Shown piece by piece: positions 1 to 64,000 of a DNA stretch of 64,000 bases (its first letter is position 1; each line of letters starts with the position of its first letter). This DNA is from Herbidospora cretacea (lineage in GTDB: Bacteria > Actinomycetota > Actinomycetes > Streptosporangiales > Streptosporangiaceae), in NCBI RefSeq assembly GCF_001570605.1, contig NZ_BBXG01000008.1:234119-298118 (forward strand), in the 5' to 3' direction. Both the position numbers and the translations under genes were made by a program. The notes below the pieces were generated by a model. The model had not been told where the DNA came from. It worked only from the letters and a program-made list of their open reading frames with translations, and made no database searches.

Positions 1-1
1 G

Positions 2-529
2 ACCGCCGACTGGGACGCGATCTTCCGGGGCTTCCGGTCGGCGGTCGACTTCCCCGCCGTCTCCTACTGGCGGGAGCTGACCGGCCACTACCCCGCCGCC
101 AAGGTCATCCTGACCGTACGAGACCCGGACGCCTGGTACGAGAGCGCCCAGCAGACGATCTTCCACCACCAGATCGAGCCGCGGCAGCTCTGGCGGCGGC
201 TGGTGCACCGCCTGGTCCTCAAGCGGGTGCCCGACTACGCGCAGTTCCCCCTGATGGCCTGGACGACCGTGGCCGCGCGGGTCTTCGACGGCCGCCTGGA
301 CGACCGGGACCACTGCATCGAGGTCTTCCGCCGCCACAACGAGGAGGTCCGGGCGACGATCCCGGCCGAACGGCTGCTGGTCTTCGAGTGCCGCCAGGGC
401 TGGGAGCCGCTGTGCCGGTTCCTCGGCGTGCCGATCCCGGACGTGCCGTTCCCCCACGTCAACGACCGGACGGAGTTCGCCCGGAAGCAGCCGTGGCGGG
501 AACTGCGGCTGCTCATCCGGGGGCGTTGA
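2..529 (+). CDS. Sulfotransferase family protein (5' partial)
   Basis: The reading frame is open from base 2, so the N-terminus lies outside the window; about 175 residues are visible. The segment KVILTVRDPDAWYES and the later LLVFECRQGWEPLCRFLGVP followed by VNDRTEF are typical of the PAPS-dependent sulfotransferase fold (Sulfotransfer_4 type), where the Arg-Asp stretch contributes to the 3'-phosphate site. The 5'-phosphosulfate loop must lie upstream and cannot be checked. Its last 17 bases overlap the convergent nucleosidase gene. The substrate is unknown. Confidence 0.8.
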   Translation, partial: TADWDAIFRGFRSAVDFPAVSYWRELTGHYPAAKVILTVRDPDAWYESAQQTIFHHQIEPRQLWRRLVHRLVLKRVPDYAQFPLMAWTTVAARVFDGRLDDRDHCIEVFRRHNEEVRATIPAERLLVFECRQGWEPLCRFLGVPIPDVPFPHVNDRTEFARKQPWRELRLLIRGR

Positions 530-1352
530 TCACCAGGTAGGGCAGCAGTTCCCTCAGGGTGAGGGCCGCGTGGGTGGCCGCCCGTTCGTGTTCACCGTAG
601 TGGCGATCAGGACCCGCACGGTCGGAGATACCCCTGACGACCACCCACCCCTGGGCAGTGTTGTCGCCGGCCTGTTCGTAGAAGGCCTGGGTGAACCCAC
701 CCGCCTCCATGTCCACGGCGAGGATCTTGTCGTTGTACGCCTGCAGGTGCCGGACGATCTCCGACTCCTCCACGGCGATCACCGCTTCTCCGGAACCGAT
801 CGGGCTCTGGTGCACGCGGAACCCGGAGACCACGGCGGGTTCGCCCTTGTCGACGAAGAAATCGTTGACGGCGTTGACGACGTGCGCCGACGAAGGCTTC
901 TCGTCCGACCTGTGCCTGGTCCCGCTTGCGGTCTTCTTGCGCAGGTCGTAGTAGACGACGCTGGTCGCGATGACGACGTCGCCGATCTCGACGTCCTTAT
1001 GGATCCCCCCGGCGATGCCCGTGAGGGCGATCACCGGCGGGTTGAACATCCGCTGCAGGTTCTGGCACGCCATGATGACCGACCGGTTGCCCTGGGCGAG
1101 GGTCTGCAGCGCCGCGACGCGAGTGCCTTCGACCGTGCCCTCATGGAAGCGCAGTGTCCCCGATCGCCGCGGCACCAAGCCGAGCCGGTCGCGTACGGCC
1201 TGCGTCTCCAGCGGCTTCATGGTGATGACACCGAGGTCGGCGAGCCGCTCCGGGCGAGACGACCAGCCGCTCGCGTGGTAGGTGGCGTTGGGGCCGACGG
1301 CACTGTGATTCACGTTCACAGTGCCCCCATGGCTGACGATGCCGCTGTTCAT
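513..1352 (-). CDS. MTA/SAH-nucleosidase-like phosphorylase with N-terminal self-assembly-like motif
   Basis: A 279-residue protein. The body from about residue 40 on is a purine nucleoside phosphorylase / MTA-SAH nucleosidase (PNP_UDP_1) fold: ALTGIAGGIHKDVEIGDVV, then AVDMEAGGF (the substrate-binding Met-Glu) and RGISDRAG (the catalytic Asp). The first 27 residues are not part of that fold. They carry GGTVNVNHSAVGPNATY, which reappears almost unchanged at the C-terminus of the upstream membrane protein, with which this gene overlaps by 4 bp (ATGA). In conflict systems such nucleosidase domains act as effectors on nucleosides or NAD-like substrates; that role here is inferred. A plain metabolic nucleosidase would not need the N-terminal motif. 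Confidence 0.8.
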   Translation of the reverse strand: MNSGIVSHGGTVNVNHSAVGPNATYHASGWSSRPERLADLGVITMKPLETQAVRDRLGLVPRRSGTLRFHEGTVEGTRVAALQTLAQGNRSVIMACQNLQRMFNPPVIALTGIAGGIHKDVEIGDVVIATSVVYYDLRKKTASGTRHRSDEKPSSAHVVNAVNDFFVDKGEPAVVSGFRVHQSPIGSGEAVIAVEESEIVRHLQAYNDKILAVDMEAGGFTQAFYEQAGDNTAQGWVVVRGISDRAGPDRHYGEHERAATHAALTLRELLPYLVINAPG

Positions 1353-3049
1353 TCGTGAGCTCCCTCTCCGGGTCTGCCGTCGTCCCTGACGTCGTTGCGG
1401 TACTGCGAGTTGGGTCCCACGGCGGAATCGTTGATCTCGACCCGGCCGCCCATGTTGAGCACTCCGGCGTTGATGATCGAGGCCGCGCGCTCAGTGAGGT
1501 CCTCGATGTCGATCTTCCTGTCGTCCAGGAAGACTTCGATGGTCTTGAACAGGTGCAACTCGATGACCTTCATGTGGTCGAGGACCAGCACCTTGTCCAG
1601 TTCGGCCCGCTTCCAAGGGGTGGAGCGGTTCTCCCGCACACTCAACCTCGGTCCGGTGGTGGCCGGCCTTCCGTCCCGGGCATGTCTGATCGCCCGAAGC
1701 GCCCCCGTCGCCGTCTTGATGCCTGAGCCCAGGCGCACCACGCTCGCGATCTCCCGCGGCAGGTCGGCCAGAGCCAGGAGTACGGTTCGGACCACCTCGC
1801 CCGGCCGCATCGCACCGTGCCGATCGGAGAGATGCAACTCAGTCGGTGTACGAGTGAGCGCACAGGCGGCGAAGTCGATGCTGAGTGTGCCGCCCTTGAC
1901 CGTGACGCGCAGGAAGACCGTGGTCACGACCTCGCCGGTGGCGGATGTGGTGATCTCCAGGAAGTGGTGCCGCAGCCCGTAAGGACGGTCGATGACGTCG
2001 TCGATCTCGGTGGGATCGGGCGCCTGTGACAACCAGGGTCGAGGCTCTGTGATGTCCTCTTCGGCGACGAACAGACGGTCGGCGACCCGGAATCCGGGCA
2101 GCGCCTCGGAACCCCTGGGGTCGCCTACGAGGACGATCGAACGTCGCAACTCCCCCACCAGCTCGTGCGGCTCGAAGCGGGGGGAGTCGAGGTCCAGCTT
2201 GGTGACCTTGTCCTTCAGCTGGATGACGACGGGAGGCAGCCATCGATGGACCAGGAAGCCCGCGCCGACGAACGGGCTCACCCCTTGCTCCAGGAGCGGC
2301 TCGGGTTTCTCCTCCTCTTCCAGCGACGGTGTGGTCCGGCCGCGCCGCGACTGCTTCTTCGACGGGGGAGCCGCGCGGGTGTAGACGACCACGGGGTGCT
2401 TCTCCTGACGCGCGATGTCGGCCAGTCGCGCCGACATCCGCCCGTCGAGTCTGTCGGCCGACTGCAGTGCGCCCAGATAGATCCGTACCGAGGTCGCCCG
2501 TATGACGACCACGGTCGCCAGCAGCAGGGTCAGCAGCGCGGCCAGCCGCAGCATGTGCCCGGCGGGCGTACCGTGCAGCGCGCTCACCACGAACGGGAGG
2601 AGCATCAGCACGATGAGGCCGGTGAGTCCGACCCGGATGAGCCGCTTGTGCTCCCGCAAGGCGTCTGTCTCACTGCGCCAGCGAACGCGATGGAGGAACT
2701 CGTCGGCCCTGGCTTTGGCCTGCTCCCGGACCAGCGCGCCGCCGTTCACCAAGGCAAGCCGGGCGAACGCCACCATCCCGATCGCGCACCCCGCCCCGAT
2801 CAGCGCGGGCGGGTTCACCGCCCAGCCCGTGACGACGATCAGTAGAACCGCCGTGTGCTGGACGTGTTCGAGTCGCCAAGCGCGCCAGGCATGCCGGACG
2901 ACCGGAACGAGGTCGAACCCGTAGGACGGGGCGATCATGTGCCGGGTGTCGTTGTGCACCTGGTGCAGTACCTGGGTGCGGAAATTCCGGTCCAGGTAAA
3001 CCCCCGCACAAAGGTGACGGGTGGCGGTGTCCGGACGGAGGGTGCGCAT
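1349..3049 (-). CDS. Uncharacterised membrane protein with C-terminal SAVGPN motif
   Basis: A 566-residue protein I cannot assign to a characterised family. The N-terminal 60 residues include CAGVYLDRNFR and a APSYGFDLVPV box. Four hydrophobic stretches follow in two pairs (about residues 65-100 and 140-185), then a large soluble part with an acidic linker (LEEEEKPEP). The C-terminus carries GGRVEINDSAVGPNSQY, the partner of the motif at the N-terminus of the nucleosidase translated next (4-bp overlap). The arrangement suggests a membrane sensor or scaffold and a soluble effector that associate through matching short motifs; this is inference. Confidence 0.65.
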   Translation of the reverse strand: MRTLRPDTATRHLCAGVYLDRNFRTQVLHQVHNDTRHMIAPSYGFDLVPVVRHAWRAWRLEHVQHTAVLLIVVTGWAVNPPALIGAGCAIGMVAFARLALVNGGALVREQAKARADEFLHRVRWRSETDALREHKRLIRVGLTGLIVLMLLPFVVSALHGTPAGHMLRLAALLTLLLATVVVIRATSVRIYLGALQSADRLDGRMSARLADIARQEKHPVVVYTRAAPPSKKQSRRGRTTPSLEEEEKPEPLLEQGVSPFVGAGFLVHRWLPPVVIQLKDKVTKLDLDSPRFEPHELVGELRRSIVLVGDPRGSEALPGFRVADRLFVAEEDITEPRPWLSQAPDPTEIDDVIDRPYGLRHHFLEITTSATGEVVTTVFLRVTVKGGTLSIDFAACALTRTPTELHLSDRHGAMRPGEVVRTVLLALADLPREIASVVRLGSGIKTATGALRAIRHARDGRPATTGPRLSVRENRSTPWKRAELDKVLVLDHMKVIELHLFKTIEVFLDDRKIDIEDLTERAASIINAGVLNMGGRVEINDSAVGPNSQYRNDVRDDGRPGEGAHE

Positions 3050-3063
3050 GACGACCTCCTTTA

Positions 3064-3109
3064 GGTCAGTTCGACCATAAATGAGAGGCTATTTCGGGTC
3101 AAGGTGACC
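3064..3109. promoter_or_regulatory. Two tandem GGTCA-N3-TGACC-like palindromes in a divergent promoter
   Basis: Between the divergent membrane-protein and Nudix-regulator genes lie GGTCAGTTCGACC (3064-3076) and GGTCAAGGTGACC (3097-3109). They start 33 bp apart, about three helical turns, and AT-rich tails flank both. The second copy is a perfect 5-bp inverted repeat with a 3-bp spacer; the first has one mismatch. Likely operators for the adjacent Nudix-winged-helix regulator. Confidence 0.55.
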
Positions 3110-3129
3110 TTTATCGGTAAAGTGTGGCG

Positions 3130-3843
3130 ATGAGCACGGTCCGTCCGCCCCGTTCCCACGTCCAGGTGACCGCTGACCTGGTGATCCTCACCGTTCGCAC
3201 AGGTGAGCTCCACGTCTTGCTGATCGATCGGGGCAACCCGCCCTACCTGGGACAACCTGCTCTGCCTGGTGGCTTCGTACGGGATGGCGAGACCCTCGAC
3301 CAGGCGGCGTACCGCGAGATGGCCGAGGAGACCGGCCTCCACGAGGGCGAGGTCGTCCTGGAGCAGCTGCGCGCCTACAGCAAGCCGGACCGTGATCCGC
3401 GTGGCCGCGTGATCACTGTCGCCTACCTGGCGCTCAGCCCCGAACTGCCGCTACCGGTCGCGGGCACCGACGCGGCCGAGGCGCGCTGGGTACTCGTCGA
3501 GGAGGCGCTCGCCACCGAGTTGGCCTTCGACCACAACGAGATCCTGCGTGACTGCCTGGAAGCCGCGCGAGTGCGGCTCGAACACACGACGGCGGCGGCG
3601 GTCTTCTGCCGGGAACCGTTCACGGTCGCCGATCTGCGCCATGTCTACGAGGCGGTCTGGGGACAGCGGCTCGACCCGAGCAATTTCCGCCGCAAAGTGA
3701 CCAAGACGGCGGGTTTCATCGAGCCGACGGGCGGACGGCGTTTCCCCGACGTCGGCCGTCCGGCCGCGCTCTACACGCGCGGAAGCGCGACCTTGCTGGT
3801 GCCGCCGCTGTTGCGGACGGGCGCTGAAGAACCTCAGCATTGA
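3130..3843 (+). CDS. Nudix hydrolase with C-terminal winged helix (NrtR-like regulator)
   Basis: A 237-residue protein starting at ATG 3130 (GTG 3124 is a two-codon-longer alternative). Residues 1-150 form a Nudix domain with a complete Nudix box: GFVRDGE, seven residues, then REMAEETGL. Residues 160-230 form the winged-helix domain of the NrtR family, with FTVADLRHVYEAVWG, NFRRKV and a terminal GRPAALY. NrtR proteins sense ADP-ribose or related NAD metabolites and repress NAD genes; an intact box means it may also hydrolyse. The tandem palindromes just upstream fit autoregulation and control of the divergent nucleosidase pair, linking that pair to nucleotide sensing (inference). Confidence 0.8.
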   Translation: MSTVRPPRSHVQVTADLVILTVRTGELHVLLIDRGNPPYLGQPALPGGFVRDGETLDQAAYREMAEETGLHEGEVVLEQLRAYSKPDRDPRGRVITVAYLALSPELPLPVAGTDAAEARWVLVEEALATELAFDHNEILRDCLEAARVRLEHTTAAAVFCREPFTVADLRHVYEAVWGQRLDPSNFRRKVTKTAGFIEPTGGRRFPDVGRPAALYTRGSATLLVPPLLRTGAEEPQH

Positions 3844-3849
3844 GTCGAT

Positions 3850-4473
3850 TCAGCTCGCCTGGATCGATCGCATCCGGCCGATCTCGATCTGCTGGCCCGT
3901 GACGATGTCCATGGCCAGGGTCGTCATGAGCCGGTCGCGGCCGTCTCTGAGTTCGCCTCCGGCCATGCTCAGAGCGCCCTCGTGGTGGCGGATCATCAGC
4001 TTCAGGAACAGCCGGTCGAACGCCTCGCCGCGTGCGCCCCGCAAGTCGTTCATCTCGGCCAGGGAGGCCATGCCGTAGCCGGTCAGGTGGGCGTGACCGG
4101 CCGGGACTTCGCGGCCCAGCCGGGTCAGCCAGCCGGTCAGCACGCCGATCTCGGGCCGCTGGGCGGCCTCGATGCGTCTGGCCAGGGCCTTGACCTGCTC
4201 GTCGGCGGCGCGGTCGGGGGCCAGGCCGGTCATCTCCAGCGCCTGCCGGTGGTGGCCGATCATGCCCTCTGCGAAGCGCACGTCGGCGGCGGAGACGTCC
4301 GTGCCGTAGGTGCCCAGCGTCTGGCCGGGGGTGGCGACGGCGCCGCTTTCGCCGGGGGCTCCCGGCAGCACGACCGGCGGTCCCGAGCCGGCCACGACGG
4401 GCCGGGGGTCGTCGCCGCCGGGCGAGCAGGCGGCCACCGCCAGGAGGGCGATGGCCGCTAACGCGTGTCTCAC
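3850..4473 (-). CDS. DUF305 family lipoprotein
   Basis: A 207-residue protein starting at GTG 4473, whose GTGA overlaps the stop of the upstream pabC-like gene. The N-terminus has a short hydrophobic stretch ending in the lipobox LLAVAAC. The mature part carries two His-rich helices typical of DUF305, GMIGHHRQALEM and LKLMIRHHEGAL, which resemble metal-binding four-helix ferritin-like bundles. Members are often linked to copper or stress, but no function is settled. It is translationally coupled to the aminotransferase-fold gene; the metabolic connection is not obvious. Confidence 0.85.
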   Translation of the reverse strand: MRHALAAIALLAVAACSPGGDDPRPVVAGSGPPVVLPGAPGESGAVATPGQTLGTYGTDVSAADVRFAEGMIGHHRQALEMTGLAPDRAADEQVKALARRIEAAQRPEIGVLTGWLTRLGREVPAGHAHLTGYGMASLAEMNDLRGARGEAFDRLFLKLMIRHHEGALSMAGGELRDGRDRLMTTLAMDIVTGQQIEIGRMRSIQAS

Positions 4474-5303
4474 GGGTCGAGGTCGTCGGCCGAACGGGCC
4501 GCGAAGGCGGCCATCGCCGCCTTCGTCACCGGGCCGGGGCCCACCGGGAGCGCCTTGCCGTCGACGAGGCCGATCGGCTGGATGTCGCGGGTCGTCGAGG
4601 TCAGGAAGGCCTCTTCGGCGTCGTAGAGGGCCGCGAGGGGGACGTCCTCCTCGACCGCGTCGGGGTACCACTCCAGGGCCAGGGCCCGGGTGACGCCCGC
4701 GAGGCAGCCCGACGACAGGGTCGGGGTGATCAGGCGGCCCCCGCTGACGATGAAGATGTTGCTGCCGGTGCCCTCGCAGAGGTTGCCGGCCAGGTTCTCG
4801 AAGATGGCCTCGCCGCCGCCGCGCTCCTTGGCGTAGGCCAGGGCCTTGGCGTTGTCGCCGTAGGAAGTCGACTTGACGCCCGAGAGGGCGCCGCGCTCGT
4901 TGCGGGGCCAGGGGACCACGACGACGTCGGCGGTGACCGGGAAGGGCTTCTGCTCGCCGACGATGATGATCGTGTTGGTGCCGTCGGAGCCCCGGTCGCT
5001 GCCCAGCGGGCCCGGACCGCTCGTGTACGTGATGCGGATGCGCCCCAGCGGCCACTGCGGCGCGGCGGCGACCGTCGCGCGGACACCGTCGGCGATGGCG
5101 GCGGTGTCGGGCTCGGGGAGGTCCATGCGCTTGGCCGACAGGGCGAGGCGGTCGAGGTGGCGGGTGAGGGCGAAGACCTCACCGTTCATCACCTTGATCG
5201 TCTCGAAGACGCCGTCGCCGACCATGAGCCCGTGGTCGAAGACGGAGACGACCGCCTTCTCCGGGGCGATGAGGTCGCCGTTGACCCAGATGGGAACCGC
5301 CAT
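4470..5303 (-). CDS. pabC: Aminodeoxychorismate lyase-like fold-IV PLP enzyme
   Basis: A 277-residue protein of the branched-chain aminotransferase / 4-amino-4-deoxychorismate lyase family. FDHGLMVGDGVFET near the N-terminus and SGVKSTSYGDNAKAL mid-protein (the Lys is the PLP Schiff-base residue) define the fold, and EGTGSNIF and STTRDIQP complete the active site. It lies 9 bp downstream of the pabB-like gene, which favours the lyase role producing p-aminobenzoate for folate over a D-amino-acid or branched-chain aminotransferase. Its stop overlaps the DUF305 start. Confidence 0.8.
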   Translation of the reverse strand: MAVPIWVNGDLIAPEKAVVSVFDHGLMVGDGVFETIKVMNGEVFALTRHLDRLALSAKRMDLPEPDTAAIADGVRATVAAAPQWPLGRIRITYTSGPGPLGSDRGSDGTNTIIIVGEQKPFPVTADVVVVPWPRNERGALSGVKSTSYGDNAKALAYAKERGGGEAIFENLAGNLCEGTGSNIFIVSGGRLITPTLSSGCLAGVTRALALEWYPDAVEEDVPLAALYDAEEAFLTSTTRDIQPIGLVDGKALPVGPGPVTKAAMAAFAARSADDLDP

Positions 5304-5312
5304 GTGACCGTT

Positions 5313-6311
5313 TTACCCTTCGTCTGAGCGGGATGCGAGCGCGATGAGCCGGGACGCCTTCAGCTCCGTCTCGCGCCATTCATGCCCGGGGTCGGAGCCC
5401 CAGGTGATGCCGGCGCCGGTGCCGAAGCGGATCTCCTCACCGGCGATCCAGAAGGTGCGGATGCCCACCGCCAGGGCGGCCTCGCGCCGATCGGCGTCGA
5501 CCCAGCCCACCGCCCCACAGTATGGCCCCCGGGGCGCTGGTTCGAGCGCATTGATGATGCTCAGCGCGGACGATTTCGGCGCACCCGTGACGGAACCGGG
5601 CGGGAAGGTGGCGGCGAAGATCTCCGGCCACGACCTTTCGGTCCGGGCCTGGACGGTCGACACGAGGTGCACCAGCCCGGGATGCTCCTCCACCACGCAG
5701 AGCTCGGGAACCGTGACGGAGCCGACGTCGGCGACGATGCCCAGGTCGTTGCGGACCAGATCGACGATCATCACGTTCTCGGCGTAGTCCTTCTCCAGCA
5801 GGTCGCCTGCCGTCCTCCCGGTGCCCTTGATCGGCCTGGACGTGATCACCGCGCCGTCCCGCCCGAGGTAGAGCTCCGGTGAGGCGGACACCACAGTGAG
5901 ACCCGGCACGTGGATCACCGCCGAGTGGGGCGCGGGGTTCCCCTCGGCCAGCAGGCCCGCCAGCGCCAGCGGATCGCTCCGCACGGGAAGGGGCGCGGTC
6001 AGCACCCGGCACAGATTGGCCTGGTAGACCTCTCCCCGCTCGATGTGCGAGCGGATGGCCCGGACCCCCGACTCGTAGCCCGCCTGGTCGAGGGACGAGC
6101 GCCACTCGGAGCGGCGCGGGCCGATCCACGGGCCCCTGGGCGCGGGGAGCGGCGCGGGCCGGACGTCGTCGAACCGGGCCAGGGTGACCTTGCCCTCGAA
6201 CTCGACCACCACGGCCCACCAGCCGCCCGAGTCGAGGGCGGCCAGATCGGTGGCGACGTCGCTCAGGCCGGTGGCCAGACGGCCCGCGACGTGGGCGAAG
6301 GCGTCGTGCAT
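5313..6311 (-). CDS. pabB: Aminodeoxychorismate synthase component I
   Basis: A 332-residue chorismate-binding enzyme. I start it at ATG 6311 (MHDAFAHVAG) rather than at the longer open frame, because the upstream segment is Arg/Gly-rich shadow. Motifs: SRPIKGTGRT (PIKGT is the PabB signature, TrpE has PIAGT), DLVRNDLG, PPGSVTGAPK and the terminal GTGAGITWGSDP. It lacks the N-terminal extension of larger component I proteins. With the adjacent pabC it makes p-aminobenzoate from chorismate; the glutaminase subunit PabA is not in this window. The first 49 bases overlap the end of the LysR gene on the same strand. Confidence 0.85.
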   Translation of the reverse strand: MHDAFAHVAGRLATGLSDVATDLAALDSGGWWAVVVEFEGKVTLARFDDVRPAPLPAPRGPWIGPRRSEWRSSLDQAGYESGVRAIRSHIERGEVYQANLCRVLTAPLPVRSDPLALAGLLAEGNPAPHSAVIHVPGLTVVSASPELYLGRDGAVITSRPIKGTGRTAGDLLEKDYAENVMIVDLVRNDLGIVADVGSVTVPELCVVEEHPGLVHLVSTVQARTERSWPEIFAATFPPGSVTGAPKSSALSIINALEPAPRGPYCGAVGWVDADRREAALAVGIRTFWIAGEEIRFGTGAGITWGSDPGHEWRETELKASRLIALASRSDEG

Positions 6312-7204
6312 CCGGCCATTCTCCCAGCAGCCCCGGCGAGCACTCGCGCCAGTTCCCGTGCGGCGGGCAGGGGGGCGCGCGGCAGCGCGGCGAACACGGT
6401 CCGGCGCGGGGCCTGCTGGGCGATCGGGCGCAGCACCAGGTCGGGGCGCATGCCCTGGGTCGCCAGGGCCGGTACGAGGGTCACGCCCAGCCCCGCCGCG
6501 ACGAAGCCGAGCTTGCCCGTCCACTCCCCCACGCGCATGCTCACCCTCGGGGTGAACCCGGCGGTGGCGCACGCGGCGGCGAGCATGAGGTTCTGGCCGG
6601 GCCGGGCGCCCTCGATCCAGTTGTCGTCGCGCAGGTCGCGCAGGTCGACGACCTCCTGGGCGGCGAGCCGGTGACCGGCGGGGAGGCCGACGAGGAACTC
6701 CTCCTCCAGCAGGGGTTCCAGGACGATCGAGGGCGGGGTGTCGAGCCCGGCCGGGTAGTCGCTGACCACGGCGACGTCGATCGCGCCCTCGTCGAGCCGG
6801 TCGACGAGGTGTCGCGTCAGGCCCTCGACGAGGGTGGTGTCGACGCCGGGGAACTCGCGGGCGTAGTCCTTGAGCGCGGTGGGGACCAGGGCGGCGTTGG
6901 CGGTGGCGAAGGCGCCCACCCTCAGGCGCCCGCCGGTCCCCTGGTGGATGGCGGCGAGCTCCTCGTTCACCCGCTGGAGGCGTTCGAGCACGTCACGGGT
7001 GTGCCGGTGGAGGGTGGCGCCGGCGGGGGTGAGGCGGACGCCCCGGGGCAGGCGCTCGAAGAGCGGGCCGCCGGCGCGGGCCTCGATGGCGGCGACGCGC
7101 CGGGAGACGGCGGACTGCGTGTACTGGAGCTCCGCCGCCGCGGCCGTGAAGGAGCCCAGCCGGGCCACCGCGTCGATCAGGCGCAGGGCGTCGGTGTCGA
7201 ACAC
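6263..7204 (-). CDS. LysR family transcriptional regulator
   Basis: A 313-residue protein. I start it at GTG 7204, directly after AGGAGGTCAG, and not at the longer frame. The N-terminal winged helix reads LRLIDAVARLGSFTAAA with TQSAVSRRVAAIEA, and the effector domain spans about residues 90-290. It is divergent from the hydroxyacid dehydrogenase-RidA pair, the usual layout for a LysR activator and its target. Its 3' end overlaps pabB by 49 bp. The effector is unknown. Confidence 0.88.
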   Translation of the reverse strand: MFDTDALRLIDAVARLGSFTAAAAELQYTQSAVSRRVAAIEARAGGPLFERLPRGVRLTPAGATLHRHTRDVLERLQRVNEELAAIHQGTGGRLRVGAFATANAALVPTALKDYAREFPGVDTTLVEGLTRHLVDRLDEGAIDVAVVSDYPAGLDTPPSIVLEPLLEEEFLVGLPAGHRLAAQEVVDLRDLRDDNWIEGARPGQNLMLAAACATAGFTPRVSMRVGEWTGKLGFVAAGLGVTLVPALATQGMRPDLVLRPIAQQAPRRTVFAALPRAPLPAARELARVLAGAAGRMAGCTTPSPTSRAVWPPA

Positions 7205-7353
7205 CTGACCTCCTGTTTGTCCGGGCAGATTCACAGCGCGAGCCACGGCCGGCCTGCGGCCGTCCGCGTCTCGCTTTGGGTATTCCATGCACGCATGCCT
7301 TCCATGAAATGTACGCGCTGGTGGAATACCTTGGCCGGGGCTAGGGTCGAAAT

Positions 7354-8175
7354 GTGATCGCTTTTCTGGGATTGGGGAACATGGGTTCCCCCATGGCCCG
7401 CCGCCTCGTCGCCGCGGGCCAGAAGGTGACCGTCTGGAACCGCACGCGGAAGGAGCTCCCCGGCGCGGCCGTGGCCGACTCCCCCGCCGAGGCGGTGTCG
7501 GGGGCCGAGATCGTCATCTCGATGCTGTCCAACCCCGCCGCCGTCGCGGAGGTGGTCGAGGCGGCCAAGGCAGGGCTGTCGGCGGGGACGATCTGGGTGG
7601 ATATGTCCACCATCGGCCCCGACGCCGTCGCCGAGGTGCGCGCGCAGCTCCCCGACGACGTGGCGCTGGTCGACGCGCCGGTGCTCGGGACCGTCGGCCC
7701 CGCCACGGAGGGCAAGCTGCGGGTGATCGCGGGGGGCGAGACGGCCGACTTCGAGCGGGTCCAGGGCGTGCTGGGGGTGTTCGGCACCGTCCACCACTAT
7801 GGGGCGCTGGGCGCCGGGGCGAAGATGAAGCTCGCCGTGATGGCCGGGCAGCTGTCGGTGCAGGTGCTGCTGGCCGAGAACCTCGCCTACGTGCAGCGGC
7901 TCGGGCTCTCCGCCAATGACTACTTCGACCTGCTCGACGTGACCCTCCTCGGCGCGGCCGGTGAGCGGCTGCGTCCGGTGGTCGAGGACGGCGTGCCGGA
8001 GACCCGGTTCAAGCTCGCCCTCGCCGCCAAGGACCTCACCCTGGCCACCGAGGGCCCCGGCGAGGTGCAGACCCTCACCGCCGCCGCGCGCGACCGGTTC
8101 GCCCAGGCCGCCGAGGCCGGCCACGGCGACGGGGACGTCACGGGCATCGTGCCGGCCCTGCTGGAACTGCCGTGA
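7354..8175 (+). CDS. NAD(P)-dependent beta-hydroxyacid dehydrogenase
   Basis: A 273-residue protein starting at GTG 7354. It has the N-terminal Rossmann motif FLGLGNMGSPMA, the substrate loop VDAPVLGTVGPA and the catalytic-Lys helix GAGAKMKLAV typical of 3-hydroxyisobutyrate dehydrogenase / tartronate semialdehyde reductase relatives. Length is slightly short of the usual 290 residues. It overlaps the downstream RidA gene by 4 bp (GTGA) and diverges from the LysR gene, which probably regulates it. Which hydroxyacid or imine is reduced is not clear; imine reductases share this fold. Confidence 0.82.
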   Translation: MIAFLGLGNMGSPMARRLVAAGQKVTVWNRTRKELPGAAVADSPAEAVSGAEIVISMLSNPAAVAEVVEAAKAGLSAGTIWVDMSTIGPDAVAEVRAQLPDDVALVDAPVLGTVGPATEGKLRVIAGGETADFERVQGVLGVFGTVHHYGALGAGAKMKLAVMAGQLSVQVLLAENLAYVQRLGLSANDYFDLLDVTLLGAAGERLRPVVEDGVPETRFKLALAAKDLTLATEGPGEVQTLTAAARDRFAQAAEAGHGDGDVTGIVPALLELP

Positions 8176-8558
8176 AGGTCCTGAACCCGGCGGCCGTCCC
8201 GGCCACCAACGGGCGGTACTCGCACGCCGCCCTCGCCGGGGGCCTGCTGTTCGTGTCCGGGCAGGTGGCCGTGGCCGACGGCCAGGTCATCGCCCCTGGC
8301 GACATGACCAGGCAGTCCGAGGTCGTGTACGAGCACCTCCGGCTCATCCTCGAAGACCAGGGGTGCACCTTCGGGGACGTCGTCCATGTCCGGACCTTCC
8401 TGACGGACATGGACGCGCTGCTCGACCACGCGGCCGTGCGGGGGCGGTACATGCCGTCGCCGCCCCCGGCGAGCACGACCGTCGAGGTGTCCCGGCTGTT
8501 CATGCCCGGGTTGGTGGTCGAGGTGGAACTGGTGGCCGACGTCTCGGCGCGCGGCTAG
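8172..8558 (+). CDS. RidA family (YjgF/UK114) enamine/imine deaminase
   Basis: A 128-residue RidA-fold protein: ALAGGLLFVSGQVA early, then the conserved VVHVRTFLTDMD and PPPASTTVEVSRL regions. Canonical RidA uses an Arg (usually in R-x-x-V near residue 105) to bind the carboxylate of 2-aminoacrylate-type enamines; here the corresponding stretch is ASTTVEVSRL, so the Arg position should be checked by alignment. Overlap with the dehydrogenase suggests it clears reactive imines made in that reaction. Confidence 0.85.
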   Translation: MKVLNPAAVPATNGRYSHAALAGGLLFVSGQVAVADGQVIAPGDMTRQSEVVYEHLRLILEDQGCTFGDVVHVRTFLTDMDALLDHAAVRGRYMPSPPPASTTVEVSRLFMPGLVVEVELVADVSARG

Positions 8559-8639
8559 CGCGGCCGGTCGGCGCCGGGTGCGGCGGGATCGCGGTGCGGC
8601 GAGCGGCGCGGGGGCAGGCTTGCCGTAACGGAGAATCTC

Positions 8640-10181
8640 CTAACCGAGCGGGCCCGTCACGGTCTCGACGGCCTCGACCAGCGCGCCCGAGGCGACCAGG
8701 CGCACCGCCGCCTCGATCTCCGGGGCGAGGAACCGGTCGGGGCCGGGGCCCGCCACCGACGCGCGGAGGGCGGCGAGCGCCGCGCCGGTCCCGGGCGCCG
8801 GCCGGTGGGGCGCGCGCAGGTCGAGGGCGCGGGCGGCGGTGAGCGTCTCGATGGCGAGAACCCTGGTCAGGCCGTCGATGGACCTGCGGAGCTTGCGCGC
8901 GGCCGACCAGCCCATGGAGACATGATCTTCCTGCATGGCCGACGACGGGATCGAGTCGGCGCTCGCGGGGACCGCCAGGCGCTTGAGCTCGGAGACGATC
9001 GCCGCCTGGGTGTACTGGGCGATCATGTGCCCGGAGTCGACACCCGGGTCGTGCGCCAGGAAGGCCGGCAGCCCGTGGCTGCGCGCGACGTCGAGCATGC
9101 GGTCGGTGCGCCGCTCGGCCATGGACGCGACGTCGGCGACCGCGATGGCGAGGAAGTCGAGGACATACCCGACGGGCGCGCCGTGGAAGTTGCCGTTCGA
9201 CTCGACGCGGCCGTCGCGCAGGACGACCGGGTTGTCGATCGCCGACACGAGCTCCCGCTCGGCCACGAGCGCCGCGTGGTCGGCGGTGTCGCGCGCGGCG
9301 CCGGCGACCTGCGGGGCGCAGCGGAGCGAGTAGGCGTCCTGGACGCGGGTGCAGGAGCCGTCGCGGTGCGAGGCCATGATCGCCGAGTCCTTGAGCAGGG
9401 CCCGCAGGTTGGCGGCGGAGGCCCGCTGACCCGGATGGGGACGCAGTTTCTGCAGGTCGTCGGCGAAGACGGCATCGGTGCCGAGCAGCGCCTCGACGGA
9501 CATCGCGGCCGAGATGTCGGCCGTTTTGAACAGGTTGGCGAGGTCGGCGAGGGCGAGGATCAGCATGCCGAGCATGCCGTCGGTGCCGTTGATCAGCGCC
9601 AGGCCCTCTTTGGCGGCGAGCTCGACCGGCTCGATGCCCGCTTCTTCGAGGGCTTCACCTGTCGGTCTGAGTTCGCCCTTCTCGTCTCTGACCTGGCCTT
9701 CGCCCATGATCGTGAGGGCGACGTGGGAGAGGGGGGCGAGGTCGCCGGAGCAGCCCAGGGATCCGTATTCGTGGACGACCGGGGTGATTCTGGCGTTCAG
9801 CAGGGATTCCAGGACCTTCGCCGTCTTGGGGCGTACTCCCGTGTGGCCGGTCGCCAGGGTGCGGAGCCGCAGGAGCATGAGGGCGCGGACGACCTCGGTC
9901 TCCACCTCCGGGCCGTTGCCCGCGGCGTGGGAGCGGATGAGGCTGCGCTGGAGCTGGGCCCTCAGGCCGGGGTCGATGTGCCGGGTGGCCAGCGCGCCGA
10001 AGCCGGTGGAGACGCCGTAGGACGGGGTGTCGCTCTCGGCCAGTTCCTCGATGCGGCCCCGGGAGGCGGCCATCTCGGCGATCGCGTCTTCCGTGACGTG
10101 AACCCTGCCGCCTCGGCGGGCTACGTGGACGACGTCCGCGAAGGTCAGGTCTCCGATCTGCACGACTTCGTTGTCGATCAT
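8640..10181 (-). CDS. hutH: Histidine ammonia-lyase
   Basis: A 513-residue aromatic amino acid lyase that deaminates histidine to urocanate. YGVSTGFGA carries the catalytic Tyr, YGSLGCSGDLAPLSH is the MIO region, and later FHGAPVGYVLDF and SMQEDHVSMGW (here SAMQEDHVSMG) are diagnostic. The MIO tripeptide is Cys-Ser-Gly rather than the common Ala-Ser-Gly. The full length matches the family. No other hut gene is adjacent. It is convergent with the RidA gene, with 81 bp between. Confidence 0.95.
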   Translation of the reverse strand: MIDNEVVQIGDLTFADVVHVARRGGRVHVTEDAIAEMAASRGRIEELAESDTPSYGVSTGFGALATRHIDPGLRAQLQRSLIRSHAAGNGPEVETEVVRALMLLRLRTLATGHTGVRPKTAKVLESLLNARITPVVHEYGSLGCSGDLAPLSHVALTIMGEGQVRDEKGELRPTGEALEEAGIEPVELAAKEGLALINGTDGMLGMLILALADLANLFKTADISAAMSVEALLGTDAVFADDLQKLRPHPGQRASAANLRALLKDSAIMASHRDGSCTRVQDAYSLRCAPQVAGAARDTADHAALVAERELVSAIDNPVVLRDGRVESNGNFHGAPVGYVLDFLAIAVADVASMAERRTDRMLDVARSHGLPAFLAHDPGVDSGHMIAQYTQAAIVSELKRLAVPASADSIPSSAMQEDHVSMGWSAARKLRRSIDGLTRVLAIETLTAARALDLRAPHRPAPGTGAALAALRASVAGPGPDRFLAPEIEAAVRLVASGALVEAVETVTGPLG

Positions 10182-10302
10182 GGCGCTCCCTTGCGATGTA
10201 ACTATCGTGGAGCATGTTAGCTCCTTACTCGGCGTATCGATTTGGGGAGCGGGCGAAGATTCGCTAGTGTTCTCTGCGTGGCCCGGGGAACCGGGAACGC
10301 AA

Positions 10303-10374
10303 GCGGAAGTGGCTCAGGGGTAGAGCATCACCTTGCCAAGGTGAGGGTCGCGGGTTCGAATCCCGTCTTCCGCT
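10303..10374 (+). tRNA. tRNA-Gly (GCC)
   Basis: A 72-nt cloverleaf: acceptor GCGGAAG pairs with CTTCCGC, the anticodon stem is TCACC/GGTGA around TTGCCAA giving anticodon GCC, and the T arm is CGGGTTCGAATCCCG. CCA is not encoded. Confidence 0.96.
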
Positions 10375-10387
10375 CGGAAGTTCAACT

Positions 10388-10462
10388 GGACGATTAGCTC
10401 AGCGGGAGAGCGCTTCCCTGACACGGAAGAGGTCACAGGTTCAATCCCTGTATCGTCCACCA
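10388..10462 (+). tRNA. tRNA-Val (GAC)
   Basis: Acceptor GGACGAT pairs with ATCGTCC, the anticodon stem CTTCC/GGAAG surrounds CTGACAC giving anticodon GAC, and the T arm is ACAGGTTCAATCCCTGT. CCA is encoded at 10460-10462. It sits 13 bp after tRNA-Gly and about 320 bp before an integrase remnant, so it is the likely historic attachment site of the island that follows. Confidence 0.96.
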
Positions 10463-10468
10463 GGAGAT

Positions 10469-10511
10469 GGAGACCCATGGTCGGCGCTTTTGGCGCCTTC
10501 CCTGGGTCTCC
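10469..10511 (+). terminator. Hairpin downstream of the tRNA pair
   Basis: GGAGACCCA (10469-10477) pairs perfectly with TGGGTCTCC (10503-10511), with an inner GGCGC/GCGCC stem closed by a short T-rich loop. It lies 7 bp after tRNA-Val and is followed by a T-rich stretch, consistent with a terminator or processing hairpin. Confidence 0.7.
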
Positions 10512-11310
10512 TTCCTTTATACGGGGGGCCGACCCCCCGAACCCCCCGATACGAGAGGGCTGACGCCCCCTCGCGCTCCCCCTGGTCCGCTGTCGCGGCC
10601 CCTTCGTCGCTTTCGCTCCGGGTCGCTTCGCTCCTTGCGAAGGGCTCCGCCCCTCGCGTTCCCTGGAACGGCCTCGCTTCGCTCGATTGATTGGTCATTT
10701 CGCTCATATGCGGGCAGCGCCGTATCGGGACAGCCACCCGCACTTGTTCGAGGCTGATGACGGCACCGATCTCCGTTCACGATGCGTGTTCATGGTGTCG
10801 GCACCCTTGGTCAGTTCCGGCTTGATTTGCAGCCGGTAGACCGCTTCGCTTACCCGCGTGCCCGACGAGATCGGCGATGGTCTCGATGGGCACGCCGTTG
10901 TCGCTCGTGATCGGCATGAAGGAGTGCCCGACTCCACCCAACGCGGGGAACATCAGAACCTCCATCAGACCGGACCGCCTCATCTTCATAAGCCTGGAGT
11001 CTTCAGCGCGGGGCCTTAGCCGGAACGCCTACGCGTGGGCGAAACCCTCGCCGAAAAGGACTCGGGAGGAGCACATCCCGAAGCGACGACGGCGTCCAGA
11101 TCGAAGAGAGTCTCCAGGTCGTCCGGAGAGGTCGATTGATCGGTCATCTCGCCACTGGCCCGGTGAGTGCGGATCTCATGGTGACTCCAGATCGACGCCG
11201 ATAGAGACCTGTCCTCGCCTGGCCTGCTCAACCGGGCCGGGAGCCGATGCGCCGCGCAGCGAAAGGGGCCCGTGCCCGCTCGCGCGCAAGACGAGAGCGG
11301 GACACCTTCA
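10512..11310. other. Non-coding, repeat-rich stretch with integrase scar
   Basis: From 10520 to 10700 the sequence is low-complexity, with GGGGGG/CCCCCC runs and reiterated TTCGCTCC-like octamers. It then contains the integrase remnant listed separately. Between 10990 and 11310 no gene can be supported; a 43-residue minus-strand frame (11016-11147) is discussed under rejected items. Confidence 0.5.
10785..10930 (-). pseudogene. Tyrosine integrase C-terminal remnant (frameshifted)
   Basis: Two minus-strand frames join into the C-terminal end of a phage/AICE-type integrase. The first reads GHSFMPITSDNGVPIETIAD and then LVGHAG (box II His region). A frameshift near 10855 then leads to RVSEAVYRLQIKPELTKGAD, which holds the would-be nucleophilic Tyr in the usual V-x-E-x-V-Y-R setting. 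Everything N-terminal is gone, so it is non-functional. Its position next to tRNA-Val marks the left border of the acquired island. Confidence 0.75.
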
Positions 11311-12561
11311 TTAGCGCGTCTCGTGCGCCACTAGCCACACACTGGCGACAAGCAGCCGGGCCGCTGCGGCCAACGTGTCTGATTCGACGCGGTCAGGGGT
11401 CTCCGCAGGGGTCTGATAGCCGGGCATGCCCATGCCGACCCCGATCGCGGCGTGCCCGGCTGCGGCGTACCGGCGGTTGTCCGATGCCATGGCCCCCGCC
11501 CGCAGCGGCACCCCGGTACGACGCCCGGCTTGATCCAGAACAGCCAGCAGGGCGTGGGCGGGGCCACCGGCCTCGACCGCGGCGGCCTGGTAGAGCTGAG
11601 CCGCACCATCCAGGTTGATCACCTGGGTGCCGATCGGCAGGCTCGTCGCGTGGTGCGCCGAGCCCCAGGCGCCGGCTTCTTCCGCGTCCAGGAAGGACAC
11701 GGCCAGGTCCACCGGCGCGGTCAGGCACTCCTTCACGACGAAGGCCGCTTCCAGCACCGCCGCCACCCCGGAAGCGTTGTCCGCCGCCGCGGGCAGGCGG
11801 CACTCGGGGTCATCGCCAACGCCGTCGTAGTGGGCGGTGAGAAGCACTCGTGCCCCGCCCTCGCCGATCGGGAGCCGGGCATGGACATTGGCCGCCCTCG
11901 CACTGACGGCTCGTAGCGGCATCGACCCCGTCACCGTCACCTCGCCAGATTCGACGGCGTCGCCGAGCTGCTGGTGGAGGTCAGTGCGGACGGCGATCAC
12001 CGGCACAGACCGACGAGGCGGACCGGCGATCATCTTGGGCATCCAGCCATCGCCATCCGCACCGCGTGCCATCACCACGCCGACCGCGCCCTCCAGCTCG
12101 GCGCGCTGGGCGGTCTGGACCCACTCGTCGGCAGGCGCCAGGACCCACCGGCCATGAAGATCGGTCGCCGTCGACCTGGTCAGCCGTGCCGCGCGAGGCT
12201 CGGGGAGGTCGGCCGAGGCCAGATGCTCGACGAAGTCGCGTCGATGTTCGCAGTGGTGGGTTCCCTGACCGTCTGTCCATCGGAGCTCAGGCGTGCGGTA
12301 GAGCTCACGAACATCCTTGACGTCGAACGGTTCCAGCCTGACATCAGGACCGAGTTCACGGAGACGGTCGGCGAGCCAGATGCCGGCGGCTTGGCCGCCC
12401 GCGGTCCCCACTCGGCGGCCCTGGTAGCGGTCCGCGGCCAACTCGGCCACGGTGGCCCGCATCCGCTGCACGTCGACTCGTTGAAGAGCATCTGACAGCT
12501 CAGGCTCCACGGCTCGCTCCCGAGACGACGGCGACTCCGGCCGAGCGGGAGGGTGGGTCAT
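11311..12561 (-). CDS. M28 family zinc aminopeptidase
   Basis: A 416-residue protein. I start it at ATG 12561, whose ATGA overlaps the stop of the GCCG-repeat gene; the longer frame is shadow. A PA-like insert lies about residues 120-230. The M28 metal ligands follow: VLLTAHYDGVGDD (His-x-Asp), AADNASGVAAVLE (bridging Asp) and FLDAEEAGAWGS (Glu-Glu, base and ligand). No signal peptide is evident, so it is probably cytosolic. Coupling to a Cys-rich GCCG protein inside the arsenic island suggests it trims or inactivates a peptide, for instance as self-protection or maturation (inference). Confidence 0.85.
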   Translation of the reverse strand: MTHPPARPESPSSRERAVEPELSDALQRVDVQRMRATVAELAADRYQGRRVGTAGGQAAGIWLADRLRELGPDVRLEPFDVKDVRELYRTPELRWTDGQGTHHCEHRRDFVEHLASADLPEPRAARLTRSTATDLHGRWVLAPADEWVQTAQRAELEGAVGVVMARGADGDGWMPKMIAGPPRRSVPVIAVRTDLHQQLGDAVESGEVTVTGSMPLRAVSARAANVHARLPIGEGGARVLLTAHYDGVGDDPECRLPAAADNASGVAAVLEAAFVVKECLTAPVDLAVSFLDAEEAGAWGSAHHATSLPIGTQVINLDGAAQLYQAAAVEAGGPAHALLAVLDQAGRRTGVPLRAGAMASDNRRYAAAGHAAIGVGMGMPGYQTPAETPDRVESDTLAAAARLLVASVWLVAHETR

Positions 12562-12794
12562 CCGCAGCAGCCGGACGCAGGCGTCGACTCCGGGGCCGGC
12601 GCCTTGCCGCAGCACCCCGAGTCCGCCGCCTCCTCAGCCGCAGGCGCACTGCCGCAGCACGACACGGCGGTGGCGCTCACCTCGGCCGGCGCCTCGTCAG
12701 TGGTCGCGGGGCTGCCACAGCATCCCCCGGCGGCCGGAGGAGCGAAGGCGTCTTCCAGGTTCCCGATGAATCCACCGACGGCGTCGCTGGTCAT
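12558..12794 (-). CDS. Cys-rich protein with four GCCG/SCCG motifs
   Basis: A 78-residue protein with a strong ribosome site (GGGAGGA) before ATG 12794. A short amphipathic N-terminus (VGGFIGNLEDAF) is followed by four CCG motifs at roughly even spacing (about residues 25, 45, 61, 76), separated by Ala/Pro/Glu-rich linkers, ending exactly in SGCCG. I know no characterised family. Vicinal cysteine pairs bind As(III) and soft metals, so a metallothionein-like arsenic buffer or chaperone is the best guess. It resembles the KSSCCG-repeat protein at 31006 in design. The operator at 12865-12884 lies 70 bp upstream. Confidence 0.8.
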   Translation of the reverse strand: MTSDAVGGFIGNLEDAFAPPAAGGCCGSPATTDEAPAEVSATAVSCCGSAPAAEEAADSGCCGKAPAPESTPASGCCG

Positions 12795-12864
12795 GGCGTC
12801 CTCCCTCTAGTCGGCACAGCTAGGTCGGCACAGCGACGGGGTTGCCGCTGGCCGGATTCAGCTA

Positions 12865-12884
12865 GATTTGATAGAGATCAAATC
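12865..12884. promoter_or_regulatory. ArsR-type operator, perfect palindrome GATTTGAT-N4-ATCAAATC
   Basis: A perfect 8-bp inverted repeat around AGAG, which can be read as TTTGA-N6-TCAAA, the same 5-N6-5 layout as other operators in this island. It lies upstream of the minus-strand GCCG-repeat protein gene. Confidence 0.65.
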
Positions 12885-13360
12885 AAGCTCAGTCTTCTCT
12901 CTGATTAGAGGGATGTCAAGTTAGAGAAACCTCAAATTAAGGCAGGTATCGGCGAACGAGGGACTACTGTCACTTTCCCGTCCAGGCCAGGTGAAAGACC
13001 TCGGGGTGTCGCCCTTCGCCGTGCGATTCATCGGCCTCCGAGGAGGATCCACCCATGGAGAGGGACCACACCGACCGTCCATCCGACTCAGCGCATGAAG
13101 TACGTATGGCGTTACGGAGCCCGAGAGGCCGATCGTCCGACCCTGCGACGCTCGGCCTGGACGAGGCCGCTGCCGAACTCACGGCCTGGCTGGACGACCG
13201 CCGCACCTTTGACGACCCGCACACTGCGAGCGGGCGGCGCAGAACGCGGCGGGTAGCGGGGTGGCGGCTTCGCCGCATGCCGAGTCGGCGGATGTTGACG
13301 TCGCGCTGCGTCCGCCCAGGCGGAATTGGTAGGCGACGGTGAAGCAGCCAAGACCTCCGG

Positions 13361-13501
13361 TCCAATGCTGGCCGAGCAGACGCCGGTCTCGGGCAGGTCG
13401 AGCTGTACGTCCCGGGCGGCTTCCCGGTCGCCGGCCAACGCGGCGACCACCGAGCGCACCTGCCTGTATCCGGTGGCCGGCAGGAACGTCGGGGCGCGCC
13501 C
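13361..13501 (-). pseudogene. Fragment of the island flavoprotein C-terminus
   Basis: The minus strand encodes APTFLPATGYRQVRSVVAAL then GDREAARDVQLDLPETGVCS. It is nearly identical to the C-terminal part of the intact flavin-dependent oxidoreductase at 39514-40866 (APTFLMATGYEQVRSVVAAI, then DWEAARSVELDLPETGVCS). Nothing N-terminal remains and the frame continues into unrelated sequence. It is debris from a duplicated or older arsenic locus. The rest of 12885-13573 holds no gene I can support; a plus-strand frame at 13055-13342 with an upstream GAGGAGG is possible but matches nothing I recognise. Confidence 0.75.
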
Positions 13502-13573
13502 ATCCGGCTGTTTTGAAGTGCGTCTAAGCAATTCCACACCGCCGCCTGCTTGGACACCTGTCAACGCAAGGCC

Positions 13574-14341
13574 CTACGACACGGGAGGCCTCCTGGCCAC
13601 GAACAAGACCCGCTCTTCGTCCTCAGGCTGGTCGACGGGGGTCAAGGGGTGGTCGGGAGTACCGATCACGCAGTCGACCCATCCAGCCGCCGCGACAAGG
13701 TCGGCGACGGCCGCCACCGGATGGGCGGTGTTGACGATCGTGGACTCGAACCGGTCGTAACGACCGTCCTCCGCACGCACCACCCCGGAGATCCGGAAGA
13801 AGCCGAAGCCCTCCTCCTGGTTCATCGCTCCGCGGAACAGGAACATCGCCGACGGCTCGTCCTTGATCCAGATGCGGTTGATCGCTTCCAGGCCACGCGC
13901 GGTTGTCAGGTCGAAGGCGAAGAGCCCGCCCGGCTCCACCGCGTCGTAGACCGACCTCAGGTAAGCGGCGACCCGGTCCAGGTTCCGGAGGTGGTTGGGG
14001 ATGTCATACGTGGAGAAGGCGAACGGGACCCGCCTGGGCACCGTGAAGTCCGTGGCGTCACCGTGGATGAGAGTGACCTTGTCCTGGACGCTCTTGAATC
14101 GCTCCTGCGCGCGATCGAGCATCGCCTTCGAAATGTCGAGGCCCGTGACGCGGTATCCGGCGCGCAGGAAATGCGCGGCGACTATTCCGGTGCCACAGCC
14201 GACGTCCAGAACACTTTGCTCGGAGTCAGGAATGAGAGTGGAGGGCAGTCGCAGCAGCGAGCGCGCGATCCGCGTGGGGTAGAAGCTCCAGAATTCGTCA
14301 TAGATCTTGGCGTGCAGGTCGACGTATGCCTCGGTCGTCAT
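13574..14341 (-). CDS. Class I SAM-dependent methyltransferase
   Basis: A 255-residue methyltransferase with the SAM motif VLDVGCGTGIVAAHFL, the acidic post-I VTGLDISKAML and HGDATDF, and the motif IV region FSTYDIPNHLRN. It has only two cysteines (one in motif I), so it lacks the Cys set required by ArsM arsenite methyltransferases; a small-molecule or peptide intermediate is more likely. It is divergent from the arsR gene at 14455 and shares its regulatory region. A tailoring role in the arsenic pathway is inferred from position. Confidence 0.8.
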   Translation of the reverse strand: MTTEAYVDLHAKIYDEFWSFYPTRIARSLLRLPSTLIPDSEQSVLDVGCGTGIVAAHFLRAGYRVTGLDISKAMLDRAQERFKSVQDKVTLIHGDATDFTVPRRVPFAFSTYDIPNHLRNLDRVAAYLRSVYDAVEPGGLFAFDLTTARGLEAINRIWIKDEPSAMFLFRGAMNQEEGFGFFRISGVVRAEDGRYDRFESTIVNTAHPVAAVADLVAAAGWVDCVIGTPDHPLTPVDQPEDEERVLFVARRPPVS

Positions 14342-14366
14342 CGCTGGATCCCTTCCCGGAGGTCCT

Positions 14367-14446
14367 GATTCGAGAAACTTGTATTTATACGATCATCGAA
14401 TTAGGGGACCGTCAACGGCCTTGCCTCATAGTTAGACAGATGTCAA
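14367..14446 (+). promoter_or_regulatory. Divergent control region with island motif A and an ArsR-like box
   Basis: GATTCGA followed by 4 variable bases and CTTGTATTTA (14367-14387) is the first copy of a motif also found before both Cys-rich peptide genes (21668, 27171). ATTCGA and TCGAAT (14368 and 14396) form a wide inverted repeat. Closer to arsR, TTAGACAGATGTCAA (14432-14446) resembles the ArsR half-site pattern TTAGA-N6-TC. Confidence 0.55.
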
Positions 14447-14454
14447 AATAAAGT

Positions 14455-14838
14455 ATGGCTAACACGGCGTTGGAGCAGGATGCAGCAGGTGCGGCCACCG
14501 TTCAGGGATGCTGCACACCCCTGGAGGTAGTACCGCTCGACGCTGCCGGCGCGGTCGACATGGCGAAGATGTTCAAGGCACTGGGCGACCCCATCCGGCT
14601 CCGCCTGCTGTCGTTGATCGCCGCGCACCCCGACGGGGAAGTATGCGTCTGCGACTTGACCGGGTTGTTCGATGTTGCCGCACCGACGATCTCCTACCAT
14701 CTCAAGCATCTACGCGAGGCCGGTCTCGTCGATCACGACCGGCGCGGCACCTGGGTGTACTACCGGCCCGTGCGTGAGCGCATTCACCGCCTGTCTCTCC
14801 TGCTGGCCTCATCGGATCTGGCGGTGCCGGCGCCCTAG
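14455..14838 (+). CDS. arsR: ArsR family As(III)-responsive repressor (copy 1)
   Basis: A 127-residue winged-helix repressor. An N-terminal GCC pair (about residues 19-20) and VCVCDL at the start of the alpha-3 region supply candidate As(III) ligands, as in actinobacterial ArsR proteins that use an N-terminal Cys pair plus one more Cys. The recognition helix is [17 protein letters not shown], with [11 protein letters not shown] in the wing. It is divergent from the methyltransferase, and its 3' end overlaps the convergent second arsR by 4 bp. Confidence 0.92.
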   Translation: MANTALEQDAAGAATVQGCCTPLEVVPLDAAGAVDMAKMFKALGDPIRLRLLSLIAAHPDGEVCVCDLTGLFDVAAPTISYHLKHLREAGLVDHDRRGTWVYYRPVRERIHRLSLLLASSDLAVPAP

Positions 14839-15197
14839 TCGTTCGCGCGACCGCCGGCCGGGATCGAAAGGACCTCGCTCAGCCGCTCCAGCATCGTGGG
14901 GACCACCCAGTAGTAGACCCACGTCCCGCGCCGTTGGCATCCGATGAGGCCTGCCTCCCGGAGGACTCTGAGGTGGTGGGAGATGGTCGGACCGGTCAGG
15001 TCGAAGGCCGCGATCAGGTTGTTGACATAGGCCTCTCCTCCGGGGTGGGAAGCGATCAGCGACAGCAGGCGCACCCGAACGGGATCCGACAACGCCTTGA
15101 AGGCGGTCGCCACTTCGGCCGCCTGGTCGACGCCTATCGGTTCCGCCGCGAGCGGCATGCAGCAGATCTCAGCCCGCGAACTCAGCTGTTTCGCCAC
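14835..15197 (-). CDS. ArsR family regulator with altered metal site (copy 2)
   Basis: A 120-residue ArsR-fold protein: FKALSDPVRVRLLSLIASHP, recognition helix GPTISHHLRVLREAGLI, wing [10 protein letters not shown]. The N-terminal ICC pair is kept, but the usual CVCDL is replaced by AYVNNL, so the third thiolate is missing at that position (Cys in LIGCQRR could substitute). It may sense another ligand or be constitutive. Upstream at about 15208 lies TTGACAGGCTTCTA, a sequence repeated before the flavoprotein gene. Confidence 0.88.
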   Translation of the reverse strand: MAKQLSSRAEICCMPLAAEPIGVDQAAEVATAFKALSDPVRVRLLSLIASHPGGEAYVNNLIAAFDLTGPTISHHLRVLREAGLIGCQRRGTWVYYWVVPTMLERLSEVLSIPAGGRAND

Positions 15198-15285
15198 CTG
15201 TTCACATTGACAGGCTTCTACACAGGCGACAACGCCTGCGCGTAAGGGTGTTCATGGGCATGGCTCCCCTCTCCTCCGTTGTGCG

Positions 15286-16266
15286 TCAGTCTGCGACCCA
15301 GCCCCGCTGTAGCGCCTTCACCCCGGCCTCGAACCGACTTCGAGCGTTGAGCCGATCCATCAGATCGGCGACGATCCGGCGATGGGTGCGCAGGCCGATG
15401 CCGAGCTTCTTGCTCGCGGCCTCGTCGGTCAGCCCCAGGGCGAGCAGCCTCAGAAGCTCCAGCTCTTGCGGTGTGGGCTTCTCTTCACATCGCCGCTGGC
15501 CTGCGCCATAGGGAGTGGCCACGATCCAGATCTGCTCGAACAACGCAACGAGCGCCGAGATCAGGCCTTCGCCGCACACCTCCACGGCGCCCTTGCTGCT
15601 GTCCTGCGGATCCAGGGGAACCAGGGCGACCTTCCTGTCGAAGATCACGATCCTGAGCGGCAACGTCGGAGCTGACCGAACCTCGCCACCGAGATCCGTG
15701 AGCCAGCGGGCATAGGCGTGTGTCGGCGCGTCGTTCCACGCGCTGTCCAGATACAGGGCGCGAACCGAGGCTCCGCGCTGCAGGAGCAACTCGTCCAGCG
15801 GCCTGCTGGCTTCCAGGCTCGCTGCGGATTGGGCGCCACCGGGCATCAGCGACTGACACTCCGATGTCGTCCCGTGGGCCAGCGTCTCAATGCGCGCCCG
15901 GACGGCCTCGACGCTCTCCAGGCGGTCACACTCGCTCCGGTTGCCGACCCCGCACATCTCGCTGTACTCACTGACCAGGCGATTCACCGCGCGCTCCGCC
16001 GCGAAGAACGCCTCTTGGCGGCGCAGCAGGTCTGCCCGTTGACGCTGGAGCATCGAGTGGAACGCCACGCTCGGACTGGCCGGCTGCAGAGTCCCCGAGG
16101 ATCGGCGGAGCAACGACATGTCCACCAGCCTGTCGACGGTGGCGCGGACATAGCTCTCGGACATCTCCAGACGCTCGGCGATCTTCGATATCTCGCCGTC
16201 CTTCTGCGTCAGAATCGCGCGGTAGATGGCGTCGGCGTGATCATCTAGCCCTAATTCCCTCAGCAC
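15286..16266 (-). CDS. TrmB/LuxR-type transcriptional regulator
   Basis: A 326-residue regulator. The N-terminus is a TrmB-like winged helix (LGLDDHADAIYRAILTQKDG and SESYVRATVDRLVDMSLL). The middle is an effector domain, and the C-terminus a LuxR helix-turn-helix (LRLLALGLTDEAASKKLGIG, then RTHRRIVADLMDRLNARSR). Such proteins often activate actinomycete metabolite clusters. It is divergent from the arsenic core operon across a 711-bp intergenic region, so it is the best candidate pathway-specific activator. Confidence 0.85.
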   Translation of the reverse strand: MLRELGLDDHADAIYRAILTQKDGEISKIAERLEMSESYVRATVDRLVDMSLLRRSSGTLQPASPSVAFHSMLQRQRADLLRRQEAFFAAERAVNRLVSEYSEMCGVGNRSECDRLESVEAVRARIETLAHGTTSECQSLMPGGAQSAASLEASRPLDELLLQRGASVRALYLDSAWNDAPTHAYARWLTDLGGEVRSAPTLPLRIVIFDRKVALVPLDPQDSSKGAVEVCGEGLISALVALFEQIWIVATPYGAGQRRCEEKPTPQELELLRLLALGLTDEAASKKLGIGLRTHRRIVADLMDRLNARSRFEAGVKALQRGWVAD

Positions 16267-16977
16267 ATAACACCCCCGAGCCCCATTGGTGACGGGGCTA
16301 TTAAATAGCAGCTCACTTCAAGATGTCTACGCCCATTTGCGGCAGCCGCAGACCCGCATCCCTCCCGGCCTGACGCCTGGTCCACCCACTGGCCGACGGC
16401 GCTGAACTGGCACTTTCAATCAAAAATATCCATCACCCTCGCCAGACGAATCTGCAAGATGACATTGAGTGACCAACCATATTTGAACGTTTGATGAACG
16501 GAATGGGTCAGAGCTCTATCGACCCTTCTTGTCAAGGAAGATTAGTGTCTCGCCAGGGTCACTTGCAGGAGATGGCGGACGCGCACTCACCTCCATCGCC
16601 GACTCACCATCCGCAAGAGCGTCCACTTAGGAAGCGGTAGATGAGCTGGCCGTACGAGAGTCGGCCGGCACGGGCGCGCCTACTGGCACCAAGATGCCCG
16701 GCAACTTACTGCCGGGCTTGACTACTTTTCCGGGTCAGCTGCAAATACGACAGTAGAGCGCGTGGAACCGAACATTCCGCGATGAGAACTTCACCACGGC
16801 CGCCCGGTGAATCTGAGGGAATTGCAAGAGAACGGTTCCTCGGCGCATGACGGACATCGTCTATCGGTCATTCATCCGCCAGTCGTGAATACTTTTTGAA
16901 CGGCGCCAAATACTCTCGCACGGCAATACCGTTCGTTTCCTGTTCAGGACTTCCGTATCCCTTGAAGGAGTACGACC
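16267..16977. other. 711-bp gene-free leader between regulator and core operon
   Basis: No open frame is credible here. The stretch is less GC-rich than its surroundings, with A/T-rich patches at 16420-16500 and 16890-16920. It carries one perfect hairpin, GCCCGGCA/TGCCGGGC (16696-16717, 6-nt loop), followed by a T-containing tail. AAGGAG lies just before ATG 16978. The length leaves room for a long 5' leader, an unseen small RNA or simply remnants. Confidence 0.5.
16696..16717 (+). terminator. Hairpin in the core-operon leader
   Basis: An 8-bp perfect stem GCCCGGCA/TGCCGGGC with loop ACTTAC, then TTGACTACTTTTCC. It could terminate an upstream transcript or act as an attenuator about 260 bp before the arsenoenolpyruvate synthase gene. 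Confidence 0.45.
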
Positions 16978-18294
16978 ATGACGTCCGACCCCCGTCGTAA
17001 AGCCGCCGAATTGACGATGCGAACGCTGAAGGGCATGGACGCCGATGTGAAGGTCCTCGGCTCCAAGAGCTACACCAACCGCTACCTGGCCATCGCGGCG
17101 CTGTCCGGGCAGGGGACGACGCTGGAGGGCGCGCTCATCTCCGACGACACGGTCTACCTGTCCCGAGGAGTGGAGAAGTTCGGCCACGTACGGGTCGAGA
17201 TCGACGACGCGAAGGCGTCCATCCAGGTCACTCCCACCGGTGCGCCGATGACGGCCCCGGCCGATGACATCTTCATGGGTGGGGCGGGCACACCTCTGCG
17301 GTTCCTGATCTCGATGGCCGGCCACGCCGCCGGTACCACGACGATCACCGGCAACGCGCGGATGCAGGAGCGCCCGATGGGCGACCTGCTGGCCGCACTT
17401 CCCGCGCTCGGCGTCGAGGCGGTCAGCGTGCGAGCCAACGGCTCGCCGCCGATCAGAGTCACCGGAGGTTCCTTCCGGGGCGGCGCCACCCGCATCAGCG
17501 GCGCGGTGAGCAGCCAGTTCACCTCCAGCCTTCTGATCAACTCGGTGCCGGCCGAGAGCGACGTGGAGATCACCGTCGTCGACGACCTCATCTCCAGGCC
17601 GTACGTCGAGATGACCATCGCCGCGCTCGCCGAGATGGGCGTCCGGATCGAGCGGGAGGGATACACCCGCTTCGTGGTTCCCTCCGGCCAGCGGTTCCGT
17701 GGGGGGCCGGTCACCGTGGAGCCCGACGCCTCCGGCATGTCGTATCCGCTGGCGGCCGCTGCGGTGCTGGGCGGCCGGGTCACCATCCCGGGCATCGGCC
17801 GCGACTCCCACCAGGGCGACGTCGGGTTGGTCGACGTGCTGGTGAGCATGGGCTGCACCGCTTCCTACGACGACAACGCGATCACCCTGCGGGGCGGTGA
17901 CCTGCACGGCGTCGAAGTGGACATGGAGAGCATGCCGGACGTGGTGCCGACCCTCGCCGTCGTCGCCGCCTTCGCCGAGGGAACGACGCACATCAGCAAC
18001 ATCGCCAGCCTGCGGGTCAAGGAATGCGACCGGATCGCGGCCGTGACCACCGAGCTGCGCAAGATGGGCATCACCGTCGAGGAACACCCGGACGCGATGA
18101 CCATCACCGGTGGTACGCCGACCGGCGCGGTGATCGACACCTACGACGACCACCGGATCGCGATGTCCTTCGCCATCGCGGGCCTGCGAACCGAGGGTGT
18201 GGTCATCCGCGACCCCGGCTGCGTCGCCAAGTCCTTCCCGACGTTCTGGGAGACCTTGGACGGGCTGTTCCCCGACGGCGTCTCAACGCGATGA
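16978..18294 (+). CDS. EPSP-synthase homologue, putative arsenoenolpyruvate synthase
   Basis: A 438-residue member of the enolpyruvyl transferase family. Catalytic landmarks of EPSP synthase are present: SKSYTNRYL (Lys, Ser, Arg), [36 protein letters not shown] and YDDHRIAM. The GNAGTAxR loop is altered to GGAGTPLR, consistent with a changed acceptor. In the arseno-organic pathway proposed for Streptomyces, such a paralogue joins an arsenic oxyanion with phosphoenolpyruvate. Linkage to a mutase-fold gene, amidotransferase and Pit permease, far from any aro gene, supports that role over shikimate metabolism. ATGA overlap with the next gene indicates coupling. Confidence 0.85.
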
Positions 18295-19877
18295 ACGGCA
18301 TCCTCCTGGTCCTGGACGGCTGGGGGCATGCGCCACCCGGCGAAGGCAACGCCCTCACCGCCGCCGTCACGCCCTACCTCGACGAGTTGACCTCCTCCCC
18401 CGCCGCGACCCTGGTGGGGGCGTCCGGAGAAGCGGTCGGCCTGCTTCCGGGTACCGTGGGCAACTCCGAGATCGGGCACATGGTCATCGGCGCCGGCCGG
18501 CCACTGCCCTATGACAGCGTTCTGGTGCAGCAGGCCATCGACTCCGGAGCCCTGGCCACGCACCCGTTGCTGAGCGAGGTCTGTGCGCGGCTCGTCTCCT
18601 CCGGCGGGGCCCTGCATCTGGTCGGTCTGTGCTCTGACGGACAGATCCACGCGAATATCGACCATCTCCGCGAACTGCTGACCATCGCCGACGCCCGTGC
18701 GGTGCCCGCCGTGTGGATCCACGCCATCACCGACGGCCGTGACGTCGCCGACGGGACCGCCGCCGCGTATCTCGATCGGGTCGAGAAGTTCGCGGCCGAA
18801 GCGGGGATCGGCCGTGTCGCCACGGTTGTCGGCCGCGGCTACGCCCTGGACAAGAGCGGGAATCTCGATCTCACCCGCGCCGCCATGACGGCCGTCGCCG
18901 ACGGCGGTGGCGCGCTCGTCCAGCAAGTACGAGACGCGCTCGCCGACGGCGGGGTCAGCGACGAATGGATCCCGCCCAGCGTCGTCACCGACCAGGAAGG
19001 CAACCCTCTCGGCGCGGTACGCCAAGGTGACGCGGTGCTGTTCACGAACTTCCGCAGCGACCGCATCCAGCAGCTCGCCGACCAGTTGGTGAGCCACCTG
19101 GCGTCGCGCGACGTCACCGTGCTGAGCCTGGCCCGTTATGACACGGCAGCCGAGATCCCTCCGCTGGTGGACCGCGCGGACGCTTCGGGCGGGCTGGCCG
19201 ACGTACTCGAAAGCCATGGCCTGCGCTCGGTCCGCATCGCCGAACGGGAGAAGTTCGAGCACGTCACCTACTACATCAATGGCCGCGACGCGCGGGTCCG
19301 TGACGTGGAGGAGCACGTCCGCGTCGTCACCGACGCGGCTCCCGACTATCGAGCTCGGCCCCAGATGAACCTCGCCGAGGTGACGGCTGCGGTGACCGAT
19401 GCCGCCCGGCGCCCGGACGTGCATCTGGTGGTCGCCAACCTGGCCAACATCGACGTGGTCGGCCACACCGGTGACAACGCGGCGACCGTCCGGGCCGCCG
19501 AGCACACCGACAGCTCCGTCAGGCGCATCTGCGAGGTCGCCGGGGAGACCGGACGCTGGGTACTCCTGGTCGGCGACCACGGCAACGCGGAGCAGATGCT
19601 TCGGGCAGGCCCCGATGGCGAGTCACGCCCGTACGGGGGCCACACGACCAACCCCGTGCCGCTGGTGCTTCTCCATCCGTCCGGAGCCCCTGACCTGCGT
19701 GGCGACGGCACGCTCGCCGATGTCGCCCCGACCGTGCTGGAGTTGCTCGGTCACGCAGCCGGGGAAGGGATGACCGGCCGGCCGATCTTCAACCGCTCAC
19801 CGGTCGATGCGGCTCTGGTCGATCTGGTGAACCACCAGGCAGAGAACAGCAGCAGCAACGAGGAGAACGCGCCATGA
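18291..19877 (+). CDS. Phosphoglycerate-mutase-fold enzyme, putative arsonopyruvate mutase
   Basis: A 528-residue cofactor-independent phosphoglycerate mutase homologue starting at ATG 18291 inside the previous stop. All metal and active-site positions look intact: LDGWGH (Asp), GNSEIGHM (nucleophilic Ser), [29 protein letters not shown] (Lys), [11 protein letters not shown] (Asp, His), GDHGNAEQM and GGHTTNPVP. One substrate-site change is visible: the second His of the usual VHSH is Asn (QIHANIDHL). In the Streptomyces arsenic pathway the homologue is proposed to rearrange arsenoenolpyruvate to a C-As-bonded arsonopyruvate, the counterpart of phosphonopyruvate formation. Confidence 0.85.
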
Positions 19878-20620
19878 CCACGCGCCCCCGGATCGCTCTG
19901 GTCGGTGACCGCAAGGCGACGGTCCCCGCCCACGCCCGCCTTCACGACTTCGTCCCCCATCTGCCCGCGGACATCGACTGGATCCCCACCTCCGACATCG
20001 ACGGCCCGGAGACGCTCGACGGCTACGCGGGCATCTGGGTGATCCCCGGCTCGCCCTACGCCTCGAAGGACAACGTGCTGCTGGCGATCCGGGTGGCGCG
20101 GGAGAACGGCATCCCCTACCTGGGTACGTGCGGCGGATTCCAGCACGCCCTGATCGAGTACGCCCGCAACGTCCTGGGCCTGGTCGACGCCGATGACGTC
20201 CAGTACGACCCCGGTGCCGGAACCCCGCTGATCACCGCGCTGTGCTGCTCGCTGGTGGGGGAACAGGCGTCGCTCTTCCTCGGCGACGGCAGCCGGCTCG
20301 CCTCCGTCTTCGCCCACGCCGACGAGACGACCGAGACCTTCCACTGCAAGTACGGCCTCAACCCCGACTACGTGGAGCTCATCGAACAGAGCTCCCTGGT
20401 GATCAGCGGCTGGGACGCCGAAAAGGCTCCGCGCGCCATCGAGGTGACCGATCACCCCTTCTTCATCGGCACCCTCTTCCAGCCGGAACTCTCCTCGACA
20501 CCTTCCTCGATCCACCCCCTCATCGAGGCGTTCGTCGCCGCCGCGACCCGGCATGCGAGTGACGCCCCATTCGGTAACCCCCCACTGGAGGCCGCTGCGC
20601 AATGGAAATCCTCGTACTGA
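19874..20620 (+). CDS. CTP-synthase-type glutamine amidotransferase domain lacking catalytic His
   Basis: A 248-residue stand-alone class I amidotransferase domain most like the C-terminal half of CTP synthase: IPYLGTCGGFQHALIEYARN (nucleophilic Cys), CKYGLNPDY and LFQPELSSTPSSIHPL. The usual FHPE of the triad reads FQPE, so Gln replaces the catalytic His while Glu remains. A CTP-synthase-like gene is a known companion of arsenoenolpyruvate synthase clusters. Without the synthetase half and with an altered triad, it may be a repurposed glutaminase-fold enzyme rather than a nucleotide-activating one. Overlaps by 4 bp upstream and 19 bp downstream show tight coupling. Confidence 0.82.
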   Translation: MTTRPRIALVGDRKATVPAHARLHDFVPHLPADIDWIPTSDIDGPETLDGYAGIWVIPGSPYASKDNVLLAIRVARENGIPYLGTCGGFQHALIEYARNVLGLVDADDVQYDPGAGTPLITALCCSLVGEQASLFLGDGSRLASVFAHADETTETFHCKYGLNPDYVELIEQSSLVISGWDAEKAPRAIEVTDHPFFIGTLFQPELSSTPSSIHPLIEAFVAAATRHASDAPFGNPPLEAAAQWKSSY

Positions 20621-21621
20621 TCCTCGTCGTGGCGCTCGCCGCGGCCAACGGCGCGAACGACGTCCCGAAGGGCGTCGCGACCCTCGCAGGAGCCGGCGTC
20701 ACCAGAATCCGGACGGCCATTCTGTGGGGCACGGTCACGACGGCAGTGGGCTGCCTGGTCTCGCTGACCCTGGCCTCCAAGATGACCGCCCTGTTCTCCA
20801 AGGGCATCGTGGCCACCTCTCCCACCCCCGCCTTCGCCGCCGCTGTGCTGATCGGCACCGTGTCGTGGGTGGTTCTGGCCACGATCCTGAAGCTGCCGGT
20901 CTCCACCACTCACGCGCTGGTCGGTTCGCTGCTCGGCGCGGGCAGTCTGTTCGCGAGTTCGGCCGTGCAATGGAACGGGCTGCTGAACAAGGTCGTCATG
21001 CCGCTGCTGCTCAGCATCCTCGTCGCGTATGCCATCTCGGCCGTGCTGGGGGTCATCACCCGTAAGCTCGTCGCCCGGTCGGCGGCCAAGAAGAGCACCG
21101 TGGCTGTCGAATCAGGATCGACGATGACCCTGACCGAGACGGCGGTCGAACCGACGACCGCGCAGAAGGCCATCACCGGCCTGCACTGGCTGACCAGCGG
21201 CCTGGCCAGCTTCGCCCGGGGCCTCAACGACGCTCCGAAGATCGTCGCGATCGGGTCCTTCGCGATGGTCGGCGGGATGACGACGACCGGCATGCTGCTG
21301 TCCGTCACCGTCGCCATGGCGCTGGGCGGGCTCGTCGCCGGTTCCCGGATCGCCGACCGGCTCGCCTACTCAGTGATCAAGATTCCTCATGTGGAGGGAT
21401 TCACCGCCAACCTCACCACGGCCAGCCTCGTCGGACTCGGCGCCACGCTCGGTCTGCCCATGTCCACCACGCAGGTCTCCGCAGGCGCCATCTCCGGCAT
21501 CGCCGCCAACGACCTGTCCCGGCTGAACAAGAAGACCGTCCGCGATCTGCTCATCGCCTGGATCCTGACTCCGCCGGTGGGAGCGGGCGTCGCCGCCCTC
21601 GCCTACCTGGTTCTCGCCTGA
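20602..21621 (+). CDS. Pit-family phosphate/arsenate permease
   Basis: A 339-residue integral membrane protein of the inorganic phosphate transporter (PiT) family, with the duplicated signature: AAANGANDVPKG near the N-terminus and FARGLNDAPKI in the second half. Each is followed by a S-T-T-[QH] motif (PVSTTHALVG, PMSTTQVSAG). Roughly ten helices flank a central hydrophilic loop. Pit carriers move phosphate and arsenate, so in this operon it probably supplies arsenate or moves the arsonate product. It is the last gene of the core operon; a strong hairpin follows its stop. Confidence 0.88.
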   Translation: MEILVLILVVALAAANGANDVPKGVATLAGAGVTRIRTAILWGTVTTAVGCLVSLTLASKMTALFSKGIVATSPTPAFAAAVLIGTVSWVVLATILKLPVSTTHALVGSLLGAGSLFASSAVQWNGLLNKVVMPLLLSILVAYAISAVLGVITRKLVARSAAKKSTVAVESGSTMTLTETAVEPTTAQKAITGLHWLTSGLASFARGLNDAPKIVAIGSFAMVGGMTTTGMLLSVTVAMALGGLVAGSRIADRLAYSVIKIPHVEGFTANLTTASLVGLGATLGLPMSTTQVSAGAISGIAANDLSRLNKKTVRDLLIAWILTPPVGAGVAALAYLVLA

Positions 21622-21623
21622 GG

Positions 21624-21655
21624 AATGGGCCGTCGGCAGTCGCCGGCGGCCCATT
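21624..21655 (+). terminator. Terminator after the core operon
   Basis: AATGGGCCG (21624-21632) pairs with CGGCCCATT (21647-21655), with a further inner CGGC/GCCG, immediately after the permease stop. It separates the core operon from the peptide operon. Confidence 0.7.
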
Positions 21656-21667
21656 GACACCATTGGT

Positions 21668-21706
21668 GATTCGATGTTCTTTTAATTAGGTATTCATGAA
21701 ATCAAG
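21668..21706 (+). promoter_or_regulatory. Island motif A before Cys-rich peptide 1
   Basis: GATTCGA, four variable bases, then CTTTTAATTA (21668-21688), followed by ATGAAATCAAG. It matches the copies at 14367 and 27171, and ends 31 bp before the peptide start codon. Confidence 0.6.
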
Positions 21707-21719
21707 ATGGAGGCCGGAC

Positions 21720-21845
21720 ATGGAGACGAAAGCGGATCTCGAAGTCGAGATCGTCGAGGACCTGGGATCGGGCTGCTGTCAGGCGTCCGACGTGCCAGAG
21801 GTCGTGGAGACCGAAGAATCCGGCAGCGCCTGCTGCGAAGCCTGA
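21720..21845 (+). CDS. Small acidic Cys-rich peptide 1 (41 aa)
   Basis: ATG 21720 follows GGAGG by 6-7 bases. The 41-residue product has an acidic helix-like first half (KADLEVEIVEDLGSG) and two vicinal cysteine pairs, GSGCCQ and GSACCEA. About a third of the residues are Glu or Asp. The GSGCC core also occurs in peptide 2 at 27215, and both genes carry the same upstream motif, so they are probably paralogues. It heads the operon containing the ATP-grasp ligases. Candidate roles are As(III)-loaded carrier peptide (compare LysW-type carriers used by ATP-grasp enzymes), ribosomal precursor, or metallothionein. None is proven. Confidence 0.75.
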   Translation: METKADLEVEIVEDLGSGCCQASDVPEVVETEESGSACCEA

Positions 21846-21879
21846 CCCACAGAAATCCGATCAGACACGAGGAGTTCCG

Positions 21880-22230
21880 ATGGCGCCCGCAGCAACGAGC
21901 ATCGCGACCCAGCTCATCCAGTTGGCCCCCGACGTCAAAGAGAGCCACACCAGCTTCTCCGACAGCTACCAGACGTTCTTCAACTCCGTCTTCAACGGCG
22001 GAGCGCTCGACCAGAAGTCGAAGGCGGCGGTGGCGCTGGCCTCCGCGCTGCTGCTGGGCCGCGAGGAGACCGTCCGATCCTTCCTCGCCACCGCCAAGCA
22101 ACTCGGCCTCGGCAACGAGGAGATCGGCCAGATCGCCGGCATCGTCGAGGTGATGAAGCTGGACGCGGTCCAGCGCCCCGCCCAGGCACCGGCCGCCGCT
22201 CCCGCCAAGAAGGCCAACACCTGCTGCTGA
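21880..22230 (+). CDS. AhpD/CMD-like helical protein without CxxC, with C-terminal Cys-Cys
   Basis: A 116-residue all-helical protein. FNSVFNGGALDQKSKAAVAL and LLLGREETVRSFL resemble the carboxymuconolactone decarboxylase / AhpD fold, but the catalytic Cys-x-x-Cys and His are absent. Its only two cysteines are the last two residues, reached through an Ala/Pro-rich flexible arm (QAPAAAPAKKANTCC). It therefore looks like a scaffold that has lost disulfide chemistry and gained a thiol tail for binding As(III). It lies 34 bp after peptide 1 and 38 bp before the first ATP-grasp gene. Confidence 0.75.
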   Translation: MAPAATSIATQLIQLAPDVKESHTSFSDSYQTFFNSVFNGGALDQKSKAAVALASALLLGREETVRSFLATAKQLGLGNEEIGQIAGIVEVMKLDAVQRPAQAPAAAPAKKANTCC

Positions 22231-22268
22231 CGCCCGCCCCGACCAAGCGCGAACAGAACGGAGCGCCG

Positions 22269-23555
22269 ATGACCGGCGGCGGCACGACCTCGGCGGGCAC
22301 CGTCGTCCTCATCGGCGGCCGGGCCCACCGCGAATTCAGCCTCTTGCACGAACTCGGCTACCGCATCCTCTACCTGGACCGTCGAGTCCCCTTCTCCTGT
22401 GTGACCTGGGCCGACCTGCCCTTCGACGTGGACGTCGACGACTGGGACGCCGTCTTCGAACTGGTCAAGCACCAGCTCGGCGGACACCCCCCGGCGGCGA
22501 TCCTGACCCATGTGGAGCCACGGATCCCGTTGATGGCCCACCTCTCCGAACTCCTGCTGGACACGCCACGAGGCCTGAGCGTCGAAACGGCGTGGAACTG
22601 CCACGACAAATGGCTGACCCGCAACCGCCTGCGCGAACACGGCGTCCCGGTACCGGGGTTCGGTCTCGCCGACAGCGCCGAAGAGGCGATCCAGATCGCC
22701 GCCGAGATCGGCCTTCCCGTCGTGGTGAAACCACGTGACGAGGCCGGAGCATTCGGCGTTCGGCGGTGCCTCACTCTGCCGGAGGTTCGAGAAGCGGCGA
22801 CCGCGATCCTCTCGGAGTCCGGATCCGGAACCCGGACGGGCGTGCTGGTCGAGGAGTACATCGACGGACCGGAGTACGCCGTGCAGACCCTCACCCGCGG
22901 CGGGCGCACACAGGTGCTGAGCATCTTCCTGCAGCACATGACCGATCCGCCCGTGTTCGTCGAGCTCGGCTACGAGCACCCCAGCGGCCTCGGCGAATCC
23001 GCCGAACTCTCCTTGAGGGAAACGACGGTCGCAGCACTTCAGGCGCTCGGTGTGACCGACTGGATCAGCCACACCCAGGTGCGCCGTGGTCCTGACGGCT
23101 TCCGCGTGGTCGAGGTCAACGCACGCCGGCCAGGTGGCCGCCTGGTCGAGATGACGGAGGCGGTCAGCGGCGTCGACATGACTCTGGCGGCCTGCCAGCT
23201 CGCACTCGGCCTGCCGGTCACCTCCGGCCGGCCGAAAGCGACCCATGCCCTGTACAGCAGCATCGTCTTCGACCGGCCCGGAGTCGTGACCTACCGGACC
23301 GGAATCGACGTCGCGCCGTTCTCCGGCACGCTGCCCCCCATCGTCGAGCTCGAGATCCCCCCTGGCGACCCCGTTCAGGCGGCCGCCCATCCCGAGGGCG
23401 GGGTGTACGGACGGATCGTGGCCTTCGGCGACTCGGCGGCCGAGGCCGGCGAGGGCGTGCGGGGGATCCGCGAAGCGCTCGACCTGCAGGTGACCGAGCT
23501 GGAGGACCTCGCGTGGGAGGTGGCGGACAGTCGTGAATACAAGTCTTGCTGCTGA
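22269..23555 (+). CDS. ATP-grasp ligase 1 with C-terminal Cys-Cys tail
   Basis: A 428-residue ATP-grasp enzyme. A Rossmann-like pre-ATP-grasp domain (about residues 1-110) is followed by the ATP-binding region: LPVVVKPRDEAGAFGVRR, VLVEEYIDGPEYAV and the Mg-site VVEVNARRPGG, with Glu and Asn intact. Such enzymes form amide bonds via acyl-phosphates, as in L-amino-acid ligases and carnosine synthase relatives. The protein ends DSREYKSCC, a short tail outside the fold. It is the most likely active ligase, together with copy 3, in the predicted arsenical peptide pathway. The downstream acyltransferase overlaps its last 23 bases. Confidence 0.88.
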   Translation: MTGGGTTSAGTVVLIGGRAHREFSLLHELGYRILYLDRRVPFSCVTWADLPFDVDVDDWDAVFELVKHQLGGHPPAAILTHVEPRIPLMAHLSELLLDTPRGLSVETAWNCHDKWLTRNRLREHGVPVPGFGLADSAEEAIQIAAEIGLPVVVKPRDEAGAFGVRRCLTLPEVREAATAILSESGSGTRTGVLVEEYIDGPEYAVQTLTRGGRTQVLSIFLQHMTDPPVFVELGYEHPSGLGESAELSLRETTVAALQALGVTDWISHTQVRRGPDGFRVVEVNARRPGGRLVEMTEAVSGVDMTLAACQLALGLPVTSGRPKATHALYSSIVFDRPGVVTYRTGIDVAPFSGTLPPIVELEIPPGDPVQAAAHPEGGVYGRIVAFGDSAAEAGEGVRGIREALDLQVTELEDLAWEVADSREYKSCC

Positions 23556-24675
23556 GGCGACGACGATCTCGGGTCCTTACCGGGTGGAACTCCTCCCCAG
23601 CGCCGCAGGTGTCGAAGCCGCCGCCTGGAACGACGTGGTGCGCCGGGCAGGCGGAACGATCTTCCACTCGTGGGAGTGGCTCACCGCTTTCGAGGAGGCG
23701 CCTCCGGGCGAGTTCGAAGCCGCTCACCTGCTCGCTCATGACGGCGATCAGCTGGTCGGCGTCTGTCCCGCATACCTGGTCCGCCAATGTCCCCGGCTGG
23801 ACCACGCTCTCGCTCTGGGCGAGGCAGAGGATTTACGGGAGCGCGGCCCCATGCTGCTCGCGCACAGTCTCGCCGGTCTTCACGGCGGTCCTCTGGTCCT
23901 GCCCGGCCACCAGCCTGCGGCTCAGGCGCTGGTGGCCGGTCTTGAGCGGACCGCGCGTTCGCTGGGCGCATGGGCATGGGGAGTCGCCAATGTGCCCGCC
24001 GACGGCATGGCCGGACGACTGCTCGGCGCCGGTTACGCCGCCGCCCACGTGGCGACCGCCTATCGGCTGGACACCACGAAAGCCACCCCTGAGGACTACT
24101 GGGCGGCGATGCCCAGACGCCGCCGCGGCAAGGTCCGGCGCGAGCAACGTCTGGGTGCCCGAGAGCTGACGATCGCCGAGGGCGGCCTCGACGAGGACAC
24201 TCTGGTGAGACTCACCCATGATCTCCTTCGCGAACACGACACACCCACGGACGTGTTGCCCGACCCTTTCCTGCGCGCGGTCTCGCGACGCCTGCGCCCC
24301 TACGGGCGGGCCACGATCGCCACCGGCGAAGGCGGCGAGATCGTGGCGGCGTTCGCCGGATGGGAGTTCGCGGGTGAGTGGTCGATGTGGATCGCGGGGC
24401 TGCGCACCGGACGCTATCCGGCCTTCGAGCCGTACCACGCCATGCTCGCCCACACCATCGAGGCCGCGCTCACCTCCGGCACGAGAGTGCTCAATCTCGG
24501 CCGGGGCAACGCCTCCGTGAAGGCTCGGTACGGCGCGGTGGGCACTCCGCTCTACCTCGCCCTCAAATCAGACGACCGGCGCGACACCGCTCTGCTGCAC
24601 GCCTGGTGCCGACGACTGGAGGCCCGCAGTCACGCGTCCCCGCATGGACTCGCGGTGTCGAGCAGGTGCTGCTGA
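23533..24675 (+). CDS. FemX/BioF2-like GNAT acyltransferase with C-terminal Cys-Cys tail
   Basis: A 380-residue protein starting at GTG 23533 within the previous gene. It matches the double-GNAT FemAB/BioF2-like fold: GGTIFHSWEWLTAFE early, EDYWAAMPRRRRGKVRRE in the middle, and the second GNAT half with AAFAGWEF and a YHAMLAHTIEAALTSG helix, then LGRGNASVKARYG. FemX-type members transfer amino acids from aminoacyl-tRNA to amino groups, while others use acyl-CoA; which applies is unknown. The protein ends VSSRCC, the same style of tail as its neighbours. Coupled to ATP-grasp 2 by a TGATG overlap. Confidence 0.8.
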   Translation: MNTSLAAEATTISGPYRVELLPSAAGVEAAAWNDVVRRAGGTIFHSWEWLTAFEEAPPGEFEAAHLLAHDGDQLVGVCPAYLVRQCPRLDHALALGEAEDLRERGPMLLAHSLAGLHGGPLVLPGHQPAAQALVAGLERTARSLGAWAWGVANVPADGMAGRLLGAGYAAAHVATAYRLDTTKATPEDYWAAMPRRRRGKVRREQRLGARELTIAEGGLDEDTLVRLTHDLLREHDTPTDVLPDPFLRAVSRRLRPYGRATIATGEGGEIVAAFAGWEFAGEWSMWIAGLRTGRYPAFEPYHAMLAHTIEAALTSGTRVLNLGRGNASVKARYGAVGTPLYLALKSDDRRDTALLHAWCRRLEARSHASPHGLAVSSRCC

Positions 24676-25877
24676 TGCCGGGCTGGGACGAGGACGGCGA
24701 CCACCGGCCGACCGTGGTGAGCGTGTCCGGCCGCCGGGTGGTGGACGTCATGGTGGAAGCCGGAGTGCGAACCATCCTGTTCGACGACCCGACGCCTCTT
24801 GACTTGGCCTGCGTCGCCGACGTACCCGTGGATCTCGACCTCGATGACTGGTCGGCAGCCGAGTCGGTGTTGAGGCGGCTGCACCACCAGCGACCCATCG
24901 ACGCCGTGATCGGAGTCTACGATCTCCGGCTTCCGTTGACCGCCTACCTCGCCGCCCGGCTGGGAGTGCGGGGGCTGAGCCTGGCGGCCACCATGAACTG
25001 CAACGACAAGCTCCGGATGCGCCTGGCGCTACGTGCGGCTGCCCTAGGCGTTCCCGATCACGTCGTCGTCGCGGAACCGGGTGAGGCGCAGGCCGCGGCC
25101 CTGCGGCTCGGCTATCCCGTGCTCGTCAAGAAGGTGACCGGTGCGGCCGGCGCGGGCACGCTGGTCTGCCGCGATCCTCGCCAGGTCAAGGACGCCGTCA
25201 CCGCTCTTCACGACGAGACGGATCCGCGCCTGCTGGTCGAGGCGTATGTCGACGGCCCGGAATACGCGATCCAAAGTGTCACCCGTGACTCGATCACCGA
25301 AGTGATCAGCGTACTCGCCCAGCATTCCGCGATGGATGGACGTCCGGTCGAACTCGGCTACGACTTCCCCGCCGGACTGGACGAATCCCGGGAGTTCGAC
25401 CTCCGCCGGTTCGTCGCCGCAGCGCTGGAGGCACTCGGCTTCGATCACGGGATCGCCCACACACAGGTGCGGCTCTCGCTGACCGGCCCTGTCCTCATCA
25501 ACGTCAGCGCCCGGCCGCCCGGGGGAAGGCTGTGCGAGATCACCGAAGCGGTCTCAGGAGTGGACATGGTCCGGGCCGCGCTCGACGTGGCGCTCGGCGC
25601 TCCCCTCGGCAGACGGGCGCCGGTGGCCGACCACGTCCGGTACCGGTGCGTGACGTTCGATCAGGCCGGAACGGTGAACTACGACATCGGCGCCCTGACA
25701 GAGGGGGCGGCACCAGCCCCCGTGATCTCCATGGACGTGCACCCCGGCGACCACGTCAGTCCTGAAGGCGGCGTGTACGGCCGGATCATCTCCTACGACG
25801 GCGACCCCGTTTCCCTGGAGCGGCTGACCGACGCCCTCAGCCTGTCCGTTCGGCCCCATCCATCAGAAGGACGGTGA
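24675..25877 (+). CDS. ATP-grasp protein 2, degenerate metal site and no Cys tail
   Basis: A 400-residue ATP-grasp homologue. I start it at ATG 24675 (TGATG overlap); the longer frame is shadow. ATP-binding motifs are kept (YPVLVKKVTGAAGAGTLV, LLVEAYVDGPEYAIQ), but the Mg-binding E-x-N of family members reads LINVSARPPGG, with Asn for Glu and Ser for Asn. It also lacks the terminal Cys-Cys seen in copies 1 and 3, ending HPSEGR. It may be a pseudoenzyme partner in a heteromer, a substrate-binding subunit, or an enzyme with unusual metal use. It is 7 bp upstream of copy 3. Confidence 0.85.
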   Translation: MPGWDEDGDHRPTVVSVSGRRVVDVMVEAGVRTILFDDPTPLDLACVADVPVDLDLDDWSAAESVLRRLHHQRPIDAVIGVYDLRLPLTAYLAARLGVRGLSLAATMNCNDKLRMRLALRAAALGVPDHVVVAEPGEAQAAALRLGYPVLVKKVTGAAGAGTLVCRDPRQVKDAVTALHDETDPRLLVEAYVDGPEYAIQSVTRDSITEVISVLAQHSAMDGRPVELGYDFPAGLDESREFDLRRFVAAALEALGFDHGIAHTQVRLSLTGPVLINVSARPPGGRLCEITEAVSGVDMVRAALDVALGAPLGRRAPVADHVRYRCVTFDQAGTVNYDIGALTEGAAPAPVISMDVHPGDHVSPEGGVYGRIISYDGDPVSLERLTDALSLSVRPHPSEGR

Positions 25878-25884
25878 CACACCC

Positions 25885-27141
25885 GTGCCAGACAACCCGA
25901 CGCGAGTGCTCGTACTAGGCGGCAGGCGCACCGTCACGATGCTCAAGGAACGGACCGACTACGAGGTCGGTTTCGCGGACGAGGACATGCCGTTCGATCT
26001 GCTCGCCCTCGCCGACATCCCTATCGAGGTCGACTTCGACGACTGGGACGGGGTGATGGCCCAGGTCAGTCGCGTCCACGCCGTGCGGCCCTTCGCAGCC
26101 GTGGTCACGCAGGTGGACCGCCTGGTGCCGCTGGCCGGGCTGCTGCGCGAGAGTCTCGGCCTCAGCACGGGGATCACGGCCGAGGCCGCGCGCAACTGCA
26201 ACGACAAGTCCGCCACCCACCGGCGCCTCGCCGAAGCCGGGCTGCCGGTGACCCGTCACCACGTCGTGCACAGCGCCGAGGAGGCCGTGCTGGCGGCCAA
26301 GGACATCGGTCTGCCGGTGGTCATCAAGCCCCTTGACGCCACCAGCGCTGCCGGGCTCATGTTCTGCTCCACCGCCGAGGAGGTCACCGCCGCTGTCGCC
26401 GACATCCTGGCCGGCGGGCGGACCAGCGCCCTCGTGGAGGAATACCTGGTAGGCCCGGAGATCGGTGTGCTGGCGAGCCGGGCGGGCGGACAGACCAAGA
26501 TCCTCTATGTCTTCGAAGCAGAGGTCGGGCCGCCACCCAAGTTCGTCAAGCTCGGCGGCTGGTTTCCCAGCGCCGTCGCCGAGGGAGACCTGACCCTGCT
26601 CAGCGAGCGCACCGAGCAAGCGCTGGCCGCCGTCGGGCTCGACAACTGGGTCGCCCTGCTGCAGTTCATGCTCGTGGAGGACGGCCCCATCGCGGTCGAG
26701 ATCAATCCACGTCTGTCCGGCGGGCAGGGTGTCACGCTCATCGCCGCGACCAGCGGTTACGAACCGACGCTGGTGGCCGTTGAAGCTGCCCTGGGCCGCC
26801 AGTCGGAGCCAGGGGCACCCGAGGCGAGCGTGGGGCTTTACCACAGCATCGTCTTCGACGAACCCGGCCGTCTGTTCTACCGCCCCGAAGCCCTGCGCGC
26901 CGTCGAAGGACTGGAGACGCGCACGCCGCCCTTGATAGAGGTCGACGTTCAGCCGGGTGAAGCCGTGCTCGAACTCAACCACCCCCGGGGCGGCACGTTC
27001 GGGCGGATCGTGCTGGTCGGCGACAGCCGTGAGGCCGTCCTCCGCGACCGTCAGCGGATTCTCGACCAGCTCGACCTGCGGGTCGAACCGGTGCAGGACA
27101 TCGAGACCGAGGTCGCGAAACCGCACACATCCTGCTGCTGA
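25885..27141 (+). CDS. ATP-grasp ligase 3 with C-terminal Cys-Cys tail
   Basis: A 418-residue ATP-grasp enzyme starting at GTG 25885. N-terminal domain RVLVLGGRRTVTML, then ATP-binding LPVVIKPLDATSAAG and ALVEEYLVGPEIGVL, and an intact metal site AVEINPRLSGGQG. It is more divergent from copies 1 and 2 than those are from each other. It ends EVAKPHTSCC. An ordered pair of active ligases (1 and 3) would suffice to build a tripeptide. It is the last gene before the peptide-2 promoter region. Confidence 0.88.
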   Translation: MPDNPTRVLVLGGRRTVTMLKERTDYEVGFADEDMPFDLLALADIPIEVDFDDWDGVMAQVSRVHAVRPFAAVVTQVDRLVPLAGLLRESLGLSTGITAEAARNCNDKSATHRRLAEAGLPVTRHHVVHSAEEAVLAAKDIGLPVVIKPLDATSAAGLMFCSTAEEVTAAVADILAGGRTSALVEEYLVGPEIGVLASRAGGQTKILYVFEAEVGPPPKFVKLGGWFPSAVAEGDLTLLSERTEQALAAVGLDNWVALLQFMLVEDGPIAVEINPRLSGGQGVTLIAATSGYEPTLVAVEAALGRQSEPGAPEASVGLYHSIVFDEPGRLFYRPEALRAVEGLETRTPPLIEVDVQPGEAVLELNHPRGGTFGRIVLVGDSREAVLRDRQRILDQLDLRVEPVQDIETEVAKPHTSCC

Positions 27142-27170
27142 CAGACCCATTGACCGTTTCCAGGTGATCT

Positions 27171-27198
27171 GATTCGATAATCTTGTAATTATCAAATC
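27171..27198 (+). promoter_or_regulatory. Island motif A before Cys-rich peptide 2, strong palindrome
   Basis: GATTCGATAAT-N6-ATTATCAAATC forms a near-perfect palindrome (GATAAT/ATTATC with outer GATT/AATC). It also contains the motif A pattern GATTCGA-N4-CTTGTAATTA. It lies 16 bp before the start of the ATG region of peptide 2, just upstream of GGAAGGAGAG. Confidence 0.65.
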
Positions 27199-27214
27199 AA
27201 GGAAGGAGAGTGTC

Positions 27215-27319
27215 ATGGCGGAAGACATGATCGGCTCCGGCTGCTGCGAGACCAGCGGCATCGAGGACGCCGCCGAAGACGGCGCCGAATGCGCCTGCGC
27301 CTGTGCGTGCTGCGACTAG
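27215..27319 (+). CDS. Small acidic Cys-rich peptide 2 (34 aa)
   Basis: ATG 27215 follows a strong ribosome site (GGAAGGAG). The 34-residue product begins MAEDMIGSGCCETSGIED and ends in a cysteine comb, ECACACACCD, giving seven cysteines in total. It shares GSGCC, acidity and the upstream operator with peptide 1. The alternating C-A-C-A-C-A-C-C tail would make a compact soft-metal cluster site. It stands alone, between its own palindromic operator and a strong hairpin, so it could be transcribed far above the exporter genes that follow. Too short to classify by homology. Confidence 0.72.
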   Translation: MAEDMIGSGCCETSGIEDAAEDGAECACACACCD

Positions 27320-27343
27320 GCCACAGCCGCCCAAGGGCCATCA

Positions 27344-27379
27344 GGCGCGGTCCGTGTCCTGACGGGCGCGGACCGCGCC
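27344..27379 (+). terminator. Strong hairpin between peptide 2 and the exporter genes
   Basis: GGCGCGGTCCG (27344-27354) pairs perfectly with CGGACCGCGCC (27369-27379) across a 14-nt loop. It is 24 bp after the peptide stop and 34 bp before the ABC start. It suits partial termination or 3'-end protection that would favour the peptide mRNA. Confidence 0.65.
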
Positions 27380-27413
27380 GCACCCCAGCGGCCGGCCGGA
27401 AGGGAACAGGGAC

Positions 27414-29111
27414 GTGAAAGAGTCACTCCACGCGTTGCGCTTCATCTACGGTTATCCGCTCCGCCATCGCGGCGCGATGGCCGTGGCCACGGTCACGATG
27501 CTGCTGGGCCTGTTGAACACCATCGCCATCCCGTTGGTCATCCGAGTCGCGATCGACGCCGGCGTGCTGGGCGGCGACCCCGGTCTGCTGCTCGCCGTCG
27601 CGCTGGGCGTCCTGGCCATCGGCGCCCTCTCGGCCGGCCTGCTCCACCTCGGGAAGCAACTCCGCTTCACCGTCGCCAGCAAGGCCGTCAACGACCTGCG
27701 GCACGATCTGTTCCGCAAGCTCCTGCACCTGGGGCCGGCCGACACCGCCGAAGCCTCCGGCGGGCGGGCGCTGACCCGCCTGGTGTCGGACGCGGTGTTC
27801 GTTCGCGGTCTCACCAACGGCGGCATCCTGGAGCTGGCCAACCAGATCGTGGTGACCGCGGTCATGTACCTGGTGGCACTCCTCATCGACGTGCGGACCA
27901 CGCTGCTCGCGTCTCTTCCGCTCGTCGTGGTCATCCTCGGCAACCTGATCGTCCAGGGCCGTCTGCAGCGCATGTTCGTCGAGGTCAAAGGCCAGTTCAC
28001 CAATCTGCTGTCAGGTGTCGGCGAGTCGCTGACCAACATCGGCGTGGTCAAGGCCTTCGGCCGCGAGGAGGACGCCTCCAGCCGCCTCAACAAGATCAAC
28101 GAAGAGCTCGCCGCTCGTCGCGGGACCATGAAGACCACCTACAGCCGGTGGGAGGCCATCCTCAATGTGGTCGGGGCGCTCCCCACGCCCATCGCCCTCT
28201 GGCTCGGCGGAAACGCCGTCCTCGACGGTCAGATCACCGTGGGAAGCCTGGTCGCCCTGACCGCCCTGGTCATGATGGTCCAGATGAGCATGCACATGGT
28301 CACCATGCATGCCAACGGGATCTTCCGCTCGGTGGTCATCGCACAGCGGTTGCTCCGGATCATGGACGCCCGCCCGGCGATTACCGAGGTGTCCGGCAGC
28401 CGCCCCATGCCCCCGCCCAGTGGTGCACTCGCGACAGACGGCGTCGTCGTGGAGATCGGTGACCGGCGTGTGGTCGACGACGTGAGCCTGGCCGTGGCTG
28501 CGGGCGAGTCCATCGCCCTGATCGGCCCGACCGGCAGCGGTAAGACGACCCTGCTGCACGCCTTGGCGCGGCTCCGCGACACCGAGGCCGGCACCGTTTC
28601 GTATGACGGTGTCGACGTCCGCGAGTACGACCTGCGGTCCGTACGGCACCAGGTCGTCTGCCTTCCGCAGCGGCAGTGGATCTTCGAGGGGACGATGGCG
28701 GACAACATCCGCTTCGCCCGGCCGGACGCCACGCCGGAGGAGGTGGCCGACGCCGCCGAAGCGGCCGGTCTGAGCCGCTCCTGTCTGACCAGAGAACTCG
28801 CCGCCAACGCGGCCGATCTCTCGGCCGGGGAGAGGCAGCGGGTCGGGCTGGCCCGAGCCCTTCTCGTGGATCCCGCCGTCCTGCTCCTGGACAACCCCAC
28901 CGCCAATCTCGACGCCGAGACCGAGGCGGAGCTCCTCGACACCATCTTCCGAGTACGCCGTGGCAGAACGCTCATCATCGCCGCGCAGCAACTCGCCGTC
29001 ACTCGCCACGTCGACCGCGTCATCACGATGAAGGACGGCACCCTGGACGACTCGGCGGTCCGATCGCCGGCGCCCGCCGGCCTTCCCGAAGGGGATCAGG
29101 CCCATGTCTGA
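27414..29111 (+). CDS. ABC exporter half 1 (degenerate nucleotide site)
   Basis: A 565-residue fused membrane/ATPase half-transporter starting at GTG 27414. About six helices span residues 15-300, then Walker A GPTGSGKTT, signature LSAGERQRVG and Walker B VLLLDNPTANLD. The catalytic Glu after Walker B is Asn, and the H-loop His is Gln (IIAAQQLAV). This is the asymmetric pattern of heterodimeric exporters such as TM287/288 or BmrCD, where one site binds but does not hydrolyse ATP. The partner is the next gene (8-bp overlap). Likely cargo is the arsenical product or a loaded peptide. Confidence 0.92.
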   Translation: MKESLHALRFIYGYPLRHRGAMAVATVTMLLGLLNTIAIPLVIRVAIDAGVLGGDPGLLLAVALGVLAIGALSAGLLHLGKQLRFTVASKAVNDLRHDLFRKLLHLGPADTAEASGGRALTRLVSDAVFVRGLTNGGILELANQIVVTAVMYLVALLIDVRTTLLASLPLVVVILGNLIVQGRLQRMFVEVKGQFTNLLSGVGESLTNIGVVKAFGREEDASSRLNKINEELAARRGTMKTTYSRWEAILNVVGALPTPIALWLGGNAVLDGQITVGSLVALTALVMMVQMSMHMVTMHANGIFRSVVIAQRLLRIMDARPAITEVSGSRPMPPPSGALATDGVVVEIGDRRVVDDVSLAVAAGESIALIGPTGSGKTTLLHALARLRDTEAGTVSYDGVDVREYDLRSVRHQVVCLPQRQWIFEGTMADNIRFARPDATPEEVADAAEAAGLSRSCLTRELAANAADLSAGERQRVGLARALLVDPAVLLLDNPTANLDAETEAELLDTIFRVRRGRTLIIAAQQLAVTRHVDRVITMKDGTLDDSAVRSPAPAGLPEGDQAHV

Positions 29112-31002
29112 GCTCACCACCTCGACCCCGCCGATGGACCAGGCCGAGATCAACCGCACCTTACGCCGGGCACTTCGCCGATTCCTGCCCTACCTGCGTC
29201 CGCACGCAGGCTGGATCGCGCTGGCGACGCTGGTCACGATTCTCAGCTCGATCATGACGATCGCCCAGATGTACGCCGTGATGCTCGGGGTCGGGCACAT
29301 CGTGACCGGCAACATGGAGGCCGTCGCGAGCACGGCGATCAACCTGGTGATCCTGGCGGTGCTGGACAACATCATCCGGATCACCTACAACGTCGCCATG
29401 ATCCGCGTGAACGAGCGGGTCACCGTCACCCTTCGGAACGATCTCGTGGCCCGGCTGCACAACGTGCAGCTCTCCCGCCACGTCTCCCAGGCCAGCGGCA
29501 CCTGGGTCACCCGGGTGCTGTTCGAGGCCGAACGCTTCCGGGGCTACATCACGAAGACCGGAATGGAGCTGGTCCAGAGCGCCGTCTGGTTCATCGCCTT
29601 CGCCGTGTTCCTGCTGGCACTCAGCCCCGGCGTGGCCCTCCCGACGCTCATCGTCATCCCGATCATGGTCTTCATCGCCCTGCGCTGGACGCGGCATCTC
29701 AAGGCCGACACCCAGCGACAGCGCGACGCCTGGGACACCATGGTGGGCTACCTCAACCAGCGCATCAACGGCCTGGACGACGTCCGCGCCTTCGGCCGCG
29801 AAGACGACCTCATGGCCGACCTCGAAGGCCGCTCCGCCGGTTACACCAAGGTCCACAACCGCCTCTCCACCAAGCGCCTGTGGCTCACCTCCTACCTGGG
29901 GTTCACCGTCCACATCGCCCTAGCGCTACTGATCTTCTTCGGCGGCCTCCAGATCATCAACGGCCACCCGCTCGGCTCGGGCTTCTTCTTCGACCTGGCG
30001 GCAGGGATGATGCCGATGACCTGGATGCTGCTGGGCACCGACTCGATGATGGCCTCCATGGGCATGGCCGAGGGCGCCGCCCTGGCCGCAGGCACGCTGG
30101 CCGCGTTCGCACTGTTCTCCAAGCGCATGCTCAATCCGGTGCGGGATGTCGCCAACCAGCTCGGACAGTCCTCCGACATGGCCGTGTCCGCGCAGCGGAT
30201 CCTGGAAGTCCTCGACCTGCCGGAAGAGGACGACACCGGGTACGACCTGGGCCAGGTCCGCGGTCATCTCCAGGTGGAGAACGTCGGCTTCGGCTACGCG
30301 GACGGCGTGGAAGTACTGCACGACGTGTCGCTGGAGGCCCAACCCGGCGAGCACATCGGGGTGGTCGGCGCCAGCGGCGCAGGCAAGACCACCCTCATGC
30401 AGCTGCTGGTCCGCTTCTACACGCCGACATCCGGGACGATCCGTCTCGACGGGCACGACCTGTCAGAGGTCACCAAGAGCTCCGTCCGCGATCAAGTCCT
30501 GCTGGTCACCCAGGAGGCGCTGCTCTTCGACGGGACCGTCGCGGAGAACATCAGGTTCGGCCGACCGGAAGCCACCGAGGACGAGATCGTCGAAGCCGCC
30601 CGCGCGGTGGGCGCCGACGAGGTCATCGCAGGCCTCCGCGACGGCTACGAGACGCGGGTCGGAGAGCGTGGGGCACGCCTGTCGACCGGAGAGAGGCAGC
30701 TCGTCGCCCTCACCCGCGCCATGCTCGCCGACCCCAAAGTGATCATCCTCGACGAGGCTGTCTCCAGCGTCGATCCCGCTCGCCAGCTCGTGGTGCTGGC
30801 GGCGATCCGGCGGCTCCTGGAAGGGCGCACCGCGATCGTCGTGGCGCACTGGCTCACCCTCGTCGAAGACCTCGACCGCGTCTTCGTCCTCGAAGACGGC
30901 CGCGTGGCCGAATCCGGCACGCCGGTGGAGCTCCTCACCAGCGACAGCAGGCTCGCGGAACTCTGCGAAGTCCAAACCAGACACCCGGTTGGAAGGAACT
31001 GA
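29104..31002 (+). CDS. ABC exporter half 2 (catalytically complete)
   Basis: A 632-residue half-transporter. The N-terminal 50 residues precede about six helices. NBD motifs are canonical: GASGAGKTT, LSTGERQLVAL, VIILDEAVSSVD with the catalytic Glu, and VVAHWLTLV with the H-loop His. Together with half 1 it forms one competent and one degenerate ATP site. The KSSCCG-repeat gene starts 3 bp after its stop, so cargo export and Cys-rich proteins are made together. Confidence 0.93.
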   Translation: MSELTTSTPPMDQAEINRTLRRALRRFLPYLRPHAGWIALATLVTILSSIMTIAQMYAVMLGVGHIVTGNMEAVASTAINLVILAVLDNIIRITYNVAMIRVNERVTVTLRNDLVARLHNVQLSRHVSQASGTWVTRVLFEAERFRGYITKTGMELVQSAVWFIAFAVFLLALSPGVALPTLIVIPIMVFIALRWTRHLKADTQRQRDAWDTMVGYLNQRINGLDDVRAFGREDDLMADLEGRSAGYTKVHNRLSTKRLWLTSYLGFTVHIALALLIFFGGLQIINGHPLGSGFFFDLAAGMMPMTWMLLGTDSMMASMGMAEGAALAAGTLAAFALFSKRMLNPVRDVANQLGQSSDMAVSAQRILEVLDLPEEDDTGYDLGQVRGHLQVENVGFGYADGVEVLHDVSLEAQPGEHIGVVGASGAGKTTLMQLLVRFYTPTSGTIRLDGHDLSEVTKSSVRDQVLLVTQEALLFDGTVAENIRFGRPEATEDEIVEAARAVGADEVIAGLRDGYETRVGERGARLSTGERQLVALTRAMLADPKVIILDEAVSSVDPARQLVVLAAIRRLLEGRTAIVVAHWLTLVEDLDRVFVLEDGRVAESGTPVELLTSDSRLAELCEVQTRHPVGRN

Positions 31003-31005
31003 ATC

Positions 31006-31245
31006 ATGTCCGTCACCGACGACAACCTCGGTCAGCTCTTCTGGTCCGCCGCTCAGGGCGAGGCCCCGTCCGCCGCCCAGCCGAAGGCCAAGAGCTCGTG
31101 CTGCGGCCCGAAGCCCACTGCCGAAACCGCCGTGACCAGCGAGCCGGCCCCGGTCAAGAGTTCCTGCTGCGGACCCAAGCCCGCTGCGGACACCACCACC
31201 GAGGCCGTCCCGGTCCCCGCGGCGAAGAGTTCGTGCTGCGGCTGA
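31006..31245 (+). CDS. KSSCCG-repeat protein (79 aa)
   Basis: A 79-residue protein with three copies of KSSCCG, the first two extended to KSSCCGPKP, spaced by about 22 residues of Ala/Pro/Thr-rich linker; the protein ends at the third CCG. The N-terminal 27 residues (DDNLGQLFWSAAQGE) lack cysteine and may be a docking segment. The design parallels the GCCG protein at 12558. Regular vicinal cysteines suggest binding one As(III) per repeat, as a buffer or donor to the exporter. I know no described family for it. Confidence 0.8.
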   Translation: MSVTDDNLGQLFWSAAQGEAPSAAQPKAKSSCCGPKPTAETAVTSEPAPVKSSCCGPKPAADTTTEAVPVPAAKSSCCG

Positions 31246-31267
31246 CCGCACCGCGTGGAGGTGAGCG

Positions 31268-31693
31268 ATGAACAGGAGTCTTGCCCGGATAGTGGCGGCG
31301 ACCCTTCTGGTGATCGGCGCCCTGGCCGGATGCGGCCAGGGCTCGGCCCAGAACGTCGCCTCATCTGAGGACTGCCTGAACCAGCAGCAGAACGCCGGTC
31401 TCACGGTCCAGATCTCTCTGCGGCCCTGTCCCGCGAAGGGCGGCACCGCCGCGACGGCTCAGTTCACGATCAAGGACTCCACCGGAGCAACGGTCAAGGA
31501 CGCCGCCATCAAGGTCAATTACGGCATGCCGAGCATGGACATGGACGGTGGCCAGCAGACGGCCACCCTCAATGGCGAGGCGTACGAATCCAAGCTCGTC
31601 CTGGGAATGTCCGGTAACTGGGTCCTCAACGTCCAGGTGAGCCGCGGCTCAGGCCCACCGGCCGCGGTGCTGTTCAACATCCGAGCCAGGTGA
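31268..31693 (+). CDS. YtkA/FixH-like lipoprotein
   Basis: A 141-residue lipoprotein with signal peptide and lipobox LLVIGALAGC. The mature domain has a beta-sandwich signature, VNYGMPSMDMDGG followed by LVLGMSGNWVLNVQVSR, typical of YtkA-like/FixH-like extracytoplasmic domains often found with copper systems. The Met-rich loop could bind Cu(I). Its position between the Cys-rich protein and the aminotransferase-HMA gene, with a Cu-type ATPase downstream, suggests an extracytoplasmic metal role. Confidence 0.8.
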   Translation: MNRSLARIVAATLLVIGALAGCGQGSAQNVASSEDCLNQQQNAGLTVQISLRPCPAKGGTAATAQFTIKDSTGATVKDAAIKVNYGMPSMDMDGGQQTATLNGEAYESKLVLGMSGNWVLNVQVSRGSGPPAAVLFNIRAR

Positions 31694-31700
31694 GGAATCC

Positions 31701-33098
31701 ATGTTGAGTCATCGCGCGGCACGGCTGGCCCCGTCGACCACGGCCGCACTGGACGCCCAGGCCAAGCAGCTCGCCGAGGACGGCGTCGACGTCATCAACC
31801 TCACCGGCGGTGAGGTCGACTTCCCGACTCCATCTGAGGCATGCGAAGGCGGAGTCGGAGCGATCCGCCGGGGATTCACCCGCTACACCCCGGTGGCGGG
31901 CGTCACCCCGCTCAGGCAGGCGGTCGCCGCGCGGCTTTCTCACGCATGGAACGCCCCGTACACCAGCGAAGAGATCATCATCACCAGCGGCGCCAAGCAG
32001 GCGCTCGCCAACACCTTCGCCGTCCTGCTCGACCCGGGCGACGAGGTCATCCTCCAGTCGCCCTACTGGGTCAGCTTCCCGCCCATGATCGAGCTCGCGG
32101 GCGGGACGCCGGTCGTCATCGACGCCAGGTTCAAGATGACGGCCGACGCGGTACGGGCGCGGATCACACCACGGACGAAGGCGCTGCTGATCAACAGCCC
32201 GTCGAACCCGACCGGTGTCGTCTACGACCGGGCGGAACTGACGGGCTTGGCGAAGGTGGCGGTGGAGGCCGGGCTCATCATCGTCAGCGACGAGATCTAC
32301 GGCGATCTCGTCTATGACGGCGCCGAGTTCACCAGCGTCGCCTCGCTCGGGGAGGACATCCGGGCCAGGACGGTCACGATCGGTGGCCTGTCCAAGACGT
32401 TCGCGATGACCGGATGGCGAGTCGGCTTCGCCGCCGGCCCGCGTCCGCTGATCTCCGCGATGTCCGCTCTGCAAGGGCACACGACGTCGGCCGCGTCGTC
32501 GATCTCCCAGCATGCGGCCCTCGCCGTGCTCCGCGACGAGCCCGTCGCGGAACTGGTCCGGCGCCGATCGGCCTTGGCCGAACGGCGGGACATCCTCTGC
32601 GAAGGGCTGTCCGGCCTGCCCGGCATCGACATCGCCGTCGAACCCCATGGGGCCTTCTTCGTCTTCGCCGACGTCTCGGGCACCTATCGGCCAGGCATCT
32701 CCAGTGCCGCCGACTTCGCGGAGCGACTCCTGCGCGAGGCGCAGGTGGCCGTTGTCCCAGGGGCGGACTTCGGGTGCCCCGACCACGTCCGGATGTCCTT
32801 CGTCGCCGCGCCCGAGCTCCTACGACGGGCGTTGGCCCGGATTCGCGACTTTCTCAACGATCGAAGGGACACACCCATGAGCGTCGTCACCACGTATTCC
32901 GTGGAAGGCATGACCTGCGGCGGCTGCGCGAAGCGTGTGCGCAGCGCGCTCGGCACCGCCATCCCCGAGGCCGAGGTTCTCGAGATCGATCCGAAGGCCG
33001 GACGGGTCCAGATCAGCTCGGCTTCCCCGCTCTCCCCCGAGGTCGTCCAGGCCGCCGTCGAGGAGAGCGGATACACGTACGCCGGAGTGCTGTCGTGA
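31701..33098 (+). CDS. Class I aminotransferase fused to an HMA metal-binding domain
   Basis: One uninterrupted 465-residue frame. Residues 1-390 are a complete aspartate-type aminotransferase: [42 protein letters not shown] and [16 protein letters not shown], with the PLP Lys. Residues 393-465 are a full HMA domain, [20 protein letters not shown]. An internal ATG at 32877 with GAAGGGA upstream could also yield a free 73-residue CopZ-like protein. Acting on arsonopyruvate, the aminotransferase would give arsonoalanine, the analogue of phosphonoalanine (inference). The fusion is unusual and could bring metal or As(III) to the active site. Confidence 0.85.
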
Positions 33099-33196
33099 GA
33101 AGCAGCCTCAAGGTCGCCGGCTACCTGGTGCTGCTGGCCGTGGTGTTCACCGTCGCCTACGTCGTAGGCGCCAACGTGCCCCCTATGGAGTTCTAG
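33095..33196 (+). CDS. Single-span membrane micropeptide (33 aa)
   Basis: GTG 33095 overlaps the HMA stop by 4 bp (GTGA). The 33-residue product has a short basic N-terminus (MRSSLK), one transmembrane stretch ([18 protein letters not shown]) and a NVPPMEF end. The coupling overlap and position directly before a Cu-type ATPase suggest a small subunit or regulator of that pump. No homologue is known to me. Confidence 0.65.
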
Positions 33197-33219
33197 GCCT
33201 CGGAAGAGGAGAGGGACCA

Positions 33220-35475
33220 ATGTCCGCACCACCTTCGGCGCTCGCCACGCGCTCCGAGGTCACGCTGTCGATCGGTGGCATGACCTGCGGCTCCTGCTCG
33301 GCCCGCATCGAACGCAAGCTCAACCGCATCGAAGGCGTACGGGCCGAGGTCAACCTCGCCGTCGAGGAGGCCCACGTCGAGTACGACTCCACTGTCTCGG
33401 TGGAGGAACTGATCGCGGTGGTGGAGGGGCTGGGCTACACCGCCTCTTTGCCGATAGCCGAAGAACCTGACGAGCCGAACGCCGAGACGGAATTGCCAGA
33501 GGACCAGCGGCTCGCCACGCTCCGGCAGAGACTTCTGATCACAACGGCACTGACCGTGCCGATCGTCGCCATGGCGATGATCACCCCGCTCCAGTTCACC
33601 TACTGGCAGTGGCTGTCGCTCACCCTGGCGGCTCCGGTCGCCACGTGGGGAGCGTGGCCGTTCCACGTGGCGGCCTGGAAGAATCTCCGCCACGGCTCCG
33701 CCACGATGGACACGTTGATCTCCCTGGGCGTGATCGCGTCCTTCGGGTGGTCGGTGTACGCCCTGTTCCTCGGCTACGCGGGCCTGCCCGGCATGCAGAT
33801 GCCGTTCGTGATGCGGCCGGTCGCCGGAGAAGGACTGCACCACATCTACCTCGAGGTCGCCGCCAGCCTCACCGTGTTCATCCTCACGGGACGCTACCTC
33901 GAGCACCGCTCCAAGCGTCGAGCCGGAGCCGCGCTGCGCGCCCTGCTCGAACTCGGAGCCAAGGACGTGGCGGTCCAGCGGAACGGCCGCGAGGTCCGCA
34001 TCCCCATCGGGCAACTCGCCGTCGGCGACCTGTTCGTCGTGCGCCCGGGAGAGAAGGTCGCCACTGACGGCGTCGTCGTGGACGGCACCTCGGCGGTGGA
34101 CCAGTCCATGCTCACGGGCGAGAGCGTCCCGGTCGAGGTGGGCCCCGAGGACAAGGTCGTCGGAGCCACGGTCAACACCAGCGGACGGCTGATCGTGCGG
34201 GCCACCAGGGTCGGGGCCGACACCCAGCTCGCGCAGATGAGCAGGCTGGTCACCGAGGCGCAGGCCGGCAAGGCCCCGGTGCAGCGACTCGCCGACCGGG
34301 TCGCCGCCGTCTTCGTGCCCGTCGTGGTGGGGATCGCGCTGGCGACCTTCGGTTTCTGGCTCGGGAACGGCCTGGACGCCGCAGGAGCTCTGACAGCCGC
34401 GGTGTCCGTGCTGGTCGTCGCGTGCCCGTGCGCGCTCGGGCTGGCCACTCCGACCGCGCTGCTGGTGGGTACGGGGCGCGGCGCTCAGATTGGAATTCTC
34501 ATTCGCGGGCCGGAGGTCCTGGAGTCGACGCGCCGCATCGACACGATCGTCCTGGACAAGACCGGAACGGTCACCACGGGCGTCATGCGGGTCACCGATG
34601 TCATCGCCGGTGAAGCGGAGAGCACCGACGACGTGTTACGCCGCGCGGGAGCGCTGGAGAACGCCTCCGAGCATCCCATCGCCAAGGCGATCGTCGCCGC
34701 GGCCCACGACAAGCTCGGAACGCTTCCTGAGGTCTCCACGTTCGAGGGCACCGCAGGTCTCGGAGTCAGCGGTGAGGTCGAGGGTGTACAGGTCACGGTC
34801 GGCCGCACCGAATTGCCCGTACCGGACGATCTCGAACGAGCCTTCGCCGATGCCGAGAGCCGTGGGCGGACGGCGGTCACCGTCGGCTGGGACGGGCGGA
34901 TCCGCGGCGTCATCGCCGTCGCCGACACCGTCAAACCGACCAGCGCCGACGGTGTCGCCAGGATGCGCGAGCTGGGTCTCGCGCCCGTGCTGCTCACTGG
35001 TGACAACGACCGGGCGGCCCAGGCGATCGCCGGGCAGGTCGGCATCACCGACGTCGAGTCAGGGGTGCTGCCGAGCGGCAAGGTCGACGTGATCAAACGC
35101 CTTCAGCAGGAAGGTCACGTCGTCGCGATGGTCGGCGACGGCGTCAACGACGCGGCCGCCCTTGCCCAGGCGGACCTGGGCATCGCGATGGGCACCGGGA
35201 CGGACGCCGCCATCGAGGCAGGCGACATCACCCTGGTCCGGGGCGACCTGCGGGCCGTGGGCGACGCCGTACGGCTGTCCCGCCGCACCCTGTCGACGAT
35301 CAAGGGCAACCTGTTCTGGGCCTTCGCCTACAACCTCGCCGCGCTTCCGCTGGCCGTCATCGGCGTGCTCAACCCGATGATCGCCGGTGCCGCGATGGCC
35401 GCCTCCAGTGTGTTCGTCCTCAGCAACAGCCTCCGCCTGCGCCGCTTCCAGGAGAGCGCCGGGAGCGAGAGATGA
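33220..35475 (+). CDS. Cu(I)-type P1B ATPase
   Basis: A 751-residue heavy-metal ATPase starting at ATG 33220 after GGAGAGGGA; longer frames are shadow. One N-terminal HMA domain ([15 protein letters not shown]), eight predicted helices, the membrane metal site [10 protein letters not shown], phosphorylation site [15 protein letters not shown] and GDGVND. The last helices carry [11 protein letters not shown] and [12 protein letters not shown], the YN and MxxSS pattern of Cu(I) pumps rather than Zn/Cd ones. Beside HMA, micropeptide and YtkA-like genes it forms a copper-handling subset inside the arsenic island. Its relation to arsenic chemistry is open. Confidence 0.9.
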
Positions 35476-35795
35476 ACCCCTTGGCGCGGGAACCGCTGGC
35501 CGTCGAGGAGGCGAAGTCCTTCGCCCAGGTCTTCAAAGCGCTCGGAGATCCGGTACGGCTACGCCTCCTTTCGGTGATCGCCTCTCACCCCAACGGCGAG
35601 GTCTGCGTCTGCGACATGTCCGAGGACTTCGACCTGTCGTCGCCGACGATCTCCTACCACCTGAAGGCCCTCCGGGCCGCCGACCTCATCGACGCCGAAA
35701 GACGGGGCACGTGGGTGTACTACCGCGTGCAGCCGCAGATGCTGAGCTCGCTGTGCAGACTGCTCAACGTCCCGGAGGACGTGGGAGCCCGATGA
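35472..35795 (+). CDS. arsR: ArsR family regulator (copy 3)
   Basis: A 107-residue repressor: [31 protein letters not shown] as metal site, recognition helix [17 protein letters not shown] and wing [10 protein letters not shown]. It lacks the N-terminal Cys pair of copies 1 and 4, so it resembles the plasmid-type ArsR that binds with the CVCD cysteines. It overlaps the ATPase stop (ATGA) and the next gene's start (ATGA), so it is embedded in the biosynthetic operon rather than having its own promoter. Confidence 0.92.
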
Positions 35796-36724
35796 TCAAG
35801 AAGACCGTCCTCGGTGTGCCGATGGCCCTCGTCGACGTCGACGAGGCGCTCAGCGGGGCCTGGAAGGATCTGGTCCACGAGGTGGACGTGATCAGGGTGC
35901 AGAAACCCTCGCCTGACGACTGGCTTGCCCTGGCCGCCTGCGGTTTCCTGCCCAAACCGCAGGTCGTCACCTGGCGGGCGGCCGCGCTGGGAAGCGAGGA
36001 GGAGTTCCTCGCCCGCCTGGCCCGCCGGGACCGGCAGAACGTCGCGGCGGCCCGTCGTCGAGGTGAGGCCGCGGGTCTGCGCTTCGACGTCCGGCCCGTC
36101 ACCCCCGGGCTGATGGACGTCTTCGTCCCCATGTACGAGCGCCAGGTCGCCGGCATGCGTCACGGATGGCCCGTGGCCACCCGTCATCGTGACCACATCT
36201 TGTCCTCCGGCGACAGGTACTTCGCCGTCTGCGCGTGGGATGGCGAGGAGCTGGCCGCCGCGTGCATCACTCTTTGGTCCCCGGAGGCCGACGAGGTACG
36301 GGCGCGTTTCGTGACGTCGGCGCCCACGCATCGCGGAGGCGAGGTGTCGCGCGTGCTGTACATGCGGCTGATCGAGGAGGCGCGCCACCGGGGCCAGTCG
36401 TGGGTGAGCCTGGGCAGCGACCCGAACCTCTACGGGCACCTCGGCCAGCCAGGGTTGTTCAGCTTCAAGAGCCGCCTGGGGTTCGACGCGCTGCCTTCCC
36501 ACGAAGTGGACGGGTCCGCGCCCTCGGAGCAGGCCGACAGGATCGTGGGCCTGCGCGCCCTCTCCGACCCGTCCTTCGTCCTCGCCTACCCGGTGGACAC
36601 GGACGGCCGGCCGCGACGCGGACCGGACCTGCGGCTGGAGATGTACAGCGGTCGCGCGGACCTGGATGTGCGGCCCTACGCGACCGCTCGTGTGACCGGT
36701 GTCCGGGTGAACACGGTCGGCTGA
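35792..36724 (+). CDS. Second FemX/BioF2-like GNAT acyltransferase
   Basis: A 310-residue protein starting at ATG 35792 in the arsR stop. Second-half GNAT motifs: YFAVCAWDGEELAAACITLW, RVLYMRLIEEARHRGQSWV and LGSDPNLYGHLGQPGLFSFK. Residues RDRQNVAAARRRGEAAGL form the connecting basic helix typical of FemAB-like folds. It has no Cys-Cys tail. A role in amide formation on the arsenical, or N-acetyl self-protection, is plausible. Its end touches the convergent molybdoenzyme gene (adjacent stops). Confidence 0.75.
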   Translation: MIKKTVLGVPMALVDVDEALSGAWKDLVHEVDVIRVQKPSPDDWLALAACGFLPKPQVVTWRAAALGSEEEFLARLARRDRQNVAAARRRGEAAGLRFDVRPVTPGLMDVFVPMYERQVAGMRHGWPVATRHRDHILSSGDRYFAVCAWDGEELAAACITLWSPEADEVRARFVTSAPTHRGGEVSRVLYMRLIEEARHRGQSWVSLGSDPNLYGHLGQPGLFSFKSRLGFDALPSHEVDGSAPSEQADRIVGLRALSDPSFVLAYPVDTDGRPRRGPDLRLEMYSGRADLDVRPYATARVTGVRVNTVG

Positions 36725-39247
36725 CTACGCCTTGGACACCCGGCACGCGAAGCACTTGTACGCCTGCTGGCCGGACAGGTTGTCGTACAGACGGTCGTCG
36801 ATGAGGGTGTTCGCCGCCTCGTAGCGCGGGTCGTCGTAGAGATCGCCGACCTGCTGGGCGGGTCCGAAGGTGTTCGGCAGATAGATGGTGTCGGTGCGGA
36901 TGCCCTCGTCCAGCAGGGCGGTTCCGGTCACCGACCCGCGCGGGCTCTCGACGACGACGTCGTCCCCGTCGGCGATGCCCAGACCTCGGGCCGTGTCAGG
37001 GTGGATCTGCACCAGCCGCACTCCGTTGAGCCGCTTGCCGGTGGGGGTCCAGTGCGTCACCGACGCGAAGTGGACCACGCTGGGCCGTCCGGTCATCCCC
37101 ATCAGCGGGAACCGGCGGTGCACGGCACCGGATCCCGGGACACCCAGGCGCACCGGATGGGTGAGCGCGTGGGGATTGATCGGGTTGGCGATGTAGCGGT
37201 CGTCATAGGCGATCGTGGGGTGCGCGCCGGTGACCTCGGGGTGGGTGTAGAACGACGGCAGTGCGTGATGACCACTGGGCGCCAGTCGTTGCTCCAGGTC
37301 GGGCGTGTAGATCTCGATCTTGCCGCTGGCGGTGAGGAATCGCTTCCCGCGGTGTCCCAGTGATTCGGCCGCCTGGTACCAGCTCGGGTGATCCAGGTAG
37401 AGCGTGCTCACTCCGGGGTGGTCCGGAGTGGGGCACGGCCACTTCAACGGCTCCGTCCGGGCTTTGAGTCGCTCGCGGGTCATGCCCCCCATGCCGGGTG
37501 TGTTCGCGACGAAGGTGTCCCACAGCTTGCCGTAGTCACGCCACGACTTCGAGAAGGCGTCCGTCCAGTAGGAACTGGGACGCCGCCTGTCATTGCGAGC
37601 GAGCGCGTAGGCAAGGTCGACCCAGATCTCCGTGTCGGAGCGCACCTGGCCGACGCGTTCGACGGCTGCTTCCTGCCAGCGGATCGCCCGGTCGTCGCGG
37701 CGCATGTACACGCCTTCGAATTCAAGGCCGCTGGTGACGGGCAGGATGATGTCGGCGTAGTAGGCGGCCTCTTCCATGAACAGGCCGGTGTAGACGTAGA
37801 AGTCGAGCTTCTCGAAGGCCTCCCGCACCCGCTTGGTGTTGGCCGAGCTGACCAGCGGGTTCCCCTCGGTCATCACGGCCTTGAGCCGGTACGGCTTGCC
37901 GGTGAGGATCGACTCGGCGAAGGTGTCCGGCCCGACGGGCAGCGCCGGGCCGCGCTCGGGCGGAGTCACCTTCAAAGGCGGCAGGTTGAGGCCTCCCGGC
38001 CAGGTGTTGTGCATGAAGTTGCATCCACCGCCCGGCACTCCGATGTTGCCGGTCACGGCCGCCAGCATGGCCAACGTCCGATAGGTGTCGAACGCCCCGA
38101 GCTGGTGGGAGATCCCGGCGTTGCAGAAGATCGCGGCCGGTCGGGCCGTGGCGTAGTCGACCGCCAGCCGGCGGATCGTGCTCGCCGGAACGCCGGTGAT
38201 CCCGGCAGCCCAGTCCGGCGTGTAGCCCTTCTGCACCAGATGGGCACGGAGCTCGTCGAAGCCGAGCACCCACTTCTCGACGAAGGCCTTGTCGTGGCGG
38301 TCGGTCGTGATGATGTGGTGCAGCATCCCCAGAACGAGGGCGAAGTCGGTGTGCGGCTTCGGAGCGACCCAGGTGTCCGCGACCTCCGAGGTAGGTGTGC
38401 TCCGGGGGTCCACCACCACGAGGCGTGCGCCCGTACGTTTCCGTTCGCGGAGCAGGTGCGCGAAGGTCACCGGGTGGGTCTCGGCCTGGTTGGTGCCGAG
38501 GAAGAGGAAGAACTTCGCCGCCCCGAGGTCCTCCTTGCCGGTCGCACCGTCGACGCCGTAACCGTTGGTGAAGTTGCCCAGCCCGAACGTGGTGGCCAGG
38601 GCGTTGCCTCCGGCGTCGTTGCAGACCGGGCCGACATCGGTGTCGTTGGGGCTGCCGAGAAGAGCGAACACTCGGCCGGCCAGCGAGCCCGTGCCTCTGG
38701 GCAGCCGTCCACTGGTGCGGTTCGCGATGGCCCTGGCCTCACCCGCGTCGCGCAGCGCCAGCCAGCGGCGCGCGATCGTGTCCAGCGCGTCGTCCCAGGA
38801 GACAGGCTCGAACCGGCTCTTCGGGTCGCCCTTGCGGCCCGAGACGCGGCGAAGCGGAGTGGTCAGGCGCAACGGGTTGTAGACGAGTTCGGTCATCATC
38901 CCGGCCTTGACGCACAGGTTGCCGTCCTGGACCGGGTCCTTCTCTTCACCGCGGATCTCCAGAACCCGGCCGAGTCTCGTGGCGACCTTGATGCGGCAGT
39001 TGCTGTTGCAGAACTGACAGGCGCCGTCGGCCACCCGGTCCGGAGTCAGCGCCGCCGAGCCGACCGTGAAGTCCGGCATGGACGACCCGACGACCACGTC
39101 TGCCGGAGGAGCAGCCGCGAACGCGGACTGAGCCGCCGGCGGGACGATTCCTACGACGCCGCCGGCGGCACCGGCGACCACCGCACCGCGCAGAAGCCCG
39201 CGCCGTGTGATGCCGTCGCTGTCCTGGGCACGGGTTTCCTGATCCAT
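36725..39247 (-). CDS. Tat-exported molybdopterin oxidoreductase (DMSO-reductase superfamily)
   Basis: An 840-residue catalytic subunit starting at ATG 39247 behind AAGGAGCT. A Tat signal (TRRGLLRGAVVAGAAGG) is followed by a 4Fe-4S site (CQFCNSNC, then NLCVKAG), and a Cys in DVGPVCNDAGG sits where a Mo ligand is found in polysulfide/thiosulfate/arsenate-type reductases. No electron-transfer or membrane-anchor subunit is adjacent, so the partner is unknown. In an arsenic island, extracytoplasmic arsenate/arsenite or arsonate redox chemistry is the natural guess; general nitrate or sulfur-compound reduction cannot be excluded. Confidence 0.85.
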   Translation of the reverse strand: MDQETRAQDSDGITRRGLLRGAVVAGAAGGVVGIVPPAAQSAFAAAPPADVVVGSSMPDFTVGSAALTPDRVADGACQFCNSNCRIKVATRLGRVLEIRGEEKDPVQDGNLCVKAGMMTELVYNPLRLTTPLRRVSGRKGDPKSRFEPVSWDDALDTIARRWLALRDAGEARAIANRTSGRLPRGTGSLAGRVFALLGSPNDTDVGPVCNDAGGNALATTFGLGNFTNGYGVDGATGKEDLGAAKFFLFLGTNQAETHPVTFAHLLRERKRTGARLVVVDPRSTPTSEVADTWVAPKPHTDFALVLGMLHHIITTDRHDKAFVEKWVLGFDELRAHLVQKGYTPDWAAGITGVPASTIRRLAVDYATARPAAIFCNAGISHQLGAFDTYRTLAMLAAVTGNIGVPGGGCNFMHNTWPGGLNLPPLKVTPPERGPALPVGPDTFAESILTGKPYRLKAVMTEGNPLVSSANTKRVREAFEKLDFYVYTGLFMEEAAYYADIILPVTSGLEFEGVYMRRDDRAIRWQEAAVERVGQVRSDTEIWVDLAYALARNDRRRPSSYWTDAFSKSWRDYGKLWDTFVANTPGMGGMTRERLKARTEPLKWPCPTPDHPGVSTLYLDHPSWYQAAESLGHRGKRFLTASGKIEIYTPDLEQRLAPSGHHALPSFYTHPEVTGAHPTIAYDDRYIANPINPHALTHPVRLGVPGSGAVHRRFPLMGMTGRPSVVHFASVTHWTPTGKRLNGVRLVQIHPDTARGLGIADGDDVVVESPRGSVTGTALLDEGIRTDTIYLPNTFGPAQQVGDLYDDPRYEAANTLIDDRLYDNLSGQQAYKCFACRVSKA

Positions 39248-39429
39248 CGGCGGGAGCTCCTTACGCGGGTTCCAGCGTTCAGATGAGCCAGGTGCGCCGG
39301 CCGCAGCCTGAACTCCACTAGGGATCACTGAGGGGTCACCGCATTGATCTCACGCCGGATTCGCCCGGCGAAAGCGATCGTCACGGCAGCAACCTGCCCG
39401 GCACCTTGGTGCCACGGCCGACCAGCAGA

Positions 39430-39505
39430 ATAGATGAACGTCTATCTTGACAGGCTTCTAATCAAGGGCGAAGCTGGTATTACTTAGACAGTCTTCTAAC
39501 CAAGG
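39430..39505 (+). promoter_or_regulatory. Cluster of three ArsR-type boxes before the flavoprotein gene
   Basis: ATAGA-N6-TCTAT at 39430-39445, then two imperfect direct repeats 37 bp apart: TTGACAGGCTTCTAATCAAG (39447-39466) and TTAGACAGTCTTCTAACCAAG (39484-39504). The last also reads TTAGA-N6-TCTAA and abuts the ribosome site, so a bound repressor would block initiation. Confidence 0.65.
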
Positions 39506-39513
39506 TGGGCATC

Positions 39514-40866
39514 ATGAGCGCATCCGCCAACCCCGGCAACCTTCCTGTAGCCGTCATCGGCGCCGGTCCCGTCGGGCTGGCCGCTGCGGCACACCTGGCC
39601 GAACGCGACATCGACTTCGTCGTTCTCGAGAGCGGCCCGAAGGTCGGTTCCTCAGTCGCGAAGTGGGGCCACGTCCGGGTCTTCAGCCCCTGGCGCTACA
39701 ACATCGACACCGCCGCCCGGCGCCTGCTGGAAGCCGACGGCTGGACGGCGCCCGACGACGACTGGCTCCCGACCGGCGCGGAGATCGTCGAGAACTACCT
39801 CGCCCCGCTCGGCAAGCTCTTCGCGGATCGCGTCCAGGTCGACGCCACGGTCACCGCGATCAGCAGACTCGGCTACGACAAGGTCCGCACCGACGGCCGA
39901 GAGCGGGCCCCCTTCGTCCTGCGCCTGTCGGACGGCCGGGAGATCCAGGCACGCGCGGTCATCGACGCCTCGGGGACGTACACCAGCCCGAACGTCCTCG
40001 GCGCGAGCGGCCTGCGCGCTTTCGGCGAGGAGACCGTCACCGAACTCATCGACCACGCCCTCCCCGACGTCCTCGGCGACGACCGTGACCACTACGAGGG
40101 CCGCCACACCCTGGTCATCGGCGCCGGCCACTCGGCCGCGACCACCCTCCTGGCCCTGGCCCAGCTCGACGACACCCCCATCACCTGGGCCATCCGCGCC
40201 GGAAACGCCAACCGCACCTACGGCGGCGGCGCGGCCGACGCGCTGCCCGCCCGGGGCGCTCTCGGCACCCGCGTGCACGACCTGGTCACCTCGGGCCGCA
40301 TCCGGCTCGTGACGGGCTTCTTCACCCACCGGGTCAGCGCCCACGCCGACGGGGTGGAGGTCACCAGCCGTGACCCGCTGGGCGATGAGCAGTCCATCGT
40401 GGCCGAGCGCATCGTCAGCGCCACCGGCTACCGCCCCGACCACTCGATCGCCGAAGAGCTGCGCCTGGACCTCGACCCCATCCTCGGCAGCACCCGCGCT
40501 CTCGCGCCGCTGATCGACCCCAACGCCCACTCCTGCGGCACCGTCCCCGCTCACGGCGTCGACGAGCTCACCCACCCCGAAGCGGGCTACTACGCGGTCG
40601 GCGTCAAGAGCTATGGCCGCGCCCCGACGTTCCTGATGGCCACCGGCTACGAGCAGGTGCGCTCAGTGGTGGCCGCCATCGCCGGTGACTGGGAGGCGGC
40701 CCGCTCGGTCGAGCTCGACCTGCCGGAGACGGGGGTCTGCTCGTCCAACCTCGCCGAGGCCCAGGAGCAGCGCGTCGGCCTGGCCACCGGGGTGAGCGGC
40801 GGTCTTCTCGGCACACCCCTCGCGCTCGCCGCCACCCCTTCCGACGGCGGCGGCTGCTGCGGCTGA
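39514..40866 (+). CDS. Flavin-dependent oxidoreductase (ArsO-like) ending in GGCCG
   Basis: A 450-residue two-dinucleotide-binding flavoprotein. ATG 39514 is preferred over GTG 39505 because AAGGTGG sits at proper spacing. FAD site AVIGAGPVGLAAAAHL, NADPH site LVIGAGHSAATTLLAL and the SATGYRPD region match flavin monooxygenase/ArsO-type proteins of ars operons. A CC-containing end (DGGGCCG) repeats the island's Cys tail theme. Related genes are proposed to oxidise or otherwise handle arsenicals. A near-identical C-terminal fragment lies at 13361-13501. Confidence 0.85.
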   Translation: MSASANPGNLPVAVIGAGPVGLAAAAHLAERDIDFVVLESGPKVGSSVAKWGHVRVFSPWRYNIDTAARRLLEADGWTAPDDDWLPTGAEIVENYLAPLGKLFADRVQVDATVTAISRLGYDKVRTDGRERAPFVLRLSDGREIQARAVIDASGTYTSPNVLGASGLRAFGEETVTELIDHALPDVLGDDRDHYEGRHTLVIGAGHSAATTLLALAQLDDTPITWAIRAGNANRTYGGGAADALPARGALGTRVHDLVTSGRIRLVTGFFTHRVSAHADGVEVTSRDPLGDEQSIVAERIVSATGYRPDHSIAEELRLDLDPILGSTRALAPLIDPNAHSCGTVPAHGVDELTHPEAGYYAVGVKSYGRAPTFLMATGYEQVRSVVAAIAGDWEAARSVELDLPETGVCSSNLAEAQEQRVGLATGVSGGLLGTPLALAATPSDGGGCCG

Positions 40867-40877
40867 GGAGGTAGACC

Positions 40878-41144
40878 ATGTCCGAAGGACACCCGACCGC
40901 ACCGCAGCGCGAAGCCCTGCGCCTGATCTGCCAGGCGGAATCCATGTCCACTGTTGACCTGGCCGCCGGGCTGGTCGAAGCGAGACCCGCCGGCACCAAC
41001 CCTGGATATCCGCGGGCGATAGTCCGGATGGCGGGAACTCTCGCGTGGCGACTCCAGGCACAGCACTTCGTGACGGAGACGTCGCAGGGAACCTGGCGAA
41101 CCACGCCGGCGGGCCGGGACCTCATCGGCTGCACCCACACATGA
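40878..41144 (+). CDS. Small uncharacterised protein, possibly winged helix
   Basis: An 88-residue protein with a good ribosome site (GAGGAGG) 11 bp after the flavoprotein stop and an ATGA overlap with the MFS gene. TAPQREALRLICQAESMSTV and HFVTETSQGTWRTTPAGRDL look like a small helix-turn-helix with a wing. It carries two cysteines. Not recognised otherwise. Confidence 0.6.
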   Translation: MSEGHPTAPQREALRLICQAESMSTVDLAAGLVEARPAGTNPGYPRAIVRMAGTLAWRLQAQHFVTETSQGTWRTTPAGRDLIGCTHT

Positions 41145-42352
41145 GTGACGAACCCACGGCCGCCGTCCTCGAAACGGACGGCGGCCTGTCCCTGCGTAAG
41201 GGCTGGACGATCGTCGCCGCGCTGTCGATCACCCAGACCATCGGCTACGGCGCGCTTTACTACGCCTTCTCCGTCCTGCTCATCCCTATGGCCCAGGCTC
41301 TGAACGCCACGACGCCGCAGGTCGCCGGCGCCCTCACCGTCTCCGTTCTGACGGGCGCGCTCTGCGCCCCGCTCGTCGGCCGGGCCCTTGACGTCCGAGG
41401 TGGACGCGGCCTGATGACGACCGGCTCGGCGCTGAGCGCTCTCGCACTGCTGGCCTGGTCGCAGGTGAGCGACCTGCCCCAGCTCTACGCCGTCTTCGTC
41501 CTGCTCGGCGCGGCCTCCGCGATGGTCCTGTACGAACCGGCCTTCGCCATCATCGTCGGATGGTTCGAGGGCTCGGCCCGCGCGAACGCGCTTCTGGCCG
41601 TCACGATCGTGGCCGGGTTCGCCTCCTCGATCTTCCTCCCGCTCACCGGCCTGCTCGTGTCGTCCTTCGACTGGCGGTCGGCCTTGATCATCCTGGCTGT
41701 CCTGTACGGCCTGACCGCCATCCCCCTGCACGCGCTGGTTCTCCGTCGTGGACGCCTCAAGGAAGATCGACCAGCCGAACGAGCCGCGACGACCCGCGAA
41801 GCCGTACGACACCGTCCTTTCTGGCTGCTCGTCATCGCCTTCACCACACACGGCGGGGCGGTCGCCATGATCAGCGTCCTGCTGGTCACCTACCTGATCC
41901 ACCTCGGCCACCAACCGCTGTTCGCGGCCACCGTCGCCGGCCTCCTCGGGGTTCTGTCCGTCACCGGCCGAGTGGTGACCACGGGCCTACGACGACGCTG
42001 GGCCGCGGCACCGATCGCAGGAGTCGTCTTCGCCGTACAGGCGGCGGGAGCGCTGCTCCTACCCGTGGCCGGCCACACCGCCGCCGGAGCGATCGGGTGC
42101 GTGCTGCTGTTCGGCATCGGTTTCGGCGTGGGCACGATCACCCGGCCGCACCTGCTCGCCGAGCGGTACGGCACCACCGGTTACGCGACCCTCTCGGGGC
42201 GGCTCGCCTTCTTCTCCGTCGCGGCCAAGGCCGTCGCTCCGCTGGCCGCCTTCGCCGGGGCCGAGACGGCGGGATACACCGTCATCCTGGTCGTCGTGTC
42301 GGCCCTGTGCGGAATCGCGGCGTTCTCGCTCTTCGGGTACGCGCGACTATAA
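41141..42352 (+). CDS. Major facilitator superfamily transporter
   Basis: A 403-residue permease starting at ATG 41141 within the previous stop. About twelve helices; the A-like motif GRALDVRGGRGLM follows helix 2, and a second-half counterpart GRVVTTGLRRRW follows helix 8. It is related to oxalate/monocarboxylate-type MFS permeases that accompany ArsO genes rather than to ArsJ. Probable export of an organoarsenical or flavoprotein product, from linkage only. Confidence 0.85.
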   Translation: MSDEPTAAVLETDGGLSLRKGWTIVAALSITQTIGYGALYYAFSVLLIPMAQALNATTPQVAGALTVSVLTGALCAPLVGRALDVRGGRGLMTTGSALSALALLAWSQVSDLPQLYAVFVLLGAASAMVLYEPAFAIIVGWFEGSARANALLAVTIVAGFASSIFLPLTGLLVSSFDWRSALIILAVLYGLTAIPLHALVLRRGRLKEDRPAERAATTREAVRHRPFWLLVIAFTTHGGAVAMISVLLVTYLIHLGHQPLFAATVAGLLGVLSVTGRVVTTGLRRRWAAAPIAGVVFAVQAAGALLLPVAGHTAAGAIGCVLLFGIGFGVGTITRPHLLAERYGTTGYATLSGRLAFFSVAAKAVAPLAAFAGAETAGYTVILVVVSALCGIAAFSLFGYARL

Positions 42353-42353
42353 T

Positions 42354-42369
42354 TTCGAACGACATCTAA
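42354..42369 (+). promoter_or_regulatory. ArsR-type box TTCGA-N6-TCTAA
   Basis: TTCGAACGACATCTAA (42354-42369) lies 13 bp before the start codon of arsR copy 4 and overlaps the end of its promoter region. Same 5-N6-5 layout as the other boxes. Confidence 0.5.
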
Positions 42370-42382
42370 GTAGGGAGCCGCC

Positions 42383-42733
42383 ATGACCGCCGTGACGATC
42401 CAGTGTTGTCCGCCGCTCATCCGCGGACCTCTCTCGGAGCAGGACGCCGTCGACCTGGCCGCCCTGCTCAAGGCCGTGGCCGACCCGGTCCGCCTGCGGC
42501 TGCTGTCGATGATCGGCTCCCACGAGGGCGGCGAGGCGTGCGTCTGCGACCTGACCGACGCCTTCGACCTCACCGCCCCCACGATCTCCCACCACCTGAA
42601 GGTCCTGCGCACCGCCGGCCTCATCGACGGCGAACGGCGCGGGACCTGGGTGTACTACCGAGTGATCCCCGAGACGGTGGCCCGGCTGAGCGCGATCTTC
42701 ACGCCGATGGCGGACTCGGTCAGGCAGGCTTAG
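42383..42733 (+). CDS. arsR: ArsR family As(III)-responsive repressor (copy 4)
   Basis: A 116-residue repressor with N-terminal QCC pair, ACVCDLTDAF metal site, recognition helix APTISHHLKVLRTAGLI and wing [10 protein letters not shown]. The stop codon TAG spans the TTA target duplication and the first base of an insertion sequence; the original sequence restores to the same stop, so the protein is not altered by the insertion. Confidence 0.93.
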   Translation: MTAVTIQCCPPLIRGPLSEQDAVDLAALLKAVADPVRLRLLSMIGSHEGGEACVCDLTDAFDLTAPTISHHLKVLRTAGLIDGERRGTWVYYRVIPETVARLSAIFTPMADSVRQA

Positions 42734-43621
42734 AGCTCCTAACAGAATGAGGTGAGTCGTCGCCAGCAGATGAGGGCGCAGGCCAGTTTGAGGAAGGCCT
42801 CGTGAATGTCCGCCCGGGCTTCCCAGCGGATCCGTAATCGCCGGAAAGCGTGCAGCAACGCGAAGGTCTGCTCGACGACCCAGCGCTGTCTGCCCAGGCC
42901 GGAGCCGTGCGGGGTGCCTCGGCGGGCGATGAGCGGGCGGATCTGAAGGGCGCGGACCAGGCGGCGGTACTTGTCGTGGTCGTAGCCGCGGTCGGCCAGG
43001 ACGGCATCCGGTCGTTGCCGGGGCCGGCCGCGCTTGCCACGGATCTTGGGGATCGCGTGCAGCAGCGGTAGCAGCTGGGTGACGTCGTTGCGGTTCGCGC
43101 CGGTCAGGATCACCGCCAGCGGGATGCCGCCCGCGTCGGTGATCAGGTGGTGCTTGCTTCCGGCCCGTCCTCGATCGACCGGGGACGGGCCGGTCTGCGG
43201 CCCCCTTTTAACGCTCTGATCTGGGAGGAGTCCACCGCGGCCCGGGACAGGTCCAGGACGTCGGCACTCCGCAGCCGGTCGAGCAGAATCTCATGCAGCC
43301 GCTGCCACACCCCGGCCCGGTTCCATTCGTCCAGGCGCCGCCAGCACGTCATGCCCGACCCATAGCCCAGCTCTTGCGGCAGGTGCTCCCAGGCGATCCC
43401 GGTATGCAGCACAAACAAGATGCCCTGCAGAGCCAGCCGGTCATCCAGCCGCTTGCGACCCGGATGCCGTACCCGGCGTGGACGACGGGGCAGCAACGGC
43501 TCGATCACCGCCCACAGCTCGTCGTCGACTTCCCACGGCTTGAGCTTGGCCACCTGCAACGCCTCCCGCTTGGCTACAGCGAGAGATCAAAGCACAACGG
43601 AAGTCATTTTGTTAGGAGCTC
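42733..43621. mobile_element. IS5-family (IS427-group) insertion sequence
   Basis: An 889-bp element with terminal inverted repeats GAGCTCCTAACA(G/A)AATGA, flanked by direct TTA duplications (42730-42732 and 43622-43624), the T-N-A type target expected for this group. It contains one two-frame transposase. It is inserted between the abutting 3' ends of arsR copy 4 and the AlbA_2 gene. Confidence 0.9.
42739..43559 (-). CDS. IS5-family transposase (two frames, programmed -1 shift)
   Basis: The first frame (43143-43559, 138 residues) carries the DUF4096-type N-terminus: LWAVIEPLLPRRPRRVRHPG, FVLHTGIAWEHLPQELG, AAVDSSQIRALKGG. The second frame holds the DDE half, with KHHLITDAGGIPLAVILTGA, LADRGYDHDKYRR and RWVVEQTFALLHAFRRLRIR. 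A slippery run, AAAAGGGGG (about 43202-43210 on the minus strand), lets a -1 shift fuse them, as usual for IS427-group elements. The terminal Glu region is intact, so the element is probably active. Confidence 0.9.
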
Positions 43622-45037
43622 TTAGGACTCACCCAAAATCGGGATCCCGCTCGCACGCGCCCACTTTCCGATCGTGTCCCAATTCCGCCCCCAAGCAGCC
43701 GGATCGAGTGACCCGTCTTGCCGGATCTGATGGTTCTCGGCGAGACCGTAGGTCTGAAAGAGATCGTTGATCAGCCGCGCTGATGCGCGTGCCAGCGGTT
43801 GACCATCATCAGCCAGTTCGTCGAGCATCAGATACGCCTCTCCGTATCCAAACGACATGCTCTGCTTGCTCACCAGAGTCAGCTGGATCCAGTTCCTGGC
43901 GCTGTACAGAGTGAGAGCGTGTCGCGCGGCATTGGGCACGCTGAATGGCCACTGGCTGAACTGCTTTTTTGTCGCGAAGATCTCCGGATAGAGATGCGCG
44001 TCAGCGAGCAGCGCAATTCTTGCCACGACACCTCCATGGACGCCCACTCGGTCGCGCGCGTGCCTCGCCATATACTGCAGCGCACTCATCACCCCGGCTA
44101 CGACCTCGCCGTCCAGGACGGCGATGTCCAGTTGGTCGGTAACCTCCCGGATGCAGCCGAGGTTCATGGAAAAGGTCGCAGCTCCGTCGGTGTACAGCTG
44201 AACGCGTAGGGCGCGTTTCGTGCCGACACCGGACTCTGCTACCAGACATCGGTGTAGCAGGTAGTGGTCCGTAAAGGTCACGGTACTGCCGCCGATCATG
44301 ACAACGTCCTGCTGCACGCTCCTGCCGAAGTCGTCCTGGGTGCGGCTATCGAGTAGAAGATCGCCAGGTTGTTCGGGCGCGAACGACACGATGAGCAGCG
44401 GAAGCGGGAACTGCGACTCCGTCACTCCGGCTGCGGACGTCTTGGCCGCGTTCTTCTCAAGCTGCACGACCCGCGCCTCCTGGTCATAAGGACTCATGAG
44501 GCGCTTGCGGTAGGCGGCAGCGATCTCGGATTCGCTCAGCCAAATCTTCCCGGTGCCATGCCGCCGGGGCCAGCGGAGTCCGGCCTCCCGCTTGGAGGGC
44601 GTGGAAACAGCGTGCGGAGCCATCGAACTCAGATGCACCGAGATCAACATGAACCCGCTGCCGGGCGTATCGGGATTGGCGACCGCTCGGCATTCGACAC
44701 GCGGAAGGGGATGCACGCGGGAGGCCACCGCCTTCATGATCCGCGCTTCCCATCCGGCCAGCGCCACATCCTGTGGCGCACTGGGGACCTCGCCCACCTC
44801 GGCCATGCCAACGACGATCAATCCGCCAATGTGATTCGCGAAGGCCGCGATGTCCACCGCAAGGTCTTCGGTGCCCTTTTCCTCCTTGTCGCCCGAGGCG
44901 TAGTCCCGCTTGTAGTCGAGATCCTCCGCCTCTCGCGCGTCAATGTTTCCCACAAGGTCAGCGATCTGCTGATACGTCACTCGATCAAGTGGAGCCCCGA
45001 AAATCGTCTCAAGGCGGCGACTGCTGTAGATCATCAA
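43622..45037 (-). CDS. AlbA_2 (Schlafen-like) domain protein
   Basis: A 471-residue protein with an N-terminal AlbA_2 domain: EAEDLDYKRDYASGDKEEKG, LAVDIAAFANHIGGLIVVGM and SEIAAAYRKR. This fold is shared with Schlafen nucleases and some DNA-binding regulators. The remaining 270 residues match nothing I know. It has no partner gene. A defence-type nuclease carried as cargo by the island is a reasonable guess. Its TAA stop coincides with the IS target duplication. Confidence 0.75.
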   Translation of the reverse strand: MMIYSSRRLETIFGAPLDRVTYQQIADLVGNIDAREAEDLDYKRDYASGDKEEKGTEDLAVDIAAFANHIGGLIVVGMAEVGEVPSAPQDVALAGWEARIMKAVASRVHPLPRVECRAVANPDTPGSGFMLISVHLSSMAPHAVSTPSKREAGLRWPRRHGTGKIWLSESEIAAAYRKRLMSPYDQEARVVQLEKNAAKTSAAGVTESQFPLPLLIVSFAPEQPGDLLLDSRTQDDFGRSVQQDVVMIGGSTVTFTDHYLLHRCLVAESGVGTKRALRVQLYTDGAATFSMNLGCIREVTDQLDIAVLDGEVVAGVMSALQYMARHARDRVGVHGGVVARIALLADAHLYPEIFATKKQFSQWPFSVPNAARHALTLYSARNWIQLTLVSKQSMSFGYGEAYLMLDELADDGQPLARASARLINDLFQTYGLAENHQIRQDGSLDPAAWGRNWDTIGKWARASGIPILGES

Positions 45038-45120
45038 GAAACCCTTTCTTCATACGTAGAAGTCACTAGGACTCCTGAGAAAAAGGTTATGGGAGAGTCC
45101 CGACGAAGTATTAATGCCGT

Positions 45121-45749
45121 TCAGGCAGGCGCCGGCACGAGTTCGTCGAGAAGGTCGCGGACCATCAGGTCAACCACTACGGCGATGTCCCTGACCTCGT
45201 CGATCACCTTCTCGTGGATCTCCGGCAAGCGCCACTCCAGGTACCGCCGCCCCGGGTACACCGGGCACGCATCCCCACACCCCATCGACACCACCACGTC
45301 AGCCACCCGCACGACCTCATCCGTCAGCGGCTTGAGGAACTCGCGAGAGATCCCCAGCCCGCGCTCGGCGAGCACGATTTCGACCGCCGGTTCGATCTCG
45401 GAGGCGGGTCGAGTCCCCGCCGTTCGTGCATGGACCCGACCCGCGGCGTAGTGGCCCATCAGCGCAGCAGCGAGTTGAGAGCGGCCGGCGTCGTGTGTGC
45501 AGACGAAAAGGATCTCGTAGACCTGCTTCGCGATGAGGCCGTCAGCCTGAGCGAGTGCGGTCAAGCGCTCCTCGGCCAGTTTCCCCCACAAGGCGGGAAG
45601 GTGTTCACGCACGCGGGCCGTCTCGGCGAGCGCACGATGGGACTCAATGACAAGGCGCTCGACGGTCTCGGCCGAGAAGACGCCGAGGAAGCGGGGCGCG
45701 AGTCTGGCGGCGATGCCTCCAGCACTGGAGTCCGGTTATGGATCTCCAT
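45121..45749 (-). pseudogene. arsC: Arsenate reductase ArsC with frameshifted N-terminal domain
   Basis: The catalytic part (from GTG 45612) is an LMW-phosphatase-type, mycothiol-dependent arsenate reductase: ILFVCTHDAGRSQLAAALM (P-loop, Asp for the usual Asn), VVSMGCGDACPVYPGRRYLEW. Upstream the same frame encodes RLAPRFLGVFSAETVERLV, the three-helix N-terminal domain typical of long actinobacterial ArsC, but it has no start codon and hits TAA. The properly spaced GAGGTG/ATG at 45749 is in another frame. One indel near 45720 would join them. Either a true frameshift, a sequencing error, or a shortened protein from GTG 45612. Confidence 0.75.
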
Positions 45750-45763
45750 CGTTCACACCTCAC

Positions 45764-45779
45764 ATAGATGACTGTCTAT
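45764..45779. promoter_or_regulatory. ArsR-type box ATAGA-N6-TCTAT between arsC and arsR
   Basis: CATAGATGACTGTCTATG (45763-45780), a perfect 6-bp inverted repeat, lies 15 bp upstream of the ATG of the frameshifted arsC and 49 bp before arsR copy 5, so it can control both. Confidence 0.7.
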
Positions 45780-45828
45780 GCAATATATCGACACTCCCCG
45801 ACCTGGCACAGCTACCTACACTGACCCC

Positions 45829-46173
45829 ATGGAACTGATAGACGGGAATCAATCCATCGCAACCGACGATTGTCTGTCGACGGCCGTCGGGGAGCCCCTG
45901 TCCCGCAAGGAGGCCGAGACGCTGGCCACCGCGCTGAAGGCCGTCGCCGACCCCACCCGGCTGCAGTTGCTGAGCATGATCAGCGGTAGCCCATCCAGCG
46001 AAGCCTGCGTCTGCGGCCTGACCGAGGCGCTCGATCTGACTCAGCCGACGATCAGCCATCACCTGAAGGTTCTCGTCGACGCGGGCTTTCTGACCCGCGA
46101 CAAGCGGGGCAGGTGGGCTTGGTACGCGGTCGTCCCCGATCGCCTCGACGTCCTTCGGAGCCTCCTGCCCTGA
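45829..46173 (+). CDS. arsR: ArsR family repressor (copy 5)
   Basis: A 114-residue repressor. I start it at ATG 45829 (MELIDGN) instead of 45778, since the latter lies in the operator. LKAVADPTRLQLLSMISGSP, ACVCGLTEALD (the usual Asp after CVC is Gly), recognition helix QPTISHHLKVLVDAGFL. One N-terminal Cys (DDCLS) instead of a pair. Divergent from arsC across a single box. Confidence 0.9.
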   Translation: MELIDGNQSIATDDCLSTAVGEPLSRKEAETLATALKAVADPTRLQLLSMISGSPSSEACVCGLTEALDLTQPTISHHLKVLVDAGFLTRDKRGRWAWYAVVPDRLDVLRSLLP

Positions 46174-46192
46174 CCGGCGGCTCGCTGGACAA

Positions 46193-46228
46193 ATAGATAG
46201 ACGTCTATAAAGATAGATGTGTGTCTAT
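46193..46228 (+). promoter_or_regulatory. Two ArsR-type boxes upstream of acr3
   Basis: ATAGA-N6-TCTAT occurs at 46193-46208 and again at 46213-46228, 20 bp apart (two helical turns). They precede the decayed arsR and acr3. Confidence 0.7.
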
Positions 46229-46328
46229 ATGTTGGCGCGAGCTCGCCGCCCTTCCGACCGGCGGATGCGGCGACTCCACGCCGGGTTCGCCCAAGCCGCA
46301 TGTCGCCGCCGAGCATCAGGCCCGGCGG

Positions 46329-46499
46329 CTCATGGTCCTTGCCGACCCGCTCGACGCGGGCGATCACACGATCAGTCACCGCCTGAAGGTGATGGGCGAG
46401 GCCCCGGAAGTACGCGGCGGTTGGGTCCGTCACCGCGTCTCCCCCGAGGGCTCCGCGCTCTACGCATTGCTCACCCGCGTACCCGTCACCGCATCATGA
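46329..46499 (+). pseudogene. Decayed arsR remnant before acr3
   Basis: The frame reads LMVLADPLDAGD followed at once by HTISHRLKVMGEAPEVRGGW and VRHRVSPEGSALYALL. This is the recognition helix and wing of an ArsR protein with the metal-binding region deleted between LADP and TISH. No CVC motif remains. The remnant ends across the acr3 start codon. Confidence 0.6.
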
Positions 46500-47587
46500 C
46501 CAGCACCGATCGAAAGCAATCCAGGCCTGGGGCCACCAGCGCGACGCCCATGGGCGGTCTTTCCACACTCGACCGTTTCCTCCCCGTGTGGATCATCGCC
46601 GCGATGGCCCTGGGGCTGCTCCTCGGCCGCCTGGTCCCCGGATTGAACGCCGCCCTCGACGCGATCCGGATCGGGGAGGTCTCCCTGCCGATCGCGCTGG
46701 GCCTGCTGCTGATGATGTATCCCGTCCTGGCCAAGGTCCGCTACGACCGCCTCGACACCGTCACCGGAGACCGGCGACTGCTCATCGCATCGCTGGTCGT
46801 CAACTGGATCGCCGGTCCGGCCGTCATGTTCGCGCTGGCCTGGATCTTCCTGCCCGACCTGCCGGAGTACCGTACCGGGCTGATCATCGTCGGCCTGGCC
46901 CGATGCATCGCGATGGTGCTGATCTGGAACGACCTGGCCTGCGGCGACCGCGAGGCCGCGGCCGTGCTCGTGGCCCTGAACTCCGTCTTCCAGGTGATCG
47001 CCTTCGCCGGTCTCGGCTGGTTCTACCTCGAAGTGCTTCCCGGCTGGCTCGGCCTGCCCCGAACAGCGCTCGACGTTTCCACCTGGGACATCGCCCGTAG
47101 TGTCCTGGTCTTCCTCGGCATCCCGCTGGTGGCCGGATATCTGACCCGCGAGGTCGGCGAACGCGCCCGGAGCCGCGACTGGTACGAGACGCGGTTCCTG
47201 CCGAAGATCGGCCCCATCGCCCTGTACGGCTTGCTCTTCACCATCCTGATCCTGTTCGCCCTCCAAGGCGGCACCATCACCTCGCAGCCCGGCGACGTGG
47301 CCCGGATCGCACTCCCGCTGCTGGCCTACTTCGCCATCGTCTGGGCCGGCGGCTTCGCCCTCGGCAAGAGCATCGGCCTGCCGTACGAGCGGACCGCCAC
47401 CCTCGCCTTCACCGGCGCGGGCAACAATTTCGAGCTCGCCATCGCCGTCGCCATCGGCGTCTTCGGCGTCACCTCGGGCCAGGCCCTCGCCGGAGTGGTC
47501 GGCCCGCTCATCGAGGTTCCCGTTCTGGTCGCCCTCGTTTACGTGTCCCTGTGGGCACGCCGTCGTTTCTACAAGCAAGGATCGTGA
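46496..47587 (+). CDS. acr3: Arsenite efflux permease Acr3
   Basis: A 363-residue permease with ten predicted helices. I start it at ATG 46496 (MTSTDRK). LLLMMYPVLAKVRYD, VGLARCIAMVLIWNDLACGD with the conserved Cys needed for arsenite transport, and FTGAGNNFELAIAVAIGVFG are family signatures. It is the primary As(III) exporter of the island and is followed 2 bp later by arsC, the standard resistance pair. Confidence 0.95.
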   Translation: MTSTDRKQSRPGATSATPMGGLSTLDRFLPVWIIAAMALGLLLGRLVPGLNAALDAIRIGEVSLPIALGLLLMMYPVLAKVRYDRLDTVTGDRRLLIASLVVNWIAGPAVMFALAWIFLPDLPEYRTGLIIVGLARCIAMVLIWNDLACGDREAAAVLVALNSVFQVIAFAGLGWFYLEVLPGWLGLPRTALDVSTWDIARSVLVFLGIPLVAGYLTREVGERARSRDWYETRFLPKIGPIALYGLLFTILILFALQGGTITSQPGDVARIALPLLAYFAIVWAGGFALGKSIGLPYERTATLAFTGAGNNFELAIAVAIGVFGVTSGQALAGVVGPLIEVPVLVALVYVSLWARRRFYKQGS

Positions 47588-47589
47588 AC

Positions 47590-47991
47590 ATGCCCAGCGT
47601 CCTCTTCGTATGCGTGCACAACGCCGGACGTTCCCAGATGGCCGCCGGATGGCTGACCCACCTGGCCGGTGACCGGATCGAGGTCAGGTCAGCCGGATCG
47701 GCCCCCGCCGACAAGATCAACCCCGTCGCGATCGAGGCGATGCGCGAGGTCGGCATCGACATCTCCGACCAGCAGCCCAAGATCCTCACGGTCGATTCCG
47801 TGGAGGCCTCTGACGCCGTCATCACCATGGGCTGCGGCGACGTCTGCCCGATCTTCCCCGGCAAGCGCTACGAGGACTGGTCGCTCGACGACCCGACCGG
47901 GAAGACCGTCGAAGCCGTGCGGGACATCCGTGACGAGATCCGCACCCGCGTCGAGAAGCTCATCGCCGAACTTCTACCCGCGGCCGACTGA
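47590..47991 (+). CDS. arsC: Arsenate reductase (LMW-phosphatase type)
   Basis: A 133-residue enzyme starting at ATG 47590 (GTG 47584 is possible). P-loop VLFVCVHNAGRSQMAAG, SAGSAPADKINPVAIEAM, then ITMGCGDVCPIFPGKRYEDW and the LDDPTGK loop. Reduces arsenate to arsenite with mycothiol/mycoredoxin or thioredoxin. It feeds Acr3 and could also provide As(III) for biosynthesis. Intact, unlike the copy at 45121. Confidence 0.95.
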   Translation: MPSVLFVCVHNAGRSQMAAGWLTHLAGDRIEVRSAGSAPADKINPVAIEAMREVGIDISDQQPKILTVDSVEASDAVITMGCGDVCPIFPGKRYEDWSLDDPTGKTVEAVRDIRDEIRTRVEKLIAELLPAAD

Positions 47992-48150
47992 CCTTTCGGG
48001 GAACAACTCCATCGAATATCTCACGGGCCGAGGAGGGGTGGCTGACGCCTCTTCCGCCAGGCTTCATTGGGTGCTCGTGGTGGCTTCACCAGCGCTTCTT
48101 CGGTGATCTCTTCAATCAGGTGCTTGTGCCCGTGATCCAACTGGGCGCAG

Positions 48151-48167
48151 CGGGGGCGTCGCCCCCG
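48151..48167 (+). terminator. GC-rich palindrome at the island's right side
   Basis: CGGGGGCGTCGCCCCCG, a 6-bp stem with 5-nt loop, 160 bp after arsC. The rest of 47992-48192 contains no gene I can support. Possible terminator; no clear U-tract. Confidence 0.45.
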
Positions 48168-48192
48168 TGTCATCACGTGACCCGAGGTTCCG

Positions 48193-51100
48193 ATGAAATC
48201 GATGGTCTCGAACCATCCACGCAAGAAGCTCCTGCTGGTGGCGCTCGCCGCGGCGACGACGCTTTCGGTCGCGCCCGCCGCGTACGCGGACGGCCCGCCC
48301 GCTCCGGTGACCGGCGGGATCCCGTTGGTCAACACGACCGAGAAGATCGGTCCGGGGATCGAGTTACAGCACGTCAAAGCGCTCGACCAGAAGGGCTGGT
48401 ACGACGCACAGTTCCTCACCGTCGACCTGGCCGACGAAGCGGTCAGCACCGATCTGCTGACCGCCGGGCCGGTCGCCTTCGGCGGGCCGCTCAGTGTGGC
48501 CGCCAACAAGGCCGGCGCCGTCGCGGGTGTCAACGGCGAGTTCTTCGACATCGGGAACTCGAACGCGGCGCTCGGGGGCGAGGTCCAGAACGGGAAGCTC
48601 GTCAAGACCGCCGACATCGGCGGACGTCAGCACGTCGGCGTCAGCGGTGACGGTGTCGCCCAGCTCGTGAACCTCATGGTGAACGCGGCGGCGAACTTCG
48701 CGGGGGCGGACCACACGGTCCTTTCCGTCAACGCCGCGAACGGCGGTGGGGTCCCCGCTGACGGTCTGATCGCGTTCACGTCGGCGTGGGGTGACTACAG
48801 CCGCAACCGCGGGCTGACGGGGGTGGCCAACGACCAGATCGCCGAGGTGCTGGTCCGGAACGGCTCGGTCGTGTCGGTCACGCCGAACGGGCCCGCGGGC
48901 TCGGGGGTGATTCCCGAGAACGGGTTCTCCCTGGTCGGGCGCGGCGCCGCGGCGGCAGCGATCCGCGCGCTGCAGCCTGGCGAGCCGGTGACGCTCAGCT
49001 ACGCGCTCGCCGACGACATCGCGAAGACGATGAAGTTCGCGCTCGGGCACGGCGGCACCATCGTCACCGGCGGCCAGGTCGTCGGCGGGCTCGACCCCTC
49101 GATCGCCCCGCGTACCGCGCTCGGGTTCAAGGACGGCGGTCGCACGCTGGTGCTCGCCACCTGGGACGGGCCGGGCGGCACCGGCAAGGGCGGTGTCGGG
49201 ATCGACAAGGAGGCGCGTGATCTCGTCGCGCTGGGTGTGGAGACCGCGGTCAACCTCGACGGGGGCGGGTCGACCACGATGGTCGCCCGGGCGCTCGGCC
49301 AGGACGAGGCGACCGTCCGCAACGTCCCGTCCGACGGGCGCGAGCGCAACGACCCGAACGGTGTGGGGGTGTTCGTCGCGAAGGGCGACGGCAGGCTGCA
49401 CGAGCTTCTCATCAGGCCCGGCGGCGATCTGAAGGTGTTCCCGGGGCTGCGTCTCCCCCTCTTCGCCGAGGGCGTGGACGATCATCAGACGCCGGTGGAC
49501 GTCGATGCGGCGTCCGTGCGGTGGTCGGCTCGGGGGGCGTCCGTCGAGGGCGGGACGCTCGTGGCGCCGGCCAAGCCGAACGGGCGGATCACCGTCGACG
49601 CGCGGGTTGGTCCCGTGGTGGCCAAGCCCGCGAAGGTGACGGTCCTCGACCCGGTCAGCAGCGTCGAGTTGTCGTCGCAGCGCCTGTCGATCGCCGAGGC
49701 GACGCCCGCCCACGCGGTCACCGTCTCCGTGACCGGCCGCGACGGCCAGGGGTACACGGCCCCGATCGACCCCCGGGACCTCGCGCTCGACTACGACCAC
49801 GACGTCGTCGGCATCCAGTCCGTGGACGGCAAGCTGAAGATCACCCCGCTCACCGCAGCGGGCACGATCCTCACGGTCTCGGTCGGCGGCGCGTCGGTCC
49901 AGCTCCCGATCACGGTCGGGGTCGAGACCAGGACGGTCTACGACTTCGACGACGACGTGCTCACCCGCTGGCGCAACAACAGCACCGCGGCCACGACGTT
50001 CTCGGCGGACCCCGACGGTCTGCGGATCGACTTCGCCGCGATGCGCAACGTGGGCGTCACCGCCGCGTCGGCGGCCCGGCGCGTCCCCGTGCCCGGTCAG
50101 CCGTTGCGGGTGCGGATGCGGATCAAGTCGAGCATCGCCGTGCCGAACGGCCTGACCTACCTGGCCTACACCGACGCGGCCGGGAAGGCCGCCGGCGTCT
50201 ACGGGACCGCGCTGACCGCGAGCGACGACTGGCAGTACGCGTCGTTCACGATGCCGGCGAACACGGCGTTCCCGATCTCGATCTCGGGCTTCCAGGGCAT
50301 CAACACGAGCGTCCCCCAGCAGAAGGCGGGCACGTTCGTCCTGGACCGCGTCGAGGCCGACGTCCCGACGTCGATCGACCTGCCCGCCCAGCCCGGCCTG
50401 CGGCCCGACCCGCTCGTCTCCGACGACGGGTCGCTGCCCGAGGGGCCCGGCACGTGGCGGTTCGCCACTCTCTCGGACGTGCAGTTCACGGCCGACAACC
50501 CGGCGCTGACCCAGGTCGCGACGGCCGCCGTCAGGCGGATCCGCGAGACCGAGCCCGACCTGATCGTCCTGAACGGTGACATCACCGACCGCGGCCTGCC
50601 GCAGGACCTCACGCTGGCCCGCCAGGTGCTCACCGACGCCGGGTGTGACCTCGTCGCGGTCGGCCAGGAGCCGGCCGCGAAGAGCACACCGGACTCCGTC
50701 CCCTGCTACTACGTGCCGGGCAACCACGAGTCCTACGGTCTCGACAACGTCCAGTCCGACCTGACGAACTTCACCAAGGAGTTCGGCCGGCCCTACCGGA
50801 CCTTCGACCACAAGGGCACGCGGTTCATCCTGCTCGCCAGCTCGCTCGGGTCGCTGCGCTCGTCGGCGTGGGAGCAGCTCCCGATGCTGCGGCAGGCGCT
50901 CGGCGACGCCGAGAAGGACGAGTCGGTGCGCAACGTCGTGGTGTTCGCCCACCACCCGGTGGACGACCCCGCCGAGACCGACGCCAGTCAGCTCGGCGAC
51001 CGCGACGAGGTCGCGCTCGTCGAGAACCTGCTCACGGACTTCCGTGACGCCACGGGCAAGGGCACCGCGATGGTCGGCTCCCACGCCCAGATCGCCGACG

Positions 51101-51630
51101 TCCACCGCCTCGAAGGCGTGCAGTACATGGTGCTGCCGTCGTCGGGCAAGGACCCCTACGGCACGCCGGACCGCGGCGGTTTCACCGGGTGGGTCAACTG
51201 GTCGGTCGACTCGCGGCGGGACGCGGACAAGCAGTGGATCGAGGCCGAGGTGCGCGCCTTCGCGCAGTCGATCACGCTCACCACCCCCGGCTCGCTCAAG
51301 GTGGACGAGACGGCGCAGCTCTCGGGCAGCATCGTGCAGCCGTCGGGCGTGTCGGCGGGCACGCGGGTGGTGCCATTGCGCTACCCGATGTCGGTGGCCT
51401 GGAGCGGCTCGTCCAACCTGGCGATCGGCAGCGGGCAGGACGCCGTCGACACGGCCCTCCGCAAGGGCAGGGTCGCGATCCTCGACCCCCGGACCCGGAC
51501 GCTCACCGCGCTGAACCCCGGCACGGTGACCGTGACGGTGACGAACGACTCGATGCGCGCCTACACCGACGACAGTTCGCTCGCGCCGATCACGACGTCG
51601 AAGACCATCCAGGTCCTGCCCGGCAAGTGA
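48193..51630 (+). CDS. Secreted phosphodiester glycosidase / calcineurin-like phosphoesterase
   Basis: A 1145-residue exported protein with a Sec signal peptide (LLLVALAAATTLSVAPAAYADG). Residues about 100-390 are an NAGPA-like phosphodiester glycosidase domain (AVAGVNGEFFDIGNSNAA, VETAVNLDGGGSTTMVAR). Ig-like and carbohydrate-binding-like segments follow (about 420-740). Residues 750-1030 are a metallophosphoesterase: TLSDVQFTADNP, VLNGDITDRG, YVPGNHESYG, VFAHHPVDD, GSHAQI. The last 110 residues are another beta domain. Combined activities suggest removal of sugar-phosphate decorations from wall polymers or phosphate scavenging. A strong hairpin follows. Confidence 0.88.
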   Translation: MKSMVSNHPRKKLLLVALAAATTLSVAPAAYADGPPAPVTGGIPLVNTTEKIGPGIELQHVKALDQKGWYDAQFLTVDLADEAVSTDLLTAGPVAFGGPLSVAANKAGAVAGVNGEFFDIGNSNAALGGEVQNGKLVKTADIGGRQHVGVSGDGVAQLVNLMVNAAANFAGADHTVLSVNAANGGGVPADGLIAFTSAWGDYSRNRGLTGVANDQIAEVLVRNGSVVSVTPNGPAGSGVIPENGFSLVGRGAAAAAIRALQPGEPVTLSYALADDIAKTMKFALGHGGTIVTGGQVVGGLDPSIAPRTALGFKDGGRTLVLATWDGPGGTGKGGVGIDKEARDLVALGVETAVNLDGGGSTTMVARALGQDEATVRNVPSDGRERNDPNGVGVFVAKGDGRLHELLIRPGGDLKVFPGLRLPLFAEGVDDHQTPVDVDAASVRWSARGASVEGGTLVAPAKPNGRITVDARVGPVVAKPAKVTVLDPVSSVELSSQRLSIAEATPAHAVTVSVTGRDGQGYTAPIDPRDLALDYDHDVVGIQSVDGKLKITPLTAAGTILTVSVGGASVQLPITVGVETRTVYDFDDDVLTRWRNNSTAATTFSADPDGLRIDFAAMRNVGVTAASAARRVPVPGQPLRVRMRIKSSIAVPNGLTYLAYTDAAGKAAGVYGTALTASDDWQYASFTMPANTAFPISISGFQGINTSVPQQKAGTFVLDRVEADVPTSIDLPAQPGLRPDPLVSDDGSLPEGPGTWRFATLSDVQFTADNPALTQVATAAVRRIRETEPDLIVLNGDITDRGLPQDLTLARQVLTDAGCDLVAVGQEPAAKSTPDSVPCYYVPGNHESYGLDNVQSDLTNFTKEFGRPYRTFDHKGTRFILLASSLGSLRSSAWEQLPMLRQALGDAEKDESVRNVVVFAHHPVDDPAETDASQLGDRDEVALVENLLTDFRDATGKGTAMVGSHAQIADVHRLEGVQYMVLPSSGKDPYGTPDRGGFTGWVNWSVDSRRDADKQWIEAEVRAFAQSITLTTPGSLKVDETAQLSGSIVQPSGVSAGTRVVPLRYPMSVAWSGSSNLAIGSGQDAVDTALRKGRVAILDPRTRTLTALNPGTVTVTVTNDSMRAYTDDSSLAPITTSKTIQVLPGK

Positions 51631-51683
51631 CCGTCACCAATATCGGCCCGCGGATCGGCTCCTGAGCGGTCCGAACGGCCTGG

Positions 51684-51715
51684 CTGAGGGCGAGCACCCA
51701 CGTGCTCGCCCTCAG
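51684..51715. terminator. Strong hairpin after the glycosidase gene
   Basis: CTGAGGGCGAGCAC (51684-51697) pairs perfectly over 14 bp with GTGCTCGCCCTCAG (51702-51715), loop of 4 nt, 54 bp after the stop. A clear actinomycete-type terminator without U-tract. The stretch to 51900 holds nothing else. Confidence 0.8.
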
Positions 51716-51900
51716 TGCTGCCCGGCCGGCTCACGCGATCGCGACGCCATCCGGCTCTGAGGTGAACTGACAAGTCCCAGCCGGATTCGGCATTCGCAGG
51801 AAATCGAACGCCGGTCTCCGGCGCCTTTCCTGACGGAGGTCACTCAATGAATGCGGAGCGCGGTGGCGGAAATCGGTGCGCCTGTACGGCGCAGGCTTGG

Positions 51901-52197
51901 TCAGTCGACGCACATCGCGTTGTGCGTGGACTGGAAGACCCACGTCCCGCCGCCTGGCGAGACATAGGTCTGCGTGGTGGCGTAGGTCCCGGCGTCGCAG
52001 TCATGGCCGGCCGCGAGGACGGCCGCCCTGGCCCGCTGCTGGGCCGCCGCGAACCCGGCCGCGTAGGTGCTGCCCGCCCCCACGGCGGTGGCGCTGCGGG
52101 GAGTGTCATAGCCGTCGGCGTGTGCGGCCACGGGCGCGGTCGCCAGGCCCGCCGCCACTGCCGCTGCGACGAGGCAGAGCCGCGTGACTTCTCGCAT
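51901..52197 (-). CDS. Small secreted protein
   Basis: A 98-residue protein starting at ATG 52197 after TGGAGGAG. A signal peptide (RLCLVAAAVAAGLATAPVAAHA) is followed by a mature 70-residue domain with two cysteines (GHDCDAG and NAMCVD) likely forming a disulfide, and aromatic strands (TYATTQTYVSPGGGTWVFQS). No family is recognised. Confidence 0.7.
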   Translation of the reverse strand: MREVTRLCLVAAAVAAGLATAPVAAHADGYDTPRSATAVGAGSTYAAGFAAAQQRARAAVLAAGHDCDAGTYATTQTYVSPGGGTWVFQSTHNAMCVD

Positions 52198-52317
52198 GAT
52201 TCTCCTCCAGGGACGGATCATTCGACCGCCTGAGGATAAATTTCCGCCGGACCGAGGCGAAGACGCCATTGTCCGGCATTCGGTTCATCATGCTGTTTCT
52301 CGTGGGGGGCGTGTAAT

Positions 52318-53328
52318 TTACATGCGGCCGACGCTGATCGTCAGTGATTGGGCGCGGTGGTCGGAAAGGCCGCGCGGGTCCCGCAGTTCGCTCGTGTGGA
52401 CGTTCAGCCCCCTCGTGAAGGTCCAGTCGAGCTGCCACAGCGGCAGCACGCCCGCGTACCACGACGTCGGGTAGATCGAGCGGTTCGCCGTGTTGGCGCT
52501 CGTGAGCCGGTCGAACAGGGGACGCAGCTCGCCCATCGCCCCGGTGCTGTTGAAGTCGCCGCTGACCAGGGCGGCGGAGGGGTTGGCGGCGAGGTCGGCC
52601 AGCAGGGCGCCGAACTGGGCGTCGCGCCGCTCGCCCCTGCTGCGGAGCTCGGTGTGGAAGGAGGCCGTGAACGGGTTCTCGTTCAAGACGTACTGGGCCG
52701 GGATGTGGACGTTGTAGACCGACAGCGTCGAGGCGCCGATCCGCAGGTCGGTGCGGAGGATCTTGGCGAGGTCGAAGGCCGCCTGCCAGGAGGGGCCGCC
52801 CGGATCGACGACCGGGCGCGCGGCCACGACGGGGAACCGGGACAGCGTGACGAGTTCCCCTGCGGCGGCGACGTGGTAGCCGGGGAACTCCCGCCGCAGG
52901 GCCGCCAGGTCGGCGACCTCGCGGGGGCGGTCGCCGACCCAGTTCAGGTACTCCTGCAACACGTAGACGTCGGCGCGCTGGTCGGTGAGGAAGCGGTAGA
53001 AGGCCCGGGGGTCGTCGTCCTGATGCCAGTATTCGGTGTTCCACGAGAAGACCCGGACCGCCCCGGGCGGCGGCGGGCCGCCCGGGGCGATCAGAGCGGC
53101 GGGGTTGAGGCCGCCGTGGGTGGCGCCCAGCACGAGCGACCCCGCCGCCAGGAGGGCCGCCCGGCCCCGGCACCCGGCCACGGCCAGGAGGGTCAGCGGG
53201 ACGGCCAGGTAGAGGGCGGGCGGGATCAGGTCGGGGATCAGCCAGAGCCAGAACCGGCCCGTGAGCAGGTGGTGGAGGATCACGAAGCCCAGCCAGACGG
53301 CGGAGGCGATCCCGGCCGCCTTCCTCAA
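52318..53328 (-). CDS. Membrane-anchored endonuclease/exonuclease/phosphatase-fold protein 1
   Basis: A 336-residue protein, probably starting at TTG 53328 (TTGA overlap with the upstream stop). Three N-terminal helices (residues about 8-80) precede an EEP domain with intact motifs: VFSWNTEYW, VYVLQEYLNW, VYNVHIPA, VSGDFNSTG and LSDHRAQ. The fold cleaves phosphodiesters or phosphomonoesters, including lipid-linked ones. With GT2 and flippase-like neighbours it may process a lipid-phosphate intermediate outside the membrane. Last gene of the ten-gene operon. Confidence 0.8.
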   Translation of the reverse strand: MRKAAGIASAVWLGFVILHHLLTGRFWLWLIPDLIPPALYLAVPLTLLAVAGCRGRAALLAAGSLVLGATHGGLNPAALIAPGGPPPPGAVRVFSWNTEYWHQDDDPRAFYRFLTDQRADVYVLQEYLNWVGDRPREVADLAALRREFPGYHVAAAGELVTLSRFPVVAARPVVDPGGPSWQAAFDLAKILRTDLRIGASTLSVYNVHIPAQYVLNENPFTASFHTELRSRGERRDAQFGALLADLAANPSAALVSGDFNSTGAMGELRPLFDRLTSANTANRSIYPTSWYAGVLPLWQLDWTFTRGLNVHTSELRDPRGLSDHRAQSLTISVGRM

Positions 53329-54341
53329 CGGGCCGGCTCGGGGGTGCGGGCGTCGTACAGGCGCCGGAAGGAGGGGGAGGCCAGCCACTGGAGGGCGCCG
53401 GTCGCGACGCCCGCGAGGATGGCGAGGCCGACCACGAAGTGGACGGCGACGAAGTAGGCGCCGAAGAGCGGGCACTTGCGGGCGAAGACGAACCGGAACA
53501 TCCCGGCGTCGCCGAGCGCCCAGGCGGCCAGGGACAGGGCCGGCAGGGCCGCCCACCACGGGCCCAGCAGGAACGGGACGGGGAGGGTGACGACGGCGAG
53601 CGCCGCCGCCAGGGAGGCGAGGGCCCGCGCGGGGGTCTCGTAGCCCTGGGCGAAGCGGCGTTGCCGCGCGTAGAGGGGGACGCGCAGGCGGCCGCGCTGG
53701 AACAGTTTGCGCAGCAGCGTCGGGAGTTCGCGGTCGTGGCCCATGCGCCCTCGGATGGCGCGCGTGATCCGCACCCGGTAATGATCGCTGAGACGCCTGC
53801 CGTAGTCGACCTCCTCGGTGTGGCGGAGATCCGGGTTGAACTCGCCGGTCTCGCGGAACACCGGGGCGCGGATGGCGAACATGGCCGACCACAGGAACGA
53901 CACCTCGCCCTCGGACGCGATCGACCAGTAGTGGTGCTGGTGGGCGCGGTAGTCCTCGACCCTGGTGGAGCGGATCAGCGGGTCGGGGTCCTCGATGCCG
54001 CAGACCGCGCCGAGCGCCGGGTCGGCGGCCAGCATCGCCACCCCCGTGGCGACCGCGTCGGGGGCCAGGGCGACGTCGGAGTCGACGAAGAACAGGATCT
54101 CCCCGTTGGCGTGGGCGGCGCCGAGGTTCCTGGCCACGGCGGGGCCGCTGTTGCCGGGGGTGCGGACCACCGGCACGCCCATCGACGCGGCGACGGCGGC
54201 CGAGCCGTCGATGCTGCAGTCGTCCACGACGACGACCTCCAGCGGGGTGTGGGTCTGCTCCCGGATCGCCGTCAGGACCAGCGGGAGGAACCGGGCGTGG
54301 TTGTAGGTCGGGACGATGACGGTGACCAAGGGGGAATCCAT
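53325..54341 (-). CDS. GT2 glycosyltransferase (copy 1)
   Basis: A 338-residue family 2 glycosyltransferase. VTVIVPTYNHARFL, VVVDDCSIDGS, NGEILFFVDSDVALAPDAVA (DxD) and the acceptor-site HTEEVDYGRRL define the GT-A domain; two or three C-terminal helices end with a SPSFRRLYDA tail. Strong GGAGGTG before ATG 54341. Shares the DSDVALAPDAVA block and helical tail with copies 2 and 3, so the three arose by duplication. Confidence 0.88.
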   Translation of the reverse strand: MDSPLVTVIVPTYNHARFLPLVLTAIREQTHTPLEVVVVDDCSIDGSAAVAASMGVPVVRTPGNSGPAVARNLGAAHANGEILFFVDSDVALAPDAVATGVAMLAADPALGAVCGIEDPDPLIRSTRVEDYRAHQHHYWSIASEGEVSFLWSAMFAIRAPVFRETGEFNPDLRHTEEVDYGRRLSDHYRVRITRAIRGRMGHDRELPTLLRKLFQRGRLRVPLYARQRRFAQGYETPARALASLAAALAVVTLPVPFLLGPWWAALPALSLAAWALGDAGMFRFVFARKCPLFGAYFVAVHFVVGLAILAGVATGALQWLASPSFRRLYDARTPEPAR

Positions 54342-54345
54342 CGGT

Positions 54346-55554
54346 TCACACCTCCGAGATGAGCAGCTCTTGCAGGTGGTGGGTGGACAGGCCGTCCGGC
54401 GCGTGCAGCTCGTAGTCGTGGACGGCCAGCTCCGGGGAGGTGAAGGTCCAGTCCATGCGCCACAGGCGCAGACCGGCGAAGGACAGGGTCGCCGGGAGGA
54501 GCGGGCCCTGGGCCGCCGTCAGGCCGTCGAGGGCGCGCAGGTGGCCCATGCCGGGCAGGGCGTTGAAGTTGCCGGAGGCCACGACCGGGTTGGGGTTGCG
54601 GCCGAGGTCGGCGGCGAGCGCGTCGAACTGCGCCCGCCGGGCGTCGTCGAGGGACGCGATGGCCTGGTAGAAGCGCGGGGACAGGGGGCTGGCGCTCAGG
54701 TAGAGCATGTCGAACAGGTGCACGTTGTAGACCGAGACGGTCCGCCCGCCGATGGCGAGGTCCGTGCGCAGCGCGGCATGCCGCCAGTTCGGCGCGTACG
54801 GGTTGGGCGCCTCCCCCACCGCCGACTGCCCGGCCACCGGGAAGCGGGAGAGGGTGAGCAGGCCGTCGAGGGTCGCGACGTGGTGGCCGGGGAACTCGCG
54901 CCGCAACAGGTCGGCGTCGTCGATCGGGGTGGGCGCGCCGGGGCCGCAGCCCGAGTGCTCCTGGAGCAGGTAGACGTCGGCCCGCCACTTCTTGAGGTAG
55001 CGCAGGAACCGTTCGGCGTCGTCGTCGGTGTCCCAGCAGTAGGTGTCCCAGGAGACGACCCGCACCGCGTCGCGCGGCACCGGGGCGCCGCCCCCGCCGA
55101 GGTGCACGCCCGCCTGGGTCGCGCCCAGCGCCAGCGCCCCGGCGGCGAGGGCCGCCGTCCACCAGCGGGTCCGTCCGCCCAGCGGCGCGGACAGCAGCAG
55201 GGCCGCCGGGATCACCACGAACAGCAGCGGCGGGACGACCAGGTCGGGGACGACCCAGAGCCAGGTCCGGCCACTCAGCGCCGAGCGCGCCACGACGAGG
55301 GCCAGCGCCGCCGCCGCCAGGCTGACCAGCGCCCGTTCGCGCCGCGACGGCAACCGCCACCGCAGCGCGACCATCGGCACGGCCGCGACCACCAGCAGCG
55401 GAACGGCGAAGAACACCACCAGCGGCGCGCCGCCGCCCCACCACCAGAAGTCCCCGCTCAGCCAGTTGACGACCGTGACCGCCAGCCAGGCCACCGGCAC
55501 GGCGACCACCGCCCACCGGACGACCCGGACCGCCCCGGGAGCATCGAGCATCAT
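54346..55554 (-). CDS. Membrane-anchored EEP-fold protein 2, degenerate active site
   Basis: A 402-residue paralogue of the protein at 52318, starting at ATG 55554 (ATGA overlap). Four or five N-terminal helices, then the EEP fold. Key residues are changed: the metal Asn of SWNT is Asp (SWDTYCW), GDFN reads GNFN, and SDH reads STHH; the QE Glu and YNVH His remain. Catalysis as in normal EEP enzymes is doubtful, so it may bind substrate or pair with copy 1. Confidence 0.78.
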   Translation of the reverse strand: MMLDAPGAVRVVRWAVVAVPVAWLAVTVVNWLSGDFWWWGGGAPLVVFFAVPLLVVAAVPMVALRWRLPSRRERALVSLAAAALALVVARSALSGRTWLWVVPDLVVPPLLFVVIPAALLLSAPLGGRTRWWTAALAAGALALGATQAGVHLGGGGAPVPRDAVRVVSWDTYCWDTDDDAERFLRYLKKWRADVYLLQEHSGCGPGAPTPIDDADLLRREFPGHHVATLDGLLTLSRFPVAGQSAVGEAPNPYAPNWRHAALRTDLAIGGRTVSVYNVHLFDMLYLSASPLSPRFYQAIASLDDARRAQFDALAADLGRNPNPVVASGNFNALPGMGHLRALDGLTAAQGPLLPATLSFAGLRLWRMDWTFTSPELAVHDYELHAPDGLSTHHLQELLISEV

Positions 55555-56516
55555 GCCCGCCGGAACCAGAACGAGGCGGGCAGGTAGTGCTGGGTGACGC
55601 CGAGCCTGTCCCACAGGGGTCGCAGCAGGCCGCGCAGCTCCGGGTCGTGCTGGACGAACGCGCTGGGGAGTTCGACGTCGTACCGGCCGGGGTCGCCGAG
55701 CAGGAAGGCGGCCAGCAGGTACTGCTCCGAGTAGTGCCGCCAGCGCCACTCGGGCGGGTAGTCGAAGGGGAGCATGATGTCGTGCAGGTGCACCAGCACG
55801 CCGGGCGGCAGCAGCGGGAGCACCTCGAAGAAGAACACCGTCACGTCGGAGCCCATGAGAACCCGGTGGGAGCCGTCGAGGAAGACGACGTCGCCGGGTT
55901 CGAGGCCGGTGAAGACGCTCAGGTCGGCGCGTTCGAGCGGGCTGCGGACCACCACGTCGCAGAGGGCGTCGACGTTCGCGCGGGGGGCCGGGTCGATCGA
56001 GGTGATCCGGGTGCGCAGGCCGTGGTCTGCGATGGCGCGGCGGGCGAACTTGGTGGAGTTGCCCGAGCCGATCTCGACGTACCGGGCGGGGTCGGTCTCG
56101 GTGAGCAGGCCGTAGAGGCCGAGGGCGTCCAGCGGGGGCAGCCAGCCGTTGTCCCAGTAGGGCGTGGTGCCCGACGGCCGGTCGCGGACGGGGATCGCGG
56201 CCAGCGCGCCGGCCAGGTCCGCGAACCTGGTCAGGCGGTCGGCGTAGCGGTCGCGGTTGCGGTCGATCAGGGCGGACAGCTCGCCGTGCGCGGGCCTGCC
56301 GTGGCCGAACCTCGGCTCGGGGTCGATCGGGTGGTCGATGAAGATCGGGCGGCGCAGCCCGAAGGCCGACAGCACGGCCCCGTGCACGCCGGGGTGCCGT
56401 TCGAGCCACGCGAACGGCCGGTCGGCGAACGGCACGGCGCTGATCATCCGCAGCAGCGCCCCCGACACCGGCCCGGCCGGAACCTGCCGGGTCAGGTGCT
56501 TGAGCTGAGACGTCAT
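55551..56516 (-). CDS. SAM-dependent methyltransferase (Methyltransf_24-like)
   Basis: A 321-residue protein starting at ATG 56516 (ATGA overlap). RYVEIGSGNSTKFARRAI is the SAM motif, followed by ITSIDPAPR, GDVVFLDGSHRVLMGSDV and LVHLHDIMLPFDYP, typical of the cephalosporin-hydroxylase/macrocin-type methyltransferase group that acts on sugars and polyketide glycosides. Probably methylates a glycan or metabolite intermediate made by the same operon. Confidence 0.82.
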   Translation of the reverse strand: MTSQLKHLTRQVPAGPVSGALLRMISAVPFADRPFAWLERHPGVHGAVLSAFGLRRPIFIDHPIDPEPRFGHGRPAHGELSALIDRNRDRYADRLTRFADLAGALAAIPVRDRPSGTTPYWDNGWLPPLDALGLYGLLTETDPARYVEIGSGNSTKFARRAIADHGLRTRITSIDPAPRANVDALCDVVVRSPLERADLSVFTGLEPGDVVFLDGSHRVLMGSDVTVFFFEVLPLLPPGVLVHLHDIMLPFDYPPEWRWRHYSEQYLLAAFLLGDPGRYDVELPSAFVQHDPELRGLLRPLWDRLGVTQHYLPASFWFRRA

Positions 56517-57454
56517 GACGACACTCCTTCGGCGAGAGGGGCGATACGGGTCCGGGACAGCGCCGCCAGGACGACGGCGGTCGACACGACGTCGACGACG
56601 GTGATCAGCACGCGGCTCAGCGCGACCAGGGTGATCAGGCCCGGCCCGGTCAGCAGGGTGGCGAGGGTGAGCCCGAGCACGACCTCGCGCGGGCCGAGCC
56701 CCGACGGCATGACGAGGGTGAAGATCCCGGCCACGGTGGAGAGCGCGAACCCGCCGATCCCCACCGACAGCGCCCCGGCGGGCGAGGCCCCGAGCGCGAC
56801 GGCGAGCACGCCGACGTGCAGCCCGCTGATCAGCCAGCCGACGGACAGCAGCCCGGTGACGGTGAGCAGCGTGCGCCGTCCCGGCAGGGTCACCGGCTCT
56901 CCCCCGCCCCGGCGCAGCACCCGCTGGGCCGTGCCGAGCAGCCGTTCCAGCAGGCGCGGCGCCAGCAGCGGGACGAGCGAGGCGCCCAGGAGCGGCAGCA
57001 GCACCCACCAGACCGGCCCGGCGGCCACCAGCCACGGCAGCGCGATCAGCCCCACCAGCAGCCCGGACACCACGCCGAGCCCCTGCGTGGCCACGAACGC
57101 GCCGGCCAGCCGGGCGGGCGGCGCTCCGAGCGGCCGGGCCATGGCCGCGTGGGCGACGGCCGGCCAGACCCCGCCGGGCAGATACCGGGTGATCCCGGCC
57201 AGGAAGAAGACGCGGGCCGCGACCGGCAGCGTCAGCCGGGTGCCCAGCCCGGCGAGCAGCAGCCGCCAGGCGAAGAACCCGGGCAGTCCGCCGACCGCCG
57301 CGAGCACGGCGGCCAGGGCAGATGTCGACCAGCCGACCTGGCGCAGGCTGTCGCCGACGCCGTGCCGGACCCGCCAGAGCTGCCAGCCGAGGAAGGCCAG
57401 CACGAGCACGACGGCGGCCCAGCGCAGGAGGGCGAACACGCGTCCCCGGGTCAC
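56513..57454 (-). CDS. UPF0104 / flippase-like integral membrane protein
   Basis: A 313-residue protein with about eight helices of the lysylphosphatidylglycerol-synthase membrane-domain family (UPF0104), starting at GTG 57454 (GTGA overlap). FFLAGITRYLPGGVWPAVAH, FVATQGLGVVSG and VMPSGLGPREVVLGL are family landmarks. Such proteins are thought to translocate or sense lipid-linked intermediates. Between glycosyltransferase genes, a role in moving a lipid-linked sugar is likely. Confidence 0.82.
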   Translation of the reverse strand: MTRGRVFALLRWAAVVLVLAFLGWQLWRVRHGVGDSLRQVGWSTSALAAVLAAVGGLPGFFAWRLLLAGLGTRLTLPVAARVFFLAGITRYLPGGVWPAVAHAAMARPLGAPPARLAGAFVATQGLGVVSGLLVGLIALPWLVAAGPVWWVLLPLLGASLVPLLAPRLLERLLGTAQRVLRRGGGEPVTLPGRRTLLTVTGLLSVGWLISGLHVGVLAVALGASPAGALSVGIGGFALSTVAGIFTLVMPSGLGPREVVLGLTLATLLTGPGLITLVALSRVLITVVDVVSTAVVLAALSRTRIAPLAEGVSS

Positions 57455-58458
57455 GCGGGCACCCGGGCGTACAGGCGGCGGAAGGAGCGGGAGGTGAGCC
57501 ACTGGAGGATGCCGACGCCCGCGCCGGCGGCGATGGTCAGGTTGATCAGGAAGTGCATGGCGGCGAAGTAGAGCGCGAAGGCCAGGCCACGGCTGGAGAG
57601 CACGAACCGGTACATCCGGCGGTCGATCCAGAACCACGACAGCAGCAGCAGGGCGGGCAGGACGGCGGTCCAGGCCAGGCCGGTGAGCAGGGGCACCGGG
57701 AGGGTGGCCGCGCTGAGGGCGGCGGCCAGGCTGGCGCCGGACTCCGGCGAGCCGACCACGCCGGCGGCGTACCGGCGCTGCAGGAAGAACGGCACGTGCA
57801 CGCGGGTGCGGGTGAAGACCTTCCAGAGCGCGGTGCGCACCTGGGCGTCGTCGTCGTGCCGGCCGCGCACGGCCGAGGTGAGCATCACCGTGTAGCCGCG
57901 GTCGGTGAGGCGTTCGCCCACGTCGGCGCCCTCCGACTGGGTGAGCGCGTCGGTCCACGGGCCGACCTCGGCCCAGACGCGGGCCGGGAAGGCGATGATG
58001 GCGACCGGCAGGAAGCCGGTGATCGGGCCCTCGGCGACCAGGTACCAGTAGTGGCGGTAGAGGTTGCGGTACTCGCGCACCAGGCTGACCCGGTTGAGCG
58101 GGATCGCCTCGTAGTTGCCGCAGACCGCGCCGATCGCGGGGTCGGCCGCCAGGATCGAGACCGCCTCGGCGACGGCGTCGGGGGCGAGGGCGACGTCGGA
58201 GTCGAGGAAGAACAGGATCTCGCCCCTGGCGTGCTCGACGCCGAGGTTGCGGGCGACGGACACGCCGCCGTTGCGGGGGGTGCTGAGCGGCTCGATCCCC
58301 AGGGCGCGGGCGACGGCCACGGAGTCGTCGGTGCTGCAGTCGTCCACCAGGACGATCTCCACGTCGGGGTAGGTCTGCGCGCGGACCGCCTCCAGGCACT
58401 GGCCGAGCACGTATCCGTAGTTGTAGTTGGGGATGATCACGGAGACCAGCGGTCTCAT
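57451..58458 (-). CDS. GT2 glycosyltransferase (copy 2)
   Basis: A 335-residue GT2 enzyme: VSVIIPNYNYGYVLGQCLEA, VLVDDCSTDDS, GEILFFLDSDVALAPDAVA, then GPWTDALTQSEGADVGERL and two C-terminal helices. Overlaps both neighbours by 4 bp. Donor and acceptor unknown; paralogue of copies 1 and 3. Confidence 0.88.
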   Translation of the reverse strand: MRPLVSVIIPNYNYGYVLGQCLEAVRAQTYPDVEIVLVDDCSTDDSVAVARALGIEPLSTPRNGGVSVARNLGVEHARGEILFFLDSDVALAPDAVAEAVSILAADPAIGAVCGNYEAIPLNRVSLVREYRNLYRHYWYLVAEGPITGFLPVAIIAFPARVWAEVGPWTDALTQSEGADVGERLTDRGYTVMLTSAVRGRHDDDAQVRTALWKVFTRTRVHVPFFLQRRYAAGVVGSPESGASLAAALSAATLPVPLLTGLAWTAVLPALLLLSWFWIDRRMYRFVLSSRGLAFALYFAAMHFLINLTIAAGAGVGILQWLTSRSFRRLYARVPA

Positions 58459-59405
58459 GAGTCACCGGCCTTTCTGGGGAGCATTCCGGCCGCCGCCCCG
58501 GCGAGCAGGGCCGTGTGGACGAGGAAGTGCACCGCGACGAAGTAGACGAGGAAGGCGGGCCCGCGCTCGCGCCAGACGAACCGGGCCAGCGGCGGGTCCG
58601 CGAACGCGAACGCGAGCAGGAAGAACGCGGGCAGCAGCGGGGCGAAGGGGCCGAGCGGGAGGGTGGCGAGGGTGAGCGCGGCGGCGAGGATCCCGCTCAC
58701 CCGGTTGACCACGAGCGCGTCCTTGCGCAGGCGGTTGCGGGCCGACCGGCGCAGCAGCCGGGCCCGCCGGAACTGCTCGGCGAGCAGCGGCAGCAGCCGG
58801 TCGGCCTCGTCGTGGCGGCCGGTGATCGCGCCGGACAGCCGGATGCGGTGACCGGCCAGCAGCCGTTCGCTGTACTCGTCGTCCTCGGCCGCGCGCAGGG
58901 TGACGTCGAACGGGCCGACCTCCTCGAACACCGTCCGGGGCAGGGCGGCGAGGGCGAAGACCGCCGTCGCCGTCGGGCCCGCCCCACGGCTGAGCGCGTG
59001 GTGCAGGTGCAGGGTGCGGTAGACCTCGACGGGGCCGTCGTCGATGAGCGGCTCCCGGTCGTACACGCCGTAGACGCAGCCGCAGCCGGGGTCGGCGGCG
59101 AGCAGGCGCACGGCGGCGGCCACCGCGTCGGGCGCGAGCGCGACGTCGGAGTCGAGGAAGAACAGGATCTCGCCGCTCGCCCGCGCCGCCCCGCTGTTGC
59201 GGGCCGCCGACACCCCTTGGTTGTACGGCTGCCGCACCACCACGCAGGGATACTCGGCGGCCGTCTCGGCGGTGCCGTCGGTGCTGGCGTCGTCGACGAC
59301 GATCACTTCGAGGGGACGGTGGGTCTGGGCCAGCGCCGAGGCCAGGCAGAGCCGGAGGGTCTTGGCGGCGTTGTAGGCCGGGATGACGACGGACACGAGG
59401 GTCAT
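58455..59405 (-). CDS. GT2 glycosyltransferase (copy 3)
   Basis: A 316-residue GT2 enzyme starting at ATG 59405 behind AAGGAG; the longer frame is shadow. VSVVIPAYNAAKTLRLCLAS, VVDDASTDGT, GEILFFLDSDVALAPDAVA, and GPFDVTLRAAEDDEYSERL in the acceptor region, with two C-terminal helices. Confidence 0.88.
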   Translation of the reverse strand: MTLVSVVIPAYNAAKTLRLCLASALAQTHRPLEVIVVDDASTDGTAETAAEYPCVVVRQPYNQGVSAARNSGAARASGEILFFLDSDVALAPDAVAAAVRLLAADPGCGCVYGVYDREPLIDDGPVEVYRTLHLHHALSRGAGPTATAVFALAALPRTVFEEVGPFDVTLRAAEDDEYSERLLAGHRIRLSGAITGRHDEADRLLPLLAEQFRRARLLRRSARNRLRKDALVVNRVSGILAAALTLATLPLGPFAPLLPAFFLLAFAFADPPLARFVWRERGPAFLVYFVAVHFLVHTALLAGAAAGMLPRKAGDS

Positions 59406-59415
59406 CGGGTCTCCT

Positions 59416-60357
59416 TCAGCGCAGCAGGGCGGCGGCCAGCGCGGGGTTGCGGGCCAGCACGAAGGCGGTCCCCAGGACGATCGCCAGGCAGAGCGCGGTG
59501 ACGGCGAGTCCCCGGTCGCCGAGCAGGCCGCGCACCGGGTCACCGCCCCCGCCGTCGACGAGCACCACCTGGAGGTAGCGGAACAGCGCGTAGAGCACGA
59601 ACGGCGTGGCCAGCACCAGCGCCCCAGGTCCGTAGGGCCCGAGCGGCGCCTCGGTCCGCACGTAGACGAGCCCGGCGACGGCCGACAGCACGGCGGCGAA
59701 CTGGAGGAGGTGGTCGGTGAGCTCGACCGAGTAGCCGCGCAGCGCGGGCCGGTGGTCCGGGCCGCTCTCCAGCAGCTCCCGGCGGCGCTTGCCGACGATC
59801 AGCAGCAGCGACAGCGAGAACACCGTCACCACCAGCCATCCCGAGATCGGCGCCCCGATCGCGGCGTACCCGCCGACGACCCGCAGCACGAACCCCAGCG
59901 CGACCGCGCCGACGTCGACCAGCGGCACGTGCTTGAGCGACCGGCTGTAGGCCACGTTGAGCACCAGGTAGGCCAGCAGCGGCCAGTAGGGCCGGCCCGG
60001 TCCGGCCGCGGCGATCAGCGCGAGCAGCGCCACGAGCAGGGTCCGGTAGAGGTGGGCGGCCCGCACCGAGACCCGCCCGGCGGCGATCGGCCGGTGCCGT
60101 TTGACCGGATGCAGCCGGTCCCGGTGCCGGTCGGCCAGGTCGTTGCCGATGTAGACACAGGCCCCGGCCAGGACGAACCCGGCCACCGCCCAGGCCGCCT
60201 GGGCGAGCGCGGTGAGGGTCCAGTGGCCTGCCTCCAGCAGGGGCAGCGGCACCAGCAGCAGGCTCTTGACGCTGTGCAGCGGCCGGAGCAGCGCGAGCAG
60301 GTCGCCGATCCGGCCCGGCCGCGCGCGGGTGGCGAGATCCGCCTCGATGACACCCAT
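59416..60357 (-). CDS. UbiA-family prenyltransferase (decaprenyl-phosphate phosphoribosyltransferase-like)
   Basis: A 313-residue polytopic protein starting at ATG 60357. LLRPLHSVKSLLLVPLPLLE and YIGNDLADRHRDRLHPVKRH followed by RPIAAG match the polyprenyl-phosphate pentosyl/phosphoribosyltransferase branch of UbiA (compare mycobacterial Rv3806c); the second Asp-rich site is less evident (SVELTDHLLQ). It would place a sugar-phosphate on a polyprenyl-phosphate carrier, initiating the lipid-linked glycan used by the downstream GT2 enzymes. Ubiquinone-type prenylation is less likely in this context. Confidence 0.8.
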   Translation of the reverse strand: MGVIEADLATRARPGRIGDLLALLRPLHSVKSLLLVPLPLLEAGHWTLTALAQAAWAVAGFVLAGACVYIGNDLADRHRDRLHPVKRHRPIAAGRVSVRAAHLYRTLLVALLALIAAAGPGRPYWPLLAYLVLNVAYSRSLKHVPLVDVGAVALGFVLRVVGGYAAIGAPISGWLVVTVFSLSLLLIVGKRRRELLESGPDHRPALRGYSVELTDHLLQFAAVLSAVAGLVYVRTEAPLGPYGPGALVLATPFVLYALFRYLQVVLVDGGGGDPVRGLLGDRGLAVTALCLAIVLGTAFVLARNPALAAALLR

Positions 60358-60368
60358 CGCGGCGGCCC

Positions 60369-61373
60369 TCAGAAGAGGAACTTGACGAGGGACAGGGCGC
60401 CCTGCCGCCAGGCGTCCCGGCTGGTGCGCCCGGCGGCCCTGGTCCGGGCGTGCTCCCGCCACCACGCGTAGGCGCCGAGGATGGCGTCCCGGTTGGAGTG
60501 GCGCGGCGCGAAGCCGAGCCGGTCGCGCGCCCTGGCGATGTCCACGTAGGAGTCGTCGAGCAGCTTGTAGAGCAGCCGGTCGTACACCGGGGACAGGCCG
60601 GTGCGGCCGAGCGTCCTGAGCACCGCGAGCGCCGGCCCGGCCGGCACCGAGCGCACCCGCCTGCCGTGCCCGGCGGCGTCGAGCACGGCCTGGAAGTCCT
60701 CGCGCAGGGTGGCGAACTCGGCGGCGGCGATGTTGTAGGTGTCGTTCGCGACGTCGTCGGGCGCGTCCAGGACCAGCAGGATCGCGTCGACCAGGTCGTC
60801 GATGGCGAGCATCTGGATGCGCGCGCCGCCCTTCCCGAGGATCGGGAAGCCGTGGCCCTCCTCCGCCCATTCGAAGAGCATCGCGAACAGGCCCATCCGC
60901 CCGGGACCGAGGAAGGTCTTCGGCCGGACGACGGGCACGCACAGCCCATCGGCCCGGAACTTCTCCGCGACCTCCTCGGCGGCGGCCTTGGCCCTGCTGT
61001 AGGGATCGACGGGTTCGCGGGGGTGGTCCTCCGGGGTGGGGACCAGCTTGGGCAGGCCGTACACGGCGGTGGACGAGATGTGCACCACGCGCGCGACCCC
61101 GGCGTCCCGGGCGGCGGTCAGCACGCTGCGGGTGCCCTCGACGATGACGCTGTGGATCTCGGCGTCGGGGTAGCTGGGCAGCGCCGAGGCGCAGTGGACG
61201 ACGGCGTCGGCGCCCTGGAACAGCTCCGTCATGCGCGCGGTGTCGCGGATGTCGGCGGCCTCGCCGTCGGCCGGGTTCAGGTCGACGCCGAGGGCCGGGC
61301 GGCCCGTCTCGTGGAGGCGGCGGAGCAGGGTCGAGCCCAGCATGCCCGCGCTGCCCGTGACTACGATCCCCAT
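60369..61373 (-). CDS. NAD-dependent sugar epimerase/dehydratase
   Basis: A 334-residue extended SDR protein: VVTGSAGMLGSTLLRRL (nucleotide site), HISSTAVYG and PYSRAKAAAEEVA (Tyr-x3-Lys active site with Ser/Thr), RPKTFLGPGR. Probably modifies a nucleotide- or lipid-linked sugar. Its start overlaps the aminotransferase end by 13 bp. Confidence 0.85.
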   Translation of the reverse strand: MGIVVTGSAGMLGSTLLRRLHETGRPALGVDLNPADGEAADIRDTARMTELFQGADAVVHCASALPSYPDAEIHSVIVEGTRSVLTAARDAGVARVVHISSTAVYGLPKLVPTPEDHPREPVDPYSRAKAAAEEVAEKFRADGLCVPVVRPKTFLGPGRMGLFAMLFEWAEEGHGFPILGKGGARIQMLAIDDLVDAILLVLDAPDDVANDTYNIAAAEFATLREDFQAVLDAAGHGRRVRSVPAGPALAVLRTLGRTGLSPVYDRLLYKLLDDSYVDIARARDRLGFAPRHSNRDAILGAYAWWREHARTRAAGRTSRDAWRQGALSLVKFLF

Positions 61374-62770
61374 CGCGGCGCCACCTTCTCCTTGACGAAT
61401 CGGGTCGTCAGCCGGAGCAGTCCCTGCGCGAGGGTCCGGTCGAGGCTGTCGAGGAAGTACTCCACGTCGGCCGGCTCCACCACGAGCGGCGGGGCGGCGA
61501 CCAGCGGGTTGGCGCCGTTGAGGGTGTAGTAGGCGTAGACGCCGTGGTCACGGTAGAGGGCGTCGATCACGGCGCAGGTGATCAGCTTGACCCGGAAGTT
61601 GGGGTCGCGGGCCAGCCCGACGGGGGCCAGCCTCGCCACCCGGTCGAGGAGCTTCGGGCCGCCGTCCAGGAAGATCCCGTAGAGTGCGCCGGCCCCCCTG
61701 ACCTGGGCCACCGTGTCCGGGTAGGTCTTCCTGATCCGGTCGAGGCCGGGGGCGAGGACCCGCTCGATCGCGCGGGCGCGGGCCGGGTAGTCGTCCTCGA
61801 CGGCGATGTTGACCGCTTCGAGGGCGGTGGCGGTCTCCTCGCCGAACCCGTAGTAGGTGGTGCTGGTGCTGTTCATCAGGGAGTCGCCGAGGTTGTCGTA
61901 GGCCCTGCGGAACACCGGCTCGCGGGCGATGTAGGCGGAGATGGACGACTTGCCGCCGCCGAACGACTTCGAGGTGGTGACGACGTCGGGGACCAGGCCG
62001 GGGTAGCGCATGAAGTGGAAGAGGCTGCCGGTCTTGCCCCAGCCGGTGTAGATCTCGTCGAAGATGAGGACGATGTCGTGGGCGTCGCAGAGCTCGCGCA
62101 GCCCGCGCAGGAACTCCTCCGAGCAGGCCGTCATGGTCGACGCGCTGAACGGCTCGATCAGGATCGCGTAGACGTCCTTCCCGGCCAGTCTCCGGACGGC
62201 GTCGAGGTCGCCGTACGGGAAGACCTCCACGCCCGGGATGCCGGGAAAGGTGAAGTTCTGGTGGGCCCCGGTGAGGCTGCCGGAGCCGAGCAGCCTGCCG
62301 TGGAAGGCGATGTCGGCGCGCAGGATCCGGTGCCGTCGCCCGCGATGGTACTTGTAGGCGAGTTTCACCGCCCCCTCCACCGCCTCGGCACCTGAATTGG
62401 GAAAGAAGGACATGTTCAGATCGCCCGGCAGCAGTTGGGCGAGATTGTGGCCGAGCGCGGCGACGTACGGAGAGAAATAGGTCTTGTGCACCTCCATCCG
62501 CTGAAGGTCCTGGAACCTTTTTCGGGCGGCCAGGATCCGGGGGTGATTGTGGCCGTGGTTGAGCACGCCGACGCCGCCGGTGAAGTCGAGGATCCGCCGG
62601 CCGGACCGGGTCCAGAGCCACGCCCCCTCGGCCCGTTCGACCAGTTCACGGCCGAAGCCGAACGAGGTCATCAGGGACACCTGGCTGCGGTTGACGTGCC
62701 GGCGGTAGAGGTCGTGGACGTGTTCCGGGGTGAGCCGCTCGCATGCGTCGACGCTGATCAGATCAGACAT
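61361..62770 (-). CDS. Class III PLP aminotransferase
   Basis: A 469-residue fold-type I class III aminotransferase starting at ATG 62770. LDFTGGVGVLNHGHNHPRIL, FFPNSGAEAVEGAVKLAYKY, LIFDEIYTGWGKTGSLF and TTSKSFGGGKSSISAY with the PLP Lys. It resembles diaminobutyrate or acyl-/sugar-linked aminotransferases more than glutamate semialdehyde mutase. First gene of the operon; a 187-bp regulatory gap separates it from the SARP gene. It may introduce the amino group of the locus product. Confidence 0.85.
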   Translation of the reverse strand: MSDLISVDACERLTPEHVHDLYRRHVNRSQVSLMTSFGFGRELVERAEGAWLWTRSGRRILDFTGGVGVLNHGHNHPRILAARKRFQDLQRMEVHKTYFSPYVAALGHNLAQLLPGDLNMSFFPNSGAEAVEGAVKLAYKYHRGRRHRILRADIAFHGRLLGSGSLTGAHQNFTFPGIPGVEVFPYGDLDAVRRLAGKDVYAILIEPFSASTMTACSEEFLRGLRELCDAHDIVLIFDEIYTGWGKTGSLFHFMRYPGLVPDVVTTSKSFGGGKSSISAYIAREPVFRRAYDNLGDSLMNSTSTTYYGFGEETATALEAVNIAVEDDYPARARAIERVLAPGLDRIRKTYPDTVAQVRGAGALYGIFLDGGPKLLDRVARLAPVGLARDPNFRVKLITCAVIDALYRDHGVYAYYTLNGANPLVAAPPLVVEPADVEYFLDSLDRTLAQGLLRLTTRFVKEKVAPRWGS

Positions 62771-62957
62771 GCGGCCACTTTGCGGGTGATCCATAAAGGA
62801 CGGGTAAAGGCGCGACTTGACAGAGTTCGGAAATTCTGTCCGGAAACCCGGTTTGTGTAGGGCGCGAAATCCGGGGACGCCGCCGGGCCCCAAGTGCCTG
62901 AACTGAAGAATGGAACCAAAATCCCAGTATGTGAACAATATGTGGTATTGCCGGTCT

Positions 62958-64000
62958 ATGCGGTTTCGTGTCCTCGGCACACTGGAAGTCCGCTCCGACG
63001 GCCACCGCGTGGTCCGGCTGGGCGCGGCCAAGCAGCGGGTTCTGCTGGCCGTTCTGTTGCTGCACGTCAACCGGCCGGTCCACGTCGACCGGCTCGTCGA
63101 CGCCCTGTGGCCGCAACGCCCGCCCCGGACCGCCGCCGTGGCCCTGCGGACCTACGTGTCGGCGCTGCGCCAGGTGCTCGGCCTGGCCGGGCGGGCGGAG
63201 ACGCCGCTGCTGTCGACCGTGCCCAGCGGCTACGAGATCCGCCTGACGGCGGCCGACCTCGACCTGCTGACCTTCGAGGACCTGGCCGCCCAGGGCCGCC
63301 GCGCCCTGACGGCGGGACGGCCGGGCCTCGCCTCGGAACGGCTGCGCGGCGCACTCGGGCTGTGGCGGGGCCGCCCGTTCGAGGACGTGTCCCTCGATCC
63401 CCGGCTCGAACCCGAGCTGATCCGCCTGGAGGAGCGCAGGCTGGCCGCCCAGGAGACGTGGATCGAGTCGCAACTGGCCCTCGGCCACCACGACGACCTG
63501 CTCGCCGAACTGGGCGGCCTCGTCGCCGAGCAGCCGCTGCGCGAGCACCTGCACGCCCAGTGGATGCTGGCGCTCTACCGCTCGGGCCGCCAGGCCGAGG
63601 CGTTACGGGCCTACCGCGAACTGCGGCGGCGTCTCGCCGAGGACCTGGGCATCGAGCCGAGCCCGCCGCTGCAGCGCCTGCACCACCAGATCCTCGGCGG
63701 CCACACCGACCTGGCCGCCCCGACGGGCATCCCGCCCGTCGTCCCCCGGGAGCTGCCGCGCGACATCGCCAGCTTCACCGGCCGGACCGCCGAGATCGCC
63801 TTCCTGGACGCCGCCGCGCAGGGCTCCCCGATGATCGGCGCCGTCGACGGGATGGCCGGGGTCGGCAAGACGACGCTGGCCGTGCACGTCGCGCATCGGC
63901 TGGCCGACCGCTACCCCGACGGGCAGCTCTTCGTCGACCTGCGCGGCTTCACCCGGGGCGGCGCGCCGGTCGACCCCGGCGACGCCCTCGACCAGCTGCT
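62958..64000 (+). CDS. AfsR/SARP-family regulator with NB-ARC domain (3' partial)
   Basis: ATG 62958 opens a frame that runs off the window (347 residues visible). Residues 1-90 are the OmpR-like DNA-binding domain (FRVLGTLEVRSDGHRVVRLG, RTAAVALRTYVSALRQVLG), 95-240 the bacterial transcriptional activator domain (BTAD), then FTGRTAEIAFLDAA and the P-loop GMAGVGKTT of the NB-ARC ATPase. SARPs activate actinomycete metabolite clusters. It is divergent from the glycoconjugate operon, which is its likely target. TTGACA at 62817 could be a promoter element. Confidence 0.9.
   Translation, partial: MRFRVLGTLEVRSDGHRVVRLGAAKQRVLLAVLLLHVNRPVHVDRLVDALWPQRPPRTAAVALRTYVSALRQVLGLAGRAETPLLSTVPSGYEIRLTAADLDLLTFEDLAAQGRRALTAGRPGLASERLRGALGLWRGRPFEDVSLDPRLEPELIRLEERRLAAQETWIESQLALGHHDDLLAELGGLVAEQPLREHLHAQWMLALYRSGRQAEALRAYRELRRRLAEDLGIEPSPPLQRLHHQILGGHTDLAAPTGIPPVVPRELPRDIASFTGRTAEIAFLDAAAQGSPMIGAVDGMAGVGKTTLAVHVAHRLADRYPDGQLFVDLRGFTRGGAPVDPGDALDQL

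Follow-up and report, generated by a model that had tools for sequence, protein, structure and literature searches.

Genes of the cluster

The window, a stretch of 64,000 nucleotides of Herbidospora cretacea DNA, carries an actinobacterial arsenic cluster of the bsn type, in which BsnM and BsnN homologues lie side by side and are joined by a peptide-assembly module. Features are on the plus strand unless noted. The BsnM homologue (16978..18294; EPSP-synthase family, PF00275), present in all 13 clusters compared here, is followed by the BsnN homologue (18291..19877; iPGAM family, TIGR01307), a protein related to the C-terminal region of CTP synthase (19874..20620; NF004836, 264.8 bits against a cut-off of 260) and a PHO4-family transporter (20602..21621; PF01384). 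Further along are two ABC half-transporters (27414-29111 and 29104-31002), an aspartate-aminotransferase-like enzyme fused to an HMA domain (31701..33098; PF00155, PF00403), a heavy-metal P-type ATPase with an HMA domain (33187..35475; TIGR01525), a Mo-oxidoreductase ending in CFACRVSKA (36725..39328, minus strand; PF00384) and an ArsK-like MFS transporter (41120..42352; NF033733, 184 bits, below the cut-off of 400). Three of the ArsR-type regulators near the cluster carry CC close to their N-termini.

The composition of the module varies, with neither the aminotransferase nor the flavoprotein described below found in the stretches of every cluster. An aminotransferase relative occurs in 12 of the 13 clusters and was not found in the Sphaerimonospora stretches (L039/L152); in L154, L156, L159 and L160 the aminotransferase and the HMA domain are separate genes. 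The P-type ATPase is likewise present in 12/13 (missing from L067/L158), and relatives of the Mo-oxidoreductase were seen at 27 of 37 actinobacterial BsnM loci. No polyketide synthase or phosphonopyruvate decarboxylase, by which the bisenarsan subtype would be recognized, was found in a Pfam scan of 24 window proteins, and PEP mutase (PepM) had no match among the window proteins scanned. The cluster does possess the pairing expected of an ATP-grasp phosphonopeptide pathway, an AAT-like aminotransferase together with L-amino-acid ligases, the latter assigned by structure for one ligase only. The product of this rare soil-bacterium gene cluster is probably an arsenic-containing peptide.

Terminal cysteine pairs

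Four enzymes of the cluster end exactly in two adjacent cysteines, as the first-pass annotation had described and as can be read directly in the window. These are an AhpD/CMD-like protein of 116 aa (21880..22230; PF02627, 30.9 bits; ending NTCC), the L-amino-acid-ligase-like ATP-grasp 1 (AG1; 22269..23555; ATP-grasp_4; SREYKSCC), GNAT 1, which has a FemX-like, aminoacyl-tRNA-dependent transferase fold (23533..24675, with a possible alternative start at 23584; Acetyltransf_6; SRCC), and ATP-grasp 3 (AG3; 25885..27141; HTSCC). ATP-grasp 2 (AG2; 24672..25877) and GNAT 2 (35792..36724; PF13480) have no tail and served as internal negative controls. Both ABC genes, the P-type ATPase, the aminotransferase and the Mo-oxidoreductase are tail-less as well.

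The nearest solved structure to AG1 is 3vot, and RizA (4wd3) and BacD (3vmm) also match. For GNAT 1 the best Foldseek match is FemX (7z6a; E 2.8e-13, TM 0.65-0.70, 13% identity), which we accept as the same fold; Sbb17/Sba18 match too, and dependence on aminoacyl-tRNA is predicted from this resemblance. The tails had been said to lie outside the folds, and this holds for both proteins modelled, where AG1 residues 415-428 and GNAT 1 residues 356-363 have a pLDDT below 50 in the predicted structures. The further claim that the tails arose convergently can be kept only in part: proteins of unrelated folds are indeed tailed, but ATP-grasps 1-3 are paralogues, and the tails of AG1 and AG3 may share one origin.

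Small peptides of the cluster are also rich in CC. The two already noted do carry the pair close to their ends: p49 (21696..21845) has two CC (GSGCC and GSACCEA) and ends in SACCEA, and the 34-aa p34 (27215..27319) has eight cysteines, contains GSGCC and ends in CACACACCD. A counterpart of p49 was found in only one (L038) of the 12 other clusters, while p34 is present in 13/13. A third peptide (31006..31245), with three SSCCG units and the ending KSSCCG, is found in 12/13 clusters; no such peptide was seen in L158, the stretch from the MAG. The "GCCG protein" of the first-pass annotation is a GCCG-repeat peptide that had been misplaced, lying at 12558..12794 on the minus strand rather than within 21720..40866. 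Counterparts of it in 13/13 clusters nevertheless show that it is part of this one. It adjoins an M28 peptidase (11311..12615, minus strand; PF04389, 75 bits), and this pair recurs in L252.

The flavoprotein (39505..40866; Pyr_redox_3), a distant ArsO/FMO-like protein, ends in GGCCG as reported, but its tail makes a weaker case. It cannot be called ArsO (NF040505, 49 bits, under the cut-off of 425). A relative was present in the fetched stretches of nine of the 13 clusters, with none found in those of the other four. CC was located in the C-terminal part of all 13 relatives read, within the last six residues in six and further in for seven, and only the window protein and its nearest relatives have it at the very end. 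Away from these clusters there are likewise flavoproteins with near-terminal CC, some of the 13 relatives among them, and most of these adjoin ArsR-type genes.

Conservation of the enzyme tails was followed in 12 further clusters of the window type, from Herbidospora, Sphaerimonospora, Kutzneria, Streptomyces and one actinobacterial MAG. The terminal CC of the AhpD-like protein, AG1, GNAT 1 and AG3 was present in 13/13 clusters each, and AG2 and GNAT 2 carried a tail in 0/13, in a set of 13 that is small and includes close relatives (e.g. L055 and L072). The residues preceding CC differ between clusters while CC stays. Homologous enzymes without tails in the same type of cluster would have spoken against a shared role, and none was seen among the 13. 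Most clusters were located via BsnM, which makes their arsenic context partly a matter of construction; the exception is two from a search seeded with AG1, which covered 392 genomes belonging to a single large genus (presumed to be Streptomyces) and returned two orthologues, both adjoining BsnM/BsnN.

CC within the last six residues was found in seven of the 23 genes called in 16978-42733, four of which end exactly in CC, and in 0/635 genes called in 800 kb from other parts of this genome, about a tenth of which the control covers (Fisher P = 2e-11). Genes were called with our own codon-usage caller, not Prodigal, and the 49-aa peptide was missed by it. Genes from the Kutzneria genome of L040 (0/171) and from the Streptomyces genome of L073 (0/165) gave the same result, so a similar frequency of tails in unrelated proteins was not observed (0/971 sampled). 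None of the 25 out-of-cluster ATP-grasps read (8 + 3 + 14) has a CC tail, nor do the six further members of the CMD family identified in the genome of the window or the sole out-of-cluster relative of GNAT 1. At 32 PEP-mutase loci, the phosphorus counterpart, the tail was present on 0/27 ATP-grasps, unlike AG1 and AG3 of the window; one of these loci (L331) has an aminotransferase, two ATP-grasps and a PEP mutase in a row. Taken together, tail-bearing enzymes are concentrated in the cluster far beyond chance, and the four enzyme tails are limited to arsenic clusters within our sample.

Possible roles of the tails

The simplest reading of the shared CC tail is a common handle for an arsenic-bearing intermediate. 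This was suggested at the outset and is supported in part, by enzyme tails that are conserved, confined to arsenic clusters within our sample and, in the two proteins modelled, outside the fold; the flavoprotein tail is a weaker case. Tail-less AG2 and GNAT 2 in the same clusters, flavoproteins with near-terminal CC away from them, the uneven make-up of the module and the small number of clusters were counted against it. On balance, we lean towards a cluster that builds an arsenical analogue of a phosphonopeptide, with tails that are dithiol arms by which a trivalent arsenical is captured and handed over. Arsonopyruvate would be made by the BsnM/BsnN-type enzymes and converted to arsonoalanine by the aspartate-aminotransferase-like enzyme, and amino acids would then be added by the ATP-grasp ligases and FemX-like tRNA-dependent transferases. 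Wherever an enzyme or peptide deals with the trivalent, thiol-reactive form of the arsenical, the tail would act as a flexible dithiol arm, capturing R-As(III) as a bis-cysteinyl adduct and offering it to the adjacent active site. Thiol exchange could then move the arsenical on, either to the tail that follows or to a shuttle peptide rich in CC, which would keep the toxic intermediate from ever being free, and the flavoprotein CC, where present, may receive it for re-oxidation ahead of export. AG2 may form a plain dipeptide, with no contact to arsenic, by analogy with the phosphonoalamides. Arsono compounds, being As(V), are not bound by dithiols; the scheme therefore needs a reduction step, for which no enzyme was found, and this too counts against it. 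We infer the identity of the product, the trivalent state, As(III) binding and hand-over or docking at the tails.

A stronger form of this proposal, which we regard as tentative and somewhat doubtful, is a metalloid-tethered assembly line. Here the trivalent arsenical would stay bis-cysteinyl-bound throughout peptide assembly, moving by thiol exchange along the tails of the AhpD-like protein, AG1, GNAT 1, AG3 and, where present, the flavoprotein, while p34 acts as the shuttle. Arsenic itself would serve as the tether, in place of a thioester on a carrier protein.

The AhpD-like protein invites another explanation. Despite its PF02627 match, the CxxC active site of AhpD/CMD peroxidases is absent from 13/13 orthologues, and the tail pair represents the sole cysteines in six (one extra Cys in the other seven), as though the tail had taken over from the catalytic dithiol. 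The tails could thus be redox-active dithiols that reduce an As(V) intermediate in a dithiol/disulfide cycle, or that work as thioredoxin-reductase-like arms, forming no stable arsenic adduct. The GGCCG ending of the flavoprotein is also similar to the tails of high-Mr thioredoxin reductases. However, the flavoprotein matches the FMO/ArsO model weakly and lacks the CxxxxC active site that is a feature of MerA, and we know of no redox chemistry for ATP-grasp ligases or FemX-like transferases. A redox role is unlikely in our judgement.

The four tailed enzymes adjoin one another in 21880-27141, which would suit docking or switch elements, with As(III) bridging tails into a complex or tail-bound inorganic As(III) activating the enzyme only in the presence of arsenic; the CC near the N-termini of three nearby ArsR-type regulators fits the same idea. 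Yet AG2, whose gene is flanked by two tailed ones, should then carry a docking tag and does not, and we consider this explanation distinctly unlikely. Still harder to credit is a thiol sponge, in which peptides and tails shield the cytosol and the enzymes from arsenite and play no part in the reactions. The number of SCCG and GCCG repeats differs from cluster to cluster, as expected of a metallothionein-like buffer, but the enzymes bear a single CC at the exact C-terminus, invariant in 13 clusters and found on neither AG2 nor GNAT 2, and p34 is conserved more strongly than the enzymes. Finally, read-through with the terminal TGA as selenocysteine, or a nucleotide-level signal, merits almost no credence: TGC TGC TGA occurs at 41/41 tails of the first set, but in the own-genome control 92% of Cys codons are TGC and 64% of stops are TGA, and the downstream frames are unconserved, several stopping at once. 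For AG3 both are ruled out by TGC TGC TAG in L104 and L105 and TGC TGT TGA in L103.

Known systems and significance

The bsn cluster for bisenarsan in Streptomyces lividans similarly has BsnM/BsnN homologues with arsenic regulation and transport genes, and bsnMN is described as widespread, with diverse surroundings (PMC12159101). Unlike it, the window has an aminotransferase, three ATP-grasps, two GNAT proteins and CC tails. Closer in logic is the phosphonoalamide pathway (PnaABCD), in which an AAT-like aminotransferase acts on a C-P pyruvate (here C-As) ahead of ATP-grasp ligation (PMC11867202). The same paper names tRNA-dependent GNAT-family enzymes for argolaphos, dehydrophos and fosfazinomycin (PMC11867202). 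The fold of AG1 matches the L-amino-acid ligase RizA, whereas arsenic enters via BsnM/N and not PepM.

The first-pass annotation knew of no described system with such a tag. Single proteins do provide precedents, but we found none in the literature for a biosynthetic pathway. In MerA, Hg(II) is bound by the C-terminal cysteines, which are believed to hand it to the active site (PMC4500099); the window proteins share the terminal cysteine pair, whereas MerA is one enzyme of another fold acting on inorganic Hg(II) and the window has several biosynthetic enzymes. ArsI/CadI, an arsenic/heavy-metal protein, also has CC at the C-terminus, as in L043, but is a single enzyme that was observed at type-B loci and not among the genes of the window cluster. 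SaoC, a CC/CU-COOH protein, belongs to an operon linked to organometallic chemistry (PMC13188914). Its "Cys-Cys-COOH"/SAO system is selenoprotein-based, unlike the window, and the SaoC model NF040734 was not among the NCBIfam matches listed for the window proteins scanned. Of the NCBIfam models, the arsenic-linked ArsM/AhpD selenoprotein NF041537 matches the AhpD-like protein best, but at only 40 bits against a cut-off of 510, and it is a fusion with the listed motifs UxxG and CxxU.

If the proposed hand-over is correct, these bacteria would have a new way to hold a toxic intermediate, attached via a heteroatom and not an acyl group, by a handle that is a two-residue tail appended to existing enzymes. 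Comparison with PEP-mutase clusters, where similar reactions proceed with one element swapped and the tail is present or absent accordingly, makes the idea directly testable. Terminal CC on unrelated adjoining genes would then be a simple genomic marker for arsenic natural products, and bsn-type arsenic metabolism would extend to peptides.

The cluster and its terminal cysteine pairs

The EPSP-synthase and iPGAM homologues of the window (16978-18294 and 18291-19877) correspond to bsnM and bsnN, which an excerpt of a review describes as proposed to turn As(V) into arsonopyruvate (PMC12159101). The window also encodes a peptide module, made up of an aspartate-aminotransferase-like enzyme, three ATP-grasps (AG1, AG2 and AG3) and a FemX-fold GNAT (GNAT1), and transport genes for two ABC half-transporters, a P-type ATPase and an ArsK-like MFS protein. 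The cluster is similar to the phosphonoalamide pathway, as outlined in part of PMC11867202, with arsenic replacing phosphorus, and we infer that its product is an arsonoalanine peptide.

Several neighboring features were recorded. The aminotransferase and an HMA domain form a single gene in the window (31701-33098) and in several relatives and are separate adjoining genes in the loci L154, L156, L159 and L160. An M28 peptidase adjoins a GCCG-type peptide both in the window (11311-12794, minus strand) and in L252 (17166-18586), so the cluster reaches further left than the first-pass annotation had placed it. Three ArsR-type regulators (14455-14838, 14835-15197 and 42383-42733) have two adjacent cysteines close to the N-terminus. 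A Mo-oxidoreductase (36725-39328, minus strand), with relatives at 27 of the 37 actinobacterial BsnM loci, has an N-terminus that we take to be Tat-like. The cluster is bordered on its right by two ORFs (42739-43559, minus strand) that presumably resemble a broken-up transposase.

The tail positions first described agreed with the window sequence, with the GCCG-type protein as sole exception; it exists, but at 12558-12794 on the minus strand, outside the island to which it had been assigned. Between 16978 and 42733, 7 of 23 genes encode CC within the last six residues, and four end exactly in CC. These counts come from our own gene caller, which was used for cluster and controls alike. No such protein was found among 635 genes from 800 kb elsewhere in the same genome, 171 genes of the Kutzneria genome of L040 or 165 of the Streptomyces genome of L073 (0/971 over the three genomes sampled). 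Of the residues in the own-genome control, 0.71% are cysteine, and by our arithmetic a terminal CC would therefore be expected about once per 20,000 proteins. The control counts rule out chance or a general habit of the genome as the source of the tails.

The AlphaFold models of AG1 and GNAT1 average a pLDDT of 88-89, with values below 50 for the C-terminal 14 residues of AG1 (415-428) and 8 residues of GNAT1 (356-363). The nearest solved structures to AG1 are L-amino-acid ligases, including RizA and BacD; by structure comparison, GNAT1 also resembles the tRNA-dependent peptide synthases Sbb17 and Sba18. In the tree, AG1, AG2 and AG3 each fall into a well-supported clade of their own, and the join between the three is left open. 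The AG1 and AG3 tails may go back to a single gain followed by loss in AG2, or to two gains. Since AG1 and AG3 may share one tail origin, the distinct tailed folds are ATP-grasp, CMD (the AhpD-like protein, 21880-22230) and FemX-like GNAT. The proposal that unrelated folds acquired the tail thus stands for these three and the peptides, with the flavoprotein (39505-40866) a looser fourth, and is weakened in that the ATP-grasp tails may count once.

Conservation in thirteen clusters

A BsnM scan of a genome-contig collection gave 63 loci, of which 37 were actinobacterial (L038-L074); the remainder held distant EPSP-synthase relatives (30-47% identity). The ATP-grasp module was present in ten of the 37 (type A). 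The other 27 (type B) include L074, which is too short for the module to show. An AG1 search of 392 genomes of one large genus, presumed to be Streptomyces, added two type-A clusters, and two other genomes gave only distant ATP-grasps (34-36%). Together with the window this gives 13 clusters, the other 12 coming from Herbidospora, Sphaerimonospora, Kutzneria, six named Streptomyces, two presumed Streptomyces and an actinobacterial MAG. L258 duplicates L161 and was counted once. Among 396 genomes of the phylum, BsnM had one close match beyond the window's own genome (G182, 71%), all others being at most 45% identical and apparently ordinary AroA. The AhpD-like protein occurs too seldom for sampling: a search of 394 genomes of the class at E 1e-10 found no match except the window's own. 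Streptomyces sp. NBC_00154 carries two BsnM loci on one contig (L066 and L073), one of them type A. The Sphaerimonospora stretches yielded no aminotransferase, and those of the MAG no P-type ATPase.

The AhpD-like protein, AG1, GNAT1 and AG3 each end in CC in 13/13 clusters, so the tails are kept by homologues in the same cluster type; AG2 and the second GNAT (GNAT2) have the tail in none. The residues right before the CC are far more variable than the pair itself, and AG3 shows synonymous changes in one tail cysteine codon and in the stop codon. This indicates conservation at the level of protein, not DNA. The same AG3 variation rules out selenocysteine read-through of a terminal TGA. The AhpD-like protein has no CxxC, and in 6 of the 13 orthologues the tail pair provides the sole cysteines.

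The small peptides were also widely kept. The 34-residue p34 (27215-27319) and the GCCG-type peptide were found in all 13 clusters, the SCCG-repeat peptide (31006-31245) in 12, and the 49-aa peptide (21696-21845) in the window and L038 only. Window p34 is 82-85% identical to that of the six Streptomyces clusters (the two presumed ones aside), while the enzymes there share 49-70%. In p34, the CC is followed by a terminal acidic residue, D or, once, E. This peptide could be a shuttle or carrier. We also considered that it may be a RiPP precursor; among the window proteins scanned, no conspicuous match bore the name of a RiPP enzyme.

Relatives outside the module

ATP-grasps outside such clusters had no tail in three separate sets (0/8, 0/14 and 0/3); for L266, which belongs to these, two reading frames were taken and CC was present in neither. 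The six further CMD-family proteins encoded in the genome of the window (0/6) and the sole out-of-cluster GNAT1 relative were likewise without it.

PEP-mutase loci provided the phosphorus counterpart. We took 32 of the 33 PEP-mutase matches at E 2.1e-81 or better (G774:C85 was left out), all from the same large genus, presumably Streptomyces, with their surrounding stretches. The curated family cut-off was passed by 3 of 382 genomes; the remaining loci rest on score and the motif EDKxxxxxNS, which we take to be diagnostic of PepM and which was present in 32/32. None of 27 ATP-grasp homologues in these loci was tailed, a set that may include enzymes other than true phosphonopeptide ligases. Across all genes, CC in the last six residues occurred in 1/525, an 81-aa ORF in L325 that is probably spurious. 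In L331, an aminotransferase, two ATP-grasps and the PEP mutase are consecutive, a gene order like that of phosphonoalamide clusters, and tails are absent. The tail-less ATP-grasps outside the clusters and in PEP-mutase loci rule out tails as a general trait of these enzymes.

By the same six-residue count, the ten type-A loci had 43/181 genes with CC and the type-B loci 20/434, compared with none in the controls. Type-B tails are on different proteins: the flavoprotein, ArsI/CadI and a FemAB-like GNAT. The latter carries CC at both ends in the type-B arsenic loci L059 (6666-8036), L064 (6707-8092) and L169 (from 5510). In the arsenic loci L061 (17008-17220, minus strand) and L063 (18087-18335, minus strand), small peptides contain GKKGGVLGRL...SDCCSVQIVEE and more CC pairs; the one of L063 has no NCBIfam match.

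The flavoprotein, which ends in GGCCG in the window, has a relative in the fetched stretches of 9/13 clusters and no match at E 1e-5 in a PDB sequence search. Among 20 loci with relatives, 13 ends were read: CC lies in the last six residues in 6 and further in in 7. At least six relatives (L229, L234, L235, L236, L238 and L241, with the ends of L238 and L241 read separately) are away from the clusters, all with CC near the end and five with adjoining ArsR-type genes. This suggests that the flavoprotein CC is linked to arsenic but not special to the module.

A possible handle for trivalent arsenic

Terminal CC is already known on single arsenic or mercury proteins. For a terminal CC common to unrelated biosynthetic enzymes, no description was found in a survey of titles and abstract openings, the primary bsn-cluster literature lying outside its coverage. 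The SAO system, as described in part of PMC13188914, is a set of selenocysteine-bearing proteins in one operon, including SaoC with 'Cys-Cys-COOH'. The initial statement that no described system uses such a tag is too broad for single proteins and, for a set of biosynthetic enzymes, agrees with this survey.

The CC ends of eukaryotic Rab proteins are lipidated, and lipidation of the tails was considered as an alternative. The simplest reading, which we lean towards, if only modestly, as the best explanation overall, is that, in proteins coming into contact with the arsenical, the CC tail would serve as a dithiol handle for trivalent arsenic. Oxidation state is the weak point of the handle, since an arsono group contains As(V); for a reductase there are only candidates, namely the Mo-oxidoreductase and the AhpD-like protein that lacks CxxC. 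MerA offers a precedent: according to an excerpt of PMC4500099, its C-terminal cysteines hold a soft metal ion, which they are believed to hand on. In phosphonoalamide logic, as given in part of PMC11867202, one ligase makes plain dipeptides and a second one couples these with the phosphono amino acid. By analogy, the tail-less AG2 would fit as the plain-dipeptide ligase.
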